Shown here: positions 1-64,000 of the stretch, one piece after another
Layout: each line of letters opens with the position of its first letter
Numbering within the stretch: position 1 is the stretch's first letter
From: Bacteroidota bacterium
GTDB lineage: Bacteria; Bacteroidota; Bacteroidia; 2-12-FULL-35-15
Assembly (NCBI GenBank): GCA_029237775.1
Contig: JAQZBR010000006.1
Span: 124,001 to 188,000 of the forward strand
Direction: 5' to 3'
DNA: 64,000 nucleotides
Translations under genes and position numbers: made by a program
Notes under the pieces: model-generated
Seen by the model: the letters and a program-made list of their open reading frames with translations, nothing else
Told to the model about the DNA's origin: nothing
Database searches by the model: none

Positions 1-297
1 CTTCAGGTCAGGAAGATTATGCTCATCGATTGGTGTCGGCACCGCGATAATAAAGAAGTTAGCTTGCTTTAGGACATCAATGGAAGCAGTGAATTCAATA
101 TCACAACCTTCGAAATCTTTCGCTTCAAGTTCCTGAGAAGGATCAATGTTGTTCTGCATCATTTTAACGCGTTCTTCATTGATATCGAAACCGATCACTT
201 TTACTTTCCTGGCGAATGCCAAAGCAATTGGTAATCCTACATATCCGAGTCCTATGACTGCGATCTTCGCTTCTTTGTTTTTGATCTTGTTTATCAT
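1..297 (-). CDS. Nucleotide-sugar (UDP-GlcNAc-type) 6-dehydrogenase, N-terminal part
   Basis: Cut by the window start; only about the first 99 codons are present. The frame opens with a Rossmann nucleotide-binding motif (IAVIGLGYVGLP, about residues 12-23), the signature of UDP-sugar dehydrogenases that oxidise C6 to a carboxylate, and reaches the conserved AVPTP segment near the cut. It differs from the complete UDP-glucose dehydrogenase at 3751-5064, so it probably uses another substrate. The WbpB/WbpD/WbpE-like neighbours point to UDP-GlcNAc (WbpA/TviB type). Its ATG overlaps the stop of the upstream four-helix gene (TAATG), implying translational coupling. The catalytic cysteine lies outside the window, so substrate is inference. 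Confidence 0.8.
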   Translation of the reverse strand, partial: MINKIKNKEAKIAVIGLGYVGLPIALAFARKVKVIGFDINEERVKMMQNNIDPSQELEAKDFEGCDIEFTASIDVLKQANFFIIAVPTPIDEHNLPDLK

Positions 298-725
298 TAA
301 TTCGTTATTTGTTGTTTGTTGTTGGTTTCTGTTCTGTGTTTGAATTTCTCACCCCGAACAGCAGATTTATTTAAATATGTTACAAAACTTCCGCATTTAG
401 TTATTATTATTTTCGAAAGATCATAGCTTTCTTTAAATTCAATTTCATTAATATAATTTCTATCAAGAGCCCTATACAACTGTGATTGTGTTTCAGAACA
501 TGACCCTATTGCATATGACAGGAAATTAACGAATTCTCTGTTGCCGCCTCTCCCGAATCCTTCCGCAATGTTATCCATAACTGAACCCGAAGAATCCCGA
601 ATTTGATTTCTAATTCCGAAATCCTTATTGAATTTGTCTTTTTCAGTTAAAGCAAATATTTTTTTATCGAGTTCTCGAGCCAGTTTCCAAATTTCAAGAT
701 CCTCAAATTGCTTTATTGTTGCCAT
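297..725 (-). CDS. Four-helix-bundle protein (23S rRNA-intervening-sequence protein family)
   Basis: A 142-residue protein matching the family first found as ORFs in 23S rRNA intervening sequences. It begins with the typical (F)EDLEIWKLAREL segment and continues with RDSSGSVMDNIAEGFGR (about residues 43-60), the family hallmark. It is predicted to be a small all-helical cytosolic protein, often pentameric in solved homologues; the function is unknown. There is no rRNA here: it sits inside a sugar-nucleotide operon and its stop overlaps the start of the dehydrogenase. In Bacteroidota such genes often occur in polysaccharide loci. The C-terminal tail is basic and Asn/Gln-rich. Confidence 0.85.
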   Translation of the reverse strand: MATIKQFEDLEIWKLARELDKKIFALTEKDKFNKDFGIRNQIRDSSGSVMDNIAEGFGRGGNREFVNFLSYAIGSCSETQSQLYRALDRNYINEIEFKESYDLSKIIITKCGSFVTYLNKSAVRGEKFKHRTETNNKQQITN

Positions 726-768
726 ATTATTTTACACAAAGAACAGTATAACCACAAACCACAAATAA

Positions 769-1794
769 TTAGCTTTTGCGATCGGCTTTTCTCAATGCGT
801 AGATTCTTTCGATCATATCCACCACTTTCAATCCTTCCATCGCATTGGTTGTGATCGTTGTTCTGCCTTTTAAAGTGTCAATTACATTCGCGATGATCTG
901 CGGATGATTGTTTGCCGAACCTTTGTATGCACCGTAATCATTTGCTTCGTTGGTCGGAGCGAGTGAAGGCAAGGTGTAATCTTTGATGTTGCAGTGCTCC
1001 ACCTGATCCATGTATTGTCCGCCAACTTTTACACTTCCTTTGCTTCCAATGATGGTAATGCTGCTTTCCAGGTTTGAGTTCCACACGGCAGTGGAATAAT
1101 TGATGCTTCCCATTCCACCATCAACAAAGTTGAAATTGACAAATCCGCTGTCTTCGAACTCAGTTAATTCTGCATGGTTAAAGTCGTTGAACTTTGCCTG
1201 AATATCTTTGATGTCGCCAAAGATCCAGTACATAAGATCGATCCAGTGAGAGAACTGCGTGTAAAGTGTTCCACCGTCAAGTTCCTGTGTACCTTTCCAG
1301 CCGCCTTTTTTGTAGTAACGTTCATCACGGTTCCAATAGCAATTCAGCTGAACCATATAAACATCTCCTATGATCTTTTCTTCCACAATTTTTTTCAGCC
1401 ACACTGATGGAGGGGAGTACCTGTTCTGCATTACACAGAAAACAGTCTTGTGATTCTGCAGTGCCTTAAAAAGCATTGCTTCACAATCTATTTTGCTTAA
1501 TGCCATTGGCTTTTCACAAACAATATTTTTTCCTGCTTCAAGAGCGATCAAGGAATGTTTCGCATGCAGGCCATTTGGTGTACATACGTTTACAACTTCT
1601 ATTTCCGGATGATTTGCAAGCATTTCCTCCGGACTGTAAAAAAATGGTTCTTTTATATCTGTTATACCAAGTTGTTCTTTTGGCGAAATATCACAAACAG
1701 CAATCAGTTCTGCTTCCGGATTTCTCCTCACCATTTCTGCGTGGCGTTTCCCGATATGACCTTGTCCGATTACCGCGAATTTTATTTTACTCAT
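769..1794 (-). CDS. Gfo/Idh/MocA-family oxidoreductase (WbpB/WlbA-like)
   Basis: A 341-residue NAD(P)-dependent sugar oxidoreductase. The N-terminal Rossmann motif (VIGQGHIGKRHAEM, about residues 8-21) and the catalytic-lysine motif CEKPMALSK (about residues 93-101) are both present. Length is usual for the family. With the aminotransferase at 5101-6243 and the acetyltransferase at 1847-2428 it fits WbpB/WlbA, which oxidises C3 of UDP-N-acetylglucosaminuronic acid so that the C3 keto group can be aminated. The family covers many sugars, so the substrate assignment rests on context. Confidence 0.8.
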   Translation of the reverse strand: MSKIKFAVIGQGHIGKRHAEMVRRNPEAELIAVCDISPKEQLGITDIKEPFFYSPEEMLANHPEIEVVNVCTPNGLHAKHSLIALEAGKNIVCEKPMALSKIDCEAMLFKALQNHKTVFCVMQNRYSPPSVWLKKIVEEKIIGDVYMVQLNCYWNRDERYYKKGGWKGTQELDGGTLYTQFSHWIDLMYWIFGDIKDIQAKFNDFNHAELTEFEDSGFVNFNFVDGGMGSINYSTAVWNSNLESSITIIGSKGSVKVGGQYMDQVEHCNIKDYTLPSLAPTNEANDYGAYKGSANNHPQIIANVIDTLKGRTTITTNAMEGLKVVDMIERIYALRKADRKS

Positions 1795-1846
1795 ATTAAT
1801 GTTGAATGTTATAAGTTAATCGTTGATGGTCTGTGAGTGAATTAAC

Positions 1847-2428
1847 TTATTTAACCACTTTATTTACTTGTCCACCTTCAAGTTTGTACTTATGCTTACT
1901 CTCTTCACATTCAGCATTTCCATCCTTATCAAATTTTAAACGATGACCGTATTCGCTGATCCAACCCATTTGTTTTGCAGGATTTCCCACCCATAATGAA
2001 TATGGAGGTACATTTTTGGTAACGACTGCACCCGCACCGATAAAAGCATATTCACCGATATCATGTCCGCAAACTATTGTTGCATTTGCTCCGATGGATG
2101 CGCCCTTACCCACATGCGTTTTCGCGTATTCATTTTTGCGGTTAACTGCGCTGCGGGGATTTATCACATTTGTAAATACCATTGATGGCCCCAGGAACAC
2201 ATCATCATCGCATGTTACGCCCGTGTAGATAGAAACATTATTCTGAACTTTAACATTTCGTCCAAGAACTACCTCCGGTGAAATCACTACGTTCTGTCCG
2301 ATGTTGCAATTTTCACCAAGGGTGCAATTTGGCATTATATGCGAAAAATGCCAGATCTTGGTGCCTTTGCCTATTTTGCAACCTTCATCAATGATTGCAG
2401 TTGGATGATTAAAAAATTCCTGTTCCAT
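1847..2428 (-). CDS. Hexapeptide-repeat sugar N-acetyltransferase (WbpD/WlbB-like)
   Basis: A 193-residue left-handed beta-helix acyltransferase. Hexapeptide repeats ([IV]GxGxx-like) run from about residue 15 to 140, including the segments IDEGCKIGKGTKIWHF and GKGASIGANATIVCG, and the fold closes with PPYSLWVGNPAKQMGWI, typical of WbpD/WlbB enzymes. Those enzymes use acetyl-CoA to acetylate the C3 amino group of UDP-2-acetamido-3-amino-glucuronate. It lies in the same operon as the WbpB-like and WbpE-like genes, giving three consecutive steps of that pathway. The exact acceptor is inferred from context. Confidence 0.85.
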   Translation of the reverse strand: MEQEFFNHPTAIIDEGCKIGKGTKIWHFSHIMPNCTLGENCNIGQNVVISPEVVLGRNVKVQNNVSIYTGVTCDDDVFLGPSMVFTNVINPRSAVNRKNEYAKTHVGKGASIGANATIVCGHDIGEYAFIGAGAVVTKNVPPYSLWVGNPAKQMGWISEYGHRLKFDKDGNAECEESKHKYKLEGGQVNKVVK

Positions 2429-2445
2429 ATTCTGTGTTGATTAAC

Positions 2446-2713
2446 CTAGCGGTTGATCATAAATTTACCTTTAAAATTTTTCAGCTCTCCTTCACTCGCA
2501 ACAACATCCTTAACATTTGCTTCAGGAGAGCCTGTTTTGCACCATTGGGCAAGTTCTGATAATTGTTCTTCAGATCCTTCCGCTTCAATGTAAACATCGC
2601 CATTAGGTTGGTTTTGTACAAACCCGCATAATCCTATCTCATTAGCTTTTTTCTCTGTATAAACTCGGAAGAAAACTCCCTGCACTTTTCCGCTTACGGT
2701 GATGTTAAAATGC

Positions 2714-2721
<8 letters not shown>
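2446..2721 (-). CDS. acyP: Acylphosphatase
   Basis: A 91-residue protein of normal acylphosphatase length. The signature [21 protein letters not shown] (from about residue 11) contains the catalytic Arg and the phosphate-binding loop, and an Asn-containing segment [17 protein letters not shown] follows. The enzyme hydrolyses acyl phosphates such as 1,3-bisphosphoglycerate or carbamoyl phosphate in the cytoplasm. Its start overlaps the end of the upstream decarboxylase gene by 8 bases, so the two are co-translated. Why it belongs in a nucleotide-sugar operon is not evident; it may be a passenger or protect the pathway from acyl-phosphate damage (inference). Confidence 0.92.
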
Positions 2722-3685
<964 letters not shown>

Positions 3686-3750
3686 TTTGGTTAATAGTTA
3701 ATGGTTATTAGTTAAATGGGTTGTACCGATCCGTTGATCAGATTCGACCA

Positions 3751-5064
3751 TTAACCCTTTACACTTTCTCTTCCGATGCTGTAATATGCAAATCCAAGCT
3801 CACGCATTTGTTCGATACCATAAAGATTTCTTCCATCGAAGATCACTTTGTTTTTAAGTAAGGATCCGAGCTTGGCAAAATCAGGTGTACGGAACAGGCT
3901 CCATTCGGTGGCAATAAGTAAAGCATCAGCACCATCAAGCGCTTCATACTCATCATTGGCATAACTGATCTTATCACCAATAAGTTTCTTTACATTCTTC
4001 ATTCCTTCAGGATCGTATGCTGTAACAGATGCTCCGGCTTTGGTTAGTTCATCAATAAGATACAATGCAGGCGCTTCACGGATATCATCTGTATCGGGCT
4101 TAAAGGCAAGTCCCCACAATGCTATTTTCTTTCCTTTAAGGTCGTTATTGAAATGAGATTTAATCCTTGGAATGATGATCGTTTTTTGCTTTTCATTTAT
4201 TTCCATCACGGCATCCAAAATCCTGAAATCATATTTCACTTCTGAAGCTGATTTAGCTAAGGCCTGAACATCTTTTGGAAAGCAGCTTCCGCCATAACCG
4301 ATTCCGGGAAATAAAAACCGTTTTCCGATCCTCTCATCAGATCCGATTCCGATACGCACGGAATCAACGTCTGCGCCAAGCTTCTCACAAAGGTTTGCGA
4401 TCTCGTTCATGAACGTGATCTTGGTTGCAAGAAATGCGTTAGCCGCGTATTTGGTGAGCTCGGCAGATCTCTCATCCATAAAGATGATTGGATTACCCTG
4501 ACGAACATAAGGCTTATAAAGCTCTTCCATCGTCTTTCTGGCAGCCTCTGATGATGTGCCGATCACAACGCGGTCAGGTTTCAGAAAGTCGTTTACCGCA
4601 AAACCTTCACGAAGGAATTCAGGATTGGATACAACATCAAATTCTACTTTCGCGTTCTTAGCGATGGCCGCTCTCACCTTGTCAGCAGTGCCAACAGGCA
4701 CGGTACTCTTATCTACAATAACTTTATAGTCTTTTATCAATTTGCCCAGATCATTGGCAACACCAAGAATATAGCTTAAATCAGCGGAACCATCCTCACC
4801 CGGAGGCGTTGGTAACGCAAGAAAAATAATTGTTGCATTTTCTATTGCGGAAGCAAGATCAGTTGTAAATGTTAATCTTCCCTGTTTGATATTACGCTCG
4901 AATAACACATCCAGGTGTGGTTCGTAAATAGGAACTGTTCCGGATTGCATCTGTTTTACTTTCTCTGCATTGATATCAACACAGATAACATTGTTACCTG
5001 TTTCAGCTAGACATGTGCCTGTTACCAATCCAACGTAACCTGTTCCTACTACGGCTATATTCAT
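3751..5064 (-). CDS. ugd: UDP-glucose 6-dehydrogenase
   Basis: A 437-residue complete UDP-glucose/GDP-mannose dehydrogenase. The N-terminal motif VGTGYVGLVTGTCLAETG binds NAD+. The active-site cysteine is C261 in GYGGSCFPKD, and the central dimerisation helix and C-terminal nucleotide-sugar domain (LWGLAFKPDTDDIREAP) are intact. It oxidises UDP-glucose twice to UDP-glucuronate. Together with the neighbouring decarboxylase it makes UDP-xylose. The operon thus carries two different UDP-sugar dehydrogenases, this one and the cut gene at 1-297. Confidence 0.95.
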   Translation of the reverse strand: MNIAVVGTGYVGLVTGTCLAETGNNVICVDINAEKVKQMQSGTVPIYEPHLDVLFERNIKQGRLTFTTDLASAIENATIIFLALPTPPGEDGSADLSYILGVANDLGKLIKDYKVIVDKSTVPVGTADKVRAAIAKNAKVEFDVVSNPEFLREGFAVNDFLKPDRVVIGTSSEAARKTMEELYKPYVRQGNPIIFMDERSAELTKYAANAFLATKITFMNEIANLCEKLGADVDSVRIGIGSDERIGKRFLFPGIGYGGSCFPKDVQALAKSASEVKYDFRILDAVMEINEKQKTIIIPRIKSHFNNDLKGKKIALWGLAFKPDTDDIREAPALYLIDELTKAGASVTAYDPEGMKNVKKLIGDKISYANDEYEALDGADALLIATEWSLFRTPDFAKLGSLLKNKVIFDGRNLYGIEQMRELGFAYYSIGRESVKG

Positions 5065-5100
5065 AAATTTAGTTTAATGTTTTGAGTTAAAACGTAATGT

Positions 5101-6243
5101 TTATTTGTTTAGAAATTCCAATACAGAATCGGTGATATATTTAAGGCTTTCCTGATCAAGCTCGGTATGCATCGGTAATGAAACCACAGATGCACAAAGC
5201 TTTTCTGTTACGGGGAAATCACCTTCTTTGTAGCGCGGATCTAGATATGCCTTCTGAAGGTGCAACGGAATAGGGTAATATATCATAGCAGGTATGTCGC
5301 GAGATGCTAAAAATTCACGAAGAGCATTTCTGTCAACTCCGTTGAGCTGCAATGTGTATTGATGAAACACGTGGTTAGAATATTTAGCACGTGCCGGGGT
5401 TTTTAACTTTTGATTATTTGCGAAAGCTTTGTCGTAATAGTCAGCAGCTTTATTTCTTGCAGCAGCATAATTGTCAAGATCACGGAGTTTGATTCTCAGG
5501 ATCGCTGCCTGGATACTGTCGAGGCGTGAATTAACACCAATTGAATCGTGAACATACTGAACAGACTGTCCATGATTCGCGATCATGCGGATCTTCGCAG
5601 CTAAAGCATCATCGTTGGTGAACATTGCACCTCCATCACCATAGCAACCAAGGTTCTTGGAAGGGAAGAAGGATGTGCAACCAATTGTTCCGATCGTACC
5701 TGCCTTTTTCTTTGTGCCATCAGAGTATCTGTATTCAGCACCAATCGCCTGAGCCACATCCTCAATCACATATAAGTTATGCTTTTTAGCAAGCTTCATC
5801 AATTCCTCCATGTTTGCACATTGTCCAAACAAATGCACCGGCACAATCGCTTTGGTTTTAGGTGTGATCGCTTTTTCAATCGCATCAATATTGATGTCAA
5901 ATGTATCGGGGATCACATCAACCAACACAGGCTTCAAACCCAGAAGGCCAATAACTTCTGCTGTTGCAACATATGTAAAATCCGCAGTGATCACTTCATC
6001 TCCGGGTTTAAGGTCGAGTGCCATCATTGCAATCTGGAGTGCGTCTGTTCCATTTGCACAAGGGATCACATGTTTTACATCAAGATATTTTTCCAATTCA
6101 GCCTGAAAAGCCTTCACTTCAGGGCCATTTATGAATGCTGTGTTATTGATCACATTTTGAATGGCAGCATCTACTTCAGTCTTTATTTTTTCGTATTGAC
6201 TTTTTAGGTCAACCATCTGAATTTTCTTAGCTAATTTTTCCAT
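5101..6243 (-). CDS. DegT/DnrJ/EryC1/StrS sugar aminotransferase (WbpE/WlbC-like)
   Basis: A 380-residue PLP-dependent aminotransferase. K196 in FFPSKNLGCYGDGG is the PLP-binding lysine, and the family motifs PCANGTDALQIAM and EDVAQAIGAEY are present. It begins MVDLKSQYEKIK close to its start, as WbpE/WlbC enzymes do. It would transfer an amino group, usually from glutamate, to the C3 keto group made by the WbpB-like oxidoreductase. It is the first gene of the minus-strand operon visible here. Upstream bases contain a TATATTCG sequence that resembles a -7 box with one mismatch. Confidence 0.9.
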   Translation of the reverse strand: MEKLAKKIQMVDLKSQYEKIKTEVDAAIQNVINNTAFINGPEVKAFQAELEKYLDVKHVIPCANGTDALQIAMMALDLKPGDEVITADFTYVATAEVIGLLGLKPVLVDVIPDTFDINIDAIEKAITPKTKAIVPVHLFGQCANMEELMKLAKKHNLYVIEDVAQAIGAEYRYSDGTKKKAGTIGTIGCTSFFPSKNLGCYGDGGAMFTNDDALAAKIRMIANHGQSVQYVHDSIGVNSRLDSIQAAILRIKLRDLDNYAAARNKAADYYDKAFANNQKLKTPARAKYSNHVFHQYTLQLNGVDRNALREFLASRDIPAMIYYPIPLHLQKAYLDPRYKEGDFPVTEKLCASVVSLPMHTELDQESLKYITDSVLEFLNK

Positions 6244-6333
6244 AATTCTCAGTCGTATTTAAGAATGCGAATATAATGAAAATTAACAAATAGGAGGGGC
6301 AATTTTGGGCTCTTTAAATTCGTTTAAAACACC

Positions 6334-6341
6334 TATATTTG
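6334..6341 (+). promoter_or_regulatory. Candidate Bacteroidota -7 promoter box (TATATTTG)
   Basis: This is an exact match to TAnnTTTG, the -7 element of the Bacteroidota housekeeping sigma factor. It lies 16 bases upstream of the ATG at 6358. A TTTA at 6312-6315, 18 bases upstream, could serve as a poor -33 element (consensus TTTG). Initiation would fall near 6348, giving a very short leader. Confidence 0.5.
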
Positions 6342-6357
6342 GCAATTATACCACACA

Positions 6358-7110
6358 ATGAAGACATTTATTCTTGCCCTGCTTAGCGCTTTCCTTATAT
6401 CATTCAGCTTGCCCGCGCAGGTTAGTATCAAGGATTCCTCTATTTACACTCCCCTGATCGGATTTTCTTACGGATATTATTTTCCCGGAGGGGATCTGAA
6501 GGACCGTTTTGGAAACAATTCGGCACTGCAGCTTAACGTGGATTTTAAAACTAAATATAACTGGATCTTAGGAATTAACGGAAGCTACTTATTTGGTAAG
6601 AATATTAAAGTTTCTCTGTTCGACAGTATCTCAACCAGCAATGGAAATGTGATCAACGAGGATGGTGAATATGCAGATATCAGGTTGTATGAAAGGGGCT
6701 TCACTGTTTCAGGTACTCTTGGAAGGCTTATCCCTTTTAAAAAGCCTAATCCCAATTCCGGGATTAGAATTGATGTAGGATTCGGCTTTATGCAACACAA
6801 GATCAGGATTGAAACTATTGGGAATGATGTGCCACAGCTCGATAAACGCTACAAAAAAGGTTATGATAAGCTTTCAAACGGCTTCCTGCTTACAGAAAGT
6901 ATAGGGTACTTATATCTCAGCAATAACCGGCTTGCGAATATTTATGTAGGCATTGAATGTATGCAGGGTTTCACTCAAAGCCGAAGAAGCTATGATTACA
7001 ACCTGATGAAGAAGGATACCGAAAAGCATGTGGATATCCTTTACGGTGCGCGAATAGCCTGGATCCTGCCTTTGTATAAAAAAGCGCCTCAGGAATATTA
7101 CATGTATTAA
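6358..7110 (+). CDS. Secreted, probable outer-membrane beta-barrel protein of unknown function
   Basis: A 250-residue protein with a clear signal peptide (MKTFILALLSAFLISFSLPAQ). The body alternates hydrophobic and polar residues with many Gly, Tyr and Phe (for example SYGYYFPGGDL, LGINGSYLFG), as in small Bacteroidota outer-membrane barrels. It lacks a classic C-terminal Phe and ends QEYYMY. It lies 21 bases before the Kdo transferase gene and behind a -7 box, so the two are probably co-transcribed. I do not recognise a specific family; a porin-like or LPS-associated role is only suggested by position. Confidence 0.6.
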   Translation: MKTFILALLSAFLISFSLPAQVSIKDSSIYTPLIGFSYGYYFPGGDLKDRFGNNSALQLNVDFKTKYNWILGINGSYLFGKNIKVSLFDSISTSNGNVINEDGEYADIRLYERGFTVSGTLGRLIPFKKPNPNSGIRIDVGFGFMQHKIRIETIGNDVPQLDKRYKKGYDKLSNGFLLTESIGYLYLSNNRLANIYVGIECMQGFTQSRRSYDYNLMKKDTEKHVDILYGARIAWILPLYKKAPQEYYMY

Positions 7111-7131
7111 ATCTGTTCTGAGCAAAGCAAT

Positions 7132-8361
7132 ATGAGATTTCTATACTCCTTCATCATCCTTTGCTATCAGGCTTTGATTCGTATTGCTTCTCTGTTTAAC
7201 TCTAAAGCCCGGTTATGGATCTCCGGCAGGAAAGATATTTTCTTAAAATTAAATGAAAGTGTTCGCAAAGCAAATCTGTCAGGATCCTCAATAGTTTGGT
7301 TCCATTGTGCGTCCCTTGGTGAATTTGAGCAAGGCAGGCCCTTGATCGAAAAGTATAAGCTTCTTCATCCTGAAACAAAAATATTGCTCACTTTTTTTTC
7401 GCCTTCCGGTTATGAAATACGAAAGAACTATTCCGGGGCTGATCTCATTTTTTATCTTCCGATCGATACTCCGGCTAATGCCAAAGAGTTCATTGATATT
7501 GTAGATCCCAAAGCTGTCTTTTTTGTCAAGTATGAATTCTGGTTCAATTACTTAGATGAACTCAAAAAAAAAAGCATTCCAACTTATCTCGTAAGCGGTA
7601 TTTTCAGATCTGAACAACATTTTTTTCAATGGTACGGCAAATGGTTCCGTGATCATCTGAATGCTTTCACTCATTTCTTCTTGCAGGACCCTGCTTCAGA
7701 ACTGCTATTGAAAAATATAGGATATGACAATGTTTCAGTGACGGGAGATACGCGTTTCGACAGGGTTTCTGAAACAGCGAAGAATGTGAAAAACATTCCC
7801 TTGATAGAAAAATTTATTTCAGATAAGAAAATCATTATAGCAGGAAGTACGTGGAATGAAGATGAAGAGCTTCTTGCGGCTCTTTCATTAGAGAGTGTTA
7901 AATTGATCATCGCTCCTCATGAAATTGATGAAGCTCACATAAAGTCAGTGTATTCCAGATTTGAACAGTACGGCTGTATTCTCTACTCAAAAGCGGAAAA
8001 GGAAGATCTCCACAATGTAAAAGTCCTGGTGATAGATAACATTGGTATGCTTTCATCGCTTTATCAGTACGGAACTCTTGCCCTTATTGGCGGAGGTTTT
8101 GGCAAAGGGATCCATAATATTTTAGAAGCAGCAGCTTTTGGTTTGCCGGTGGTCTTTGGCCCTAACTATCATAAATTCGCGGAAGCAAAAGACCTTATCA
8201 GGTTGGGTGGCGCATTTTCCGTGGCTGATAAAAATCAATTCCTTAAAACATTCTCAAATTTTCAGAATGAAAGATTTCTGAAATCGGCTTCGGATATATG
8301 CATGTATTATGTTGAAAGTAAAACCGGAGCCACCGGAAAGATTCTCAATCAAATCTCTTAG
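7132..8361 (+). CDS. waaA: 3-deoxy-D-manno-octulosonic acid (Kdo) transferase
   Basis: A 409-residue GT30 glycosyltransferase. An N-terminal hydrophobic segment anchors it to the inner membrane. The WFHCASLGEFEQGRP motif carries E64, the position of the conserved catalytic Glu, and the C-terminal nucleotide-binding part has GGGFGKGIHNILEAAAFG followed by GPNYHKFAEA. It transfers Kdo from CMP-Kdo to lipid A precursor on the cytoplasmic face of the inner membrane. Length and motifs are complete. It follows the barrel-like gene by 21 bases. Confidence 0.95.
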   Translation: MRFLYSFIILCYQALIRIASLFNSKARLWISGRKDIFLKLNESVRKANLSGSSIVWFHCASLGEFEQGRPLIEKYKLLHPETKILLTFFSPSGYEIRKNYSGADLIFYLPIDTPANAKEFIDIVDPKAVFFVKYEFWFNYLDELKKKSIPTYLVSGIFRSEQHFFQWYGKWFRDHLNAFTHFFLQDPASELLLKNIGYDNVSVTGDTRFDRVSETAKNVKNIPLIEKFISDKKIIIAGSTWNEDEELLAALSLESVKLIIAPHEIDEAHIKSVYSRFEQYGCILYSKAEKEDLHNVKVLVIDNIGMLSSLYQYGTLALIGGGFGKGIHNILEAAAFGLPVVFGPNYHKFAEAKDLIRLGGAFSVADKNQFLKTFSNFQNERFLKSASDICMYYVESKTGATGKILNQIS

Positions 8362-8429
8362 TTTAACAAAGCTATTTTATTCTAAATAATTCTTTCTGTT
8401 TAATAATTATACTTTTTTGTATAAAACTT

Positions 8430-8446
8430 TTGGCTGCAAGAGCCAA
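8430..8446 (+). terminator. Small hairpin downstream of waaA
   Basis: Six-base arms TTGGCT/AGCCAA enclose a 5-base loop and are followed by an AT-rich stretch. It may be a weak terminator for waaA or lie in the leader of the transporter gene. The stem is short and the T-run imperfect. Confidence 0.25.
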
Positions 8447-8482
8447 TTTATTCATTATTTTTCGCTGAATATAAATCATCTC

Positions 8483-9901
8483 ATGGAACAGAAAAAGAAT
8501 TACTCAATGCCACTTGCATTTTTAACAATGTTGTTTTTTATGTGGGGCTTTATTACATGTTTGAACGATATTCTGATTCCGCATTTCAAAGCGATTTTTG
8601 TGCTTTCGTATTTTGAATCAATGCTCATTCAGTTTGCATTTTTCAGTGCCTATTTTGTGGGTTCTGTCATTTACTTTATTATTTCATCCACCTCCGGTGA
8701 CCCCATCAATAAGATCGGATACAAGAATGGAATTCTGTTGGGATTGCTCATTTCCGCGATAGGGACATTTCTTTTTTATCCGGCTGCCATAATGGAGTCT
8801 TTTGCTTTTTTTCTCGCTGCACTTTTTGTTCTTGCGCTCGGCTTCACATTGCTTCAGATCGCTGCTAATCCCTATGTTATTTTACTCGGTCGCCCGGAGA
8901 CCGGTTCTCACAGACTCAGTCTAGCTGGCGCTATTAATTCATTCGGTACAACCATTGCTCCGATAATCGGAGGCGCATTGATCCTTACAACTTCCGGACA
9001 TGAAAATGATATTGATTCCGTGAAGATGCCTTATCTCGTTTTAACGGGAATCTTTCTTGTACTAATCGTTGTTTTTAAGCTTGTTCCGTTACCCGATTTT
9101 ACAAATCATCAGAATATAGAAAAAGGAATGGGCGCCTTAAAATATCCTCAGCTTACATGGGGTATCCTGGCTATTTTCTTTTATGTCGGAGGAGAAGTTA
9201 CCGTAGGAAGTTTTATTACAGGTTTTGTCGGCCTGCCGGAGATCAAAGGTATACTGCCATCTGAGGCCACCATCTTCGTTGCACTTTATTGGGGAAGCTT
9301 AATGGTTGGAAGATTTACAAGCTCAGTTTCTGTGTTTAATTTGTCACCGCTTTACAAAAAAATATTTACTGCAGTTTTGCCTGTCGCGACCTTCTTTTTT
9401 ATTTTACTCATCTTTAAAATCAAATCCGGTGATTCCCTTTTTGATTTTGGATCAATGATGTATTACCTGCCATTCATCGCGGTGAGTATCATTGCTTTCT
9501 TTGCCGGACAGGAAAAACCGGCTCGCACCTTATTTATCTTTTCAGTGATCTGTATACTTCTGTTGATCTTATCAATTTGTTCTACCGGTGAGCTTGCATT
9601 ATGGTCGGTGATCAGCCTTGGTTTATACAACTCGATTATGTGGCCTTCTATTTTCGCTTTGGCAATTGCTGGGCTTGGGAAAAATACGAGTCAGGGCTCA
9701 TCTCTTCTTGTAATGGCTATTTTGGGCGGTGCGTTGATCCCACCTGTTCAGGGACTAATCGCAGATCTTTATGGTGTTCACATCTCATTTGTGATCCCGA
9801 TCTTCTGCTATGTTTATCTTGCATTTTATGCATACATCGTTAAAGGTATTTTTAATAGTCAGGGTATAGCTTTTGATCAGGCTATAAGTTCTAATCATTA
9901 A
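8483..9901 (+). CDS. FucP-family sugar/H+ symporter (MFS)
   Basis: A polytopic major-facilitator transporter of about 472 residues. I place the start at the ATG at 8483 (MEQKKNYSMPLAF) rather than an in-frame ATG at 8417, because the family begins this way and the extra 22 residues look like leader. The FFMWGFITCLNDILIPH segment after the first helix is the signature of the FucP/GluP branch; about twelve hydrophobic helices can be followed. It would import a monosaccharide, plausibly GlcNAc, mannose or fucose. The ROK kinase, GH20 and GH92 genes downstream point to sugars released from N-glycan-like material. Confidence 0.88.
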   Translation: MEQKKNYSMPLAFLTMLFFMWGFITCLNDILIPHFKAIFVLSYFESMLIQFAFFSAYFVGSVIYFIISSTSGDPINKIGYKNGILLGLLISAIGTFLFYPAAIMESFAFFLAALFVLALGFTLLQIAANPYVILLGRPETGSHRLSLAGAINSFGTTIAPIIGGALILTTSGHENDIDSVKMPYLVLTGIFLVLIVVFKLVPLPDFTNHQNIEKGMGALKYPQLTWGILAIFFYVGGEVTVGSFITGFVGLPEIKGILPSEATIFVALYWGSLMVGRFTSSVSVFNLSPLYKKIFTAVLPVATFFFILLIFKIKSGDSLFDFGSMMYYLPFIAVSIIAFFAGQEKPARTLFIFSVICILLLILSICSTGELALWSVISLGLYNSIMWPSIFALAIAGLGKNTSQGSSLLVMAILGGALIPPVQGLIADLYGVHISFVIPIFCYVYLAFYAYIVKGIFNSQGIAFDQAISSNH

Positions 9902-9915
9902 TTTGTTCTTCGGTT

Positions 9916-10866
9916 ATGAAACAGTATTTAGTTGCAGGTATTGATATTGGCGGTACAAATACAGTCTTCGGACTTGTTAACGAATCAGGGAAGATCCTTT
10001 TAAAGGAAACCGTTTCAACCGAACATTTTCCCGTGCCCGAAGATCTGGTGATGGTGGTGAGTGAACGCATCAAAAAAGCTGTAAAGCAGTTCCCTGACCA
10101 TGAGCTTGCAGGTGTAGGTATCGGTGCACCGAATGGAAATTATTTTAAAGGAACAATTGAATTTGCGCCTAATCTTCGCTGGGAAGGTGTGATTCCGCTT
10201 GCCAAGCTTTTTTCTGACAGACTGAAAGTTAAGTCGGTTTTGACCAATGATGCTAATGCCGCAGCGATAGGTGAAATGATCTTTGGTGGTGCCAAAGATA
10301 TGAAGGATTTTATTTTCATAACGCTTGGAACCGGCCTTGGTAGCGGAATTGTGGCAAATGGCGAACTGATATACGGCCATGATAGTTTTGCCGGTGAGAT
10401 GGGACATGTGATCATGTTCCCGGATGGAAGACAGTGTGGCTGCGGAAGAAAAGGATGTCTTGAAACATACTGTTCTGCAACAGGGATCAAGAGAACATTC
10501 TCTGATCTCCAGATGAGTCATCATGTAAAAACAAACATAAAAGGTTTAGTGGCCGATGCTAAATACATCCATGAGAAAGCGCTGGCCGGTGACAAAGATG
10601 CTATTGAGGCATTTAATTATACAGGCGAAGTGCTAGGCTTGGCTTTGGCAAACAGTGTTGCATATACAAGCCCGCAAGCAATATTTTTATTTGGCGGTTT
10701 AGCTCTTGCCGGAGATCTTATCTTCAAGCCAACAAGGATAAGCTTTGAAAAGCATTTATTAAGTATCTATAAAAATAAGATCAAAATACTTCCTTCTCAG
10801 TTAAAAGAAAATGATGCCGCTCTTCTAGGCGCAGCTTCCCTTATTCTGAAAGAAATAAAAAAATGA
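9916..10866 (+). CDS. ROK-family sugar kinase (glucokinase / N-acetylhexosamine kinase type)
   Basis: A 316-residue ROK kinase. It shows the ATP phosphate motif AGIDIGGTNTVFGLV (residues 7-21), the catalytic Asp region LTNDANAAAIGE, the sugar-binding GEMGH segment, and the Cys-rich zinc motif CGCGRKGCLETYCSA. It would phosphorylate glucose, GlcNAc or mannose at C6 in the cytoplasm. It starts 15 bases after the transporter, so import and phosphorylation are coupled. Family members differ in substrate; GlcNAc or mannose is favoured by the downstream glycosidases. Confidence 0.9.
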   Translation: MKQYLVAGIDIGGTNTVFGLVNESGKILLKETVSTEHFPVPEDLVMVVSERIKKAVKQFPDHELAGVGIGAPNGNYFKGTIEFAPNLRWEGVIPLAKLFSDRLKVKSVLTNDANAAAIGEMIFGGAKDMKDFIFITLGTGLGSGIVANGELIYGHDSFAGEMGHVIMFPDGRQCGCGRKGCLETYCSATGIKRTFSDLQMSHHVKTNIKGLVADAKYIHEKALAGDKDAIEAFNYTGEVLGLALANSVAYTSPQAIFLFGGLALAGDLIFKPTRISFEKHLLSIYKNKIKILPSQLKENDAALLGAASLILKEIKK

Positions 10867-10931
10867 TCCTAGGCAGGAACCTGGCTGTGTGAAGTTCTCT
10901 CGTTTGTTCTGTTTAAAATCATCTGCATTAA

Positions 10932-12572
10932 ATGAAATCATTTCTTATAACAGCATTTATATTATTATCGGGTTTTCTTTTTTCGCAGACAGAAAAAACT
11001 CAATTGCCACTGATTCCTCAGCCTAATTATGTCGCCATTGCACAAGGCTCTTTCACCCTTTCTGATTCAACAGTAATCGTTGCTGGAGAGGATCAGTTCG
11101 AGGCGAATTATCTTAAGAGTTATTTAAAAGAAAATTACGGACTGGAACTTAGGATAGATTCACATTATCCTCCGTTCAAAAATTTTATTTCTCTGCTGAC
11201 ACTCATTTCAAATGATGGCGGCAATTCGAATAAAGAATTCTATGATCTGAAAATCACAACAAAGGGCATCGCTATAAAAGCAAATGCCAATGAAGGTTTT
11301 TTTTATGCATTACAAACCTTGTTTCAATTAATGCCGCTTGATACTTCCGTAAGAAGAACGGTTCCGTGTTTACAGATCTATGATTCGCCACGCTATTTAT
11401 GGCGGGGAATGCACCTTGACTGCAGCCGGCATTTTTTCAGTAAGGATGAAGTGAAAAAATACATCGATTACATTGCGATGTACAAAATGAATACATTTCA
11501 CTGGCATCTTACAGATGATCAGGGCTGGAGAATTGAAATTAAAAAGTATCCGTTACTTACACAGATCTCATCACAGCGTAAGGAAACAGTGATTGGTAAG
11601 CCGGTCGACAAGAAAGGCCAGCCCCTCAAAGATGTTAAATATGACAATAAGCCTTATGGAGGATTCTATACCCAGGATGAAATAAAAGAAGTGGTAGCAT
11701 ATGCATCCGAGCGACATATTACTGTTGTTCCGGAAATAGAAATGCCGGGACACTCGCTCGCTGCACTCGCTGCATATCCGCAACTCTCTTGTATTGGCGG
11801 CCCTTTTGAACCTCGAACAACCTGGGGTGTCTCAGATGAATTATTTTGTGCCGGAAATGACAGTTCATTTTATTTTCTGCAAGATATTATTTCGGAAGTT
11901 ATTGATCTCTTCCCCGGAAAGTATATTCACATTGGCGGTGATGAGTGTCCGAAAGTAAGATGGCAAAAATGTCCTAAATGTCAGAACAGAATTAAAGAAG
12001 AGCATCTAAAGGATGAGCATCAGCTTCAGAGTTATTTTATAACACGCATGGAGAAGTTTATCAATGATAAAGGAAGACAAATAATTGGATGGGATGAAAT
12101 CCTGGAAGGTGGTCTGGCTCCTAACGCAACAGTGATGAGCTGGAGGGGAATCAAAGGGGGCATTGAGGCTGCAAAGCAAAATCATACAGTGGTAATGTCT
12201 CCCGGAAAGCCATGTTATTTTGATCATTATCAGGTAAAGGATCGAACGAATGAACCCCTGGCAATAGGTGGCTTTAATCCGATTGATTCAGTTTATAATT
12301 ATGACCCTACACCGGTAACTTTATCCGAGGATCAGAAAAAATATATTCTTGGTGCACAGGGTAATGTCTGGACAGAATATATTTTAGATTTTAAGCAAGT
12401 TGAATACATGGCGATTCCGAGAATGCCGGCTTTAGCTGAAGCGTTGTGGACTAAGCCGGAGAATAAGAATTACCGAAACTTTATTGAACGTTTAAAGACT
12501 CATTCCAGGGTCCTTGATAAGAAGCATACCAACTATGCTAAGCATTTTAAACTGAATACTACTTCTAAATGA
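10932..12572 (+). CDS. Beta-N-acetylhexosaminidase (GH20)
   Basis: A 546-residue secreted glycosidase with a signal peptide (about residues 1-18, ending LFSQ). An N-terminal GH20b-type domain is followed by the GH20 barrel beginning near YLWRGMHLDCSRHFF. The catalytic pair is D337-E338 in HIGGDECPKVRW, and the HWHLTDDQGWRIEIK motif is complete. It releases terminal GlcNAc or GalNAc from glycans in the periplasm or outside the cell. The end overlaps the GH92 start by four bases (ATGA), so the two enzymes are co-translated. Confidence 0.95.
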   Translation: MKSFLITAFILLSGFLFSQTEKTQLPLIPQPNYVAIAQGSFTLSDSTVIVAGEDQFEANYLKSYLKENYGLELRIDSHYPPFKNFISLLTLISNDGGNSNKEFYDLKITTKGIAIKANANEGFFYALQTLFQLMPLDTSVRRTVPCLQIYDSPRYLWRGMHLDCSRHFFSKDEVKKYIDYIAMYKMNTFHWHLTDDQGWRIEIKKYPLLTQISSQRKETVIGKPVDKKGQPLKDVKYDNKPYGGFYTQDEIKEVVAYASERHITVVPEIEMPGHSLAALAAYPQLSCIGGPFEPRTTWGVSDELFCAGNDSSFYFLQDIISEVIDLFPGKYIHIGGDECPKVRWQKCPKCQNRIKEEHLKDEHQLQSYFITRMEKFINDKGRQIIGWDEILEGGLAPNATVMSWRGIKGGIEAAKQNHTVVMSPGKPCYFDHYQVKDRTNEPLAIGGFNPIDSVYNYDPTPVTLSEDQKKYILGAQGNVWTEYILDFKQVEYMAIPRMPALAEALWTKPENKNYRNFIERLKTHSRVLDKKHTNYAKHFKLNTTSK

Positions 12573-15529
12573 TAATGAACCCGAAATCATATTTTAGTAA
12601 AGCATCCTTTATAATGGGGATGCTTCTTTTTTTCATTTCTTATAATTTATGCGCGCAAAATAATTATGCGCAGCATGTCGATCCGATGATAGGCACTGGC
12701 GGTCACGGACATACATTTCCCGGAGCGACAGTTCCGTTTGGTATGGTTCAATTATCTCCCGACACAAGAATAGATGGAAGCTGGGACGGCTGCAGTGGAT
12801 ATCATTACAGCGATTCTGTCATATTTGGTTTTTCACATACACATTTGAGTGGAACAGGTTGTAGTGATTACGGAGATATAGTGATCATGCCATTTACCGG
12901 AAAACCGTCAATTGAAATTGACGATTTCAAATCGAAATTCTCTCATAAAGATGAGAAGGCAACGGCAGGTTACTATTCTGTCACACTTGCAAATAAAATA
13001 AACATTCAACTTACAAGTACTGTAAGAGTTGGGTTTCACAAATATAAATTTCCTTTGTCATCAACCGGAAACATTGCCATAGATCTTTCTCTCCGTGATA
13101 AAACATTGGATTCCTCGCTAGACAGTATTAGCCCAACGCGCATCGAAGGGATGAGAGTAAGTGAAGGATGGGCTAAAGAGCAACACGTTTATTTTGTGAT
13201 CGAATTTTCAGTTCCCTTTAAAATTGCAATCTCAGATAATCCGGTAGGGCTTTCAGCTAATGGAGAAGGCGGCTTAGGGCGGCTACCTATCGGGAATAAA
13301 ATGTGCCTTCAGTTTGATACGAAGAAGAATTCTGAGATAATGGTTAAAGTCGGAATTTCACCGGTGAGTATTGAAGGCGCAAGGAAAAATCTGGAGGCAG
13401 AGTTGAAGGGATGGAATTTTGAAAAGACAAAAAAGGATGCTGAATCAGCGTGGAATAAAGAGTTAAACAAGATTGAAGTGAAGGGAACTGATAAGGAAAA
13501 GCAGGTGATTTTTTATACGGCTTTATATCATACTATGATTCAACCCAACGTAAACATGGATGTCGATGGAATGTACCGGGGGCGAGACAATCGGATCCAT
13601 AAAGCAGAGGGCTTTACAAATTATTCTGTCTTTTCACTTTGGGACACTTTTCGTGCAGCACATCCTCTTTACACACTTATTGATACAAAACGCACTGCCG
13701 ACTTTATCAATACATTTCTTGTGCAATATGAGCAGGGGGGCAGACTACCGGTATGGGAGCTCGCAGGAAATGAAACTGATTGTATGATTGGATACCATTC
13801 CGTGAGTGTCATCGCTGATGCAATGGTCAAGGGAGTTCAGGGATTTGACTATGAAAAAGCATTCACCGCGAGCAAGCATAGCGCTATGCTCGACCATCTA
13901 GGATTAAGCGCCTATAAATCAAATGGCTTCATCAGCGTTGATGATGAGCATGAGAGCGTTTCCAAAACTCTTGAATATGCTTATGATGACTGGTGCATAG
14001 CTCAAATGGCCAAAGTTCTTAATAAAAAAGATGAATATGATTATTTCATTAAGCGTTCGCAGTCATGGAAGAATCTTTTCGATACGTCCACAGGTTTCAT
14101 GCGTCCGAAAAAGAATGCAGGATGGCTGCAGCCTTTTGATCCACGAGAAGTTAATAATCATTTTACTGAAGGGAACTCATGGCAATATTCATTCTTTGTT
14201 CCACAGGATATAAGCGGTTTGATAGCTATGATGGGAGGTAAGGCAAAGTTTGAACAGAAGCTTGATGAATTATATTCTGCGCCAACTAAAACTACCGGAA
14301 GGGAACAGGTAGATATTACAGGACTAATAGGACAATATGCACATGGTAATGAACCAAGCCATCACATGGCATATCTATACACTTATGTGGATAAGCCATA
14401 CAAAACGCAATCACATGTTCACCGAATCATGGAAGAATTTTATAAATCATCCCCGGATGGATTGATTGGAAATGAAGATTGTGGTCAGATGAGTGCATGG
14501 TATGTTTTGAATGCTATTGGTCTGTATTCTGTTATTCCGGGAGGTGGCAAATTCGAATTGGGCGCACCGGTTTTTAATGAGGTGAAGGTCCATTTGAATA
14601 ATGGAAAAACATATGAGATCCTTGCTTCAGATCTATCCGAAAAAAATTATTATGTACAGAACTATTTCATAAATGGAAAACCATATCGGAGAACATTTAT
14701 AGAATATGATTCAATAAGTAAGGGAGGTAGGTTTGCCTTCCAGATGTCTGCCGTGCCTTCGACCTACGTTTTCGAAAATACTGTTTCAATTCCTGTCCCT
14801 TCGAAAAACCTTTTAATGCCTGTACCATTAATATATGCGAGTTCCCGGGTTTTTGAAGAAAGCCTTTCAATAACAATTGTTTCCGGTAGTAAAAGAGATA
14901 AGATCTTTTATTCATGTCAGGATCCTAAAAAAGCTGAAACAGTCTTCACGCCCTATTTAAAACCTTTTACGATAGAGAGCACTCAGAAAATTTTTGCGTT
15001 CACAGAAGCACAACAAATGAAAAGCGATACTGTTGCTGCAACATTTTATAAACGTCCAAATCAATGGTCCATTCTTATAAACTCTAAATATAATTCCCAA
15101 TACACTGCCGGTGGTGATAAAGGTATTATAGATGGATTAAAGGGGTCAGTAAACTGGAGAAAGGGAGACTGGCAAGGTTATCAGGGACAGAATTTTTCTG
15201 CTGTTGTAGATCTTCTTCATTCACAGAAAATCGAGTATGTCTCTTCAAACTATTTGCAGGACACAAGGGCTTGGATAATTTATCCGACCAAGGTTAAATA
15301 TTCATTCTCAAATGACGGGATCTATTTCAATAATGAATATGAGGTGCTGAACAATATCGATGCAGCGAATTATGATGTGCAAACAAAAGAGTTCTCTAAG
15401 GCGTTGCCAGCGGCAGTTAAGGCCAGGTATGTAAAGGTTGAAGCGGCCAATTTCGGAACGTTGCCCAACTGGCATGCTGGGGCAGGTGATGAAGCGTTTA
15501 TCTTCGTTGATGAAATAGATATCAGGTAA
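12569..15529 (+). CDS. GH92 alpha-mannosidase with C-terminal discoidin-like domain
   Basis: A 986-residue secreted enzyme with a signal peptide (to about residue 29, NLCAQ). The GH92 N-terminal signature PMIGTGGHGHTFPGATVPFG is followed by the catalytic region with GNEPSHHMAYLYTYV and GNEDCGQMSAWYVLNAIGLY. GH92 enzymes are calcium-dependent exo-alpha-mannosidases. The last 150 residues (from about 830) resemble an F5/8-type carbohydrate-binding module. ATG codons at 12569 and 12575 are both possible starts. Pairing with GH20 suggests trimming of N-glycan or mannan side chains. Confidence 0.93.
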   Translation: MIMNPKSYFSKASFIMGMLLFFISYNLCAQNNYAQHVDPMIGTGGHGHTFPGATVPFGMVQLSPDTRIDGSWDGCSGYHYSDSVIFGFSHTHLSGTGCSDYGDIVIMPFTGKPSIEIDDFKSKFSHKDEKATAGYYSVTLANKINIQLTSTVRVGFHKYKFPLSSTGNIAIDLSLRDKTLDSSLDSISPTRIEGMRVSEGWAKEQHVYFVIEFSVPFKIAISDNPVGLSANGEGGLGRLPIGNKMCLQFDTKKNSEIMVKVGISPVSIEGARKNLEAELKGWNFEKTKKDAESAWNKELNKIEVKGTDKEKQVIFYTALYHTMIQPNVNMDVDGMYRGRDNRIHKAEGFTNYSVFSLWDTFRAAHPLYTLIDTKRTADFINTFLVQYEQGGRLPVWELAGNETDCMIGYHSVSVIADAMVKGVQGFDYEKAFTASKHSAMLDHLGLSAYKSNGFISVDDEHESVSKTLEYAYDDWCIAQMAKVLNKKDEYDYFIKRSQSWKNLFDTSTGFMRPKKNAGWLQPFDPREVNNHFTEGNSWQYSFFVPQDISGLIAMMGGKAKFEQKLDELYSAPTKTTGREQVDITGLIGQYAHGNEPSHHMAYLYTYVDKPYKTQSHVHRIMEEFYKSSPDGLIGNEDCGQMSAWYVLNAIGLYSVIPGGGKFELGAPVFNEVKVHLNNGKTYEILASDLSEKNYYVQNYFINGKPYRRTFIEYDSISKGGRFAFQMSAVPSTYVFENTVSIPVPSKNLLMPVPLIYASSRVFEESLSITIVSGSKRDKIFYSCQDPKKAETVFTPYLKPFTIESTQKIFAFTEAQQMKSDTVAATFYKRPNQWSILINSKYNSQYTAGGDKGIIDGLKGSVNWRKGDWQGYQGQNFSAVVDLLHSQKIEYVSSNYLQDTRAWIIYPTKVKYSFSNDGIYFNNEYEVLNNIDAANYDVQTKEFSKALPAAVKARYVKVEAANFGTLPNWHAGAGDEAFIFVDEIDIR

Positions 15530-16702
15530 TTATGAATTTCTTGGATCACCGGGATAATCGATCAGTTTTAATTTTCGCAAGATCCGCTTCTCAGTTCTTA
15601 AATATTTAAACCTGTAGCCAACGAAGGCTAAAGCCTTGCCGGTACTGTAATTAAATGTTTGATGGGTCCCATTGAAATTGTAGAAATAATCATACACTCC
15701 GAGGGCGCCAATAAAAAAAGTTCCTGTATCATAACCAAACCCTAATCTGAAATTCACTTTCCCAGCTGGTTGATATGCATTCCTGTAATTTTTTTTATTT
15801 TCTCTGTCATAGGTAGTCTGCTCCAAACCGACTCCCGGGACTATCGAGGTTGTTAAATAAGCTTTATGACGAACGAAAGTATATATGTATCCACCCGTTA
15901 TTCCGAACGACTGTGTACTGCCTTCAATAATATTTGAAAGGCTGTCGAAATTAGGTTTTAATTCCTGTGAAACAAGACTTGAATCCGCCCGTACACCAAA
16001 AAGGCTGTAATATGCACCTGCGAGAACCGAACCAGCACTCTTTAGTTGGCTTTCAGTAAAGGCAAATGAGTTCCTGTACGAAAATTTTTTGCTGTTAAAA
16101 ATATAATAAGTGCTTGTCGCAAACAGGGTTGCCTTCACATCCGGCCTTACGATAAAGAGCTTCGAGTCATCTTTTGTAAAATCCCTGGTATTGGCGATAT
16201 AAAATCCTCTGTAATTCTGATAGCTGATATCCGAAGTGGTGCGTTTGCCGTATAGGTTAAGTTGAAAATCGTTGTGCCTCGTTACTCCCCGTTGATTATT
16301 ATCCGTATTGAAGAATACGATCCCTGTATTTGTAATAAAAGTTGCCCATCTTGAGCTAATGCCGAATCCAACATCGTATCTGTAATTCGGGGTGAACTGC
16401 AAACGATTGCCGGTGCCCGGACTTAAGAGATTGAAATGCATTAAACGGGCCGACACTGGAACTATAACTGTTAGCCTTTTAGAGTAAGACTTAATATAGG
16501 TAGAATCGTATGCAATCTTTCTTTCTTTTATAATTTCAAACACAACACTCCGATGAATCCACATCCATTTTTCATATAGCGTTTTGTGTGGTATATCAAA
16601 AATTGTCGGCTTTTTATCTTTTACGGGCTGGCCGCTTATTTGTCCGCTAATAAAAAAGCAAAGAATAAAAATTGATAATTTGACTGGGATAAGTTTGTTC
16701 AT
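15530..16702 (-). CDS. DUF4421 family outer-membrane protein
   Basis: A 390-residue protein with a signal peptide (about residues 1-24). The segment YDSTYIKSYSKRLTVIVPVS and the following beta-rich body with many aromatic residues match DUF4421, a Bacteroidota family predicted to form an outer-membrane barrel. The molecular function is unknown. Its 3' end abuts the end of the convergent GH92 gene with no gap, and its start is divergent from the UbiA-like gene 41 bases away. I assign the family from memory of its pattern, not from a search. Confidence 0.6.
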   Translation of the reverse strand: MNKLIPVKLSIFILCFFISGQISGQPVKDKKPTIFDIPHKTLYEKWMWIHRSVVFEIIKERKIAYDSTYIKSYSKRLTVIVPVSARLMHFNLLSPGTGNRLQFTPNYRYDVGFGISSRWATFITNTGIVFFNTDNNQRGVTRHNDFQLNLYGKRTTSDISYQNYRGFYIANTRDFTKDDSKLFIVRPDVKATLFATSTYYIFNSKKFSYRNSFAFTESQLKSAGSVLAGAYYSLFGVRADSSLVSQELKPNFDSLSNIIEGSTQSFGITGGYIYTFVRHKAYLTTSIVPGVGLEQTTYDRENKKNYRNAYQPAGKVNFRLGFGYDTGTFFIGALGVYDYFYNFNGTHQTFNYSTGKALAFVGYRFKYLRTEKRILRKLKLIDYPGDPRNS

Positions 16703-16743
16703 AAAGGCAACTACAGGTAATTTTACTCAAGCTTTAAAAAAAC

Positions 16744-17610
16744 ATGCTCAGTCTTTTCAGGAAACTCAGTGATTTTTTAATTTACAGTAATCTGTATATT
16801 GCACTTGCGGCTGTTTTAATGACTGTGCAGTCTCAGATTCAGCTGGGAATAATCCCATCCTGGCATCCATATCTTTTCCTTATCCTCTTCGCGACTTTAT
16901 TTGAATACAATCTTCATAAATTTGTGGCCGTTTTTTTCTACAAACATTCTCTCGATCCCAATAAATTCGGTTGGATCACAAGAAACCTTAAACTCTTTTA
17001 TCTGATTTTTGTGATTTCTGTTATAGGCTTTATTCTCGCAGCAATATTTGCTCAGTTCAAAGTTCTCTTGGTGTTATTTCCCCTGGGCCTGATTACATTT
17101 TTGTATTCCTTTCCTGTTTATAAAAGAGGAATAAAAATATTTCGCTTAAGAGAAGTGCCTTTGGCTAAAATCTTCATTATCTCTTTAGTGTGGTCCGTAA
17201 CGTGTGTCTTGCTTCCTTTAGTTCAGTCAGGACGTGAAATAGAATACGAAATACTGTTTCTTCTGATATCAGAACGCTTTCTATTTATTTTTGCTATTAC
17301 TATCCCTTTTGATATCCGTGATATGAAAGGAGATTCAAAAGCAGGACTAAAAACTCTTCCACTTATTTTCGGAGAAAAAAGAGCAACCACTCTCGCTAAC
17401 GTCTCTATTGCGGCTTTTATGTTGATTACAATAATTCATTATACGGGCAGCACCGAATTTATGATCGCTCTTATTTTTTCCGGGCTTTCAACTTTATTCT
17501 TCATTAATAATACCAGACTTAAGTCCCATAGATTATATTATTATGGGATTCTTGATGGTACTATCATTCTTCAGGGACTCCTTGTTATTTTCTGCTATTA
17601 TTTTTTCTAA
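16744..17610 (+). CDS. UbiA-like prenyltransferase family membrane protein
   Basis: A 288-residue integral membrane protein with about eight hydrophobic helices. The second Asp-rich motif of the UbiA superfamily is clear: D190, D193 and D197 in FDIRDMKGDSKAGLKTLP. The first motif (usually NDxxDxxxD after helix 2) is not visible; the corresponding stretch reads EYNLHKF. UbiA enzymes transfer prenyl chains to aromatic or sugar acceptors and need both motifs to bind Mg-diphosphate, so activity is uncertain. No quinone or carotenoid genes are adjacent. Confidence 0.65.
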   Translation: MLSLFRKLSDFLIYSNLYIALAAVLMTVQSQIQLGIIPSWHPYLFLILFATLFEYNLHKFVAVFFYKHSLDPNKFGWITRNLKLFYLIFVISVIGFILAAIFAQFKVLLVLFPLGLITFLYSFPVYKRGIKIFRLREVPLAKIFIISLVWSVTCVLLPLVQSGREIEYEILFLLISERFLFIFAITIPFDIRDMKGDSKAGLKTLPLIFGEKRATTLANVSIAAFMLITIIHYTGSTEFMIALIFSGLSTLFFINNTRLKSHRLYYYGILDGTIILQGLLVIFCYYFF

Positions 17611-17647
17611 GAAACAAGCTATTATTCAATTGAATTGAGTGATCGTA

Positions 17648-17662
17648 TGGCATATTTTTTTT
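17648..17662 (+). promoter_or_regulatory. GGCAT-type shared promoter-like motif, site 1
   Basis: The sequence TGGCAT followed by a long T-run lies with its first G 46 bases before the ATG of the DUF4142 gene. It is one of 16 similar sites before stress and envelope genes in this window, and the only one upstream of 28 kb. Function is inferred from recurrence and spacing. Confidence 0.5.
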
Positions 17663-17694
17663 AAAATTTTGGTAAATCAATTAATAAAAAAAAT

Positions 17695-18261
17695 ATGAAA
17701 AAAATAATTATTTACTTACTTCTTCCGGTTTACGCAGCTTCTTTAACGTCCTGTATGGCAAGTAAAACCGACAGCAAGCGCGTGGCAATGGAAGAAAATA
17801 AAAGCAAACTTTCAAAGGAAATTTGCAAGGACAGCAAATTTGCAGTTTGTGCTGCAGATGCAGGTATGTTGGAAGTTAAATTAAGCGAGCTCGCACAGAC
17901 TAACGCTTCTTCTGCCGCAGTTAAACAATTCGCTAATACAATGATCACCGATCACGGGAAGTTAAATCAGGAATTAAAGGCTCTTGCTGCAGAAAAGAAG
18001 ATCAGTCTTCCTTCTAAGCTCAGCGATAAGAGCCAAAAAACATACGATTGGTTTGAAAAGAAAAAAGGCGAAGATTTCGATAAAGCGTATGCTAAGTGCA
18101 TAACAAGGGCACATAAAATGAAGGTTTGCGAATTTGAGAAAGAAGCTAAAAAAGGGAAGGATGCTGAGATGAAGAAATGGGCTGCTGAGAAAGTACCTGT
18201 CCTGAAGGGCCACTATGAAATGGCAAAGAACACATGCAAAGAAGTAAAAGGGAAAAAATAA
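17695..18261 (+). CDS. DUF4142 lipoprotein, cysteine-containing
   Basis: A 188-residue protein with a lipoprotein signal; the lipobox is LTSC with Cys20. The mature part is a four-helix DUF4142 domain (ferritin-like pattern: AADAGMLEVKLSELAQ, FANTMITDHGKLNQEL). Five further Cys residues occur (in ICKDSKFAVC, KCITRAHKMKVC and NTCKEV), more than expected for this family. The role of DUF4142 is not established; members are often stress-associated. A GGCAT-type site lies upstream and a strong terminator downstream, so it is monocistronic. A second DUF4142 protein is at 32271-32918. Confidence 0.85.
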   Translation: MKKIIIYLLLPVYAASLTSCMASKTDSKRVAMEENKSKLSKEICKDSKFAVCAADAGMLEVKLSELAQTNASSAAVKQFANTMITDHGKLNQELKALAAEKKISLPSKLSDKSQKTYDWFEKKKGEDFDKAYAKCITRAHKMKVCEFEKEAKKGKDAEMKKWAAEKVPVLKGHYEMAKNTCKEVKGKK

Positions 18262-18280
18262 GTTGAGCCTTAGAAATGGG

Positions 18281-18318
18281 AAAGGATATCTGTAATTACG
18301 GATATCCTTTTTTTTTTG
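18281..18318 (+). terminator. Rho-independent terminator after the DUF4142 gene
   Basis: AAAGGATATC pairs with GATATCCTTT around a partly paired TGTAATTACG loop, followed by a run of T residues. Confidence 0.9.
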
Positions 18319-18393
18319 GAAAATTTTATCCTGGTTTATGGAATTGGGAAAATGCGGGCATCTCTGCTGTGAATTATTTCAAACCATAAAGCC

Positions 18394-21300
18394 ATGCAAC
18401 CAAAAAAGAACTCTAAAATCCTAAGCCTGGTGACAGCCGGAGTCGCTTCACTTGCCTTAGTAGCCTGGATCAGTCCGGGTAATTATTACCAAATGATGAG
18501 CGACAATGAGCTCATCCGTTCATTAAAGAAAAAACTAATCAGTTATAATGAACAAATGCCGGAGGACCGGATATATCTCCAACTCGACAAACCAATGTAT
18601 GAACCGGGAGATAATATCTGGTTCTCCGCTTTTATAAGGGATGCTGCGTCTATGAAGACGTCTTCTAAAAGTGACATCCTGCATGTAGAACTGCTGAATC
18701 CCAAAGGAACTATTGAAAAGAGTGTCAATATCATTGCTAAGAATGGGATTGCTGCGGGAGATTTCATTCTTGACGATGAAGCTCTGGGTGGAATGTATAA
18801 GATCAGAGCTTATACAAACTGGATGAAGAATGAGGGAGAAAATAATTTTTTTGAAAAAGATATTCAAATTCAGGATGTGGTTTTACCTAATCTGAAAATG
18901 AAACTTGATTTCGAGAAAAAGGCCTTCGGTGCAGGTGATGAGGTTGTTGCAAGGTTAGAGCTAAATACCAACGAGAACAAAGCTCTCAATAATCACAAGA
19001 TTAAGTTTGCGGCTAGCCTTGAAGGGAAACAAATATTGCTTAAAGATGATGTTACCGATGAAAACGGTTTTCAATACATTAAGTTCAGATTGCCCAAAGA
19101 TCTTAAATCAAACGATGGTTTACTGAACATTATGATTGATTACAACGGAACGACTGAGAGTATTTCCCGGTCGATCCCTATAGTATTGAACAAAATAAAG
19201 CTGCAATTATTTCCTGAAGGTGGCGATCTCGTTGATGGGCTTGAGAGCAAAGTTGCATTTCGCGCATTAAATGAGTTTAATAAGCCTGCAGATATTGAAG
19301 GCACTGTCCTTACAGAAAAAGGTTCTTATGTTGCTCATTTCAGCAGCTTCCATCAAGGTATGGGCGCATTCAAATTTGTTCCTAAAGCGAATGAAAAATA
19401 TGTAGTTAAGATCACAAAGCCTGAAAATATTTCTGAAACATTTTCTTTGCCTGAACCCTTATTGCGGGGCTATGTAATGTCTGTACATCCTGGTAAGGAC
19501 CAAGTCTCGGTGGATATCAATACTACTGAGACAGAAGAAATGTCATTGATAGCCCAGGTTAGAAATAAAATTTACTACAGTACCGTGATCAACGTTGTTA
19601 AAGGAGGCAATAAGATTACATTTCCTGCTTCGCTTTTTCCTGCAGGGGTGGCGCAGCTAACACTGTTTGACAGTAAAGGTATTGCGCGGGCAGAAAGACT
19701 TGCGTTTGTAAATAAAGGAAAGCAATTAAATGTATCTGTTGAAACGGATAAGGAAAAATACCTGCCCCGCGAAAAGGTGAAAATGACCATCAGTGTTAAA
19801 GATGAACGCGGAATGCCCATGCCGGCAAATTTCGCGATGTCTGTTGTGAATGACCAATTCCTCTCATTCGCAGATGATAAATCAGGCAATATTCTATCTC
19901 AATTATTATTACAGCAGGACATAAATGAAAAAGTGGAAGAGCCGGCTTTTTATTTCAGCAATAAAGAAACAAAGGCGGATGAAGCACTAGATTACTTACT
20001 TATGACTGCCGGCTGGCGTCATTTTACATGGGAGAAATTGGTTGAAGGCAATATGCCGGTCGCTTCTTTCCATGGAGAAAAGGCGATTGTGGCTGGGACC
20101 GTTCTCGATGCCTACACAGGCAAGCCCGTTTCCAATGCTAAGATACGTGTGAACGAGGGTGTTGAATATATGTGTGATGAGAACGGAAAATTTATTTTTA
20201 ATAAAATTGACCTTGCATCAGCACCGGTTACCTTAACAGTCTGTGCCAATAGCTATTCTTTGCAGTCACATTACATTCAGGGATATGACTCCAACCTGCA
20301 GCTTTATCTTTATAACAACCGGTATATGTACGACAGTGCTGTACCCAGCAGTGCCGCATCAGCAATGCAGGAAGAAGCGCTGGATCGTTCAATTCCGGTT
20401 GCCGATCTTGCAGCTGCCGAAAAAGACGCACCTAAACGTTCCGAAAATAAAATGAGAATAGGATTAGGTAAAGCTAACTTGAACGAAAATAATAATGTTC
20501 AAAATAAGAAGGCTGAAAAATTTAATGCAGTCTTGAAAAAAGGGGAAGAGCAGGGGAATGCCGACATCAAAAATGTTGCTTCCAAGTCTGCGGATCTTCG
20601 TGCGGGCTTTTTCAGAAATGATGATAAGATCTCGCAAAACGCGAACCAGGTATTTGCATGGCAATCACAGGAATCAGCTCCAAAATATTACCGTGCGAGG
20701 AAATTTTCAGCGCCAGTTTATCAGAAGCAGGAAGATGTTGAGGTAAGAAATGATTTCAGAAATACTATCTATTGGAATCCTGATGTTGAAATTGATAGGT
20801 CCGGAAAGAAAACAATTGAGTTTTATACTTCAGATGATATTACTTCATTCAGAACTACATTAGAAGGAATAGCATCGGATGGTACTTTGGGAAGAGCAGA
20901 AAAGAATTTCTTCACTCAGTTGCCTTTTGCTATGACAACAAAAATTCCGGTGGAAGTGGCCACAGAGGATATTGTTTCAATTCCCTTGACATTAAAGAAT
21001 AATACTGATAAGCCGCTGGGTGGATCTCTTACCATTGTTGCTCCGGATGGTTTGCAAACTGTTGCTAAAGTTGCGGTTGCGCAAACGATTATGCCGGGTG
21101 CAGCTAAAACCATTTATCTTGATTATAAAGTTCTCTCTAAAATCGGTTATGGCGACTTTACTATCACATTCAAATCTTGCGGTTTGGGTGACTCCTTTAC
21201 ACAAAAAATTAAAATTGCTTCCAAAGGATTCCCTGTTCAGGCATCATTCTCCGGTCAGGACATTGAAAGGGAATATTCATTCAACATGAGTGATGTGGTG

Positions 21301-22821
21301 AACGGCTCTGTGAAAGCCTCTTTCACAGCCTTTCCGAATGTTGTGAATGACTTGATGAAAGGAGTTGAAGGAATTCTTCAGGAGCCTTACGGATGTTTCG
21401 AACAAACTTCCTGCACTGCATATCCTAATGCGATGGTACTGGATTATTTAAAAAGCACCGACAGCAAAGATAATGCAACGTTAGCCCGTGCAACAGATCT
21501 TCTTAACAGAGGGTATAAAAGATTAACAACTTTTGAGTCGTCTGAAAAGGGGTATGAATGGTTTGGTGCGAATCCCGGCCATGAAGGACTAACTGCATAT
21601 GGAATTATGGAATTCTCTGATATGAAAAGCGCAGGTGCGGAAATAGATCAGAAGATGCTTGACAGGACTGCTGAATGGTTGCTTAAGCACAAAGATGGAA
21701 AAGGAGGCTTTAAGCGCGAGCAACATGCATATCACGATTTCGGAAGGATCAGCGATGAAGTTTTAAATGCATACATCGTGTATGCTCTTTCAGAAGCGGG
21801 ATATAGAGATCTTAAGCCGGAATTTGAAACATCTTTCAAAACAGCGATGAATAAAAAAGATCCGTATTTATTATCAATGATGGCAAACGCTGCTTATAAT
21901 TTAAAAGATAATTTAAAAGCAGAGGAGGCGATGGCGGAATTAATGAAAGCTCAGGGAAAGGATGGCAGCTTTAGCGGAACAACTCATTCAATTACCTATT
22001 CTCAGGGAAATTCCTTAACAATAGAAACTACCTCACTTGCCATCCTTGCGTCTCTGAAATCACCGGCAAAATATTCCGGGACACTGACAAATGCGGTGCA
22101 GTTCCTTGTCGGTTCAAGAAGCGGTTCGGGTGTATTCAGTTCTACTCAGGGGACCATCCTGGCACTGAAAGCACTTACGGAATATGCTAAATTCAGCAAG
22201 AAGACTACGGAAAGCGGTACCATTGAAATATATGTTGATGGTAAAAAAGTGGATACACGGTCTTATCAATCCGGTGACAAAGGTGCAATTGAAATTGCCG
22301 GACTGGAGAAATATCTTGATTCTGAAGGAAATCACAAACTGAAAGTAAAGTATGTAGGAGTTAAAACACCGCTTCCTTATTCGGTTGCTGTTAACTGGAG
22401 CACATCCTTGCCATCAAGCGATAAAGAATGTTCAATTGATCTTGTCACTAAGCTTGGCTCTACTACAGTGAATGTTGGACAGACGGTTCGTCTCAGCACA
22501 ACGATCACTAATAAAAAGAATTCAGATGCACCGAGCACTATGGCTATTATCGGGATTCCTGCCGGATTTACAGTTCAGCCATGGCAATTGAAGGTGCTGC
22601 AGGAAAAAAATATATTTGATTATTATGAAATAAAAGGAAACAATGTGGCTGTGTATTACCGAGGACTGGCTCCTTCAGCAGTGAAGCAGATCAATCTGGA
22701 TCTTAAGGCTGAAATGCCGGGAACCTATGATGCACCGGCTTCATCCGCATATTTGTATTATACTAATGAGTATAAGACATGGAGTGCTGTAAATAAAGTG
22801 ACAATTAAAAAGAATAGCTAG
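18394..22821 (+). CDS. Bacterial alpha-2-macroglobulin family protein with thioester motif
   Basis: A 1475-residue exported protein beginning with a hydrophobic signal or anchor (about residues 11-27). An MG2-type domain follows (YLQLDKPMYEPGDNIWFSAF, from about 62), then a carboxypeptidase-regulatory-like insert (VLDAYTGKPVSNAKIRV, about 570), the A2M core (FYTSDDITSFRTTLEG, about 815), and the thioester site GCFEQ with C1001 and Q1004. After it comes an alpha-helical thioester domain. Such proteins trap proteases that attack the periplasm; the Cys-Gln thioester can bond covalently to the attacker. No pbpC-like partner, common beside proteobacterial homologues, is adjacent. A low-complexity, Asn/Lys-rich linker occupies about 680-770. 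Confidence 0.9.
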   Translation: MQPKKNSKILSLVTAGVASLALVAWISPGNYYQMMSDNELIRSLKKKLISYNEQMPEDRIYLQLDKPMYEPGDNIWFSAFIRDAASMKTSSKSDILHVELLNPKGTIEKSVNIIAKNGIAAGDFILDDEALGGMYKIRAYTNWMKNEGENNFFEKDIQIQDVVLPNLKMKLDFEKKAFGAGDEVVARLELNTNENKALNNHKIKFAASLEGKQILLKDDVTDENGFQYIKFRLPKDLKSNDGLLNIMIDYNGTTESISRSIPIVLNKIKLQLFPEGGDLVDGLESKVAFRALNEFNKPADIEGTVLTEKGSYVAHFSSFHQGMGAFKFVPKANEKYVVKITKPENISETFSLPEPLLRGYVMSVHPGKDQVSVDINTTETEEMSLIAQVRNKIYYSTVINVVKGGNKITFPASLFPAGVAQLTLFDSKGIARAERLAFVNKGKQLNVSVETDKEKYLPREKVKMTISVKDERGMPMPANFAMSVVNDQFLSFADDKSGNILSQLLLQQDINEKVEEPAFYFSNKETKADEALDYLLMTAGWRHFTWEKLVEGNMPVASFHGEKAIVAGTVLDAYTGKPVSNAKIRVNEGVEYMCDENGKFIFNKIDLASAPVTLTVCANSYSLQSHYIQGYDSNLQLYLYNNRYMYDSAVPSSAASAMQEEALDRSIPVADLAAAEKDAPKRSENKMRIGLGKANLNENNNVQNKKAEKFNAVLKKGEEQGNADIKNVASKSADLRAGFFRNDDKISQNANQVFAWQSQESAPKYYRARKFSAPVYQKQEDVEVRNDFRNTIYWNPDVEIDRSGKKTIEFYTSDDITSFRTTLEGIASDGTLGRAEKNFFTQLPFAMTTKIPVEVATEDIVSIPLTLKNNTDKPLGGSLTIVAPDGLQTVAKVAVAQTIMPGAAKTIYLDYKVLSKIGYGDFTITFKSCGLGDSFTQKIKIASKGFPVQASFSGQDIEREYSFNMSDVVNGSVKASFTAFPNVVNDLMKGVEGILQEPYGCFEQTSCTAYPNAMVLDYLKSTDSKDNATLARATDLLNRGYKRLTTFESSEKGYEWFGANPGHEGLTAYGIMEFSDMKSAGAEIDQKMLDRTAEWLLKHKDGKGGFKREQHAYHDFGRISDEVLNAYIVYALSEAGYRDLKPEFETSFKTAMNKKDPYLLSMMANAAYNLKDNLKAEEAMAELMKAQGKDGSFSGTTHSITYSQGNSLTIETTSLAILASLKSPAKYSGTLTNAVQFLVGSRSGSGVFSSTQGTILALKALTEYAKFSKKTTESGTIEIYVDGKKVDTRSYQSGDKGAIEIAGLEKYLDSEGNHKLKVKYVGVKTPLPYSVAVNWSTSLPSSDKECSIDLVTKLGSTTVNVGQTVRLSTTITNKKNSDAPSTMAIIGIPAGFTVQPWQLKVLQEKNIFDYYEIKGNNVAVYYRGLAPSAVKQINLDLKAEMPGTYDAPASSAYLYYTNEYKTWSAVNKVTIKKNS

Positions 22822-22830
22822 CCTGAACTT

Positions 22831-22865
22831 AAGCCGGGCAGATTAAAACTGTCCGGCTTTATTTA
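22831..22865 (+). terminator. Terminator after the macroglobulin gene
   Basis: Arms AAGCCGGGCAG and CTGTCCGGCTT (one G-T pair) are followed by TTATTT. The hairpin ends just three bases before the next ATG, so it separates the two genes or holds the second gene's ribosome-binding region. Confidence 0.8.
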
Positions 22866-22867
22866 TC

Positions 22868-23158
22868 ATGAGAATAACATTCATCATAATCAGTTTATTG
22901 ATTTCCTATAGCTCTGATGGGCAGAAAAAATACGCACTGAATGATCCCCGTAATCCCGATTGTCCGTGTCATGATTTGCAAAGACAGGCTGAAAAGGAGT
23001 TTTCGCGTTTAAGCAGTAGTAAAGCCGCTAAACATAAAAATATCTTTCTTAAGCGAGGAAAAAGAAGAGAATTGGCCAAAATGCTCTTTCGGTATAGAAG
23101 GCTCTTGCGGGGTCCGTATAAGTTAAAACCTGATTATTCGGTGTGTTATAAGTGGTAA
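22868..23158 (+). CDS. Small secreted protein of unknown function
   Basis: A 96-residue protein with a signal peptide (about residues 1-18, ending SSDGQ). The mature part opens with NPDCPCHDLQRQAEKEF, a Cys-Pro-Cys motif I have the impression recurs in small Bacteroidota secreted proteins, then becomes strongly basic (Lys/Arg-rich helices) and ends CYKW. Three cysteines are present. It begins directly behind the macroglobulin terminator, so expression may depend on read-through. I do not recognise a function. Confidence 0.6.
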   Translation: MRITFIIISLLISYSSDGQKKYALNDPRNPDCPCHDLQRQAEKEFSRLSSSKAAKHKNIFLKRGKRRELAKMLFRYRRLLRGPYKLKPDYSVCYKW

Positions 23159-23162
23159 ACAT

Positions 23163-23579
23163 TTAAGGCATCAGCTGCACTTTATATTTTGAAGCCATTT
23201 TAACTAACTGCTCATTACTGATACCATGAATGTTATGTGAGCCATGTCTGTTCTCAACAGTGACAACATATACCCTGTAATTATATTTTTTTGCAAGATT
23301 AAAATAGGGCTCAATTTCCCATTCTATAGTGAAAGTATTATCTACAAAAATTTTTGAAGTCTCCTTTTTTAGGTAATCTTCTGTTTGCGTTTCGCATTGC
23401 TTATAAGCAAGATGATTTTTATAAGGATCAAAATTGTACTCCCCTGTGACCGCGTCTGTAAAATAACTGTCGATTGATAATACCGGATATTTATTGTCTT
23501 CGCTTAATATCTTTGCAAGAGAAGTTTTACCACTTCCGGGTAAGCCTCTTAATAAAATAAGCGATCGTGGAGCATCCAT
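23163..23579 (-). CDS. P-loop kinase, N4BP2L1/AAA_33-like
   Basis: A 138-residue ATP-binding protein. Walker A is GLPGSGKT (residues 12-19), followed by LSIDSYF and VDNTFTIEWEIEPYFNLAKKY, a layout typical of small zeta-toxin/polynucleotide-kinase-like P-loop kinases such as N4BP2L1. The substrate is unknown. Its ATG overlaps the stop of the upstream histidine kinase (TAATG), so the two are translationally coupled, which is unusual company for a signalling kinase. A role in nucleic-acid repair or small-molecule phosphorylation is possible but not shown. Confidence 0.75.
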   Translation of the reverse strand: MDAPRSLILLRGLPGSGKTSLAKILSEDNKYPVLSIDSYFTDAVTGEYNFDPYKNHLAYKQCETQTEDYLKKETSKIFVDNTFTIEWEIEPYFNLAKKYNYRVYVVTVENRHGSHNIHGISNEQLVKMASKYKVQLMP

Positions 23580-25585
23580 TACTCGGTTGGATTTACGATC
23601 TCAATTTTCTTTTCGGAAGGAATATAAACGTGAAACTCCGCACCTTTGTCAGGTTCGCTTTCGGCAAGAATAAATCCTTTATGATTGTCAACGATCTTTT
23701 TGCAGATCGCAAGTCCGATCCCGGTTCCTTCATACTCTGACTTACCATGAAGGCGCTGAAAGAGCTCAAATATTTTTTCTGCGTACTGCTGTTCGAATCC
23801 GATTCCAGTATCGGCAAAGCAAAGGTGATGGTATTTGTTACGATCAACTGCGGAGTTGCCCGGAATAAGATTTCCTTCTTTTAATCCATAAGTTATTTTG
23901 ACCTTCGGAGGAGTACCAGCCCTGCTATATTTCAGGGCATTACTAATAAGGTTTGAAAATAATTGCTGGAATTGTATTGGGATCACCGATATCACCGGCA
24001 GTTTATCACTTTCAATCACAGCTTGTTTTGATTCAATGGAGTCGTGGAGACTGGTTTTCACTTCCTCTAACAAGGCATTAAGGTCAATCGCCTCAAAATT
24101 ATCCTGTGTTTTATCCAAACGTGAAAAATTGAGGAGCGCTTCAATTAACTTCTGCATACGGCTCGCAGAGGTTTGAACCTTGCTAAAAACATCTTTCCCC
24201 CATTCTGAAAGATTATCATTTTCTTTTTGCAGAAGTCTGCTGGTAAAAGCCTGAATTTTTCTCAATGGTTCCTGGAGATCATGGCTCGCAATGTAGCTGA
24301 ACGATTCAAGTTCCTTATTTGCTTGTTCCAGTTTTTTATTTTTCATCTCCACATTATCTGCGTACTCACGAAGCTTTTCTTCAGCGATCTTAATATCTGT
24401 GAGGTCACGGGTAACTTTTGAAAATCCCGTAAGATTACCTTTTTTATCATGAAGAGCTGTGATCACAATGCTTCCCCAGAAAACAGATCTGTCTTTTCTC
24501 ATCCTCCAACCTTCGTGACTTGCCTTTCCCTCAATGGCAGCTTTGTTAAGGATCTGTTCAGGAAGTTTTTTTGCCTGATCGGAAGGGGTGTAAAATATCC
24601 GGAAATTTTTACCCAGGATCTCTTCTTCACTATACCCCTTTATCTTCTCAGCGCCCTTGTTCCAATTCTCGACATCACCTGACTTATTTAAGCGGATGAT
24701 TGCATAATCCTGAACTTCATTTATCATGCTGTGGTAACGCTCTTCGCTGTTTTTCAGCTGATCTTCAATAAGCTTCTGTTCGGTTACATCCTGCATGGTA
24801 CCGAACATCCTGTAAACTTCATTATTTCGGTTCACCTCAGGCTTACCTTTTACATGAAGATGTTTTATTCTCCCGTCTTTAAGCTTGATGCGGTAATAGA
24901 AATCATACGACTGGTGGGTTTCCCTTGAAGTGTTCAGCTCTTTATCAACTAATGCAAGGTCTTCCGGGTGGGTCATGGATCGGATATCGTATATGCTTGC
25001 ATCAGGGACAGGTTCGAGCTCATGAATGCGAAATATTTCCTTGGACCATGCAAGCGCTTTTGTATTAAGATCCCAGGTCCAGTTACCCAGATGGGCTAAA
25101 GCTTCAGCTTCTTCATATAAAGAATGTTGTAATTCCAGAAGATTTTTAAATGTAATGGTTTCCTGTTCGCTGGTAAAAATATCAACCTCTTCCATGATAG
25201 CTAAGCTTAAATGGCTGTCGGTAGTATAGTATTTAAGAAAGTCGCGAAGCAGTTTTCTTCTCGCAAAGCTTACAAGGCTAATGTCTGCAGGAGACAGATC
25301 TTCACGCGAGATCATCGGGATCTGGTTCTGAAGCCAGCTTTTAATTGATTCTTCAATAAATTCTTTTGCTTTATTCTCTACAAAACACTTCAGAAATCTA
25401 ATTGTACCGTCTATTCCTTGTTCTATAAGTTCCTCATCGCTGAAATGAGAAAAGAATTTTAGTAGGGGAATATCAAGATCACGGAAAACACTAAGTTGCT
25501 GAACTGTGAATTCCCGTGGTTTATTTTCCAGGAGATAACTTGCGTATGCCGGTAGGTATTTAAAGTTGAATTTTTTGATTTCCAT
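23579..25585 (-). CDS. PAS-domain sensor histidine kinase
   Basis: A 668-residue cytoplasmic kinase without membrane segments. An all-helical N-terminal region (about 1-150, unassigned) is followed by a PAS_3-type domain (about 160-270, LGNWTWDLNTKALAWS), a second PAS domain (about 283-400, DYAIIRLNKSGDVENWNKGAE), a coiled linker, the HisKA domain with phospho-acceptor H435 in SHDLQEPLRK, and a HATPase domain (DTGIGFEQQYAEKIFELF, GTGIGLAICKKIV). This is the phytochrome-like soluble kinase layout. It is coupled to the P-loop kinase and divergent from the sigma-54 activator gene. Confidence 0.93.
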   Translation of the reverse strand: MEIKKFNFKYLPAYASYLLENKPREFTVQQLSVFRDLDIPLLKFFSHFSDEELIEQGIDGTIRFLKCFVENKAKEFIEESIKSWLQNQIPMISREDLSPADISLVSFARRKLLRDFLKYYTTDSHLSLAIMEEVDIFTSEQETITFKNLLELQHSLYEEAEALAHLGNWTWDLNTKALAWSKEIFRIHELEPVPDASIYDIRSMTHPEDLALVDKELNTSRETHQSYDFYYRIKLKDGRIKHLHVKGKPEVNRNNEVYRMFGTMQDVTEQKLIEDQLKNSEERYHSMINEVQDYAIIRLNKSGDVENWNKGAEKIKGYSEEEILGKNFRIFYTPSDQAKKLPEQILNKAAIEGKASHEGWRMRKDRSVFWGSIVITALHDKKGNLTGFSKVTRDLTDIKIAEEKLREYADNVEMKNKKLEQANKELESFSYIASHDLQEPLRKIQAFTSRLLQKENDNLSEWGKDVFSKVQTSASRMQKLIEALLNFSRLDKTQDNFEAIDLNALLEEVKTSLHDSIESKQAVIESDKLPVISVIPIQFQQLFSNLISNALKYSRAGTPPKVKITYGLKEGNLIPGNSAVDRNKYHHLCFADTGIGFEQQYAEKIFELFQRLHGKSEYEGTGIGLAICKKIVDNHKGFILAESEPDKGAEFHVYIPSEKKIEIVNPTE

Positions 25586-25621
25586 ATTACAAATTACTCA
25601 CAGAATTTTGATCAGCTCCAA

Positions 25622-25629
25622 CAAAAGTA
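25622..25629 (-). promoter_or_regulatory. Candidate -7 box for the PAS histidine kinase
   Basis: On the minus strand the sequence is TACTTTTG, matching TAnnTTTG, 36 bases before the ATG at 25585. No good TTTG -33 element was found at the expected spacing. Confidence 0.4.
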
Positions 25630-26009
25630 ATATTATTTTAGAGCGGTAAAATGGGTGTTTACAATTCGGAATTGTGGGTATAATTATTCTCAGTTTGGGA
25701 TGCAAAAACAAGTGTTTTTTCGGATACCAGTTTTCACACTTCAAGAAATCTGCAGTTAAGTCGTTGATTTTCAATTATATTTGAGGTCTTGATATAAGTA
25801 GGGGAAACGGTGAAATACTCTAAGACTTAAAAAAATGCTTTTTTTGCGAATTCCCCACTTTTCTTGACAGCAATCTTTTAATTGCTTAAATTTAGTATTT
25901 ATAAGCTTTTTGGCCCTAATTACTCGTTATGAAAACAGGAATAAGAAGCGATTTTCAATTTTTATTCCATTGAATTTGGGGAATTTTATACTCAAAAACG
26001 TAATGGTTA

Positions 26010-26017
26010 TATATTTG
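26010..26017 (+). promoter_or_regulatory. Candidate -7 box for the sigma-54 activator operon
   Basis: TATATTTG matches TAnnTTTG. Initiation would be near 26024, which favours the ATG at 26047 over the GTG at 26029 as the translation start. No clear -33 TTTG is present at the usual distance. Confidence 0.45.
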
Positions 26018-26046
26018 CCTGTTGCGCTGTGAACAAACCTAAGCAT

Positions 26047-27516
26047 ATGAAAAAATTACTTATTATCGAAGACGATATGGACATGAGCCAGTTGCTCAAA
26101 AGATTCCTCACCAAAAACGGATATGATGTGGATCTGGCCATTAATGGAACAAAAGGAATAGCGGCATTCAATGCTAATCCTGCGGATCTGGTTCTCTGTG
26201 ATTACCGTTTAGGTGACATGGATGGAGTAGAAGTATTAAAAAAGGTAAAGGATGTAGAACCCGGTGTTCCGTTCATTATCATGACTGGTTATTCTGATAT
26301 CAGAACAGCAGTTAATGTGATGAAGATGGGTGCTTTCGATTATCTGGCTAAGCCATTGCTTCCGGATGAAACATTGCAGCTGATCAAACGTGCGTTGAAT
26401 TCACAGCAACCGCTGGCAAATATTGTTGATGACAGAAGCAGTTCCTCCTCGTCTGATAGTGATCCTGATGTACAGGCAGCAGTTTCATCTGCCAGAACCT
26501 ATGCAAGTAAAAATAATTATGTGTTTGGAAAAAGCTCACAATCGAAGGAGCTTATCCGTCAGATAGAACTTGTTGCACCAACAAATTACAGTGTGATCAT
26601 TTACGGGGAAAGTGGTGCCGGTAAAGAGGTTATCGCTCAAACAATTCATAAAAAAAGTAAACGTGCCAAGCAGCCGTTCATCGCAATGGATTGTGGCGCT
26701 ATGTCCAAAGAGCTTGCAGGAAGTGAATTATTCGGTCATGAGAAAGGATCGTTCACCGGTGCACTTGGTACCAAGATCGGTCATTTCGAATTAGCTAACG
26801 GAGGAACAATATTCCTTGATGAGATCGCTAACCTTCCATATGATGTTCAGTCTTCTTTATTACGTGTAGTTCAGGAACGTAAAGTAAAACGCATTGGTGG
26901 AACGAAAGAGATTCCTATTGATGTACGTATCATTGTTGCAAGTAATGAAAATCTTAGCGATGCTTACAAAAAAGGTAAGTTCAGAGAAGATCTTTATCAC
27001 CGCTTCAATGAGTTCCATTTAACGGTTGCACCTTTACGTGAGCGTAAGGATGATATCATGATGTATGCTAACTTCTTCCTGAATATTGCAAACCAGGAAT
27101 TGGAGAAAAATGTTGAAACATATTCTCCTGAGGTTGAAGATCTTTTTGTGAAGTATCCATGGTACGGTAACCTTCGTGAAATGAAGAATGTGATCCGCAG
27201 GGCTGTTCTTTTAACTGAAGGGACTATGGTTGAAGCAAAATCACTTCCGTTCGAGATCTCTAACTTCACCCGTACAACTATGGGAATTGTTGATGATAAA
27301 ACAGATCACAATAATCCTTATGCTACAGATGATGCTAAGGACGAAAAGCCTGATTTGAAATCAGCGGCCTTAGGTGCAGAATATGATCTTATCATCAAGG
27401 TATTGAAAGATGTTAATTTCAATAAGAGCAAAGCTGCACAGATCTTGAATATCGATCGTAAAACGCTTTACAATAAAATGAAAGCGTATAACATGGAAGA
27501 AAAACTTAGCGAATGA
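26047..27516 (+). CDS. Sigma-54-dependent response regulator (NtrC family)
   Basis: A response regulator of about 489 residues. The receiver domain (1-120) has D9/D10 and phospho-acceptor D52 in LCDYRLGDMDG. The AAA+ domain has Walker A GESGAGK (187-193) and the sigma-54-contacting loop GSFTGA (234-239), a conservative form of GAFTGA. A Fis-type helix-turn-helix ends the protein (KSKAAQILNIDRKTLYNKM). It would remodel RNA polymerase-sigma-54 at target promoters when phosphorylated; rpoN is at 52825. I chose the ATG at 26047; a GTG at 26029 would add six residues. Its end overlaps the next kinase gene (ATGA). Confidence 0.95.
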   Translation: MKKLLIIEDDMDMSQLLKRFLTKNGYDVDLAINGTKGIAAFNANPADLVLCDYRLGDMDGVEVLKKVKDVEPGVPFIIMTGYSDIRTAVNVMKMGAFDYLAKPLLPDETLQLIKRALNSQQPLANIVDDRSSSSSSDSDPDVQAAVSSARTYASKNNYVFGKSSQSKELIRQIELVAPTNYSVIIYGESGAGKEVIAQTIHKKSKRAKQPFIAMDCGAMSKELAGSELFGHEKGSFTGALGTKIGHFELANGGTIFLDEIANLPYDVQSSLLRVVQERKVKRIGGTKEIPIDVRIIVASNENLSDAYKKGKFREDLYHRFNEFHLTVAPLRERKDDIMMYANFFLNIANQELEKNVETYSPEVEDLFVKYPWYGNLREMKNVIRRAVLLTEGTMVEAKSLPFEISNFTRTTMGIVDDKTDHNNPYATDDAKDEKPDLKSAALGAEYDLIIKVLKDVNFNKSKAAQILNIDRKTLYNKMKAYNMEEKLSE

Positions 27517-28964
27517 AAGCTCCTGAAGTAATTAAAATTTTACTTGTTGAAGACGATGCCGGAGATCACTTTCTGTTTAAAGAATACCTGAGTGATATTA
27601 AGAATTATTCTTATTCTCTTACATGGGCCAATTCATACGAGCAGGGCGTTGAACTTATTGAGAAACGTGAACACGATATATATTTCTTTGATTACTTGCT
27701 TGGAGCCAAAACGGGCCTCGACCTTGTTCAGGCATGTTTCTCTGATATAATCGATGTTCCTGTGATCATCCTGACAGGGCTTGGTAATCAGGAAGCGGAT
27801 ATGAAAGCAATGGAGCTTGGGGTTTCTGATTATCTCGTAAAAGATGAGATAGACCCTGAAAAGCTTGAAAGAACTATTCGCTATTCTATCGGGCAGAGCA
27901 AGATGCTAAAGAAGCTGAAAGACAGTGAAACCAAATTCCGGAGTATTTTCGAAAATTCACATGATATCATTTATGTTTCTGATAAAAATGGAAATTTGCT
28001 TGATATCAATATGTCTGCAGAAAATTTATTCGGATACACCCATGATGAATTGTTGAAGATGAATACTGCTGATCTTTATGAAAATAAGGAAGACAGGACC
28101 AAATTCATTCAAACAATAAACCAAACGGGGATTTGTTCAAACTTCGAGGCAACTTTAAAAGATAAGCACGGCAATAAGAAATTTTGCACTATTACCGCAA
28201 GCATTCAAAGAAGGGATGATGATGATAATATTTATTATCAGGGAATCATTCATGATATGACACAGCGAAAAAAGGCAGAACATGATCTTATGATAGCTGA
28301 GAAGCTTGCGATTACAGGTAAAATCGCGCGTATCCTTGCGCACGAGGTAAGGAATCCTTTGACAAATATTAATCTTTCAGTTGAACAGCTGGAAGAAGAT
28401 TTGAAAGGAGATGAATTTCAGCCATACTTTGATATTATCAAGCGGAACAGTAAAAGGATCAACGATCTTGTTACTGAGCTTATCGAGAATTCCAAGCCAA
28501 TGGAGCTGAAAGCGAACAAGCTGACACTTCAATCGATCTTACAAAGCACCATTGAACTGGCGCGTGATCGTGCTGAATTGAAAAACATCAAAATACTCAC
28601 AGAATTTCAGGACGATCAGATAGAGATCGATGCGGATGAGTCCAAGCTAAAAATTGCATTGCTGAATATTCTGATGAATGCGATAGAAGCTGTAGAAGCA
28701 AATGCAGGAGAAATCAGTATCAAATACAAATGTGAGAACAAAAAATGTTTGATTTCTATAAAAGATAACGGATGTGGAATAAAAGACGATTATCTCGGAA
28801 AGATCTTTGATCCTTATTTTACAGGGAAATCCACTGGTGTCGGTCTCGGTCTCGCAACGACACGCAGCATTATCAATATGCACAATGGAAAAATTGATGT
28901 GGAAACTCAGGTTGGTAAAGGAACCGTATTCCATATTGAGCTGAACCAACTCATCGCCAATTAA
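27513..28964 (+). CDS. Receiver-PAS-histidine kinase
   Basis: A 483-residue soluble protein with an N-terminal receiver (phospho-acceptor D60 in FFDYLLGAKTG), a PAS domain (about 143-260, FENSHDIIYVSDKNGNLLDI), a HisKA domain with H277 in LAHEVRNPLTNI, and a HATPase domain (KDNGCGIKDDYLGKIFDPYF, GVGLGLATTRSII). The four-base overlap with the sigma-54 activator makes it the probable cognate kinase. The N-terminal receiver lets a further kinase, for example the divergent PAS kinase, control it (inference). Confidence 0.93.
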   Translation: MKAPEVIKILLVEDDAGDHFLFKEYLSDIKNYSYSLTWANSYEQGVELIEKREHDIYFFDYLLGAKTGLDLVQACFSDIIDVPVIILTGLGNQEADMKAMELGVSDYLVKDEIDPEKLERTIRYSIGQSKMLKKLKDSETKFRSIFENSHDIIYVSDKNGNLLDINMSAENLFGYTHDELLKMNTADLYENKEDRTKFIQTINQTGICSNFEATLKDKHGNKKFCTITASIQRRDDDDNIYYQGIIHDMTQRKKAEHDLMIAEKLAITGKIARILAHEVRNPLTNINLSVEQLEEDLKGDEFQPYFDIIKRNSKRINDLVTELIENSKPMELKANKLTLQSILQSTIELARDRAELKNIKILTEFQDDQIEIDADESKLKIALLNILMNAIEAVEANAGEISIKYKCENKKCLISIKDNGCGIKDDYLGKIFDPYFTGKSTGVGLGLATTRSIINMHNGKIDVETQVGKGTVFHIELNQLIAN

Positions 28965-28973
28965 ACCTCTTTC

Positions 28974-28988
28974 AGGCATACAATTTTA
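28974..28988 (+). promoter_or_regulatory. GGCAT-type motif, site 2 (SDR-Ku operon)
   Basis: AGGCATACAATTTTA lies with its first G 41 bases before the SDR start codon. It fits the consensus with TA at positions 13-14 and overlaps the left arm of the inverted repeat at 28976-29019. Confidence 0.55.
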
Positions 28989-29019
28989 ATGTTAATTAAA
29001 TAACATTGAAATTGTATGC
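28976..29019 (+). repeat. 19-base inverted repeat covering the SDR start codon
   Basis: Arms 28976-28994 and 29001-29019 pair over 19 positions with one G-T pair and a six-base loop. The right arm includes the ATG at 29016. As RNA the stem would hide the start codon; as DNA it is a dyad that could bind a regulator. There is no T-run after it, so it is not a normal terminator. Confidence 0.85.
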
Positions 29020-29882
29020 AAAAATCAAATCCCAAAAAGAAAATTTTTCCTGCTCAACCGCAGAATAGGCCCGGCCTCGAATTCAAAATGAAGCCGGAGC
29101 CGGTGTATGACGATCTGTCGCCTGGGGCGAACAAGCTGGCGAATAAGAAATGCGTTATCACCGGAGGCGACAGTGGTATAGGTCGCGCAGTCGCCATCGC
29201 CTATGCGAAGGAAGGTGCTGATGTGGCGATAATATATTTGAGCGAGGACAAGGATGCTGAAGAAACAGCAGAGGTTATCAGGGAAAAGTACAAGCGAGAG
29301 TGTTTATTAATTCCTGCAGATATTTCAAAAGAGGCTGCATGCAAAACTGCGGTTTCAAAGATCACCCGTAAGTTCAAGCACATAGATGTACTCGTAAATA
29401 ATGCCGGAGTACATTATCCCGAAGAAAGTATTACTGAAATCACAACCGCGAATCTCCAAAAGACTTTTGCGGTAAATGTGTATTCGATCTTCTGGTTAGT
29501 GAAGGCGTGCCTGCCATATTTTAAAAAAGGTGGTTGTATCATTAATACTTCTTCAGTAACAGCTTATCGCGGAAGCGCGAATTTGCTTGATTATAGCGCC
29601 ACCAAAGGAGCAATCGTATCATTAACAAGAAGTTTATCAGCCAATTTGATCAGTAAAGGTATACGAGTGAACGGAGTCGCACCGGGTCCGATCTGGACAC
29701 CTTTGATCCCATCAAGTTTTGAAAGTAAAAAGGTTACATCATTCGGGACAGAAACGCCAATGAAACGTCCGGGGCAGCCTGTTGAGGTTGCTCCTTCGTA
29801 TGTGTTTCTTGCCAGTGATGATTCTAAATATATAACAGGTCAGTTTATTCATCCTAATGGAGGGGAAATAGTAAATGGTTAA
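29016..29882 (+). CDS. SDR family oxidoreductase (YghA/glucose-dehydrogenase-like)
   Basis: A 288-residue classical short-chain dehydrogenase with a long N-terminal extension of about 45 residues, as in YghA-like stress-associated members. The cofactor motif ITGGDSGIGRAVAIAYAKEG, the NNAG motif (VLVNNAGVHYP), the catalytic Ser in INTSSVTAYRG and YSATKGA (YxxxK) are complete. The substrate is unknown. It heads an operon with an unknown gene and Ku; its last eight bases overlap the next gene. The start codon lies inside a 19-base hairpin. Confidence 0.9.
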   Translation: MQKSNPKKKIFPAQPQNRPGLEFKMKPEPVYDDLSPGANKLANKKCVITGGDSGIGRAVAIAYAKEGADVAIIYLSEDKDAEETAEVIREKYKRECLLIPADISKEAACKTAVSKITRKFKHIDVLVNNAGVHYPEESITEITTANLQKTFAVNVYSIFWLVKACLPYFKKGGCIINTSSVTAYRGSANLLDYSATKGAIVSLTRSLSANLISKGIRVNGVAPGPIWTPLIPSSFESKKVTSFGTETPMKRPGQPVEVAPSYVFLASDDSKYITGQFIHPNGGEIVNG

Positions 29883-30261
29883 CATAAAAAAATTATACGG
29901 CATGGATACGGACTCAAGCGAGTTCGTTAAAAATGAATTAGAAGGGAAGCTTACGATCAGGCTTAATCCCGGAAAAACATTGGATGAGTTTTGTGAAAAG
30001 CATTTCGATAATTATAACAGTGATCAGTTTGAAGCTGTTGCGATTCGTGTTTATTACGGTAAAGAAACAGTGGTCACACTTTATGCGCTTGATAAAGTAA
30101 GACAGGAAGGGACAAATTATAACATCAATAAGATCCCGGTAAAAAAATTCAAGACCAGCACTTTCGGATTGACAGAGCTTTTAATGTTCGTTCAGGAATT
30201 TAATTTCACCATCAGTACAAGGAATTTTCCTCTGGAAGACATGGAAGTAATAAACAAATAA
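29875..30261 (+). CDS. Protein of unknown function between SDR and Ku genes
   Basis: A 128-residue soluble protein with mixed alpha/beta character and no signal peptide, membrane segment or Cys motif. Recognisable stretches are [19 protein letters not shown] and a C-terminal [19 protein letters not shown]. It overlaps the SDR gene by eight bases and ends 11 bases before Ku, so all three are one operon. I do not recognise a family. A link to stress or DNA repair is only by position. Confidence 0.75.
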
Positions 30262-30272
30262 AATTACAGCTT

Positions 30273-31049
30273 ATGAGAGCAATGTGGACGGGAGCTATAA
30301 GCTTCGGGTTGATAAATATTCCGGTCAGATTATTTTCTGCTGTTCAAAGCAGCACTCTGAACCTGGATATGCTGGATAAGAGAGATCACTCCAATATTAA
30401 GTTTAAACGGGTAAATGAAAATACCGGAAAAGCGGTCCCATATGAAAATATTGTAAAGGGGTACCTGATGGATGATCAATATGTTGTTTTAGACAAAGAG
30501 GATTTTGAGAATGCCGATGCTGCTAAAACAAAAACAATTGAGATCATAAATTTTGTAAAGGAGAGCGAGATAGACAGCATATATTATGAGCAGCCGTATT
30601 TTCTGGAACCACAGAAGAGTGGATTGAAAGCATATACGCTGTTACGTGAAGCGCTCGCTGCATCAAAAAAAGTTGGAGTAACAACCTTTGTGCTGCGGAA
30701 TAAAGAGGCGCTTGCTATTCTTAAGCCTTATGGAAATGTCATAATGCTTAACAGGCTTCGTTTCGAAGAAGAGATCCGCGATCCTAAAGAGCTGGATGTT
30801 CCTGCTACAACAAAAACGAATGCAAAGGAGCAGGCAATGGCCACAAAGCTGATTGATTCACTCACAGAGAAATTCAGTATAGCGAAGTACAAAGATACTT
30901 ACACCGAAAAATTATTGAAAACGATTAAAGAGAAAGCAAAAGGAAAAACTGCGAAGAAAGTTCATAAGATGAAAGTGGTGCATACCAAATCAGATGACCT
31001 TATGGATATGTTAAAAGCCAGTCTCCAGGGAAGAAAGAAGGCTTCGTAG
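30273..31049 (+). CDS. ku: Ku protein (bacterial non-homologous end joining)
   Basis: A 258-residue bacterial Ku. It begins with the conserved [20 protein letters not shown] and carries the family segments in order, including [21 protein letters not shown] in parts and the LRPYG-like [15 protein letters not shown]. The C-terminus is Lys-rich, typical of the DNA-binding tail. Ku homodimers bind DNA ends and recruit LigD. No ligase D gene is in the window. Third gene of the SDR operon. The stop codon overlaps the GGCAT-type site serving the next gene. Confidence 0.93.
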
Positions 31050-31062
31050 GCATGAATATTTC
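31048..31062 (+). promoter_or_regulatory. GGCAT-type motif, site 3
   Basis: AGGCATGAATATTTC begins inside the Ku stop codon; first G is 49 bases before the ATG at 31098. Closely resembles the site before the YtxH gene. Confidence 0.5.
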
Positions 31063-31097
31063 TTGAAATTATCAAGTACAATTTAAATTGACTCGAT

Positions 31098-31352
31098 ATG
31101 AAAACGATAAACAGATTTGAGGACAGGATTACGTATCCAAGTCCGAATGAACCGGGAGGCCGTCCGGGCCGCCAGGATAAGTCAGAAAAAGAACGTGTGG
31201 AAGAGGATGAGGACGATCCCATGTTTGATGACAGTGACGAAGCATTCGAGAATTTCGATGATGAAGACGATGAAGATGCTTATGAGATCAATGATAAACA
31301 CAAACGATCGGATCGTGCTGAAATATATGATTATATGAACGCTTCACTTTAA
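31098..31352 (+). CDS. Small acidic disordered protein
   Basis: An 84-residue protein with no signal peptide. The N-terminal third is basic and Pro/Gly-rich (YPSPNEPGGRPGRQ). The middle is an almost continuous run of Asp and Glu (about residues 34-64), so the protein should be largely unstructured. No known domain is seen. It follows Ku by 48 bases, has its own GGCAT-type site and is closed by a strong terminator. Such acidic proteins can mimic DNA or bind basic partners; that is speculation here. Confidence 0.7.
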   Translation: MKTINRFEDRITYPSPNEPGGRPGRQDKSEKERVEEDEDDPMFDDSDEAFENFDDEDDEDAYEINDKHKRSDRAEIYDYMNASL

Positions 31353-31357
31353 TTCAA

Positions 31358-31384
31358 AACGGATACTATCAGTATCCGTTTTTT
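31358..31384 (+). terminator. Terminator after the acidic-protein gene
   Basis: Ten-base arms AACGGATACT and AGTATCCGTT with a three-base loop, followed by TTTTATT. Confidence 0.92.
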
Positions 31385-31388
31385 ATTG

Positions 31389-31403
31389 AGGTATGTTTTT
31401 TGA
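31389..31403 (+). promoter_or_regulatory. GGCAT-type motif, site 4 (GGTAT variant)
   Basis: AGGTATGTTTTTTGA, first G 44 bases before the ATG at 31434. Nearly the same as the variant before the gene at 58987. Confidence 0.45.
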
Positions 31404-31433
31404 ATGTTAGAATTATATTTAATAACTAAAATC

Positions 31434-31685
31434 ATGAAAAAGAACATAATTTTTATTTCTCTGTTTTTTATGTCTATTGCAGGGGTGGCACAGGTAAATA
31501 AAAAGGATACTGTATTTACTGACAGTACGCATATTGAAAAGATAAAGAAGATGCCTATGGATACGGTGCAGCCTCATACTATGCCTGTAAAACCGGTTTT
31601 GCCGGAACAGCAAAAAGATAAGAAAAGGAACAGCAATGATCCTATAACGCCATCAGGTGGAAATAATAAAAAGCCTAAAAAATAG
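31434..31685 (+). CDS. Small exported protein of unknown function
   Basis: An 83-residue protein counted from the ATG at 31434; an in-frame ATG at 31404 lies just after the GGTAT site and would add ten residues ahead of the signal peptide, so I reject it. The signal peptide is MKKNIIFISLFFMSIAGVAQ. The mature part is short, Lys- and Pro-rich and probably unstructured, with a Thr/Asp-rich start. No family is recognised. A bidirectional terminator follows. Confidence 0.6.
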   Translation: MKKNIIFISLFFMSIAGVAQVNKKDTVFTDSTHIEKIKKMPMDTVQPHTMPVKPVLPEQQKDKKRNSNDPITPSGGNNKKPKK

Positions 31686-31697
31686 AAGCTTTCAATC

Positions 31698-31736
31698 AAA
31701 AAAAAACCTCTTCATTTTGAAGAGGTTTTTTTAATG
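31698..31736. terminator. Bidirectional terminator between convergent genes
   Basis: AAAAAACCTCTTCA pairs with TGAAGAGGTTTTTT around a TTT loop. A-run and T-run on either side let it serve both the plus gene ending at 31685 and the minus gene ending at 31749. Confidence 0.93.
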
Positions 31737-31748
31737 TTTGTACACATT

Positions 31749-32201
31749 CTATTTTGAAGAGTCACGCAACATCTTAATTTGATCGTGTGACTTTTGAAGA
31801 TTTGTTCTCTGACGCGTAATGATGTTTCTGCATTCTCCCATCAGTTCATCTGATTTTAATACATCATCATAAGTTTCAAGGGCAGCATCTTCTCCGAATT
31901 CGCATGAAGAGATAATAGCTTTTCTATCTTTGCCTGTTAAAGCAGCTTTGATGTCCATCCATGCTCTGTAAACTTTTCCGGATGTAGTAGTGCCTTCAGC
32001 AGGACTTCCTCCCTGGTTTACAACTTCACGAACTAACTCGTTTTTAAACTGGCGGCTTTCGTCAGCCATGTGAGTGAATAGAGATTTTAACTGAGGATCT
32101 TCAGTCTCTTTTGCTGCTCTTTCATAGCCTTCAATACGGTCATGATTAATAATGATAAGGTCGTTTATCAATGTTACGGTTTTGTTGCTTGTAGTTTCCA
32201 T
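31749..32201 (-). CDS. PA2169-type four-helix-bundle protein (DUF2383)
   Basis: A 150-residue cytosolic protein of the ferritin-like DUF2383/PA2169 family. The opening TLINDLIIINHDRIEGYERAA and the later REVVNQGGSPAEG and CEFGEDAALETYDDVL segments match the family. Such proteins are often induced by stress; no metal-binding function is established. The upstream region lacks a convincing GGCAT-type site, although TTGCCAATAAACTTTTA at about the right place resembles a decayed copy. Confidence 0.85.
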   Translation of the reverse strand: METTSNKTVTLINDLIIINHDRIEGYERAAKETEDPQLKSLFTHMADESRQFKNELVREVVNQGGSPAEGTTTSGKVYRAWMDIKAALTGKDRKAIISSCEFGEDAALETYDDVLKSDELMGECRNIITRQRTNLQKSHDQIKMLRDSSK

Positions 32202-32270
32202 TTTGTCTTTTTTGGTGTTAGGGTTTAATTATTATAAGGTTTACTATAAAAGTTTATTGGCAATACTTAC

Positions 32271-32918
32271 CTATTTTTTCATGTCTTTGATCACTGTATG
32301 ATCTTTGTCTTTATTCTTTCCTTCTTTTTCTTTGTATTTGTCGCGACAAACCATTGATCGGTCCAGATTAGTTCTCAATTGAGTCAGCATTTTATTTGCA
32401 AAGGTTTTGATCTCGTAATCTTCGCTGTCTTCAGCGGCTTTTTGAAACTTGTCAATCGCGTCCTCGTGAATGTCAACCATCATAGCTGTATATTCCTGAT
32501 CAAACTTTGTGTCACGCTTGTCAATGATCTTCTCTGTTGAAGTTTCTATGTTTTTAGTAGCTGCATCAGGAAGAGTAACCATTTTCTTAGTTGCAAGCGC
32601 CTGGATTTCCTTCAAGCATTTTTCATGATCTTCTTTTAAGAATTTTGCTAGTTCTTTAACATCAGCTGCATGTGCCTGCGTATCAGCCATTGCACTTAAA
32701 TGAATTTCTTTCATGTTGATCTCTGCAGCGTCCACAAGAAATTGTGCTTCTTTCTCTTTTACTTTATCAAATTTTGCATCATTGTGCTCTTCAGCTACGT
32801 CCTTAGGATCATCGCTTGTATTCGTGTCCTTTCCAGCCTCATTACAAGAAGTAAAAACCAATCCGGAAAAGAAAATTCCTGCTGAAATAAAAAGAATTTT
32901 GTTGATGTTATTTTTCAT
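32271..32918 (-). CDS. DUF4142 lipoprotein
   Basis: A 215-residue lipoprotein; lipobox VFTSC with Cys25. The mature protein is acidic and helical, with the DUF4142 pattern (LVDAAEINMKEIHLSAMADTQ, LAKFLKEDHEKCLKEI) and a charged Lys/Asp tail. It is placed in the periplasm or outer membrane. It is the second DUF4142 protein in the window and, like the first, has a GGCAT-type site upstream. Molecular role unknown. Confidence 0.88.
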   Translation of the reverse strand: MKNNINKILFISAGIFFSGLVFTSCNEAGKDTNTSDDPKDVAEEHNDAKFDKVKEKEAQFLVDAAEINMKEIHLSAMADTQAHAADVKELAKFLKEDHEKCLKEIQALATKKMVTLPDAATKNIETSTEKIIDKRDTKFDQEYTAMMVDIHEDAIDKFQKAAEDSEDYEIKTFANKMLTQLRTNLDRSMVCRDKYKEKEGKNKDKDHTVIKDMKK

Positions 32919-32950
32919 AGTTTTTAATGATTTTAGATTGTACAGAATAT

Positions 32951-32965
32951 TATAATTTTATGCCA
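32951..32965 (-). promoter_or_regulatory. GGCAT-type motif, site 5
   Basis: Minus strand TGGCATAAAATTATA, first G 46 bases before the DUF4142 start, and preceded by AGGA as at the lmo0937 site. Confidence 0.55.
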
Positions 32966-32967
32966 TC

Positions 32968-35274
32968 CTAAAAAGGGTATCCAATTGCCACATTTAGTAT
33001 TAAGTTCTCACTTCTCCAGGATGGATTGCCAAAGCTGATCTGATCAGTTACCCATCTGTGGCCTTCTTCCAGCCAAGGCTTTCTAAGTGGCGTTGCAAGG
33101 TCAAACCTTAGTACGAAAAAATTAAGATCAAGACGTAATCCAATTCCTGCCCCAACGGCAATTTCACTGTGGAATTTTGAAACCGAAAATGCCGGTACCT
33201 GATTGGCCGGATTAGCCTTTGTGAGCCAAATGTTCCCCGCATCCACGAAGAGTGCGCCTTTAAGGAACTTAATAATATTATACCTGTACTCAATATTACT
33301 TTCAATTTTTATATCGCCACCCATTTCAAGAAATGAATTGCGGTCTTCTGTGGTTTTTTTATATGTTCCAGGTCCTACGGAATTAATTCGAAATGCGCGG
33401 ATACTATTAGGACCGCCACTAAAGAATTGCTTTACATATGGCAATGTTGAAGAGTTGCCATACGGCTTTCCTAATCCTCCATACAATCTGAAAACAAGTT
33501 TGTTCTTGTCTCTGAAATTAACGTACGATCTACCATCAACTGTAAGCCTTGTAAATTGCGAATAAACAGAACCAATCACTTTACCCTGATTATCAGGCGA
33601 GATCTTTTCTCCTCCAATTGCCCTTGCCAGTGAAAAAGTGTTTCCTGCAATTTCGGAGGAGCCGAAAAAATAGTACTGTACTTTTTTATTAGGTAATACC
33701 TGTTCATTGTAGGTGTATGAATACATTCCACCCGCAATAAATTGTTCTTCATAGCTTTTTCTTAAAAAAGGATTGGAAACTAAAAGCTCTTCGAACTCAG
33801 CAGACTTGTTCCTTACGGTGGTGAAATTCACATTGACCGGGTTTAATTCATGTTCTTTTCTGATATCTTCTTTCCATTTAAATCCATAAACAAATTGAAA
33901 TGTTCGCAGATCAAAATAATTCACTCTCTTAAGATAATTATAGCCAATTGAAAACCTTGTTTTAGGAATGTACATGCTGTTCGTTTTCCGTACGGGGAAA
34001 GGAGTGACGAACCGTGGCACGTAGATCTCTACCTGAGGATTAATTGAGTAGGAATAAAGATTTTTATATTTACCACTGATCTGTGTTTCAATCGAACCCG
34101 CAAGATTCAGATTCAGTAATTCGGCACCATTAAAAGTGTTTCTGTTCAGGTAGCTGAGATTTAAGCGAGGGCCGGTAAAATTATTCGACTTAGTTACAAG
34201 ATCAACTTCGCTTCTGAATGTCCTTTTCGGCATGGAGGTTAGAAGCACCTTTACGTCAAGATAATCGGGAGCGGTCGTATCACTGTCACTTATATTTACC
34301 CTGACAAATTTGAAATTACCCATAGACATCAGTCGGTTAAGGGTAATGTTGTGATTCTTCCGGGTGTATAATTCATGTTTCTTCAGATAGACAGATCTAA
34401 GTAAGACTTTCGGTCTTATTCTCATGCGTTTTCCTAAGAAGTGTACATTTTCATATTTTAGAGTGTCTTTAATTACACTGTCGGCACGTGCAGTGAGTGA
34501 ATAATCCGGCTGAATATATACATTGTTGATCCTATACTTTCTTAATGCTTTTTCAGGTGTGTCATTTTTTACAGAGAGCTTAAGAGAAACAGTTCTGTCT
34601 GTTTCATTTGTGTCGGCATTAAATAGTAAGTAATCGGGACTGAAATAATAATAACCGTTGTCTTTTAATATTGCATCAAGTCGAACCCGCTCCATTTTTA
34701 ATCCTTCCAGGTTATATTCATCACCGATCTTTATGCTTGCCTTCTCTTCCGTTTCAGAGATCACTGTTTCCACACCGGAATTCTTTGCCGGAAATCTTAT
34801 TTCACTTAATGTGTATTGTTTATGGATCCGGCAAGTATAAATAACTTTACCTGTTTTCTTTTTCTCTTCGATCCTATATTCCGTTATTCCTTTGAAGATG
34901 CCAATATTAAAGAGTTTCGCATCGATGTATTCGGTTGTCGCGCCCGGTTTGATATTGCTTAAAAGCACCGGTGCTTCCCCTTTCTTTTTCATCCATTTTT
35001 TGATCTTGCTTTTGGGTTCTTCACCTGCAGCCATATAAAGCCACAGCTTTGGCCTCATTCCCAGAAAGCTTTTGTTTGGTTTCGGCCGCACCGCACTTTC
35101 TGCTGCTGCTTTAATTGCCTTTCTGTTTTTTATTTTCTTGTCGGGAGATTCGAGTTTAATATCTGCACCGGTGTACAACTTTTCTCCTTTAGGAAGGTTT
35201 TTAGTTCCACTGCAGGAAGCAATGAACCAGCATGCCAGGAGAATAAGGCATCTATTTATTACTGTTCTCTGCAT
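32968..35274 (-). CDS. TamA/BamA-type outer-membrane lipoprotein (TamL)
   Basis: A 768-residue Omp85-family protein. The signal ends in a lipobox (FIASC, Cys21), as in the lipoprotein TamA variant of Bacteroidota called TamL. POTRA-like repeats fill about 30-330 and a 16-strand-type barrel the rest, with GGPNSIRAFRINSVGPG (the FRGF-like loop) and a final strand ending in AIGYPF. It would work with TamB to move lipids or proteins to the outer membrane. Its start lies 23 bases inside the end of tamB, so the pair is co-translated. Confidence 0.9.
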   Translation of the reverse strand: MQRTVINRCLILLACWFIASCSGTKNLPKGEKLYTGADIKLESPDKKIKNRKAIKAAAESAVRPKPNKSFLGMRPKLWLYMAAGEEPKSKIKKWMKKKGEAPVLLSNIKPGATTEYIDAKLFNIGIFKGITEYRIEEKKKTGKVIYTCRIHKQYTLSEIRFPAKNSGVETVISETEEKASIKIGDEYNLEGLKMERVRLDAILKDNGYYYFSPDYLLFNADTNETDRTVSLKLSVKNDTPEKALRKYRINNVYIQPDYSLTARADSVIKDTLKYENVHFLGKRMRIRPKVLLRSVYLKKHELYTRKNHNITLNRLMSMGNFKFVRVNISDSDTTAPDYLDVKVLLTSMPKRTFRSEVDLVTKSNNFTGPRLNLSYLNRNTFNGAELLNLNLAGSIETQISGKYKNLYSYSINPQVEIYVPRFVTPFPVRKTNSMYIPKTRFSIGYNYLKRVNYFDLRTFQFVYGFKWKEDIRKEHELNPVNVNFTTVRNKSAEFEELLVSNPFLRKSYEEQFIAGGMYSYTYNEQVLPNKKVQYYFFGSSEIAGNTFSLARAIGGEKISPDNQGKVIGSVYSQFTRLTVDGRSYVNFRDKNKLVFRLYGGLGKPYGNSSTLPYVKQFFSGGPNSIRAFRINSVGPGTYKKTTEDRNSFLEMGGDIKIESNIEYRYNIIKFLKGALFVDAGNIWLTKANPANQVPAFSVSKFHSEIAVGAGIGLRLDLNFFVLRFDLATPLRKPWLEEGHRWVTDQISFGNPSWRSENLILNVAIGYPF

Positions 35275-38200
35275 TTTGCTTAGTATTATCAGTTTGTTTT
35301 TTTCTCGGCTTACGGAAGAAATCTTTCCACCTGTTAAAATCTCTCACGTATAAAACGCCTGCTCCGGTTTCCACCAATTGCCCGTCAATTGCGCCTTCAT
35401 ACTGGTTGTGTCTGAAACCTTTCAACCGGTAGCGACCGTCTTTGGTTATTTTGTATTCGAGAGTCACATCACTGGTTATATCACTTGCCGAATTCTGTTT
35501 GGCTCGTTCTCCTTCCACGTCCACACTTCCTCCTACCTGAACACTGAGTCGTTCATCAAACAACTGTTTTTTGATGCCAACCGCTACTTCAGTTCTTCCT
35601 TCCGCATTTCCTGATTCATAATCATCATACGATTGAACATCAAAGTTTAACTCCACACCCGGAACGAGCTTGGATCCTAACTGATTTAATTGTGCTGTCA
35701 GAAATTTTCCAACAGTAGTTCTGGCAGCGTTTGACACTGCATTTGTTTCAGTTTGTAAAGGGTCTTCTTGAATAAACCTGCCTAATACTAGCAGGGCGAA
35801 TACTTGCTTGTTTAATGCAGAAGGATCTTCATTCAGCATGTTAAGTTTCGCGTTAACTGCTCCTCCCATAATTCCTTTTTCTTCGGGAGGCAACTGGATC
35901 TCGAAGCTTATGTCAGGATGTAACAGCTCTCCACGAAGCTTTAGATACACATCAAACGGGTAGCGCTGTTTAAATCCGTTCTGGTCCGCTTCACTAAGTC
36001 CCGATATCTGATCAGCTACCAGATCAATGGGTGCTGCTCGTACTGAATAAATTGCATTTATGGAAACGTTCGCGTCCAATGGATCTCCATTCCAGATAAT
36101 GGTGCTGCCGGGAGCTATGCGGAATCGTCTTTTAACTACAGACTCCAAAGCCACCAGGTATGATCCGTCATTGAGGTTATATGCTCCGGTTAGGCTCATT
36201 TTTCCACTCGGGTCCAACGCAAAGCTTAAAGCCGCATCGCCTTTTACGACCAATGAATCACCCGCAGTTGGGTCGATTAATAGTTTCAGGCTTGCTTCCT
36301 TATCGATCTCAATGATTGAAGAAATGTTCATCCCTGTAATTTGAGATTTCTGTGCAGCATTTGCGGCACCTCTTGTTATAATCGGATCGAATGCAAGTGA
36401 ATCATTGAAGTCCACAATTCCATCTCCTTTGTCAGTGGTGAGTTTTTTTTCAGGGACTGCAAACGTGAAATTTGAACCTTTCTTTAATTTAACTCTTGCA
36501 TTTACCACAGGCAGCTCCATATCACCGGTTACCTTTATCTTACTGTCAATGATCATCCTTCCATAATAAACAGAATTACTTTTTGAGTCAGAATTCATGA
36601 GGGTGAAGTCCGTAGTGTTTATGTTCAGGCCGAACTTAAAATCTTTAAAGTTGCTCATCTGAATGTTTCCATCTATCACTGCAGGGTTATTGTTTTGATC
36701 AAGCACTGTAAACTTATTAAAGTAAACTCCATCCTTTTTCAGCTCAATGGTTTCACGCTTCATGCGTAATTCCGTATTTAAGATCTGTGCATTGACCATG
36801 GCATCATTGAACTGCAGTGAGCCGGTTATTTCAGGCGTTTTAAAACTGCCGTGAATTAAAAATTTGCCTGTCGCAGTTCCGGATGCTTCCTGGATCTTAC
36901 CAAAAGAAAGGGCTTGCACCGATTTAAGTGAAAGTGATTTAATATCAGCATCAATGTTTAACGCATTATCGGTTTGATTGGGTAATAGGGTTCCTGTTAT
37001 TGAAATATCGTTATCCGGACCGTTAAGCTTAACATCAAGGTCAAATTTTTCAGAGGTCGGATTTTCAGCCAGGATAGTTATATTGCCGACCTGAATGTTT
37101 TTTACTACCAGATCAGTTATGGAAGCATTTGCGATCAGTCCGTAACCCTTGGCTAGTCTTTTCATTAACACGTGGCCTCCGACTGATCCTTTGGCTATGC
37201 TCGTATCTTTTTCAATTATTCTTGAAAGCTCAGACAATTGGAGGTTTTCGATATTAATGTCCAGGTCATCATTAAATTTATCATGCAGGGAAACGACTTT
37301 GATCTTACTGTCTTTTTTACTTAACAGGAGATCATGTATAAGTATACCGGTTTTATTGATAGAGAAATAATTGTCTTTGGTAACATCCCATTTCTCATTC
37401 ATTACATAGAAATCATTTCCAAGTTTGAACGTATACGTATCATCTTTTTTCGTGAGGTAGGATGTTAGCTGTAGCTTCTTCGCATTTTTTTCATCAATGG
37501 ATGAAATTGTTGTGGTAACTGTCTGGTCTGCTACTTTCCCTTCGACAGTAAGGTTCTCCAGCTTTGCCTGCGCATTTGAAACATCTGCACAAACTATTTT
37601 ATAGTTAATGGCATTTTGGTCGGAGTTAATAAGCAATGCAAAATCTTTAACCTGTAAAGAGCCATACACGATCTTACGCATATTTATACTCAGTCCCAGT
37701 ACATTTTTTTCACTGTTAAAACTTCCCCGAATTAATCCGGGTTCAAATTCTTTCAGTTGTGGTAAAAAGACATCGGAGATGATCGGATGGTTGTGCAGCT
37801 CAACCTCAAACAGGAAATGTTGCGGTTCTCCGTGAGTTGTGTCTTTGACTTCATCAGTGATAGGAAAATAGTTATTGACCATCTTTTTTACCTCCTTTGA
37901 AATATCAACGGGTGAGAAGGTTCCACTGTATTTCAGGTTCACGATTGCATTAGAGATGTTAATTTCACTTCTTCCTTTTTCATTTATAGAGGCGAATAAA
38001 AAAGAGTCTAGAATATATTTTTTTTCATTATGGGATATTATGATCTTGGTTATACCGGCTTTACCGTTAATATTCGAAACCGAATTTCCTTTCATGTCGG
38101 CTACAGCAAGGAACCCAACACGCATATCATCTTCACGCAGGTGAAGCTTTTGCAGATCGGCTCCTTTCAGGTCAAACGTAAACTTATATTGCTCATGATC

Positions 38201-40246
38201 CTTGTTAAGGTCCACAAGTCCGTCAAAATCAAACGCAGCGTTTTCATCATCCAGAGTTATCTTTCCTTCAAACTTTTGTCCGCTGACATTTCCGTTGATA
38301 TCTAATTTATGATATGTATACTCGTTAAGATAAATACTTGGCACATCAGCTTCAATTTCTGCTTTTATGCTATTTTTATCAAATCCTCTCCCTTTTATTT
38401 TTGCAGTCATGGTAAGAGGGCCAAACATTTTTCTGTTTTTTAATAATGATCCGAGATCAAATCCGGAGATATGCAGGTTCCCGTCAAAAGTTTCGTCTTT
38501 TCCTATAATTGCAAAGGCATTGGCAGAACCGTAGTCGCTCGATAAGCCAAGTGTACCGGTAAATTCTTTCATGTAACCTTTGAAGTTTATCACCAGGCTG
38601 ATGGAATTAGGTAGAGAAATAGAAACAGGGATTTTGTTTTTTCCTGCTATCATTTCGATGTCTGCCCTCGTTGATTTTACTTTAAGATCAGGTAAGTAAA
38701 AGAAGGCTTGTTTAATATTTGGAAGGCCCGCAATTATGAAGCTGGTGGTTACCGAAGTGCCGCCACCGGTAGAGATCTGAACATTTTTCCCCTTAAGGTT
38801 ATTCACTTTTCCGGTGATTGTTCCTTTTAAAGTTGTTATGTTGTATGTGTTTTTGAAAAAGTCCTGTTTTGCAAGCTCAGGTGCAAAATATATCACATCA
38901 GAGGTCATCACTTTAATATTTCTCAATTCCGTGTTCACGTCCATGAATTGAATCGAATCTTTTAAAGATTTTAGAGATTCAAACCCCAACATTATGTCTG
39001 CATCTATCTGAGAGCTTGTCGTATTTAACTTTAACTTTTGGGCGACAATAGAATGCTCGTTCATGTAGAATTCTGTTTTGAATTCAGCTATCGTGAATCC
39101 ATTTTTATCCTGCGCGAAAAAATGTTTAACCTTGGCTTTTGTTTCCTTTGAAGAATAGGCCAGGTCTTCTGCTTTTAGGCTGAGTTTACTGTAGTTCAGG
39201 TGCGATGCGTCAAACCGGTGTTTCATTGCTTGTAAATTATTTGCATCGTATTCCAGATGGTTATTCTCAAGATCTATTTTAGAAACCAGAACCTGCCAGT
39301 TACTTTTTTTGACCGGAGGCTTTTTTGAATCATCTATAACAACCGTGTCTGTTTTATAATACGAAACTGAACTTCGCTTCAAACTGACAGTATTGATTGT
39401 GATTTTTTCTTTATTGAGATCAGTAAATAAATCTATTACTTTGAATTCGTTTATTGCTGTGTTCAAGAGTTGATAATTTACCGAGTCGTTTAAACTTAAT
39501 GATGAATTATCTACTCTAATCCGCTTAGCTGTGATAAGAGGGGGAGTTTCCTGACTTTCAGGTTCCTCTTTCTTGTGGCTTGGTTTTAATTTTACTTTCG
39601 TGATCAGATTTTCAATATGCAAATCATCGATATCAAAATGCTTGTTCTCCGTATCTATTTTATCCATTTTAAGTTCAAGCTTTCCTAAAGCAAGATCAAC
39701 AGAAGAACCTCCGTAAATATCATAATACTGTAATGAGATTTTTTTGAGATTTATTTGGTCAATTTCTATAGCCCATTTTGTTTTGCTTGAATCCTCAGGT
39801 TTAATTTGGCTTTCTGTCTTTGTGGAATCACTGAATGCTGTTAAGAGGAAATTGTAATTGAACAAAGTATCTGTCTCACTTCGGCTTAGATGTATAGTAG
39901 CATCTTCCAGGAGAATATCCTTTATATGTATCTTATGGTTGAGCAGGCCGGCCAACGAGAAGTTCACGGAAATTTTTCCTGCATATAGTAACGTGTCTTT
40001 CTTGAGGTCGTCAAGATACACTCCTTCAAGGCTGAGCGACTTCGGAATAGTAAGTGAAATTCTTTTTATCTCAACTTTGGTATGAGTTTTCCCGCTGATA
40101 TATGAGGATGCATAACTGATCAGCTTTTGCTGAATGGATGGTATTCTGATCAGTAATCCTATGCTGAGCAGTAAAAGAAAAATGCCCAAAATTATCCAGG
40201 CGAATGCCTTTAAGATTTTTTTGAGTGTTAAGACTATTCGGGACAT
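35252..40246 (-). CDS. tamB: TamB-like translocation/assembly protein
   Basis: A 1664-residue protein with one N-terminal membrane helix (about residues 10-32) and a very long beta-rich periplasmic body, an AsmA-like start (SIGLLIRIPSIQQKLISY), and the TamB C-terminal domain (DUF490) with segments such as GSYLVALESVVKRRFRIAPGS in parts and NEDPSALNKQVFALLVLGRF. It spans the periplasm and pairs with the TamL protein encoded downstream. It is longer than the E. coli protein (about 1259), as usual in Bacteroidota. A hairpin separates it from the lmo0937-type gene upstream. Confidence 0.92.
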   Translation of the reverse strand: MSRIVLTLKKILKAFAWIILGIFLLLLSIGLLIRIPSIQQKLISYASSYISGKTHTKVEIKRISLTIPKSLSLEGVYLDDLKKDTLLYAGKISVNFSLAGLLNHKIHIKDILLEDATIHLSRSETDTLFNYNFLLTAFSDSTKTESQIKPEDSSKTKWAIEIDQINLKKISLQYYDIYGGSSVDLALGKLELKMDKIDTENKHFDIDDLHIENLITKVKLKPSHKKEEPESQETPPLITAKRIRVDNSSLSLNDSVNYQLLNTAINEFKVIDLFTDLNKEKITINTVSLKRSSVSYYKTDTVVIDDSKKPPVKKSNWQVLVSKIDLENNHLEYDANNLQAMKHRFDASHLNYSKLSLKAEDLAYSSKETKAKVKHFFAQDKNGFTIAEFKTEFYMNEHSIVAQKLKLNTTSSQIDADIMLGFESLKSLKDSIQFMDVNTELRNIKVMTSDVIYFAPELAKQDFFKNTYNITTLKGTITGKVNNLKGKNVQISTGGGTSVTTSFIIAGLPNIKQAFFYLPDLKVKSTRADIEMIAGKNKIPVSISLPNSISLVINFKGYMKEFTGTLGLSSDYGSANAFAIIGKDETFDGNLHISGFDLGSLLKNRKMFGPLTMTAKIKGRGFDKNSIKAEIEADVPSIYLNEYTYHKLDINGNVSGQKFEGKITLDDENAAFDFDGLVDLNKDHEQYKFTFDLKGADLQKLHLREDDMRVGFLAVADMKGNSVSNINGKAGITKIIISHNEKKYILDSFLFASINEKGRSEINISNAIVNLKYSGTFSPVDISKEVKKMVNNYFPITDEVKDTTHGEPQHFLFEVELHNHPIISDVFLPQLKEFEPGLIRGSFNSEKNVLGLSINMRKIVYGSLQVKDFALLINSDQNAINYKIVCADVSNAQAKLENLTVEGKVADQTVTTTISSIDEKNAKKLQLTSYLTKKDDTYTFKLGNDFYVMNEKWDVTKDNYFSINKTGILIHDLLLSKKDSKIKVVSLHDKFNDDLDINIENLQLSELSRIIEKDTSIAKGSVGGHVLMKRLAKGYGLIANASITDLVVKNIQVGNITILAENPTSEKFDLDVKLNGPDNDISITGTLLPNQTDNALNIDADIKSLSLKSVQALSFGKIQEASGTATGKFLIHGSFKTPEITGSLQFNDAMVNAQILNTELRMKRETIELKKDGVYFNKFTVLDQNNNPAVIDGNIQMSNFKDFKFGLNINTTDFTLMNSDSKSNSVYYGRMIIDSKIKVTGDMELPVVNARVKLKKGSNFTFAVPEKKLTTDKGDGIVDFNDSLAFDPIITRGAANAAQKSQITGMNISSIIEIDKEASLKLLIDPTAGDSLVVKGDAALSFALDPSGKMSLTGAYNLNDGSYLVALESVVKRRFRIAPGSTIIWNGDPLDANVSINAIYSVRAAPIDLVADQISGLSEADQNGFKQRYPFDVYLKLRGELLHPDISFEIQLPPEEKGIMGGAVNAKLNMLNEDPSALNKQVFALLVLGRFIQEDPLQTETNAVSNAARTTVGKFLTAQLNQLGSKLVPGVELNFDVQSYDDYESGNAEGRTEVAVGIKKQLFDERLSVQVGGSVDVEGERAKQNSASDITSDVTLEYKITKDGRYRLKGFRHNQYEGAIDGQLVETGAGVLYVRDFNRWKDFFRKPRKKQTDNTKQNAENSNK

Positions 40247-40255
40247 AGGTTAAAT

Positions 40256-40281
40256 GAATGCCCTGCCTTGACAGGGCATTC
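40256..40281 (-). terminator. Hairpin between the lmo0937-type gene and tamB
   Basis: Ten-base arms GAATGCCCTG and CAGGGCATTC with a six-base loop. On the minus strand only a weak T-rich tail follows, so it may attenuate rather than stop transcription into tamB. Confidence 0.6.
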
Positions 40282-40300
40282 AAATAGTTGAATTAATTTG

Positions 40301-40453
40301 TTACACTCTGTCTCCGCGGATCAATCGGAGTAATACAGCTACTACTGCTACTACTAATAAAATGTGGATAAGCCCGCTCGCGTGGAATCCAACGAATCCG
40401 ATTAGCCATCCTATAACAAGGATCACTGCGATGATGTAAAGTAAATTTCCCAT
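40301..40453 (-). CDS. lmo0937-family small membrane protein
   Basis: A 50-residue protein found by translating the minus strand. It starts MGNLLYIIAVILVIGWLIG, has two hydrophobic helices separated by FHASGLIH, and ends with the basic RLIRGDRV. This matches the lmo0937 family of tiny stress-associated membrane proteins. A GGCAT-type site lies upstream with its first G 51 bases before the start. It may be the first cistron of the tamB-tamL unit, though a hairpin lies between. Confidence 0.88.
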   Translation of the reverse strand: MGNLLYIIAVILVIGWLIGFVGFHASGLIHILLVVAVVAVLLRLIRGDRV

Positions 40454-40490
40454 AATGAGTTTTTTTAGTTATTATATTTAAAGGGTGGTT

Positions 40491-40505
40491 TAAATTATCC
40501 TGCCA
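40491..40505 (-). promoter_or_regulatory. GGCAT-type motif, site 6 (GGCAG variant)
   Basis: Minus strand TGGCAGGATAATTTA, first G 51 bases before the lmo0937-type start; shares AGGATGGCA with site 5. Confidence 0.5.
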
Positions 40506-40560
40506 TCCTGAAATTGTCTGAGTTTGCGGGTTGTTCTGTGCAATCACTTCCCCAATTAGT

Positions 40561-41496
40561 TTATTTTCCTTTATACACAACTTTAGGTTCGATCTCGTGA
40601 ATTTCCTTATCAATCTTAACGGCATAGTCATTTGCAATAATCCTATGACCATACAATCGTGCATATACTTTTGTGAATTCAGCTCCCAGATAAAGTATGT
40701 TCGCAGAATAATAAACCCATAACAGAATAACTATAATTGATCCTGCAGCACCATATGTGGATGATAAGGTTGATTGGCCGAGGTAAGCTCCGATAGCAAA
40801 CTTACCTAACATGAACAGCACTGCAGTTGTCGATGCTCCCACTATGGTGTCTCTCAATGAAACTCTTCCATCAGGCAGTGTCCTGAAAATAACGGTAAAT
40901 AATGCAGCGATGATAATAAAAACCAGAAGAATGTTCAATACGTAGAAAAGATAAACGGTTACGTTTGGAAAATGTGCGATGAGCCGCTTATTAAGCAGAT
41001 CCATTATTGAGTTAATTATAAGTCCGACTAGTAATAAAAAACCCATAACTCCGATCATTGAAAAAGACATTAGCCTGTTCTTAAGAAATTTGATGAGCCC
41101 GCGGTTTGGTTTTGCCTTCAGTCCCCAGATAAAATTGATTGAACTTTGGATCTCTCCGAAAATACCTGTCGCACCCATTAGAAGTGTTATCACTCCGATG
41201 GTTGCTGCAAGTACATTATCATTCTTAAGTTTAACATTCTTAATTATCTCCTGAATTTGTGAGGCTGCGTCATTGCCGACAAAAGTATTTATCTGCCAGA
41301 AGATCTCACCACGAACAGCTTCCTTTCCGAAGAAAAGTCCGCAGAGTGCAATGATTACAATAAGTAGGGGGGGTAATGCAAAAATGGTATAGTATGACAG
41401 AGATGCGCTTAACTTAATACAGTTGTCATCAATGAATTCGGTAAAAGTTTCCTTAATGGTTTTCCATGCTTTTTTAAGGTCAAATTTAGTTTTCAT
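40561..41496 (-). CDS. YihY/BrkB-family inner-membrane protein
   Basis: A 311-residue integral membrane protein with about six helices. The segment DNCIKLSASLSYYTIFALPPLL near the N-terminus, LMGATGIFGEIQSSINFIWGL in the middle and the C-terminal AAGSIIVILLWVYYSANILYLGAEF in parts are hallmarks of the family once misnamed RNase BN. The function is unsettled; proposals include transport and envelope lipid homeostasis. It is divergent from an AsmA-like gene 36 bases away, each with a GGCAT-type site. Confidence 0.92.
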   Translation of the reverse strand: MKTKFDLKKAWKTIKETFTEFIDDNCIKLSASLSYYTIFALPPLLIVIIALCGLFFGKEAVRGEIFWQINTFVGNDAASQIQEIIKNVKLKNDNVLAATIGVITLLMGATGIFGEIQSSINFIWGLKAKPNRGLIKFLKNRLMSFSMIGVMGFLLLVGLIINSIMDLLNKRLIAHFPNVTVYLFYVLNILLVFIIIAALFTVIFRTLPDGRVSLRDTIVGASTTAVLFMLGKFAIGAYLGQSTLSSTYGAAGSIIVILLWVYYSANILYLGAEFTKVYARLYGHRIIANDYAVKIDKEIHEIEPKVVYKGK

Positions 41497-41504
41497 ACTT
41501 TCGA

Positions 41505-41519
41505 TGGCATCTTTTTAGG
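41505..41519 (+). promoter_or_regulatory. GGCAT-type motif, site 7
   Basis: TGGCATCTTTTTAGG, first G only 27 bases before the ATG at 41533. If initiation is about 25 bases from the first G, the transcript would be nearly leaderless. This is the shortest spacing of the set. Confidence 0.4.
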
Positions 41520-41523
41520 TAAG

Positions 41524-41538
41524 TACAGATTCATGCCA
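41524..41538 (-). promoter_or_regulatory. GGCAT-type motif, site 8
   Basis: Minus strand TGGCATGAATCTGTA, first G 41 bases before the YihY start. It overlaps the first two codons of the divergent gene. Confidence 0.45.
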
Positions 41539-43215
41539 TATAAGCGAACACGAAAAATATTGATCATAACAGTGCTAAGTACCCTGTTAATCCTTGTTAC
41601 GGCAGGGCTTTTTATAAGCTTTTATTTAAGTAAAAGAGTCGTGGAGGTTTTGAAAGAGAAAGTGTCAGCAGCTACACATGGTGAATATACGCTTTCTATT
41701 GGTGATTTGAGTATTTCTTTTCTCAGCCGTTCAATTGTTGTAAGCAATCTGGTTCTCGCGCCAACGGAACAAAATATAACTCATGCAAAAGCTGTTTATA
41801 TCATCAAAGCTAATAAAGTTCGTGTTTCTGCAATAGCTATGGTCTCCTATTTTCGTGATCATGAGCTGAATATAGATAGAATAGAATTTGAGGAGCCGCA
41901 AATTTCTATTTTCCAGGGGTCCGAAAGAGCACTAGTGAAGGATCCCAATATTGTTGAAAAGCCACTTTCATTGTATAAATCTATTTCATCCAAGCTGACT
42001 TCAGTTACTATTGATCATATTGATATAATCAACTCTAAATTTAATATTTATGCTAAGGCTTCCGATACATTAGCTCTCCTGGCAGCCAATGAAAACAGTA
42101 TCTCAATTGCAGGTTTTCAATTGAATGAAACATGTGATAAAATGGGAAGACTCTTCCTTGCGCAAAAGTTTGAGATCGTAATGAACAAGTTTTCCTATCA
42201 TTTGCCGAAAGGGCTTTACACTGTGTTTGGAAAAAAATTGTACGCTTCATATACCGATTCTCTTTTAAAGGTGGATTCACTTCAGGTAATTCCGAATTTC
42301 AGTAAAAAGGAATTTGGAAAGGCAGCTGATCAGCAGATCAGCCGTGTGAGTCTGGTGGCTAACAAAGTAGAGTTTACCCGTTTTGATGTAAAACGCTTTT
42401 TAGAAATGAACTGGATGTTGGCCGAGAAACTTAACGCAAGTGGTGTCTATATTGACGTTTTTCGTGATAATAATATTCCTCTAAAGCCTATTAACCGTCC
42501 TTCATTGCAGGCATTGTTCCGCGATGTGCCAATATATCTTTCTATAGACACTATACGATTAAGCGAAGCCGATGCAAGTTATGAAGAGATTGCAGAAGGC
42601 GCAACTGAACCCGGAATAATGAAGTTAGGCAATATAAGGGGGGTGATCACGGGAGTGAATAATGACAGCACATTGTTTACTGACGATAGTAAAATAACTG
42701 CAATAGTCGATGCTGAATTCATGCAGAAGTCCCACTTTCATTTGAAATCAGATTTCCCGCTTAATACAAGGGCGAATGTATTTTACAGTTCGGGTTCATT
42801 AAGCTCTATGCCATTAAGTGATATTAATCCGTTGATTGAAAAAGCAAAAGGGGTAAAGGTGCTCTCCGGTGTGATTGATTCAATGAAATTTAACTTCTCT
42901 GCAAATGATACTCGCTCCTCAGGAAAAATGACCTTCGCGTATCATGATCTGGAAGTTAAGCTGAAAGAAGAAGAGAACGAAAAGAAGTTTAAGCGTAAGC
43001 TCAAAAATTTTATTGTCAATGATGTGATCTTGCGACAGAGCAATCCAGGGAAAGATGGAAGACTCCGCGAGGTAAGCATAGGAACTGACCGGAATCCATA
43101 TCGCTACTTTCCGTATTATACAATGCAAACGATATTAAGCGGTATTGCAGCTTCAATGCAAGGCGAGCAGAAAGCCAAACTTTTGAAACGCTCCAGGCTA
43201 CTTGAAAAGAAATAA
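41533..43215 (+). CDS. AsmA-like (DUF748-like) envelope protein
   Basis: A 560-residue protein with one N-terminal membrane helix (about 8-32) and a long beta-rich periplasmic part. The segment EYTLSIGDLSISFLSRSIVV followed by ELNIDRIEFEEPQISIF is the pattern of AsmA/TamB-like lipid-bridge proteins. It is the first gene of a pair with a BamA-like protein, 11 bases apart, echoing the TamB-TamL pair on the other strand. The exact family was not verified by search. Confidence 0.6.
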   Translation: MPYKRTRKILIITVLSTLLILVTAGLFISFYLSKRVVEVLKEKVSAATHGEYTLSIGDLSISFLSRSIVVSNLVLAPTEQNITHAKAVYIIKANKVRVSAIAMVSYFRDHELNIDRIEFEEPQISIFQGSERALVKDPNIVEKPLSLYKSISSKLTSVTIDHIDIINSKFNIYAKASDTLALLAANENSISIAGFQLNETCDKMGRLFLAQKFEIVMNKFSYHLPKGLYTVFGKKLYASYTDSLLKVDSLQVIPNFSKKEFGKAADQQISRVSLVANKVEFTRFDVKRFLEMNWMLAEKLNASGVYIDVFRDNNIPLKPINRPSLQALFRDVPIYLSIDTIRLSEADASYEEIAEGATEPGIMKLGNIRGVITGVNNDSTLFTDDSKITAIVDAEFMQKSHFHLKSDFPLNTRANVFYSSGSLSSMPLSDINPLIEKAKGVKVLSGVIDSMKFNFSANDTRSSGKMTFAYHDLEVKLKEEENEKKFKRKLKNFIVNDVILRQSNPGKDGRLREVSIGTDRNPYRYFPYYTMQTILSGIAASMQGEQKAKLLKRSRLLEKK

Positions 43216-43226
43216 AATATTCGGCC

Positions 43227-45050
43227 ATGATTCGTAAGGTGATTTTATTTCTTATTTGTTGTCTGTTTCAGGGAGACGTTTTTTGTCAGCGCAAAGAAAG
43301 AGAGTTTCCCGATTCAACATTTATTTACAGAAAGATCGAAGACTTTTCCAGTAAGCATAAATCAACCCGTATGTTGTACAGGCTTATATTCCGGCCCGTG
43401 AATCCACAGGCGGTAGCAACGGTGGCCAAGAAAAAGCTTGTCTCCCGACCGGTTACACTTTCAAAATTCGAAGGTAAAGTAATAAGGGATATTCATATAA
43501 TTACCTATGACCCTTTCGGGTATGACCCGAGAGACACCAGCATAAAACCTCAGATGCTTCTTCCTAAAGCCGGAAATGCGGTACACGTGAAAACCTGGCC
43601 AATGAAAATAAAGAATGTGATGATCGTTAAAAGATATGACACCTTCGATTCGCTTCGTATCAAAGAGTCGGAAAGGCTCATAAGAAGTCAGCCATATGTA
43701 AGAGAGGTTTATACATCACCTGTTCTAACGAATGATTCTGTTGACCTGTATATACGTGTCTATGATGTATGGAGTATTTTAATAACCGGAGCTTTGACCC
43801 AGAAATTTTATGCAATAGATGGACGCGACAAGAATTTTATGGGCGCAGGTCATCAGGTACAGCTCAAATACCGGCATGATTACACCACAGGAAAGAGTAA
43901 CTATAATGCAACTTATTTCATTCCGAATATTTATGATACATATGTCAATTCAACGATGTATCATTCGATTGATGAAAATAAGAATACCGCTATGAGTGTC
44001 TCGCTGGACCGGCCGTTCTATTCTGTATTTACTTCTTGGGCAGGCGGGATATCCCTTCAGAAAAACCTTAACCGGGGTACATTGTACGATCTTGATTCCA
44101 CCATCTTCGAACAAAAATACCGCTCGATAACCCAGAATTACTGGGTTGGACGGTCATGGCAGTTATTCAAAGGTAAGACGGAGGAAAAGCGAACTACAAG
44201 TTTTATCACTTCAGCACGCTATTACCGCGTTCATTTTCAGGAACGGGCTGCCGAAATTTATGATTCTGCAAGAATTAATGCGAATGAGGATTTTTATATG
44301 GGAGGAATAGGAATCGCGAAAAGATTATACAAACAGGATAATTATATTTTCAGATATGGCTTTATCGAGGATGTGCCCACGGGCCGGGCCTATTCTTTAG
44401 TGGGAGGATACCAGATAAGGGAAAAGATCGGCAGGTTCTATGCGGGTGGCAGGGTGTATATGGCAAATTATCACGACTGGGGTTACTTCAATATTTATTT
44501 TGAATACGGGACTTTTATCCGCGGGCGCAGAACTGAAGAAGGTTGTTTCTCGGCAGGGATAAATTACTTCAGTAATATTATTAAGATCGGCAGATGGAAG
44601 CTCCGGCAATTCATCAAGCCGCAGTATATCATCGGATTCGACCGGCCTGACCATGACAATCTAACCCTAAGCAATGATTACGGAATCAAGGGTTTCAACA
44701 GTTTTGGAATCTATGGAAAGGAACGCCTTTCATTAACGTTTCAGTTACAGTCGTATGCGCCATGGAACATTATCGGATTTCGTTTTGGCCCTTATCTCGT
44801 AAGCACAGTTGGGATGCTCGGCTCCCAGAAAAGCGGATTTTCCAGAAGCCCTTTATACTCTTCATTCGGAATCGGACTGTTAATAAAAAATGATTATCTC
44901 GTTACCAGCCATTTTCAGATCTCACTTGTTTTTTATCCTATCATTCCCGGGGTAGGCAATAATGTTATTAAAGTTAATCCTGTAAAGACTTCTGACTTTG
45001 GTTTCAGAGGCTTTGACATCTCTCAGCCAACTGTCATCAGCTATAATTGA
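43227..45050 (+). CDS. Probable BamA/Omp85-like outer-membrane protein
   Basis: A 607-residue exported protein (signal peptide to about residue 20, GDVFCQ). One or two POTRA-like modules occupy about 80-190 (VIRDIHIITYDPFGYDP; ESERLIRSQPYVREVYTSP), followed by a beta-barrel-like region from about 200 rich in Tyr, Phe and Gly. A surface-antigen layout is thus likely. It may insert or move proteins or lipids with the AsmA-like protein encoded just upstream. The C-terminus lacks the typical final Phe. Confidence 0.6.
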   Translation: MIRKVILFLICCLFQGDVFCQRKEREFPDSTFIYRKIEDFSSKHKSTRMLYRLIFRPVNPQAVATVAKKKLVSRPVTLSKFEGKVIRDIHIITYDPFGYDPRDTSIKPQMLLPKAGNAVHVKTWPMKIKNVMIVKRYDTFDSLRIKESERLIRSQPYVREVYTSPVLTNDSVDLYIRVYDVWSILITGALTQKFYAIDGRDKNFMGAGHQVQLKYRHDYTTGKSNYNATYFIPNIYDTYVNSTMYHSIDENKNTAMSVSLDRPFYSVFTSWAGGISLQKNLNRGTLYDLDSTIFEQKYRSITQNYWVGRSWQLFKGKTEEKRTTSFITSARYYRVHFQERAAEIYDSARINANEDFYMGGIGIAKRLYKQDNYIFRYGFIEDVPTGRAYSLVGGYQIREKIGRFYAGGRVYMANYHDWGYFNIYFEYGTFIRGRRTEEGCFSAGINYFSNIIKIGRWKLRQFIKPQYIIGFDRPDHDNLTLSNDYGIKGFNSFGIYGKERLSLTFQLQSYAPWNIIGFRFGPYLVSTVGMLGSQKSGFSRSPLYSSFGIGLLIKNDYLVTSHFQISLVFYPIIPGVGNNVIKVNPVKTSDFGFRGFDISQPTVISYN

Positions 45051-45055
45051 TCTGC

Positions 45056-45070
45056 TGGCATCTATTTTTA
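45056..45070 (+). promoter_or_regulatory. GGCAT-type motif, site 9
   Basis: TGGCATCTATTTTTA, first G 47 bases before the ATG at 45104. One of the best matches to the consensus. Confidence 0.55.
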
Positions 45071-45103
45071 AGTTCTATCCTAAACAACTAAAATCACACA
45101 ATT

Positions 45104-45463
45104 ATGGAAGCAGAAGCATTAGATCTGAATAATGACATGGATAAGGAACATATGAAAACCCTTACCTCATGCCTCAATTCATTATTAGCAAAAGGATACG
45201 AAACTCAGTTCAAAGCTTTGAAGTTTGGTCTCAAGTCTTTGACCACTGAAAAAATATATACTCCGGAAGAAGTTAAGATCACCAATTTTTATCGATTTGA
45301 AGGGGAGTCTGATCCTTCAGATAATTCTATTTTATATGTTATTGAGACCACCAGCGGTGAGAAAGGAACCTTATCTGATGCTTATGGTGCTTATAGCGAT
45401 GCTCACGTGTCTAAGTTCATCCAGGAAGTGGAGGAGATTGGCAAGAGGGCACACAAAAAATAG
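45104..45463 (+). CDS. Small conserved protein often annotated as phosphoribosylpyrophosphate synthetase
   Basis: A 119-residue soluble protein. The segments EVKITNFYRFEGESDPSDNS in parts, SILYVIETTSGEKGTLSDAYGAYSD in parts match a Bacteroidota family of about 100 residues that databases often label as phosphoribosylpyrophosphate synthetase; it lacks PRPP synthetase motifs and is far too short, so the label is wrong. Real function unknown. It is followed 38 bases later by the disordered-protein gene, probably on one transcript. Confidence 0.75.
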   Translation: MEAEALDLNNDMDKEHMKTLTSCLNSLLAKGYETQFKALKFGLKSLTTEKIYTPEEVKITNFYRFEGESDPSDNSILYVIETTSGEKGTLSDAYGAYSDAHVSKFIQEVEEIGKRAHKK

Positions 45464-45501
45464 AATCACAATCCTGATATTAACCAATCAAAATAAAAAA
45501 C

Positions 45502-46569
45502 ATGGATAAGAACAGAAAAAATGATGGCATTGGCTCATCTAAAAAATCGGGTTCTGCAAGATCTTCTTCAAAACTATCTGATGGCTGGGATGGTATCGGA
45601 TCCGGAGATGGAAAGCAGGAAAAGCCGGATACAATTGTCGATAAGCTGACTCAGGAAAGAAACGGGCGATCAAATGGAGCTCAATCAGTGGGACGACATG
45701 GTGCCTCTGAATTCACAGATGGTAATTCAGATATGGATAGCTACAACAGTGAACGCAACAGGCAGTACAGAGAACGAAATTCTCGTGATTCGTACGGAGG
45801 CAATAGTGGAAGAGAGCGCAATCGCGGCAATGATGACTATGATGCGCCAAGGGGGCAGCAGTATTACAGACAGTACGAAGAAAACGGATATAATGAGAGT
45901 TATGGAAATGATCGTTACCGCTATGATGGATCGAGAATGAATAACAGAAACTCAGAAGGTGATTATTACCGGAATGGTAATAGCAGTGAGCGTGAAAGAG
46001 GCTATGGCTATTCAGGCCGTAATAATAATGACCGGAATTACAGGAATGATTCGGAGCACGGAAGGTATTACAATGATGGTTCAAATGCCAGAGGAGAACG
46101 CGGATATCATCATGGTAACCACGGGTACAGCGACAATAATAAAGGGAGAAGCTCCTTCAACAATGAGGAATATTCAGGAAATGGTTATGGCAGCTTTAGC
46201 CGCAGCCGCAATAATCCTGATTACGAAAGCTCACAACGTAATAGTCAGAATAATCAAAGATACAATGATGATTATGGAAGGGCCAGAAATAATCAGCAAC
46301 GCGATTACTACAGAGACCAGGATCGCTATGGCAGAAACGATTATGAAAGAAACAATTCGCGTGATTCCGGGTTCGGACGAAACAGATGGGATGATATAGA
46401 AGAGGGGAGAAATGAACGAAATAACAATTTCAGCGATCGGGATAATTCGCATGGAAATCGCAGAGATGAACGAAGACATTGGGAAGATGAACAAAGCCAG
46501 AGAGATCATCAAAACAGAGGTTCACGGGGATTTGATGACACTGATGAATATTATGAAAGACCTTGGTAA
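45502..46569 (+). CDS. Low-complexity, N/R/Y/G-rich disordered protein
   Basis: A 355-residue hydrophilic protein without signal peptide or membrane segment. After a Lys/Ser/Gly-rich start (about 1-60) it is almost wholly Asn, Arg, Tyr, Gly, Ser and Asp, with repeated short units such as YGRN, RNN, NDRNY and GYS. Composition resembles prion-like and RGG domains of eukaryotic RNA-binding proteins. Opposite charges (Arg with Asp/Glu) alternate. No known domain is present. Codon usage keeps one long frame through the repeats and a terminator follows. I infer a role in assemblies, adhesion or desiccation protection without direct evidence. Confidence 0.75.
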   Translation: MDKNRKNDGIGSSKKSGSARSSSKLSDGWDGIGSGDGKQEKPDTIVDKLTQERNGRSNGAQSVGRHGASEFTDGNSDMDSYNSERNRQYRERNSRDSYGGNSGRERNRGNDDYDAPRGQQYYRQYEENGYNESYGNDRYRYDGSRMNNRNSEGDYYRNGNSSERERGYGYSGRNNNDRNYRNDSEHGRYYNDGSNARGERGYHHGNHGYSDNNKGRSSFNNEEYSGNGYGSFSRSRNNPDYESSQRNSQNNQRYNDDYGRARNNQQRDYYRDQDRYGRNDYERNNSRDSGFGRNRWDDIEEGRNERNNNFSDRDNSHGNRRDERRHWEDEQSQRDHQNRGSRGFDDTDEYYERPW

Positions 46570-46604
46570 AAAAAAAGAGAGCGAATTTCGCTCTCTTTTT
46601 TTTA
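46570..46604 (+). terminator. Terminator after the disordered-protein gene
   Basis: AGAGAGCGA and TCGCTCTCT arms with an ATT loop, flanked by A- and T-runs; can act both ways. Confidence 0.93.
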
Positions 46605-46792
46605 TATATAAATCAGAAGTAAGAAGCACAAATCAATTTTCATCGTTTGTGCTTCCCGGGAGCAAAGCTATTGACCTTGCTATATATAGTGAGTGTATGT
46701 AATAGACAATTCTAAGTATTTGTGCCAGCCTTTATCAGAGCTTTAATGGGGAATAATTTTTATAATTTTCATTCTCATTAGGGCTGATTGAT

Positions 46793-48076
46793 CTATTTTT
46801 TTTCCGCTGGTTTTTCTTCAGGCTGTTTTTCTTCAGATGTTTTGTCTTCGTCTTTATCTTTTTTCTTAAAGATCTTTTTAAAGAACCCGCCTTTTTTCTC
46901 TTCTTCCTTCTTTTCTGTTTCTTCTTTTGTTGGCGGTGTGCCTGTGTTCTTTTCCAATGCATCCATTGATGATTGACCAACAGTGCCGATTCCGATCTGT
47001 TCGTCAATTGTAGGTTGCAAGGCCTGGATAAAAGCATTACGCAAGACTTCTATAACGGCATATAGAACATTTGTTTTGGTTTCTTTAAATGTTCCTTCTA
47101 ATGGCACTTTTGTGGCAACCTGGTCATGCTTTTGATTTCGCAGCAACTGACCGGCACCTCCGACAACCGCTTCCCACATTTTTTGAAGTATATTGTCTTT
47201 ACGGTCTTCCGCACCAAGCACATCCAGGTTCTTGATAATAGGTTTAACATATCCTACAAATTTTCCCTGTTTTGAAGCTACTTCCGCGTATAGTCCGAAA
47301 GTCCCTTTGTTAACATCGAATTTCCCGTAGGCCTTAAAAAAATCATTAAGCTCCGGAAGATGTGTGTCTTTAAGCTCTGTATTCAAATCAAATGTGGGTT
47401 CCTTCGAAAACGGGTTTAATCTCATTTCCAGATTTAAATGTCCTTTGTAGATATTAGCCTCTGCGGTAACTGTTGATGGTAAAATATCATCGCTTTTTTC
47501 TGTTGTGAGATTTTCTGCGCGGATGTGAGTATTATCCATTTGTATATTCACCAGGGGATTAGACGTAGAATCGATATATTGGATAACACCATTAAAGATC
47601 TCAAAGCGATTTACTTTAAGAGGCATAAAATCATCTAACAGCTGATGAAAGTCGTTCGTGTCATTTTTGATTTGTTTTGGTTCTACCTTGTCTTTTAAGA
47701 ACTTGATCCGCGGTTCTTCGAGTTCAAGCTCCCCAACAATTTTACCCTCCAGCAATGCGCTCCAGTGCACAGAAAGATCAATTTGGCGAGCTTCAAAAAA
47801 TTCTGATTCCTGCATAGTGAGGGTGTCGATCTTATGCAAATAAATATTATTGATCTTATATGCACCACGGTACAGGGCGATGTCAATATCACTCACATGT
47901 CCGTAATAACCGTGCATGTGTGAGAGTGTTTTATTCGCATATTTAAGTACCACGTAGGGTAAAGCGATCCTTACCGCCACCAATAAGATAATTACACCTA
48001 AAAGGATTCGTATTCCTGTTCTTTTGAAAAATGGTTTTCTCTTTTTTGAATTTTCAGTAGTATTCGCTTTTCTCAT
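46793..48076 (-). CDS. DUF748 / AsmA-like periplasmic protein
   Basis: A 427-residue protein with one N-terminal helix (about 21-42) and a DUF748-type beta-rich domain: LEEPRIKFLKDK, PLKVNRFEIFNGVIQYIDST, ANIYKGHLNLEMRLNPFSKEP. The last 60 residues are a Lys/Glu-rich disordered tail. DUF748 proteins are AsmA-like and thought to act in the periplasm in envelope maintenance. It has a GGCAT-type site upstream. It is monocistronic as far as can be seen. Confidence 0.75.
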   Translation of the reverse strand: MRKANTTENSKKRKPFFKRTGIRILLGVIILLVAVRIALPYVVLKYANKTLSHMHGYYGHVSDIDIALYRGAYKINNIYLHKIDTLTMQESEFFEARQIDLSVHWSALLEGKIVGELELEEPRIKFLKDKVEPKQIKNDTNDFHQLLDDFMPLKVNRFEIFNGVIQYIDSTSNPLVNIQMDNTHIRAENLTTEKSDDILPSTVTAEANIYKGHLNLEMRLNPFSKEPTFDLNTELKDTHLPELNDFFKAYGKFDVNKGTFGLYAEVASKQGKFVGYVKPIIKNLDVLGAEDRKDNILQKMWEAVVGGAGQLLRNQKHDQVATKVPLEGTFKETKTNVLYAVIEVLRNAFIQALQPTIDEQIGIGTVGQSSMDALEKNTGTPPTKEETEKKEEEKKGGFFKKIFKKKDKDEDKTSEEKQPEEKPAEKK

Positions 48077-48104
48077 AAATTTAAAAATTGACTAAATCTA
48101 TAAA

Positions 48105-48119
48105 TATATAAGCATGCCA
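48105..48119 (-). promoter_or_regulatory. GGCAT-type motif, site 10
   Basis: Minus strand TGGCATGCTTATATA, first G 42 bases before the DUF748 start; shares CGTAAT(T)GGCATG with the OmpA-gene site. Confidence 0.55.
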
Positions 48120-48148
48120 ATTACGGGTTGAAATGGTATAAAATAAGA

Positions 48149-48178
48149 AGCGAAGCAAAATTTTAGTTTTGCTTCGCT
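48149..48178 (-). terminator. Hairpin with 12-base arms
   Basis: AGCGAAGCAAAA pairs with TTTTGCTTCGCT around a six-base loop. On the minus strand a partly T-rich tail follows. It stands just downstream of the decayed gene end at 48257. Confidence 0.5.
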
Positions 48179-48256
48179 GAGAGATGGGACAAGTATTTTT
48201 GCAAATACCCTCGTTTTTTTTTTACACAGAACATTTAGGTAGGCACTGAGTATATT

Positions 48257-48337
48257 CTAAAAAGCGTGCCGTATGCCAACATGAATCTGTTTCTTGATAT
48301 TTTTTACATCTATTTTTTGCCTGACCGCTCTGAAAGC
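48257..48337 (-). pseudogene. Possible remnant of a barrel-protein C-terminus
   Basis: On the minus strand 26 codons run from just after a stop to a TAG at 48257-48259 and end IHVGIRHAF. A final Phe after alternating hydrophobic residues is typical of outer-membrane barrel ends. Upstream the frame is closed by a stop and the DNA is AT-rich. A hairpin follows. The match could be chance. Confidence 0.25.
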
Positions 48338-48450
48338 CTATGCTTTACTGAGTATCTGGCTATTTATTAAAAGCATACTTTTTTTAAATCAGACTTTTTT
48401 TAAATCTTTCGAATTTTTCAGATTTGCTCAAGTTGGGGAATTTTGAGAAA

Positions 48451-48488
48451 AAAAATCCCCAGACGTTAAATCCGGGGATATATTTTTG
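48451..48488 (-). terminator. Terminator after the receiver gene
   Basis: On the minus strand ATCCCC pairs with GGGGAT (loop about 13 bases, partly paired), followed by a run of eight T residues. Confidence 0.75.
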
Positions 48489-48502
48489 AGTTGAGTTCTC
48501 AG

Positions 48503-48853
48503 CTATTCCATTGCCAGAATATTCTTAAGCTGGCTAAAACTGATTGGCTTTTCAATAAAATAATCAGCACCTTTTTCCAGCGCTTCAGATCTTAAATTCG
48601 ACATTGCGCTTATGATAATTATTCTCAGGGACTTATTCAGATTTTTAAAAAGTTTGATATTATCGATCCCATTTCCATCCGGAAGGTTATGATCAAGGAT
48701 AAGAAGGTCAGGGTTCATTTGCTTGAATTTCTCAACGCCACTCTCCAGATCATTGGAAAAGTCAATAGCCCTTGTTTTTTTAGCCAGAAAATTCTCCAGA
48801 AGTAAGCACAACTCTTTTTCATCATCAATAATTAAAACGGAATGTGCATTCAT
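48503..48853 (-). CDS. Single-domain response regulator
   Basis: A 116-residue receiver counted from the ATG at 48853. It has the acidic pair in IIDDEKE, the phospho-acceptor Asp in LLILDHNLPDGNG, the switch residue in IIISAMS and the Lys in FIEKPIS; no output domain follows. An upstream in-frame ATG at 48919 would add 22 residues, but a -7 promoter box ends only two bases before it, so transcription would start at or after that codon. It is likely a phosphorelay intermediate or protein-binding switch. No kinase gene is adjacent. Confidence 0.88.
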   Translation of the reverse strand: MNAHSVLIIDDEKELCLLLENFLAKKTRAIDFSNDLESGVEKFKQMNPDLLILDHNLPDGNGIDNIKLFKNLNKSLRIIIISAMSNLRSEALEKGADYFIEKPISFSQLKNILAME

Positions 48854-48921
48854 TTCCTCTAGTGTTGATTTCAGCAGGATTTGCTGGTCTTTATCGTTTA
48901 TGTTATAAAAGTAATACATGG

Positions 48922-48929
48922 CAAATATA
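48922..48929 (-). promoter_or_regulatory. -7 box that decides the receiver-gene start
   Basis: Minus strand TATATTTG matches TAnnTTTG. Transcription would begin about at 48916, inside the longer reading, which supports translation from 48853. Confidence 0.5.
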
Positions 48930-49012
48930 AAGATATTAATAGGGTAATTCGGGTTAAATATTTTTTAATCTTACTGTTTCAACAAAAATGTGTTTTATTA
49001 ACAATATTTGTT

Positions 49013-49810
49013 CTATTGATCATTTTTGTCTTTTTTATCTTTGTTAAATATTTTCTTTAACAGTCCTGGTTCTTCCTTTTTATTCGTGTTAGTGTCTGTT
49101 CCTTTGCTGTTGTTTTTCGAATCATTATTTTTGTCGTCTTTTTCTTTTTTCTTTTTATTGAAATATCCTCTGAGAAGAATGTTGTGCTTAGCGGCTTCCA
49201 TATTTTCGTCAAGCCCTTTTGTACTTCTTTGTAAGTTATTAATGGTGGTGTTGATGCTCGTAGCCATAGTGCTATCATTGATCAACATACCGAACGTACC
49301 CTTGCCGCTGTTGATTTTATACAAGATTTGAGCCAGTTGGTCGGAGACAACCTCTGCATTTCCAGCTGTTACCTGCAGACTCGCAAGGATTGCATCTGTT
49401 TGCAAGGGAGGGTTCGATAAAAGAAATTGTCCCTCATCAACCACCAGTGCGTGGCTGCTGCCCTGGGTTATATTAATTATCTTATCGCCAATCAGTCCTT
49501 CAGATCCTATCGCGATCCGACAATCTTTCTTAATAAATTTCTGAACATCTTTATCCACTATCAGACTTACCTGAACGGTAGTGTCATTAATGATCATGAT
49601 GTTGTCTACCGTCCCCACATTGATTCCTGAGAACCTCACATTGTTTCCAATCTGCAATCCATTGATGTCTTTAAACATTGTATTGAGCCTGAAGACAGGG
49701 TTAAACAAATGTTTTTGCCTTCCGATATAGAATATTGCTCCAATAAACAATAGCAAGCCTGCAGCTACAAACATTCCTAATCTTGCCTTAAATCGTGTTG
49801 TCGTTTCCAT
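49013..49810 (-). CDS. mlaD: MCE-domain protein of a Mla-type lipid transporter
   Basis: A 265-residue protein with one N-terminal membrane helix (about 9-27) and a single MCE domain (about 38-115: NTMFKDINGLQIGNNVRFSGINVGTVDNI in parts). A helical region follows and the last 50 residues are Lys/Asp/Asn-rich and disordered. MCE proteins form hexameric rings that carry phospholipids between membranes. It is the last gene of a permease-ATPase-MCE operon. Confidence 0.9.
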   Translation of the reverse strand: METTTRFKARLGMFVAAGLLLFIGAIFYIGRQKHLFNPVFRLNTMFKDINGLQIGNNVRFSGINVGTVDNIMIINDTTVQVSLIVDKDVQKFIKKDCRIAIGSEGLIGDKIINITQGSSHALVVDEGQFLLSNPPLQTDAILASLQVTAGNAEVVSDQLAQILYKINSGKGTFGMLINDSTMATSINTTINNLQRSTKGLDENMEAAKHNILLRGYFNKKKKEKDDKNNDSKNNSKGTDTNTNKKEEPGLLKKIFNKDKKDKNDQ

Positions 49811-49816
49811 AATAAT

Positions 49817-50587
49817 TTAATCTTTAAAAAATAATTGTACCCATGGATCTTCTATCTGCTGAATTGATTGCATAGTTCCTTGTGCATAAATTTCTCCTTC
49901 TTTCAGAAGCAAGGCACGGTCCGCAACGGCTCTGGCACATGGCATGTCGTGGGTAATGATCAATGATGATGTATGATATTTATTTCGTATCTCGTTTATT
50001 AATGCACTTATTTCCTGCGAGGTTATAGGATCAAGCCCGGTAGTGGGTTCATCATAAAGAATGATTGATGGATCAAGAATTATAGTCCGTGCAAGCGCAA
50101 TTCGTTTTCTCATACCACCCGACAGTTGGGAAGGCATTTTGTTGAGGGCACTTGCGAGCCCTACAGCTTCGAGTGCCTCCATCGTTTTATCCTTAATGTC
50201 TTTTTCAGAAATACCTTTTTTGATTCTCCGTAAAGGGAATTCAAGATTTTCTTTTACTGTCATCGAATCATAAAGTGCTCCGCTCTGAAAAAGAAATCCG
50301 ATCTTCTTCCTGAGTTCCGCAAGTTCTTTGGCTCTCAGGTTACCCACTTCATTGCCAAGAACATTTATTGTTCCCTCGTCTGCAGTCATTAGCTGTACAA
50401 TACATTTTATAAGCACCGACTTTCCTGATCCTGATTTGCCAAGCACAATTAAATTCTCTCCTTTTATAAGATCAAAGGTCAGCCCTTTAAGGACATGCTG
50501 TTCGCCAAAAGATTTTTTCAGATCTTTAACCTTAATAACCGGTTCTCCTTTAACTGCCTCTTCTCTATATTGTCCTTCTGTACTCAT
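49817..50587 (-). CDS. mlaF: Mla-type ABC transporter ATP-binding protein
   Basis: A 256-residue ABC ATPase. Walker A is GKSGSGKS (about residues 54-61), the signature LSGGMRKRIALAR and Walker B IILYDEPTTGLDP are complete, and an H-loop Asp/His pair ends the core (ITHDMPCARAVADR). This is the MlaF class, which energises phospholipid movement. The start overlaps the permease gene by four bases. Confidence 0.93.
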   Translation of the reverse strand: MSTEGQYREEAVKGEPVIKVKDLKKSFGEQHVLKGLTFDLIKGENLIVLGKSGSGKSVLIKCIVQLMTADEGTINVLGNEVGNLRAKELAELRKKIGFLFQSGALYDSMTVKENLEFPLRRIKKGISEKDIKDKTMEALEAVGLASALNKMPSQLSGGMRKRIALARTIILDPSIILYDEPTTGLDPITSQEISALINEIRNKYHTSSLIITHDMPCARAVADRALLLKEGEIYAQGTMQSIQQIEDPWVQLFFKD

Positions 50588-51423
50588 ATCATCAGGTCGG
50601 TTATTTGAACTACTATCAGATCCACAATAATTATCAAAAGTGAGGAAAGTACCACCGCTGAATTAGCAGCGATCCCAACACTTTCTGTTCCTTTTCCTGC
50701 ATTATATCCTTTATAGCAACCTACCAATCCGATCACTAAGCCGAAGAAGAAAGACTTGATAAATGCCGGAATAAAATCAATAAAATCAACCGAACTGAAA
50801 GCTCTTGAAAAGAACAAGGCAATGTTGAGTTCTGTTTTTATATTAACACCGATCCAGCTACCAACCATTCCGAGGGCATCTGCAAATAGAACAAGTACCG
50901 GTATCATTAATGTTGCTGCAAGTACTCGCGTAACAACAAGATATTTCATCGGGTTCACTGCTGAAACTTCCATCGCTTCAATTTGCTCCGTCACCTTCAT
51001 GGAGCCAAGCTCTGCTCCGATACCTGACCCTATTTTTCCTGCACAGATCAATGCTGTGATAACAGGGCCGATCTCTCTTATAAGAGACACTGCCACCATC
51101 TGAGGTAACATACTCTCTGCTCCGAAGTCGTTCAGGATCGGGCGTGACTGAATTGTTAGTACGAGCCCCATGATCGCGCCAGTGATAGCTACTAAAGGCA
51201 AAGAGCGGTTTCCGATCTCATAACATTGCTTAAGAAATTCTTTGAATTCAAATGGAAATGAAAAAAACTGACGCAGGGTTTGAAGAATGAAAAGCGTCAT
51301 GTTGCCTGCACGGGTGAAGAATGTTTTTGCATCCTCCGCTCTGGCAATTGTTCTTTCACTCAGAAGAACTGATCCTTCTGTAGCGATGTTCTTAACCTTT
51401 GATATTGGCGTAAAGTTTTTCAT
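50584..51423 (-). CDS. mlaE: MlaE-type ABC transporter permease
   Basis: A 279-residue membrane protein of the MlaE family, with about five to six hydrophobic helices and the conserved segment KVTEQIEAMEVSAVNPMKYLVVTR in parts plus GAIMGLVLTIQSRPILNDFGAE in parts. It is the first gene of the mlaE-mlaF-mlaD-like operon. No mlaB or mlaC is visible, as is common in Bacteroidota. A possible GGCAT-type site lies 38 bases before the start. Confidence 0.92.
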   Translation of the reverse strand: MKNFTPISKVKNIATEGSVLLSERTIARAEDAKTFFTRAGNMTLFILQTLRQFFSFPFEFKEFLKQCYEIGNRSLPLVAITGAIMGLVLTIQSRPILNDFGAESMLPQMVAVSLIREIGPVITALICAGKIGSGIGAELGSMKVTEQIEAMEVSAVNPMKYLVVTRVLAATLMIPVLVLFADALGMVGSWIGVNIKTELNIALFFSRAFSSVDFIDFIPAFIKSFFFGLVIGLVGCYKGYNAGKGTESVGIAANSAVVLSSLLIIIVDLIVVQITDLMI

Positions 51424-51447
51424 TTTTTAATTAGTCACGTTACAGTT

Positions 51448-51462
51448 CCAAATCCAATGCCC
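51448..51462 (-). promoter_or_regulatory. GGCAT-type motif, site 11 (weak)
   Basis: Minus strand GGGCATTGGATTTGG, first G of GGCAT 38 bases before the mlaE start. The GGCAT and TTT positions fit, the following TA does not. Confidence 0.35.
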
Positions 51463-51580
51463 TTTTTATACGCAGTGTATTGAGCATGTTAGAAGAGTTT
51501 AATGGTAATTAATTCTACATAATGTTGATTAGCTTACTCGAAACAATTTGTTTTTCCCTTGATGAATAAGGTTTTGCGGT

Positions 51581-51595
51581 AGGCATGATTATTCA
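51581..51595 (+). promoter_or_regulatory. GGCAT-type motif, site 12
   Basis: AGGCATGATTATTCA, first G 61 bases before the ATG at 51643, the longest spacing of the set; close to site 3. Confidence 0.45.
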
Positions 51596-51642
51596 ATTAT
51601 TTAAGTAAAATTTATAAAAACAACTTTAAAAAATAAAACACT

Positions 51643-51963
51643 ATGTCAGACAATGGAAAAGTTTTAGGCGCATTGGTGCTCGGTGCAGCAGCAGGTGCAG
51701 TATTAGGATTATTATTCGCTCCTAGCTCAGGAGCTGATTTGAGAAAGAAGATCTCTGAGAACAGCGGTGATCTTATCGATGAGCTTACTGGTAAAATTGA
51801 AGAAGGTAAAGAAATGCTTTCAGGTTTAAAGGAAAAAGCAATGTCTAAAGCTGATGAATTAAAAAGCAGAGCTGAAGATGAGTTAAGCAGCATGAAGAAC
51901 AAAGCAAAACAAACAGCTGCTAACGTTACTTCTTCTACTTCAACAGCAAATCATTCTCACTAA
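51643..51963 (+). CDS. YtxH-domain protein
   Basis: A 106-residue protein. The N-terminal helix with a small-residue pattern (LGALVLGAAAGAVLGLLFAPSSGADLR, residues 5-31 in parts) is the YtxH hallmark: a membrane anchor followed by FAPxSG. The rest is an amphipathic Lys/Glu-rich helix, as in late-embryogenesis-abundant-like proteins. YtxH proteins are stress-induced in Firmicutes; here a GGCAT-type site precedes it. It leads a three-gene run before rpoN. Confidence 0.9.
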   Translation: MSDNGKVLGALVLGAAAGAVLGLLFAPSSGADLRKKISENSGDLIDELTGKIEEGKEMLSGLKEKAMSKADELKSRAEDELSSMKNKAKQTAANVTSSTSTANHSH

Positions 51964-51984
51964 TTTTAATCAAAGAAAAAACCT

Positions 51985-52335
51985 ATGGAAGAGCAAAATA
52001 AACTCGAAAAAATGGTTTCTGATATCAAAGAATATGCAGAAACGCGTTTTGACATCATCGTTCTTAATACTCAGGATAAAGCAACTCATGTGATTTCTTC
52101 CATCGCCACTTCGGTGATCATGGGAGTGCTTGGATTCTTTATATTGATTTTTTTGAGCATTGGTGGAGCATGGTCGCTTGGAGAGTATTTCAATAGCCCT
52201 TCCATAGGATTTTTTAGTGTTGCCGGTTTTTATCTGCTGGTAACAATTCTTCTCTATGTCAACAGAGAAAAATGGATCAAGATGCCGATTATCAATTCCA
52301 TTCTTAAAAAAATCACATTTCATGAGAACGATTAA
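51985..52335 (+). CDS. Holin-X-type (phage holin family) membrane protein
   Basis: A 116-residue protein with two central membrane helices (about 38-60 and 75-93) and a helical N-terminus (EEQNKLEKMVSDIKEYAE). The pattern matches PF07332-like proteins, named phage holins though found in chromosomes with no phage. The genes around are not phage-like. It overlaps the next gene by 14 bases. Function unproven; envelope stress is plausible from its company. Confidence 0.75.
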   Translation: MEEQNKLEKMVSDIKEYAETRFDIIVLNTQDKATHVISSIATSVIMGVLGFFILIFLSIGGAWSLGEYFNSPSIGFFSVAGFYLLVTILLYVNREKWIKMPIINSILKKITFHEND

Positions 52336-52708
52336 TACACTGGCTGAGCTGAAAGAAGAGCGTTTACGTCTTCAGATGCGCAAGACATTTCTGGAAGCAG
52401 AAATCAAGACAAATTTCAATGATATCAAAGAACAACTTAAGCCATTAAGGTTGGTTGCCAAAGGAGCAACTAAATTTTTTGCCGGAAAAGACCACAGCGT
52501 TGCGGGCGATACGGCAGGTTATCTTACCAATGTTCTTGTAAAGGAGGTTCTGTTGAAAAATGCAGGTTACCTTTCCCGTTTAGTGCTTCCATATCTGGCT
52601 AAGAATGTAGCTACTAACGTGGTGGATGATAATAAGTCGAAAATAAGCGATTGGGTTCAGACTCTTATTGCAAAATTTACCCATAAAAAAGCGGAAGCAA
52701 ATGCCTGA
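52322..52708 (+). CDS. Small helical protein of unknown function
   Basis: A 128-residue protein. I chose the ATG at 52322 (MRTINTLAELKEERLRLQ); an upstream ATG at 52256 reads inside the previous gene. The first half is an alpha-helical coiled-coil-like region, the second half is hydrophobic-amphipathic (VLVKEVLLKNAGYLSRLVLPY) and ends Lys/Ala-rich. It is the usual third partner of YtxH and holin-X-like genes in Bacteroidota as far as I recall. Confidence 0.65.
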   Translation: MRTINTLAELKEERLRLQMRKTFLEAEIKTNFNDIKEQLKPLRLVAKGATKFFAGKDHSVAGDTAGYLTNVLVKEVLLKNAGYLSRLVLPYLAKNVATNVVDDNKSKISDWVQTLIAKFTHKKAEANA

Positions 52709-52767
52709 ATCGGGGTTGTTTTTACACATAAATATCTCATTTATGCCCTTTTTTAGATTAAAATTAA

Positions 52768-52784
52768 TTGGATAAATAGTTGCA
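52768..52784 (+). promoter_or_regulatory. Candidate sigma-54 (-24/-12) promoter before rpoN
   Basis: TTGGATAAATAGTTGCA has GG and GC separated by exactly ten bases, with TTGCA at -12, as in the consensus TGGCACG-N4-TTGCA. The -24 side reads TTGGAT, not TTGGCA. First G lies 55 bases before the ATG of rpoN. Suggests autoregulation. Confidence 0.5.
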
Positions 52785-52824
52785 GTCAGAATTGAGGATC
52801 TTATCATTTTAATTTTAAAATATT

Positions 52825-54270
52825 ATGAATCAACATCAAAGTCAGAAACAAAACCAACAGTTAAAACGCGGATATTACATGTCGCAGCAGCATATGAAGC
52901 TGATGCATATCATGCATTTGTCCGGATACGCGTTGCAGGAATATATAGCTAACGAATTGGAGCAAAATCCGGTTCTGGAGGCCGAAGACCAGGGTGAAAA
53001 TCAGGAAGAGCCGGAAGTTCAGAAAGAAACGGAATTCGATAACGAATTAATGTGGAATAAGGATGATGAGGACTTGTTTGAAAAGAACTACAAGCAGCCT
53101 GTTTCCAACGAAGATTATTATGAAGCCCCGGTGATCCAGTTCAATTCTTTGCAGGAAAACCTAAAGGAGCAGATCCACATGATGAATCTAACAGATGAGA
53201 TGCGTAACATCATATGTTATCTTGTTGATGAGCTAGATGATGACGGATACCTGAGAAGGGATATTAACGATGTTATTGATGATTACGCATTCCTGAGAGG
53301 AAAAATGATCCAGGAAGAGAAAATGATCGATGCATTACATCTTTTGCAAAAATGTGAGCCGGCAGGAGTCGGTGCACGAAATTTACACGAATGCTTATTG
53401 ATACAGTTAAAGAGAAAAACCAAGAAATGCCCAACACGTGAAAAGTGTATCCGCATTTTTGAAGATCATTACCAGAACTTCGTTCAGCGTAATTTTCATA
53501 AAATAAAATCAGACCTTAACATTACAGGAGAAGAGTTTGAAAGCTGCATGAACTACATTAAAAAGTTAAATCCGAAACCAATTACTGAAGCTAATAAATA
53601 CGAACTTATCAAGGAACAAATAATCCCTGATTTTGAAGTTACTATTGAAGATTCAGATCTATATATTGCACTAACTTCTTCCGAATTTACGAAGTTAAGA
53701 GTGAACCCGGAATTTTCGTCCGGATCTCTGGCAACAAACACCGCCTCTGAAAAGAAACAGGCTGAGAACTATTTTCAAACCCTTGTTTCCGATGCACAGG
53801 TACTTATAAATGCATTAAAAGAACGAGAGACAACAATGATGAAGATCATCACCGTGATTGTTCAAATGCAACCCGACTTTTTCAAAAGCGGGGATATCCA
53901 GGAATTACGTCCTATGATCCTTCAGGATATTTCCAACAGGACTGGTTTTGATATCAGTACCATTTCAAGAATTACAAGCAACAAGCACGTTCAAACTCCT
54001 TTTGGAATCTTTAGCCTTAAGAATTTGTTTATGCGTGCGCTTGTCTCTGAATCCGATGGTTCTTCATCAACTGCGATACAGGTGCAGGACCTGATCCAGA
54101 AAATAGTGAAAGAAGAAAATAAGCTTAAGCCGCTTTCTGATACAGACATCATGAATTTGTTGAAGCAGAAGGATGTTAATATTGCCCGGAGAACCGTTGT
54201 TAAATATCGTGAGCTGCTTGGAATTCCAAACAGCACAATGCGAAAGAAAGAACAAATGGTATTAAATTAA
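52825..54270 (+). CDS. rpoN: RNA polymerase sigma-54 factor
   Basis: A 481-residue sigma-54. Region I at the N-terminus is Gln-rich and starts QKQNQQLKRGYYMSQQHMKLM, with the LxxYI-type segments that touch activators. An acidic linker (about 55-95) follows, then the core-binding domain (LVDELDDDGYL, CEPAGVGARNLHECL) and the DNA-binding domain ending in the RpoN box ARRTVVKYRELLGIPNSTMR (ARRTV-KYRE). It directs transcription from -24/-12 promoters, with activators such as that at 26047. A strong terminator follows. Confidence 0.96.
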   Translation: MNQHQSQKQNQQLKRGYYMSQQHMKLMHIMHLSGYALQEYIANELEQNPVLEAEDQGENQEEPEVQKETEFDNELMWNKDDEDLFEKNYKQPVSNEDYYEAPVIQFNSLQENLKEQIHMMNLTDEMRNIICYLVDELDDDGYLRRDINDVIDDYAFLRGKMIQEEKMIDALHLLQKCEPAGVGARNLHECLLIQLKRKTKKCPTREKCIRIFEDHYQNFVQRNFHKIKSDLNITGEEFESCMNYIKKLNPKPITEANKYELIKEQIIPDFEVTIEDSDLYIALTSSEFTKLRVNPEFSSGSLATNTASEKKQAENYFQTLVSDAQVLINALKERETTMMKIITVIVQMQPDFFKSGDIQELRPMILQDISNRTGFDISTISRITSNKHVQTPFGIFSLKNLFMRALVSESDGSSSTAIQVQDLIQKIVKEENKLKPLSDTDIMNLLKQKDVNIARRTVVKYRELLGIPNSTMRKKEQMVLN

Positions 54271-54300
54271 AAAAAAGGCTTCAAAATGAAGCCTTTTTTT
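54271..54300 (+). terminator. Terminator after rpoN
   Basis: AAAAAAGGCTTCA and TGAAGCCTTTTTT arms with an AAA loop and long T-run. Confidence 0.95.
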
Positions 54301-54441
54301 ATTTCAAGTGAACGGTGATTTTGGCTTCATCTTCTCAGGTACCTGGACAAATCCGTTACTTCCCTTTATCTTGCCAGGCGATAATTGATCTTGATTCTTA
54401 TTGTTTAATGATAACTGACCTTATTCTTGATTTTATTGTAA

Positions 54442-54915
54442 TTACTCTTTCTTCTCCGGCTTCGTTTTATCAAGTTTGAATTCATGATTTTGCTCCGCCT
54501 CATCTATAGAATGCGATTCCCGCAGGTTAGTTTCGCGTTTGGAATATTGACTTAATTTTTTGTAATATTTCTGGATCACTTTAAGCTCTTCTTCGGTCAT
54601 GTCTTCAACACTCACCAGTCGATTACTTGTGTACTCATTCGCTGCAACAAGTTCATTTAATTTAAGCTGAATAGCAAGGGAGTCTTTATTCTGAGATTTT
54701 TGAATTAAAAAAACCATCAGGAAAGTAATAATGGTCGTTCCCGTATTAATGACCAGTTGCCAGGTTTCCGAAAAGTCAAACATCGGCCCGGTGAAAAGCC
54801 ATATTAGAACTAAGGCCAGAGCAATCAGAAATGCTGGCGTACTGCCGGTCATTTTAGTGACCTTTGCTGAGAAGTCTTCAAAGAAATTTTTTTTTGGAGG
54901 TGTGTGTGTTTCCAT
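54442..54915 (-). CDS. Low-affinity iron permease-like membrane protein
   Basis: A 157-residue protein with two membrane helices (about 27-46 and 53-70) and a helical cytosolic tail. The pattern FEDFSAKVTKMTGSTPAFLIAL, then FDFSETWQLVINTGTTIITFLMVFLIQ in parts, followed by QNKDSLAIQLKLNELV, matches PF04120 (named for yeast low-affinity Fe transporters). Iron transport by bacterial members is not proven. It follows the frameshifted receptor by five bases, as the last gene of that operon. Confidence 0.8.
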   Translation of the reverse strand: METHTPPKKNFFEDFSAKVTKMTGSTPAFLIALALVLIWLFTGPMFDFSETWQLVINTGTTIITFLMVFLIQKSQNKDSLAIQLKLNELVAANEYTSNRLVSVEDMTEEELKVIQKYYKKLSQYSKRETNLRESHSIDEAEQNHEFKLDKTKPEKKE

Positions 54916-54920
54916 GATTT

Positions 54921-56971
54921 TTAAAATTGTATGGTTATGCCTACTTTTAAATTGCGGGGAGGTGCAGCATTAAAATATCTACCCGATGCAGCATTGAGAT
55001 CGTTTCCCAGACTGTATGTTTCGTTTAGCACATTGTCCACTAAAGCATATGCTTCCAGTTTTATTCTTTTTTTTAATTCGACTATCTTACCTGCTTTTAT
55101 TCGTAACAAATTATACGGTTCGGAGTAAGTTAAGTTGTCATCAGACAAAGGTATTTGGGAGGTATAACAATAGCTGCTGAATAAATAAATGTGATAGGGG
55201 AAATCGAACTTGAGATCCGTGGTGAGGACATACTCCGGAACTCCTGTAAGCTGGTTGCCTGAATAATCATTCGTATTATTCGTGTAAGATAAGAATCTGA
55301 AATCATTATATGTGATCCCTGTGTTCAAGATACATTGTTTCAGGAACGTTTATCATCAAACTTTTTAAGGATTAAAGCGGACTGGAATTCAATACCCTGT
55401 TGCAATGTTCCACCTGAATTGATAAAATATTCTGTACCTGTGTCCAAAGTCCTTCTGACAATAGCATCCTTTAATTGGAAACTAAACACAGCCAGGTCGA
55501 GCTGAAGCCGTTGGTTAAAACTGAAATATCTTATACCGGTTTCATAGTTCCACCCGAACTCCGGCTGAAGATCGGTATGAAATAGATTGTCGGAAGGCCT
55601 TACCTCAGCTAGTGTTGGTGGTGAATACCCTTTACTGACAGATGCTCTCCAAACAAGGTTGTTTATTATCCGATACGACATTCCCGCTTTTGGCATCAAC
55701 TGTGAATTCAATCTGATGTTGTTAACTTGATTATTTGATTGATTAGGCAACGTTTGGTAATGGTATGAATAAGTATTCAGGCTACCTGATAATTCCACTT
55801 GTAACCTGGTTGAAAAAAGCAAATTCAGCTGACTGAAAAATATTTGTTGTTGGGCACTGAGATGATTATGCGAAAGTATTTTTTCCGCATTTCCTTGTTC
55901 ATTCTCATGGTTTATCACATTCATTGCGTTTCGCGATCCTTCATATCCGAATGTAAAATTTGTTTTTACGGATTCGAATTGTTTCCTGAAGTTTAAATAA
56001 GTCCTCAGACCTAAATTGTTTTCAAACCTCTTTTCATAGTTAGTTATAAACGGATTTTTAAAATCTGTATAGCTTCCGAAGACTGTAATAACATGTGTCA
56101 GATTTCGGAAAATATTCACTTTGTTGGAAATACCTGCATACGTAGTTTTATTAAAAACTGCAGCACGTTGTTCTTCTGCACCGGGTAGTTTAGAAGTCGC
56201 GGGCCGTGCAGAGTTGGCTTGTGTTTCGAACTGTTGCAATGTTAAACCACCGGGTGTCTCGTAGTTAAGATCTGAATAAATGAACATTGTTTTTAAGTCA
56301 CCTTTTTTATATAAAAGCTTTTGGAAAAATTGTAGCGAGTTCCTGCTCATTTCACTGTTTTTCCGATAGCCATCGGATCTCATGTAGCCCTGATTTATTT
56401 CGATCGTATATTTTTTTATTATTTGTTTTAATGATAAGTGTTCAGATCCAAAACCATACGAACCACCTGCTAAAGAAAGAACTGACGCTGCTGAGTCGGC
56501 AGAAACAGAATTTAAAACGATTACTCCGCCAGTGTTAGCACCGAAGAGACTTCCTTCAGGTCCCTTTAAAATTTGGATGTGTTTTACTGATATTGGATCA
56601 ATCACATTGAGATAAGTATTTCCTCCGGCATCGGTAAGGGGAAACTCATCCATGTAAATTTTTATATTTCTGATGCCAAACGGTGAGCGAAGTAAGCTGC
56701 CGCGTATTGAAAGACGGTAACTGCCCGGAGAGCGTTCTTCCATGCGTACACCAGGCTGAGAATTTATGACATGTATGAGACTACCGGATGTATGGTCATT
56801 GATTTGCTCGCTGGAAATTGAAGCCACCGAACCAGTGGAGTGGAGTAACAGAGGTTTGGAAGGATAAGCATTGATTGTAATCTGCTCGAGTTGAATAGTT
56901 GAGTCGATGTTCTGGCCGGGCACAAGGGTCCTAAGGAAATTAAATACAATTGCCAGTAAAAGACGCCTCAT
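54921..56971 (-). pseudogene. TonB-dependent receptor with a frameshift
   Basis: Two adjoining frames together encode a TonB-dependent receptor of about 680 residues. The first part (56971-55340) has a signal peptide, the plug (PGVRMEERSPGSYRLSIRGS; LKGPEGSLFGANTGGVIVLNS) and most of the barrel, and stops at a TGA at 55340-55342 (...KKFDDKRS). The second part (to 54921) carries the last strands, from LNTGITYNDF, and ends properly in Phe (GITIQF). Loss of one base near 55343-55350 explains the break. It is either a true inactivating mutation or a sequencing error. I chose the ATG at 56971, before a signal peptide; it lies four bases after the preceding stop. Ligand unknown. Confidence 0.8.
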
Positions 56972-56975
56972 AGAT

Positions 56976-58250
56976 TTATTTTTTCGCGCTAACACGCCAG
57001 ATAGTATTAGTGACATCGTCAGTCACAAGCATAGATCCGTCTCTTAGGATTGTGATTCCAACAGGCCTGCCATGAACTTCATTTTTTTTCAGATCAGAGA
57101 TAAAACCTGAGAGAAAATCTTCTGCTTTACCTGAAGGTTTTCCATTTTTGAAAGGAACAAAAATCACTTTATATCCCGATAGTGTTGATCTGTTCCATGA
57201 TCCATGCTGAGCAATAAATGCTCCATCATGATATTTTTTTGGAAAAGCTTTAGCTGTATAAAAGGCAAGACCGAGTGATGCTGTGTGAGGCCCCAGGCTG
57301 AAATCAGGAACTATGGCCTTTTTAACCAGATCGGGCTTCATCTCTTTCACTCTTGGATCAAGATGTTGTCCATAGTATGAGTATGGCCAGCCATAAAAAC
57401 CTCCTGGCTTTACGCTTGTCAAATAATCAGGGACAAGCTCATCGCCCAGCTCATCTCGTTCGTTAACCGCTGTCCATAAAGTTTTTGTCCCCGGTGCCCA
57501 AGCCATTCCTACAGGATTTCTTAAGCCGGATGCATATACTTTAAGACCACTGCCATCTAAATTCATCTCAAGAATATTTGCTCGAAGCAATTCATTCTCG
57601 ATACCGAACTCGGCTACATTGCTTCCTGAACCTACGGCTATATATATTTTAGAGCTGTCTGCATTCGTAATGATATTTCTTGTCCAATGTCTGTTATGTT
57701 CTCCGGCAGGTAAGTCGACAATTTTTTCCGCTGAAGCTGAGATTTTTGTTTCACCCGGTGTGTAAGGGAATCTGATTACAGCATTCGTGTTGCCTATATA
57801 CAACCATTTTCCTATGACCAGCATTCCAAAGGGCTGATTCAGATTTTCCAGGAAGGTATGTTTCTCATCGGGTTTCCCATCATTATCGTTATCACGCAAA
57901 AGGGTGATCCTGTCTGCGCTGTGTTTTAAGTTATTTGATTTGGCGGCTCCCATAACTGTTGCCCCCACCTGTTCAACGAAATTATGATTTGAGTTGCTTT
58001 CAGCTACCAAAACATCTCCATTTGGAGTTACGTAGGTCCATCTCGGATTTTCGAAACCGTCCGAATACACATCTACACTCAGCCCTTCGGGTGCTTTTGG
58101 CTTGGCGTCTTTCCAGCCTATAACATTGCAAAAATTCGTAGATGACTTTGTCGCATAGGGAGCAGGGAGCGTATCTTTTTTAGAAGAATTTTCCTGGGCG
58201 CTAATTGAGAGTGAGTGAGCTAATAATATAAGCAGGGCTATAGATCTCAT
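56976..58250 (-). CDS. PQQ-dependent sugar (sorbosone-type) dehydrogenase
   Basis: A 424-residue exported protein with signal peptide (about 1-18). The body is a six-bladed beta-propeller of the soluble glucose/sorbosone dehydrogenase type; conserved stretches include GEHNRHWTRNI, ASGLRNPVGMAWAPGT and a C-terminal HGSWNRSTLSGYKV, and RPVGITILRDGSMLVTDD. Such enzymes oxidise aldoses in the periplasm with PQQ and calcium. PQQ synthesis genes are not in the window; the cofactor may be imported, possibly by the neighbouring TonB receptor (inference). It lies 12 bases after the receiver-like gene. Confidence 0.85.
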   Translation of the reverse strand: MRSIALLILLAHSLSISAQENSSKKDTLPAPYATKSSTNFCNVIGWKDAKPKAPEGLSVDVYSDGFENPRWTYVTPNGDVLVAESNSNHNFVEQVGATVMGAAKSNNLKHSADRITLLRDNDNDGKPDEKHTFLENLNQPFGMLVIGKWLYIGNTNAVIRFPYTPGETKISASAEKIVDLPAGEHNRHWTRNIITNADSSKIYIAVGSGSNVAEFGIENELLRANILEMNLDGSGLKVYASGLRNPVGMAWAPGTKTLWTAVNERDELGDELVPDYLTSVKPGGFYGWPYSYYGQHLDPRVKEMKPDLVKKAIVPDFSLGPHTASLGLAFYTAKAFPKKYHDGAFIAQHGSWNRSTLSGYKVIFVPFKNGKPSGKAEDFLSGFISDLKKNEVHGRPVGITILRDGSMLVTDDVTNTIWRVSAKK

Positions 58251-58262
58251 TTATATATCAAA

Positions 58263-58760
58263 TTAGTTGCTGATCAGAACCCAGCAAACGATTCCCATTA
58301 CTAAGAAAATTGTTAAAAATATCACTACGAATTTCTTTACCCCGAATTCCCTGATTATTCTGCGGATAGGTTCAGTGAACCGCCTGTTTATGATAGATCT
58401 GATATGTGAGAATGAATTTGCTTCTTTAACAACATAGCTGCTCGCTCCTTTCTTTATTGACGTAAGGATTACTCTTATATCATCGTTTGAAGAATGCATT
58501 ACAACTTCAGTTAAAGGATATTTCTTTTTTATGAACTTTAAAAGATCCACTCCGTTTACCGGGGAATTCTTTTTCTTGAAGTCATAAGCCAGAATCACCA
58601 TATGGACATTCTCATGCATATGTTCAAGGCATTCCTTTCCATCATTATATACTGTGATGTTGATATTGGATCCAAACTGTTGTTTGAGGTCGTTTCTTAA
58701 AGCAGCCGTCATGATCTGATCTTCGTCTGCAATGAAAACATTAAGTTGCTGATTAGCCAT
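58263..58760 (-). CDS. Degenerate receiver protein with C-terminal membrane helix
   Basis: A 165-residue protein. The N-terminal receiver fold is recognisable (NVFIADEDQIMTAALRNDL; GASSYVVKEA). At the phospho-acceptor position the sequence reads VILAYDF: residue 58 is Ala in place of the usual Asp, with Asp60 two residues on. A hydrophobic helix (about 143-163, VVIFLTIFLVMGIVCWVLIS) ends the protein. A receiver tethered to the membrane by its C-terminus and lacking the Asp is unusual. It heads an operon with the PQQ enzyme, the receptor and the permease-like gene, behind a GGCAT-type site. Confidence 0.85.
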   Translation of the reverse strand: MANQQLNVFIADEDQIMTAALRNDLKQQFGSNINITVYNDGKECLEHMHENVHMVILAYDFKKKNSPVNGVDLLKFIKKKYPLTEVVMHSSNDDIRVILTSIKKGASSYVVKEANSFSHIRSIINRRFTEPIRRIIREFGVKKFVVIFLTIFLVMGIVCWVLISN

Positions 58761-58791
58761 AGAGATTATATTTTGAGATTAATCAGATAGA

Positions 58792-58806
58792 TAAAACTAT
58801 ATGCCA
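58792..58806 (-). promoter_or_regulatory. GGCAT-type motif, site 13
   Basis: Minus strand TGGCATATAGTTTTA, first G 45 bases before the receiver-like gene; preceded by GGA as at sites 5 and 6. Confidence 0.55.
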
Positions 58807-58942
58807 TCCACTATTTGCCTTGATAAATAAGAGTTTTAAAGCATTTGCTCGCTTCCTGGCGCAAAAAAAAGATGAGCATCATTTTCTACACATTTTTAAG
58901 AGTAATCATCGAAAGCGGGCCGGCAGTTCATGTTTTTTTCAT

Positions 58943-58957
58943 TGGTATGTTTTTTAG
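58943..58957 (+). promoter_or_regulatory. GGCAT-type motif, site 14 (GGTAT variant)
   Basis: TGGTATGTTTTTTAG, first G 43 bases before the ATG at 58987. Confidence 0.5.
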
Positions 58958-58986
58958 TGATGAGGGGTAGTAGAATTATTTAGAGT

Positions 58987-59637
58987 ATGAAAAAGATATA
59001 TTTGATAATAGGATTTTTAGGAATGAGCTTATGTGTCTCGGCTCAGGAAGAACCTAAAAAAGAAAGCAGGCGGGATGAGCGCAATAAGCTGCATTTTGGT
59101 GTTAAGCTCGGAATAAACAATTCAAATGTTTATGATGAGGAAGGTGAGGAATTTAATGCAGAACCCAAATACGGGTTTGCCGGAGGGGCATTCTTATCAA
59201 TTCCTGTCGGGAAGTTCCTTGGACTTCAGCCTGCAGTGCTTATTTCCCAAAAAGGATTCTCGGCAACAGGCAAATTACTGGAGCTCGAATACGAATTAAA
59301 AAGAACGACAACCTATCTTGATGTTCCTCTTATGGTTGAGCTGAAACCTATAAGAGCTCTTACATTATTAGCCGGACCTCAATATTCGTATTTGTTGAAT
59401 CAGACTGATATTTTAAAAAGCGGAAACAGCACTGTTATTCAGGAGCAGGAATTCAAGAACGATGATATACGAAAGAATATTTTAAGTGCAGCTGTGGGCT
59501 TTGATATTCACATCACACGGTTTGTTGTTTCAGGAAGATATAATTTTGATCTGCAAAAAAATAACAGCGATGGGAGTTCACAAACACCGCGCTATAAGAA
59601 CATGTGGCTTCAGGGAACAATAGGCCTCAGGTTCTAA
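58987..59637 (+). CDS. Outer-membrane beta-barrel (porin-family, OMP_b-brl-like) protein
   Basis: A 216-residue protein with a signal peptide (about 1-19, SVSAQ). The mature part has the eight-stranded small barrel pattern of Bacteroidota: HFGVKLGINNSNVYDEEGEE in parts, YGFAGGAFLSIPVGKFLGLQP, and ends GTIGLRF with the C-terminal Phe. Function is unknown. It is followed 50 bases later by a coiled-coil lipoprotein, probably on one transcript that ends at the terminator at 60131. Confidence 0.88.
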   Translation: MKKIYLIIGFLGMSLCVSAQEEPKKESRRDERNKLHFGVKLGINNSNVYDEEGEEFNAEPKYGFAGGAFLSIPVGKFLGLQPAVLISQKGFSATGKLLELEYELKRTTTYLDVPLMVELKPIRALTLLAGPQYSYLLNQTDILKSGNSTVIQEQEFKNDDIRKNILSAAVGFDIHITRFVVSGRYNFDLQKNNSDGSSQTPRYKNMWLQGTIGLRF

Positions 59638-59687
59638 ATACTTTTACTACTAACAATTAAATTAAATTAACCCAAAAACAAAAATCC

Positions 59688-60113
59688 ATGAAAACTAAAA
59701 CAATTATGCTTGCTGTCATCACAGGTATGACAGGAATTATGTTAAGTTCTTGTCAGAGTAAAGAGCAGAAGCTTGAAAATGCGCAGGAAAATGTTGCTGA
59801 TGCAAATGAGGATCTTGCGAAAGCACAACGCGAATTCCGCGAGGAGCAGGAAAATCGCCTTCGTGAAAATGATATGACTATTGAAACATATCGTGCAGGT
59901 GTAAAAGATCAAAAAGAAGATATGCGTGCGGAGTATGAGCATAAAGTGGATTCTTTGGAGCGCAGAAATAAAGAGTTACGCGTAAGACTTGATTCCTATG
60001 ATGAAAAGGTTAATGATAACACAAAATGGGAATCATTTAAACGTGAGTTCAGTCATGATGCAGATGAGTTAAAAAACTCAATCAAGGACATGAGTAAGAA
60101 TAATGTTAAATAA
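59688..60113 (+). CDS. Coiled-coil lipoprotein of unknown function
   Basis: A 141-residue lipoprotein with lipobox LSSC (Cys22). The rest is a long charged helix with heptad-like repeats (ENAQENVADANEDLAKAQREF; YEHKVDSLERRNKELRVRLDS in parts), so it should form a coiled coil. The pattern recalls Lpp- and OmpA-linked periplasmic tethers, but no family is recognised. The upstream region has no GGCAT-type site, consistent with co-transcription with the barrel gene. Confidence 0.7.
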   Translation: MKTKTIMLAVITGMTGIMLSSCQSKEQKLENAQENVADANEDLAKAQREFREEQENRLRENDMTIETYRAGVKDQKEDMRAEYEHKVDSLERRNKELRVRLDSYDEKVNDNTKWESFKREFSHDADELKNSIKDMSKNNVK

Positions 60114-60130
60114 AAAATTTATATTTATGT

Positions 60131-60172
60131 CAAACAAAAGAGGCTGTCTGAAAAGACAGCCTCTTTTGTTTG
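60131..60172 (+). terminator. Long-stem terminator
   Basis: 19-base arms (60131-60149 and 60154-60172) with a GAAA loop; the core is AGAGGCTGTCT. It carries T-rich ends on both sides. Confidence 0.95.
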
Positions 60173-60232
60173 AACTCAACTTTAGTTCAATCAATCTTTG
60201 AGATTATTGTTATATAAAGAAAGTGCTGGTTT

Positions 60233-60250
60233 AATGTACAGCTGTACATT
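60233..60250. repeat. 18-base perfect palindrome
   Basis: AATGTACAGCTGTACATT reads the same on both strands. It may be a binding site for a dimeric regulator, though it stands between two convergent gene ends, which makes a promoter role unlikely. Confidence 0.6.
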
Positions 60251-60414
60251 GCTTACATAGGCAATTCAACTATCCTAAAAAACATCCTGCACTATTAATT
60301 GCCATTCCCCACCTTTTATCTGATATTAATTGCCGTTCAAATGCGCGAATGTTACTTTGTAACACAAGAAATTAATCTTAGGCCCTGTTTGTTTTCATAA
60401 TTTCTTACATAGTA

Positions 60415-60446
60415 AAAGGCTGTCTCACATTCGAGACAGCCCTTTA
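60415..60446 (-). terminator. Terminator of the OmpA-family gene
   Basis: GGCTGTCTC pairs with GAGACAGCC around a six-base loop, with T-rich flank on the minus strand; shares its core with the hairpin at 60131. Confidence 0.85.
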
Positions 60447-60489
60447 ATTTTATAATGCCGATTTTAATATACAGTTACTGATACACCGT

Positions 60490-62262
60490 TTATTCACCCT
60501 TATACTTATTGTTTCTCACCTTAACTTCAACTCGCCTGTTTACCTGGTGCTGATTATCATCACATTCAACCCCGTCTTTACAATGATTTGTAAGCTGAGA
60601 TTCACCCATTCCTTTTATGATTTCTATTCTGGAAGTATTTAGGCCTTTTCCCATCACACGCTGCTTTGCAACGTTTGCTCTTTTCAGTGAAAGATTTATG
60701 TTATACTGCTCTTCACCTCTTGAGTCAGAATGCCCATAGATTTCAACTACCAGATCTTTATTAGTTTTAAGCACCTGAATATTGTTATCAATGATCTTCA
60801 AAGCATCCTCCCTTAAAGTTGATGCATTATAGTTAAAATAAAGTGGAGTGGGGTCCCAGCCTAAAGGTTTTAATTCATCTTCTGAAAGATATTTGTTAAC
60901 CGGAGCCTCAGTTGGTTTTTCATTTACAGCTAAAGTTGTACTGTCTTTAGGCTCTTTTAATGCAAGGGCCGGGTCATTTAAGCTGTCGATCTTAATAGGC
61001 TCTGCCGGCCCGATATTATAAATGTCCAGGTCACCATAGCCCCCCGGTCTTGCTGAGGAGAAATAGCCTATTTTTTTATCTGTTAATATAAGAAACACAT
61101 CGTTGCCTGAAGAGTTCACTGGCGCACCAAGATTTTCAGGGCTGCTCCATTTTCCATTTACAAGTTGTGTTTTGTAGATGTCATACCCACCATATCCCGG
61201 ATGTCCATTTGATGCAAAATATAAAACACCCTCGTCATCAATGTACGGTGCATCTTCGTTAAAAATTGTATTCACAGTCGAATCAAGTAGTTCTGCTTTT
61301 GACCATTCTCCTTTATCATCCTTCACAGATCGATATATATCAGTTCCTCCGAATCCATTCCAAGCCTCACTTGAAAAATATAGCACTTTGTTATCTCTTG
61401 ATACCGCAGCATGATTCTGATACCTGGAAATATTAACATTTTTACTAAGCTTAACAGGTTTTTTGCCGGCATTGTCAACGGGGACCTGATAAATATCTCC
61501 GCCCTTGTAAATGAACATTGTCTGCCCATCCGGAGAAAGGGAAACTGTAGATTCATTATATTTTGAGAATATTGATTTGCCCTGCAGGTCGGGACGTGTG
61601 TAACGAACAGGCTCTGTATATCGCCCGCCCTCGTACCGTGAAATATACATGCTTTCATAATACTTGCCATCCCACTTATTTATCTTCTCTTTTTCATTAT
61701 CCTTTCTTTTCGAAGTGAAGATCAGTTCTTTGCTGGGGCTGACTACCGGTACATATTCTGCCTGAGCGCTGTTGATCTTAGGGCCGATATTTTTTATTTC
61801 CCAACCATTGCCTTTGTTTTGATTTTGTTGAGCATAGTTACAATCGGCAATATTTTTGGCAACGTATTTCGAGAACATGGGGTCACCTATCTCTTCGTAA
61901 TTTTTTAGTTTGTTATAGCAAAACAGAGCTTTGTCATACTCACCCGCAAACTGATAACACTTGCCCAGGTTGTAATACAATGTAAGCATTGAATCATTTT
62001 TGGTCTGGCTCACCGCTTTCTCAAGATAAGGAAGTGCCTGTTCATACTTATCCATTAGCTCACCCAAAACTATTCCCTTGCCCGCATTGGCATCATAGGA
62101 ATTTTCATTGATCGCAAGCGCCTGGTCATAATAATCAATAGCTTTTGCGTATTCAACTTTATATACGGCCTTTTCAGCCTTCTTAATGTATTTGCTCGTT
62201 TGCTTTTGGCCGTATGAAGAAAGGCAGGCAGCTATAAGTACCGTTAGTACAATGTTTTTCAT
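60490..62262 (-). CDS. OmpA-family protein with TPR and PD40 repeats
   Basis: A 590-residue exported protein (signal peptide to about 18). N-terminal TPR repeats (about 25-150: AKAIDYYDQALAINENSYDA, ALPYLEKAVSQ) are followed by PD40/WD40-like propeller repeats (SPSKELIFTSKRKD, SPDGQTMFIYKGGDIYQV, GVLYFASNGHPGYGGYDIY) and a C-terminal OmpA domain (EIYGHSDSRGEEQYNINLSLKRA in parts; NRRVEVKV). It would be an outer-membrane or periplasmic protein bound to peptidoglycan, common in Bacteroidota. A GGCAT-type site lies upstream and a terminator downstream. Confidence 0.93.
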   Translation of the reverse strand: MKNIVLTVLIAACLSSYGQKQTSKYIKKAEKAVYKVEYAKAIDYYDQALAINENSYDANAGKGIVLGELMDKYEQALPYLEKAVSQTKNDSMLTLYYNLGKCYQFAGEYDKALFCYNKLKNYEEIGDPMFSKYVAKNIADCNYAQQNQNKGNGWEIKNIGPKINSAQAEYVPVVSPSKELIFTSKRKDNEKEKINKWDGKYYESMYISRYEGGRYTEPVRYTRPDLQGKSIFSKYNESTVSLSPDGQTMFIYKGGDIYQVPVDNAGKKPVKLSKNVNISRYQNHAAVSRDNKVLYFSSEAWNGFGGTDIYRSVKDDKGEWSKAELLDSTVNTIFNEDAPYIDDEGVLYFASNGHPGYGGYDIYKTQLVNGKWSSPENLGAPVNSSGNDVFLILTDKKIGYFSSARPGGYGDLDIYNIGPAEPIKIDSLNDPALALKEPKDSTTLAVNEKPTEAPVNKYLSEDELKPLGWDPTPLYFNYNASTLREDALKIIDNNIQVLKTNKDLVVEIYGHSDSRGEEQYNINLSLKRANVAKQRVMGKGLNTSRIEIIKGMGESQLTNHCKDGVECDDNQHQVNRRVEVKVRNNKYKGE

Positions 62263-62297
62263 GACATGATGATTTAAACTATATTAAGCAGATAGAA

Positions 62298-62312
62298 TTA
62301 AAATACATGCCA
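62298..62312 (-). promoter_or_regulatory. GGCAT-type motif, site 15
   Basis: Minus strand TGGCATGTATTTTAA, first G 49 bases before the OmpA-family start. Confidence 0.55.
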
Positions 62313-62320
62313 TTACGATC

Positions 62321-62335
62321 TGGCAAGAATTTTTA
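62321..62335 (+). promoter_or_regulatory. GGCAT-type motif, site 16
   Basis: TGGCAAGAATTTTTA, first G 50 bases before the ATG at 62372. Divergent to site 15, with nine bases between the two boxes. Confidence 0.5.
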
Positions 62336-62371
62336 ATACAGTAATGAAAGTTAACCTAAAATCCTTTGAAA

Positions 62372-62578
62372 ATGAAAACATTAGGAATTGTTTTACTAGT
62401 TGTCGGTGGCCTCATGATGGCTATCACCGGCTTTAATTATGTTACCAAGGAAAAAGTTGTTGACATTGGACCATTGGAAATTAATAAAGAACAAAATCAC
62501 CCTGTTCAGTGGTCTCCTATTATAGGCGGGATTTTATTCCTCGGTGGAATTGTTGCACTTGCAGTAAAGAAAAAATAA
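62372..62578 (+). CDS. Small membrane protein of unknown function
   Basis: A 68-residue protein counted from the ATG at 62372; a TTG six bases upstream is less likely. Two hydrophobic helices (about 4-21 and 49-64) flank a polar loop (TKEKVVDIGPLEINKEQNHP), with Lys at the end. It resembles short DUF3185-like or stress-membrane peptides but no certain family. It has a GGCAT-type site and is divergent from the OmpA-family gene. Confidence 0.7.
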   Translation: MKTLGIVLLVVGGLMMAITGFNYVTKEKVVDIGPLEINKEQNHPVQWSPIIGGILFLGGIVALAVKKK

Positions 62579-62597
62579 GAAGTCAATTAATGAAACG

Positions 62598-62632
62598 AAA
62601 GCATTTCTCAGATATGAGGAATGCTTTTATTA
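62598..62632 (+). terminator. Terminator before the DNA glycosylase gene
   Basis: AAAGCATTTCTCA pairs with TGAGGAATGCTTT (one G-T pair) around a GATA loop, followed by a T-rich tail. The next ATG is only 13 bases downstream, so it may also act as a leader element. Confidence 0.8.
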
Positions 62633-62644
62633 TTTAAGCCTGTT

Positions 62645-63382
62645 ATGCCAGAGGGACCATCAATTGTTATTCTTAAAGAAGAGCTGTTAAGATTCAGGGG
62701 AAAGAAGATCAGAGAAGTATCCGGCAATGCCAAAATTGACCTTCAAAGACTAAAAGGGAAAAAGATCACTGATATAAGAAGCTGGGGCAAACACTTTCTC
62801 ATCAGCTTTGATAACTTCTTTATCCGGATCCATTTATTGATGTTCGGTCGTCACCTTGTGAATGATAGAAAGGATGCAGCTCCCCGGCTTAGTATGAAAT
62901 TCAGCAAAGATGAGGTTAACTTTTATTCCTGCTCAGTTAAGCTTTTTGACGGTGATATTTCGGAAGTTTACGATTGGAGGAAAGATACAATGTCTGAAGA
63001 ATGGTCGCCCTCCATTGCTTTGAAAGCCCTTCGGAAAGACAAAAAACGCATGATCTGCGATGGCCTTATGGATCAGGAAATATTCGCGGGTGTGGGGAAC
63101 ATTATCAAAAATGAAGCTCTGTTTATTACACGGGTGCATCCTGAAGCGCTGATAGGAAATATTCCGTTGAAAAAATTAAAAGAGATCGTGCATGTAACAA
63201 GGGAATATTGTTTCGATTTTTACAGATGGAAGAAGATCTTCGAACTTAAGAAACATTTTCTGATTTATAATAAACGGAACTGTGCTGAATGTGGGCGGAA
63301 GCTAAGTCGCAAGCCTACCGGTAAAGGGGAGAGGCGGAGTTTCTTTTGTATAAATTGCCAGGCAAGGTACAAAACAAAGTAG
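62645..63382 (+). CDS. Fpg/Nei-family DNA glycosylase
   Basis: A 245-residue enzyme counted from the ATG at 62645. The start is fixed by MPEGPS: after Met removal Pro becomes the N-terminal catalytic residue and the Glu follows. The usual Lys (WGKHFLI) is present and the C-terminus has a zinc finger (CAECGRKLSR...CINC). It removes oxidised bases and cleaves the strand. It is nearer to the endonuclease VIII (Nei) side than to MutM, but the lesion specificity is uncertain. It is convergent with the topoisomerase gene, one base apart. Confidence 0.92.
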   Translation: MPEGPSIVILKEELLRFRGKKIREVSGNAKIDLQRLKGKKITDIRSWGKHFLISFDNFFIRIHLLMFGRHLVNDRKDAAPRLSMKFSKDEVNFYSCSVKLFDGDISEVYDWRKDTMSEEWSPSIALKALRKDKKRMICDGLMDQEIFAGVGNIIKNEALFITRVHPEALIGNIPLKKLKEIVHVTREYCFDFYRWKKIFELKKHFLIYNKRNCAECGRKLSRKPTGKGERRSFFCINCQARYKTK

Positions 63383-63383
63383 G

Positions 63384-64000
63384 TCATTTAGACTGAAGGA
63401 TTTTTAATAAAACTCTTTCTGCTGCAGTCCATCCTGTTAAGCCATCGTTCTTTTCAATTTTATTCAATTCTTTGAGATAACTGCTGAGCGATTGTTTTTC
63501 GTACAGTTGGATGATCATCGGATGAACGTAATATTTCTTGCAAACGGTTCGCGTATTTCCAAGTTTTTGGCTCACATAGTCCAGAGCCGTTACGAGATTT
63601 TTTTTCTTTTCAGTTTCCGTTCTGGCATCTCCTATCTGATTAAAAGCATACAATGCGTTCAATGTGCCCGCCCAGGTTCTGAAATCCTTAGCGCTAAAAT
63701 CGTCCCCGGTAATATTTTGTAAGTACCTGTTTACACTTCCCGAATCAATGGAATGCCTGTGGCCCGTTGCATCATAATATTGGAAAAGTTCTTTTCCAGG
63801 AATGTCGCGACATTGTTTAACTATACGTGCAAGTTTTTTGCTTTGCAATGAGATCTTCTGCGAAACACCTTTCTTTCCTCTGAACTCAAACTGTATGGAA
63901 TCACCTGTAATTTTCACATGTTGATCCTTTAAGGTGGTAAGTCCATATGAACCATAAAGCTTTTCGTACTCGCTGTTTCCGATCCTGATATAAGTGCGCT
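63384..64000 (-). CDS. DNA topoisomerase IB, C-terminal part
   Basis: Cut by the window end; the frame runs to base 64000 without a start. It shows RIGNSEYEKLYGSYGLTTL, the FRGKKG segment, DFRTWAGT (part of the catalytic pocket) and KYYVHP with the nucleophilic tyrosine near the end. Poxvirus-like type IB topoisomerases relax supercoils by a 3'-phosphotyrosine intermediate. Such genes are widespread in environmental Bacteroidota. It converges on the DNA glycosylase gene. Confidence 0.92.
   Translation of the reverse strand, partial: RTYIRIGNSEYEKLYGSYGLTTLKDQHVKITGDSIQFEFRGKKGVSQKISLQSKKLARIVKQCRDIPGKELFQYYDATGHRHSIDSGSVNRYLQNITGDDFSAKDFRTWAGTLNALYAFNQIGDARTETEKKKNLVTALDYVSQKLGNTRTVCKKYYVHPMIIQLYEKQSLSSYLKELNKIEKNDGLTGWTAAERVLLKILQSK

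Follow-up and report, generated by a model that had tools for sequence, protein, structure and literature searches.

A second sigma-54 and a probable -24/-12 promoter motif with TA at -12 around envelope and stress genes of a Bacteroidota genome

Introduction

The canonical sigma-54 promoter reads TGGCAC-N5-7-TTGCT, and within the Bacteroidota grpE is reported to be under sigma-54 control in B. thetaiotaomicron and F. psychrophilum (PMC12316311). The helix-turn-helix of sigma-54 is the part that contacts the -12 region (PMC5505868). In PMC11999139, which cites Poggio 2006, RpoN1, RpoN2 and RpoN3 of Cereibacter (Rhodobacter) sphaeroides are described as serving separate gene sets with the activators NifA, FleQ and AprX, and the available portions of PMC3538637 and PMC13207237 describe accessory copies of rpoN2 in Mesorhizobium loti and Bradyrhizobium DOA9, located on symbiosis islands or megaplasmids.

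Here we analyse a window, i.e. the whole stretch of 64,000 nucleotides at positions 124001-188000 of contig C6, in a Bacteroidota genome of 4.08 Mb (the own genome, G000). Its close relatives are uncultured, metagenome-assembled Bacteroidetes, at least two of them from groundwater or lakes judging by titles, and they are not independent samples. A preliminary description of the window had reported 16 copies of a GGCAT-type motif, and had read them as the targets of one sigma factor, perhaps of a divergent -24/-12 type, that form an envelope and general stress regulon.

Results

The motif and its sites

All 16 sites (16/16) are present where they had been reported, and their distances to the start codon, 41-51 nt with the exceptions 27, 38 and 61, agree with our recount, in which a simple longest-ORF caller supplied the gene starts and the distance of site 31389 is counted to a signal-peptide ATG at 31434. 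For the minus-strand sites the low end had been given; the first T lies 14 bases higher.

On the plus strand, sites are found at 17648-17663 before a DUF4142 gene (17695-18261; the ortholog in G015 also carries the site), at 28974-28989 before an operon of an SDR gene and Ku (29016-31049; conserved in G014, G015 and G007), at 31048-31063 before a small gene (31098-31352), at 31389-31404, of the GGTAT type, before the gene of a small secreted protein (start 31434), at 41505-41520 before an AsmA-like gene (41533-43215; conserved in G007), at 45056-45071 before a gene of 119 aa (45104-45463), whose orthologs have the motif or the variants TGGCAC, TGGCAA or TGGCAG upstream in most relatives, at 51581-51596 before a YtxH gene (51643-51963), at 58943-58958 before an outer-membrane barrel gene (58987-59637) and at 62321-62336 before the gene of a 68-aa membrane protein (62372-62578; conserved in G014, G007 and G006). 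The minus-strand sites lie at 32950-32965 before the second DUF4142 gene (32271-32918; conserved in G014, G015 and G007), at 40490-40505 before the gene of a 50-aa membrane protein (40301-40453; lmo0937-like in the naming of the preliminary description), at 41523-41538 before a YihY/BrkB gene (40561-41496), at 48104-48119 before a DUF748 gene (46793-48076; conserved in G014, G007, G006 and JACPOC), at 51447-51462, a weaker site, before an MlaE operon (50584-51423), at 58791-58806 before an operon of a response regulator, GSDH and a TonB receptor (55340-58760; conserved in G014, G015, G013, G007 and JAJONO) and at 62297-62312 before an OmpA/TPR gene (60490-62262; the site reads TGGCACTATATTTTAA in G015). 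Relatives also have the motif before a PfpI-like gene, which was recognised by eye and on its sequence only. Between the BrkB and AsmA-like genes two opposed copies fall inside 34 bp (41505-41538), which would set the two divergent promoters in competition for one piece of DNA.

Over both strands the window holds 65 copies of WGGCAT. Twelve of them lie 20-70 nt upstream of a start codon on the same strand, where 1.4 are expected (binomial p=1.7e-8), and no comparable enrichment before start codons was found with permuted-matrix controls. The motif is real. A loose pattern, GGCATNNNNNNNTA, was dropped, as it showed no excess when set against its reversed control.

Aligned on GG, the sites give the consensus T-G-G-C-A-T-(A/G)-N-W-T-T-T-T-T-A-A, or in short form TGGCAT(A/G)-N3-TTTTA, and GGTAT variants are a minority. 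A T is fixed 10 nt past the first G, and TA is the commonest dinucleotide directly after GG-N10; among 63 different sites, collected in the window and in relatives, the two -12 positions are T in 75% and A in 65%. The -24 block TGGCA is present, with 10 nt separating GG from the -12 dinucleotide, but T/A stands in place of the canonical GC (TTGC) in these 63 sites, and 842 kb of the own genome contain no well-placed TTGC site. With the -24 block in place, a fixed T where TTGCA begins and TA replacing the GC, the frame is that of a predicted sigma-54 -24/-12 promoter (TGGCACG-N4-TTGCA) in which the -12 GC has been swapped for TA. Outside the 16 scored positions the only clear excess in the 63 sites is an A at position 27 (43/63 vs 39%), which is where +1/+2 of a -24/-12 promoter would be expected and therefore counts for the sigma-54 reading.

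Genes for stress and envelope functions are often under ECF control, and the motif could be an ECF or sigma-70-type promoter, or else the operator of a DNA-binding regulator. Bacteroidota sigma-70 promoters have the form TTG / TAnnTTTG, in which some 19 nt separate the -7 block from the first, and the blocks of ECF promoters are about 16-17 nt apart. The blocks of the motif are however 12 bp apart, not 16-19, with nothing further downstream, and neither TAnnTTTG nor any other columns of a sigma-70 or ECF second block appear among the 63 aligned sites. The motif is also not a palindrome, has an orientation and keeps a fixed distance to the start codons, and we regard a promoter or operator of these kinds as quite improbable.

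A second sigma-54 gene, an activator and a kinase

The window contains a sigma-54 gene (52825-54270, plus strand; 481 aa), here called rpoN2, as well as an activator and a kinase gene (26029-28964), all of which the preliminary description had overlooked. The predicted RpoN2 has the activator-interacting, core-binding and DNA-binding domains (Pfam AID 1.5e-7, CBD 4e-47, DBD 8e-49), scores 372.9 bits against TIGR02395 (cut-off 277.35) and matches sigma-54 chains in the PDB over residues 8-475 with E down to 5e-61. It carries the RpoN box ARRTVVKYRE, and a STISR stretch with the conserved arginine of the helix-turn-helix (R383 in K. pneumoniae). The three domains, the box and the arginine place this predicted protein in the sigma-54 (RpoN) family. 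The ordinary sigma-54 of the own genome, RpoN1, is encoded on contig C3 and is 36% identical to RpoN2.

The recognition helices of the two proteins differ at only a few positions, SR-ITSNK(H/Y) in RpoN2 vs SRV(A/S/T)NSKY in RpoN1, but they do so without exception in 27 Bacteroidota sequences, and this difference may be what causes the switch at -12.

The activator gene (26029-27516, plus strand; translation may in fact begin with the ATG at 26047) encodes, according to Pfam, a REC domain, an AAA+ domain with a GSFTGA loop and a Fis-type HTH. Its stop is overlapped by the start of a gene for a hybrid kinase with REC, PAS, HisKA and HATPase domains, also by Pfam (27513-28964, plus strand). The GAFTGA loop of activators contacts sigma-54, and we considered an unusual loop as a mark of the activator's specificity. 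This was dropped, because a second activator in the own genome also has GSFTGA and the activator of the distant genome G217 (see below) has GAFTGA. A separate sigma-54 activator of 390-400 aa, conserved across the genus (L038 in the own genome, L134-L139), has GAFTSA replacing GAFTGA. In 58 upstream regions nothing convincing was found as a shared activator-binding dyad or 8-mer. Upstream of rpoN2, the activator and the kinase there is no copy of the motif, and it therefore seems that the module does not activate itself.

Distribution among related genomes

RpoN1 is found in practically all of the 36 genomes of the genus, RpoN2 in 10 with the own genome counted, and the other nine RpoN2 proteins are 64-90% identical to it. 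One of these genes (G007:C128:11102-12410) is split across two reading frames, by a frameshift or an assembly error. Orthologs of the activator (78-92% identity) occur in 8/10 genomes with RpoN2 and in 0/26 without it (p=1.5e-6); the two RpoN2 genomes that lack it, G008 and G021, are fragmented assemblies of 78-83% completeness. The own genome resembles the C. sphaeroides type of specialised paralogs in that it holds more than one rpoN together with an activator, here in the sense of co-occurrence, and RpoN2 is predicted to depend on this AAA+ protein.

Around rpoN2, 13 GTDB loci (216 kb) contain 28 matrix matches of at least 12 bits placed 25-70 nt before a start, vs 0.25 with permuted matrices. 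The stretches of G014 and G013 have 12 and 7 placed matches vs 0.4 and 0, and some loci with RpoN2 have few, e.g. G017. Upstream regions of orthologs reach at least 10 bits in 28/70 cases for the motif genes of the window vs 5/141 for its other genes (p=3e-11), and many of the remaining motif-gene upstreams carry TGGCAC variants. The YihY/BrkB site is kept in 4/5 orthologs from genomes with RpoN2, and the motif is absent upstream of the homologs in genomes without it.

Our scan of the own genome covered 842 kb of the 4.08 Mb, about a fifth. In the 778 kb outside the window there are 7 well-placed matches of at least 13 bits vs 0.8 expected, which indicates a regulon concentrated around rpoN2 with few outliers. 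These 778 kb thus contain no more than some six well-placed sites beyond the number expected by chance, and the motif is mostly local. Runs of T are common in a genome of 39% GC, and some likeness could arise by chance in AT-rich upstream DNA. Column-permuted matrices however give 0.25-1.4 matches where 7-28 are seen, and orthologous promoters retain the motif, which refutes chance as an explanation and leaves it hardly any credibility.

As a control we used 400 kb from each of two genomes without RpoN2 (800 kb in total). Matches of at least 12 bits number 1 and 2 vs about 0.8 expected, which is not a convincing enrichment. Raw counts of TGGCATNNNNTTTTA over all 36 whole genomes do not tell those with RpoN2 from those without, and are uninformative because coding matches swamp the signal.

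The reader of the motif could instead be RpoN1, with RpoN2 having another role. RpoN1 is there in nearly every genome with the same RpoN box for reading -24, and -12 elements vary naturally. But the form GGCA-N6-TTTA is found at promoter distance in 0/43 cases in the two control genomes vs 8/47 in the own genome outside the window (p=0.004), and the motif genes cluster round rpoN2. There is also a different candidate for the promoter of RpoN1. Most genomes of the genus have a conserved sigma-54-like site, TGGCA(A/G)-N5-TTGA, before grpE, and it keeps this distinct form with or without RpoN2 (loci compared: G000:C6:110842(+) in L038 and 30 grpE loci, L188-L217). This TGGCA-N6-TTGA-type promoter is presumably that of RpoN1, and chaperone genes may be among its targets here. 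A related site, TGGCATAATGATTGAA, precedes dnaK in G000 and G014. Judged from these sites the two paralogs seem to differ at -12, with TTGA for RpoN1 and TTTA for RpoN2, and we hold RpoN1 to be an unlikely reader of the motif. The claim of the preliminary description that the 16 sites form one motif is borne out with the exception of the site at 51448 on the minus strand, which scores only 7.9 bits, reads TTGGA at -12, and TTGAA in several orthologs, and probably belongs to this second, RpoN1-like class.

A distant copy of the module

Among 247 genomes of the class there is one from another family, G217, that has an RpoN2-like gene beside its own RpoN1. The protein shares the ITSNKY helix, and downstream of its gene come an activator and a hybrid kinase, in the window's order and with the same 4-nt overlap between the two. 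Promoter-like sites before nearby genes read TGGCACTTTTATTTAAC, TGGCACAAAAATATAG and TGGCACAAAAATATAGC, of the TTTAA/TATAG type. The other nine genomes of this family are without the gene, and the distribution of the cassette is therefore patchy in this family as well. In a tree the G217 protein groups with RpoN2 (support 100/99) on a long branch. As to the origin of RpoN2 the tree was unreadable, with G217 and the proteobacterial outgroup on very long branches.

Discussion

Taken on its sequence features, RpoN2 with the activator and the kinase is most likely what reads the motif. We think it probable that this second sigma-54 uses the motif as its core promoter, which would be activator-gated and serve an envelope and stress set near rpoN2. 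The proposal of the preliminary description, one sigma factor of a divergent -24/-12 type and an envelope and stress regulon, gains support from the GG-N10-TA geometry and from the second sigma-54 in the window itself. In the RpoN2 holoenzyme the conserved RpoN box would recognise TGGCAT at -24 and the altered helix-turn-helix TTTTA at -12, and the polymerase would wait on the promoter as a closed complex. The partner kinase (27513-28964) presumably phosphorylates the activator (26029-27516), which would then open the complex through ATP hydrolysis. The genes switched on would be the set clustered round rpoN2, with the two DUF4142 genes, the SDR-Ku operon, BrkB, AsmA/DUF748, YtxH, OmpA, the response regulator-GSDH-TonB receptor operon and small membrane proteins. 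The inducing signal would be envelope or general stress.

The module of RpoN2, activator and kinase occurs in two families within the class. We hypothesize, with about even confidence for and against, that it is portable and has evolved a -12 code of its own, in which TA takes the place of GC and which is distinct from that of the resident sigma-54, and that it governs an envelope and general stress response in Bacteroidota. If this is true, it would be a natural orthogonal sigma-54 system, and could possibly be used as an orthogonal, activator-gated expression system. To our knowledge GC is retained at -12 in nearly all sigma-54 promoters described, and a search with matrices based on GC would miss the RpoN2 regulon. 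The occurrence of RpoN2, with a different -12 element, beside an ordinary sigma-54 in one cell makes recognition of -12 by the helix-turn-helix directly testable, and the results point to a sigma-54-driven stress response in Bacteroidota.

The motif shares with the canonical sigma-54 promoter the TGGCA at -24, the spacing and the T-run into -12, but has TTTTA at -12 instead of TTGC, and T instead of C at position 5. The known sigma-54 control of grpE concerns the same phylum, and grpE has a conserved sigma-54-like site here as well; unlike the motif, this TTGA site occurs whether or not RpoN2 is present and probably belongs to RpoN1. As in C. sphaeroides there would be sigma-54 paralogs with separate gene sets and cognate activators, and that species also discriminates within the -12 region (position -11). 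A separation of target promoters between the paralogs is here suggested indirectly, by the TTTA sites vs the TTGA sites of grpE. The nif, flagellar and xrpA targets described in C. sphaeroides have the usual GG and GC, whereas here TA stands in for the GC at -12, and the setting is an envelope and stress island around the sigma gene in a member of the Bacteroidota. Like rpoN2 of M. loti and Bradyrhizobium DOA9, as far as the available portions of those reports describe it, the gene encodes an additional, accessory sigma-54 that some members of a group possess; what sets it apart from them is its own activator and the changed promoter element. Specialised sigma-54 paralogs are already known elsewhere, and what is new here is the variant with its apparently recoded -12 element.
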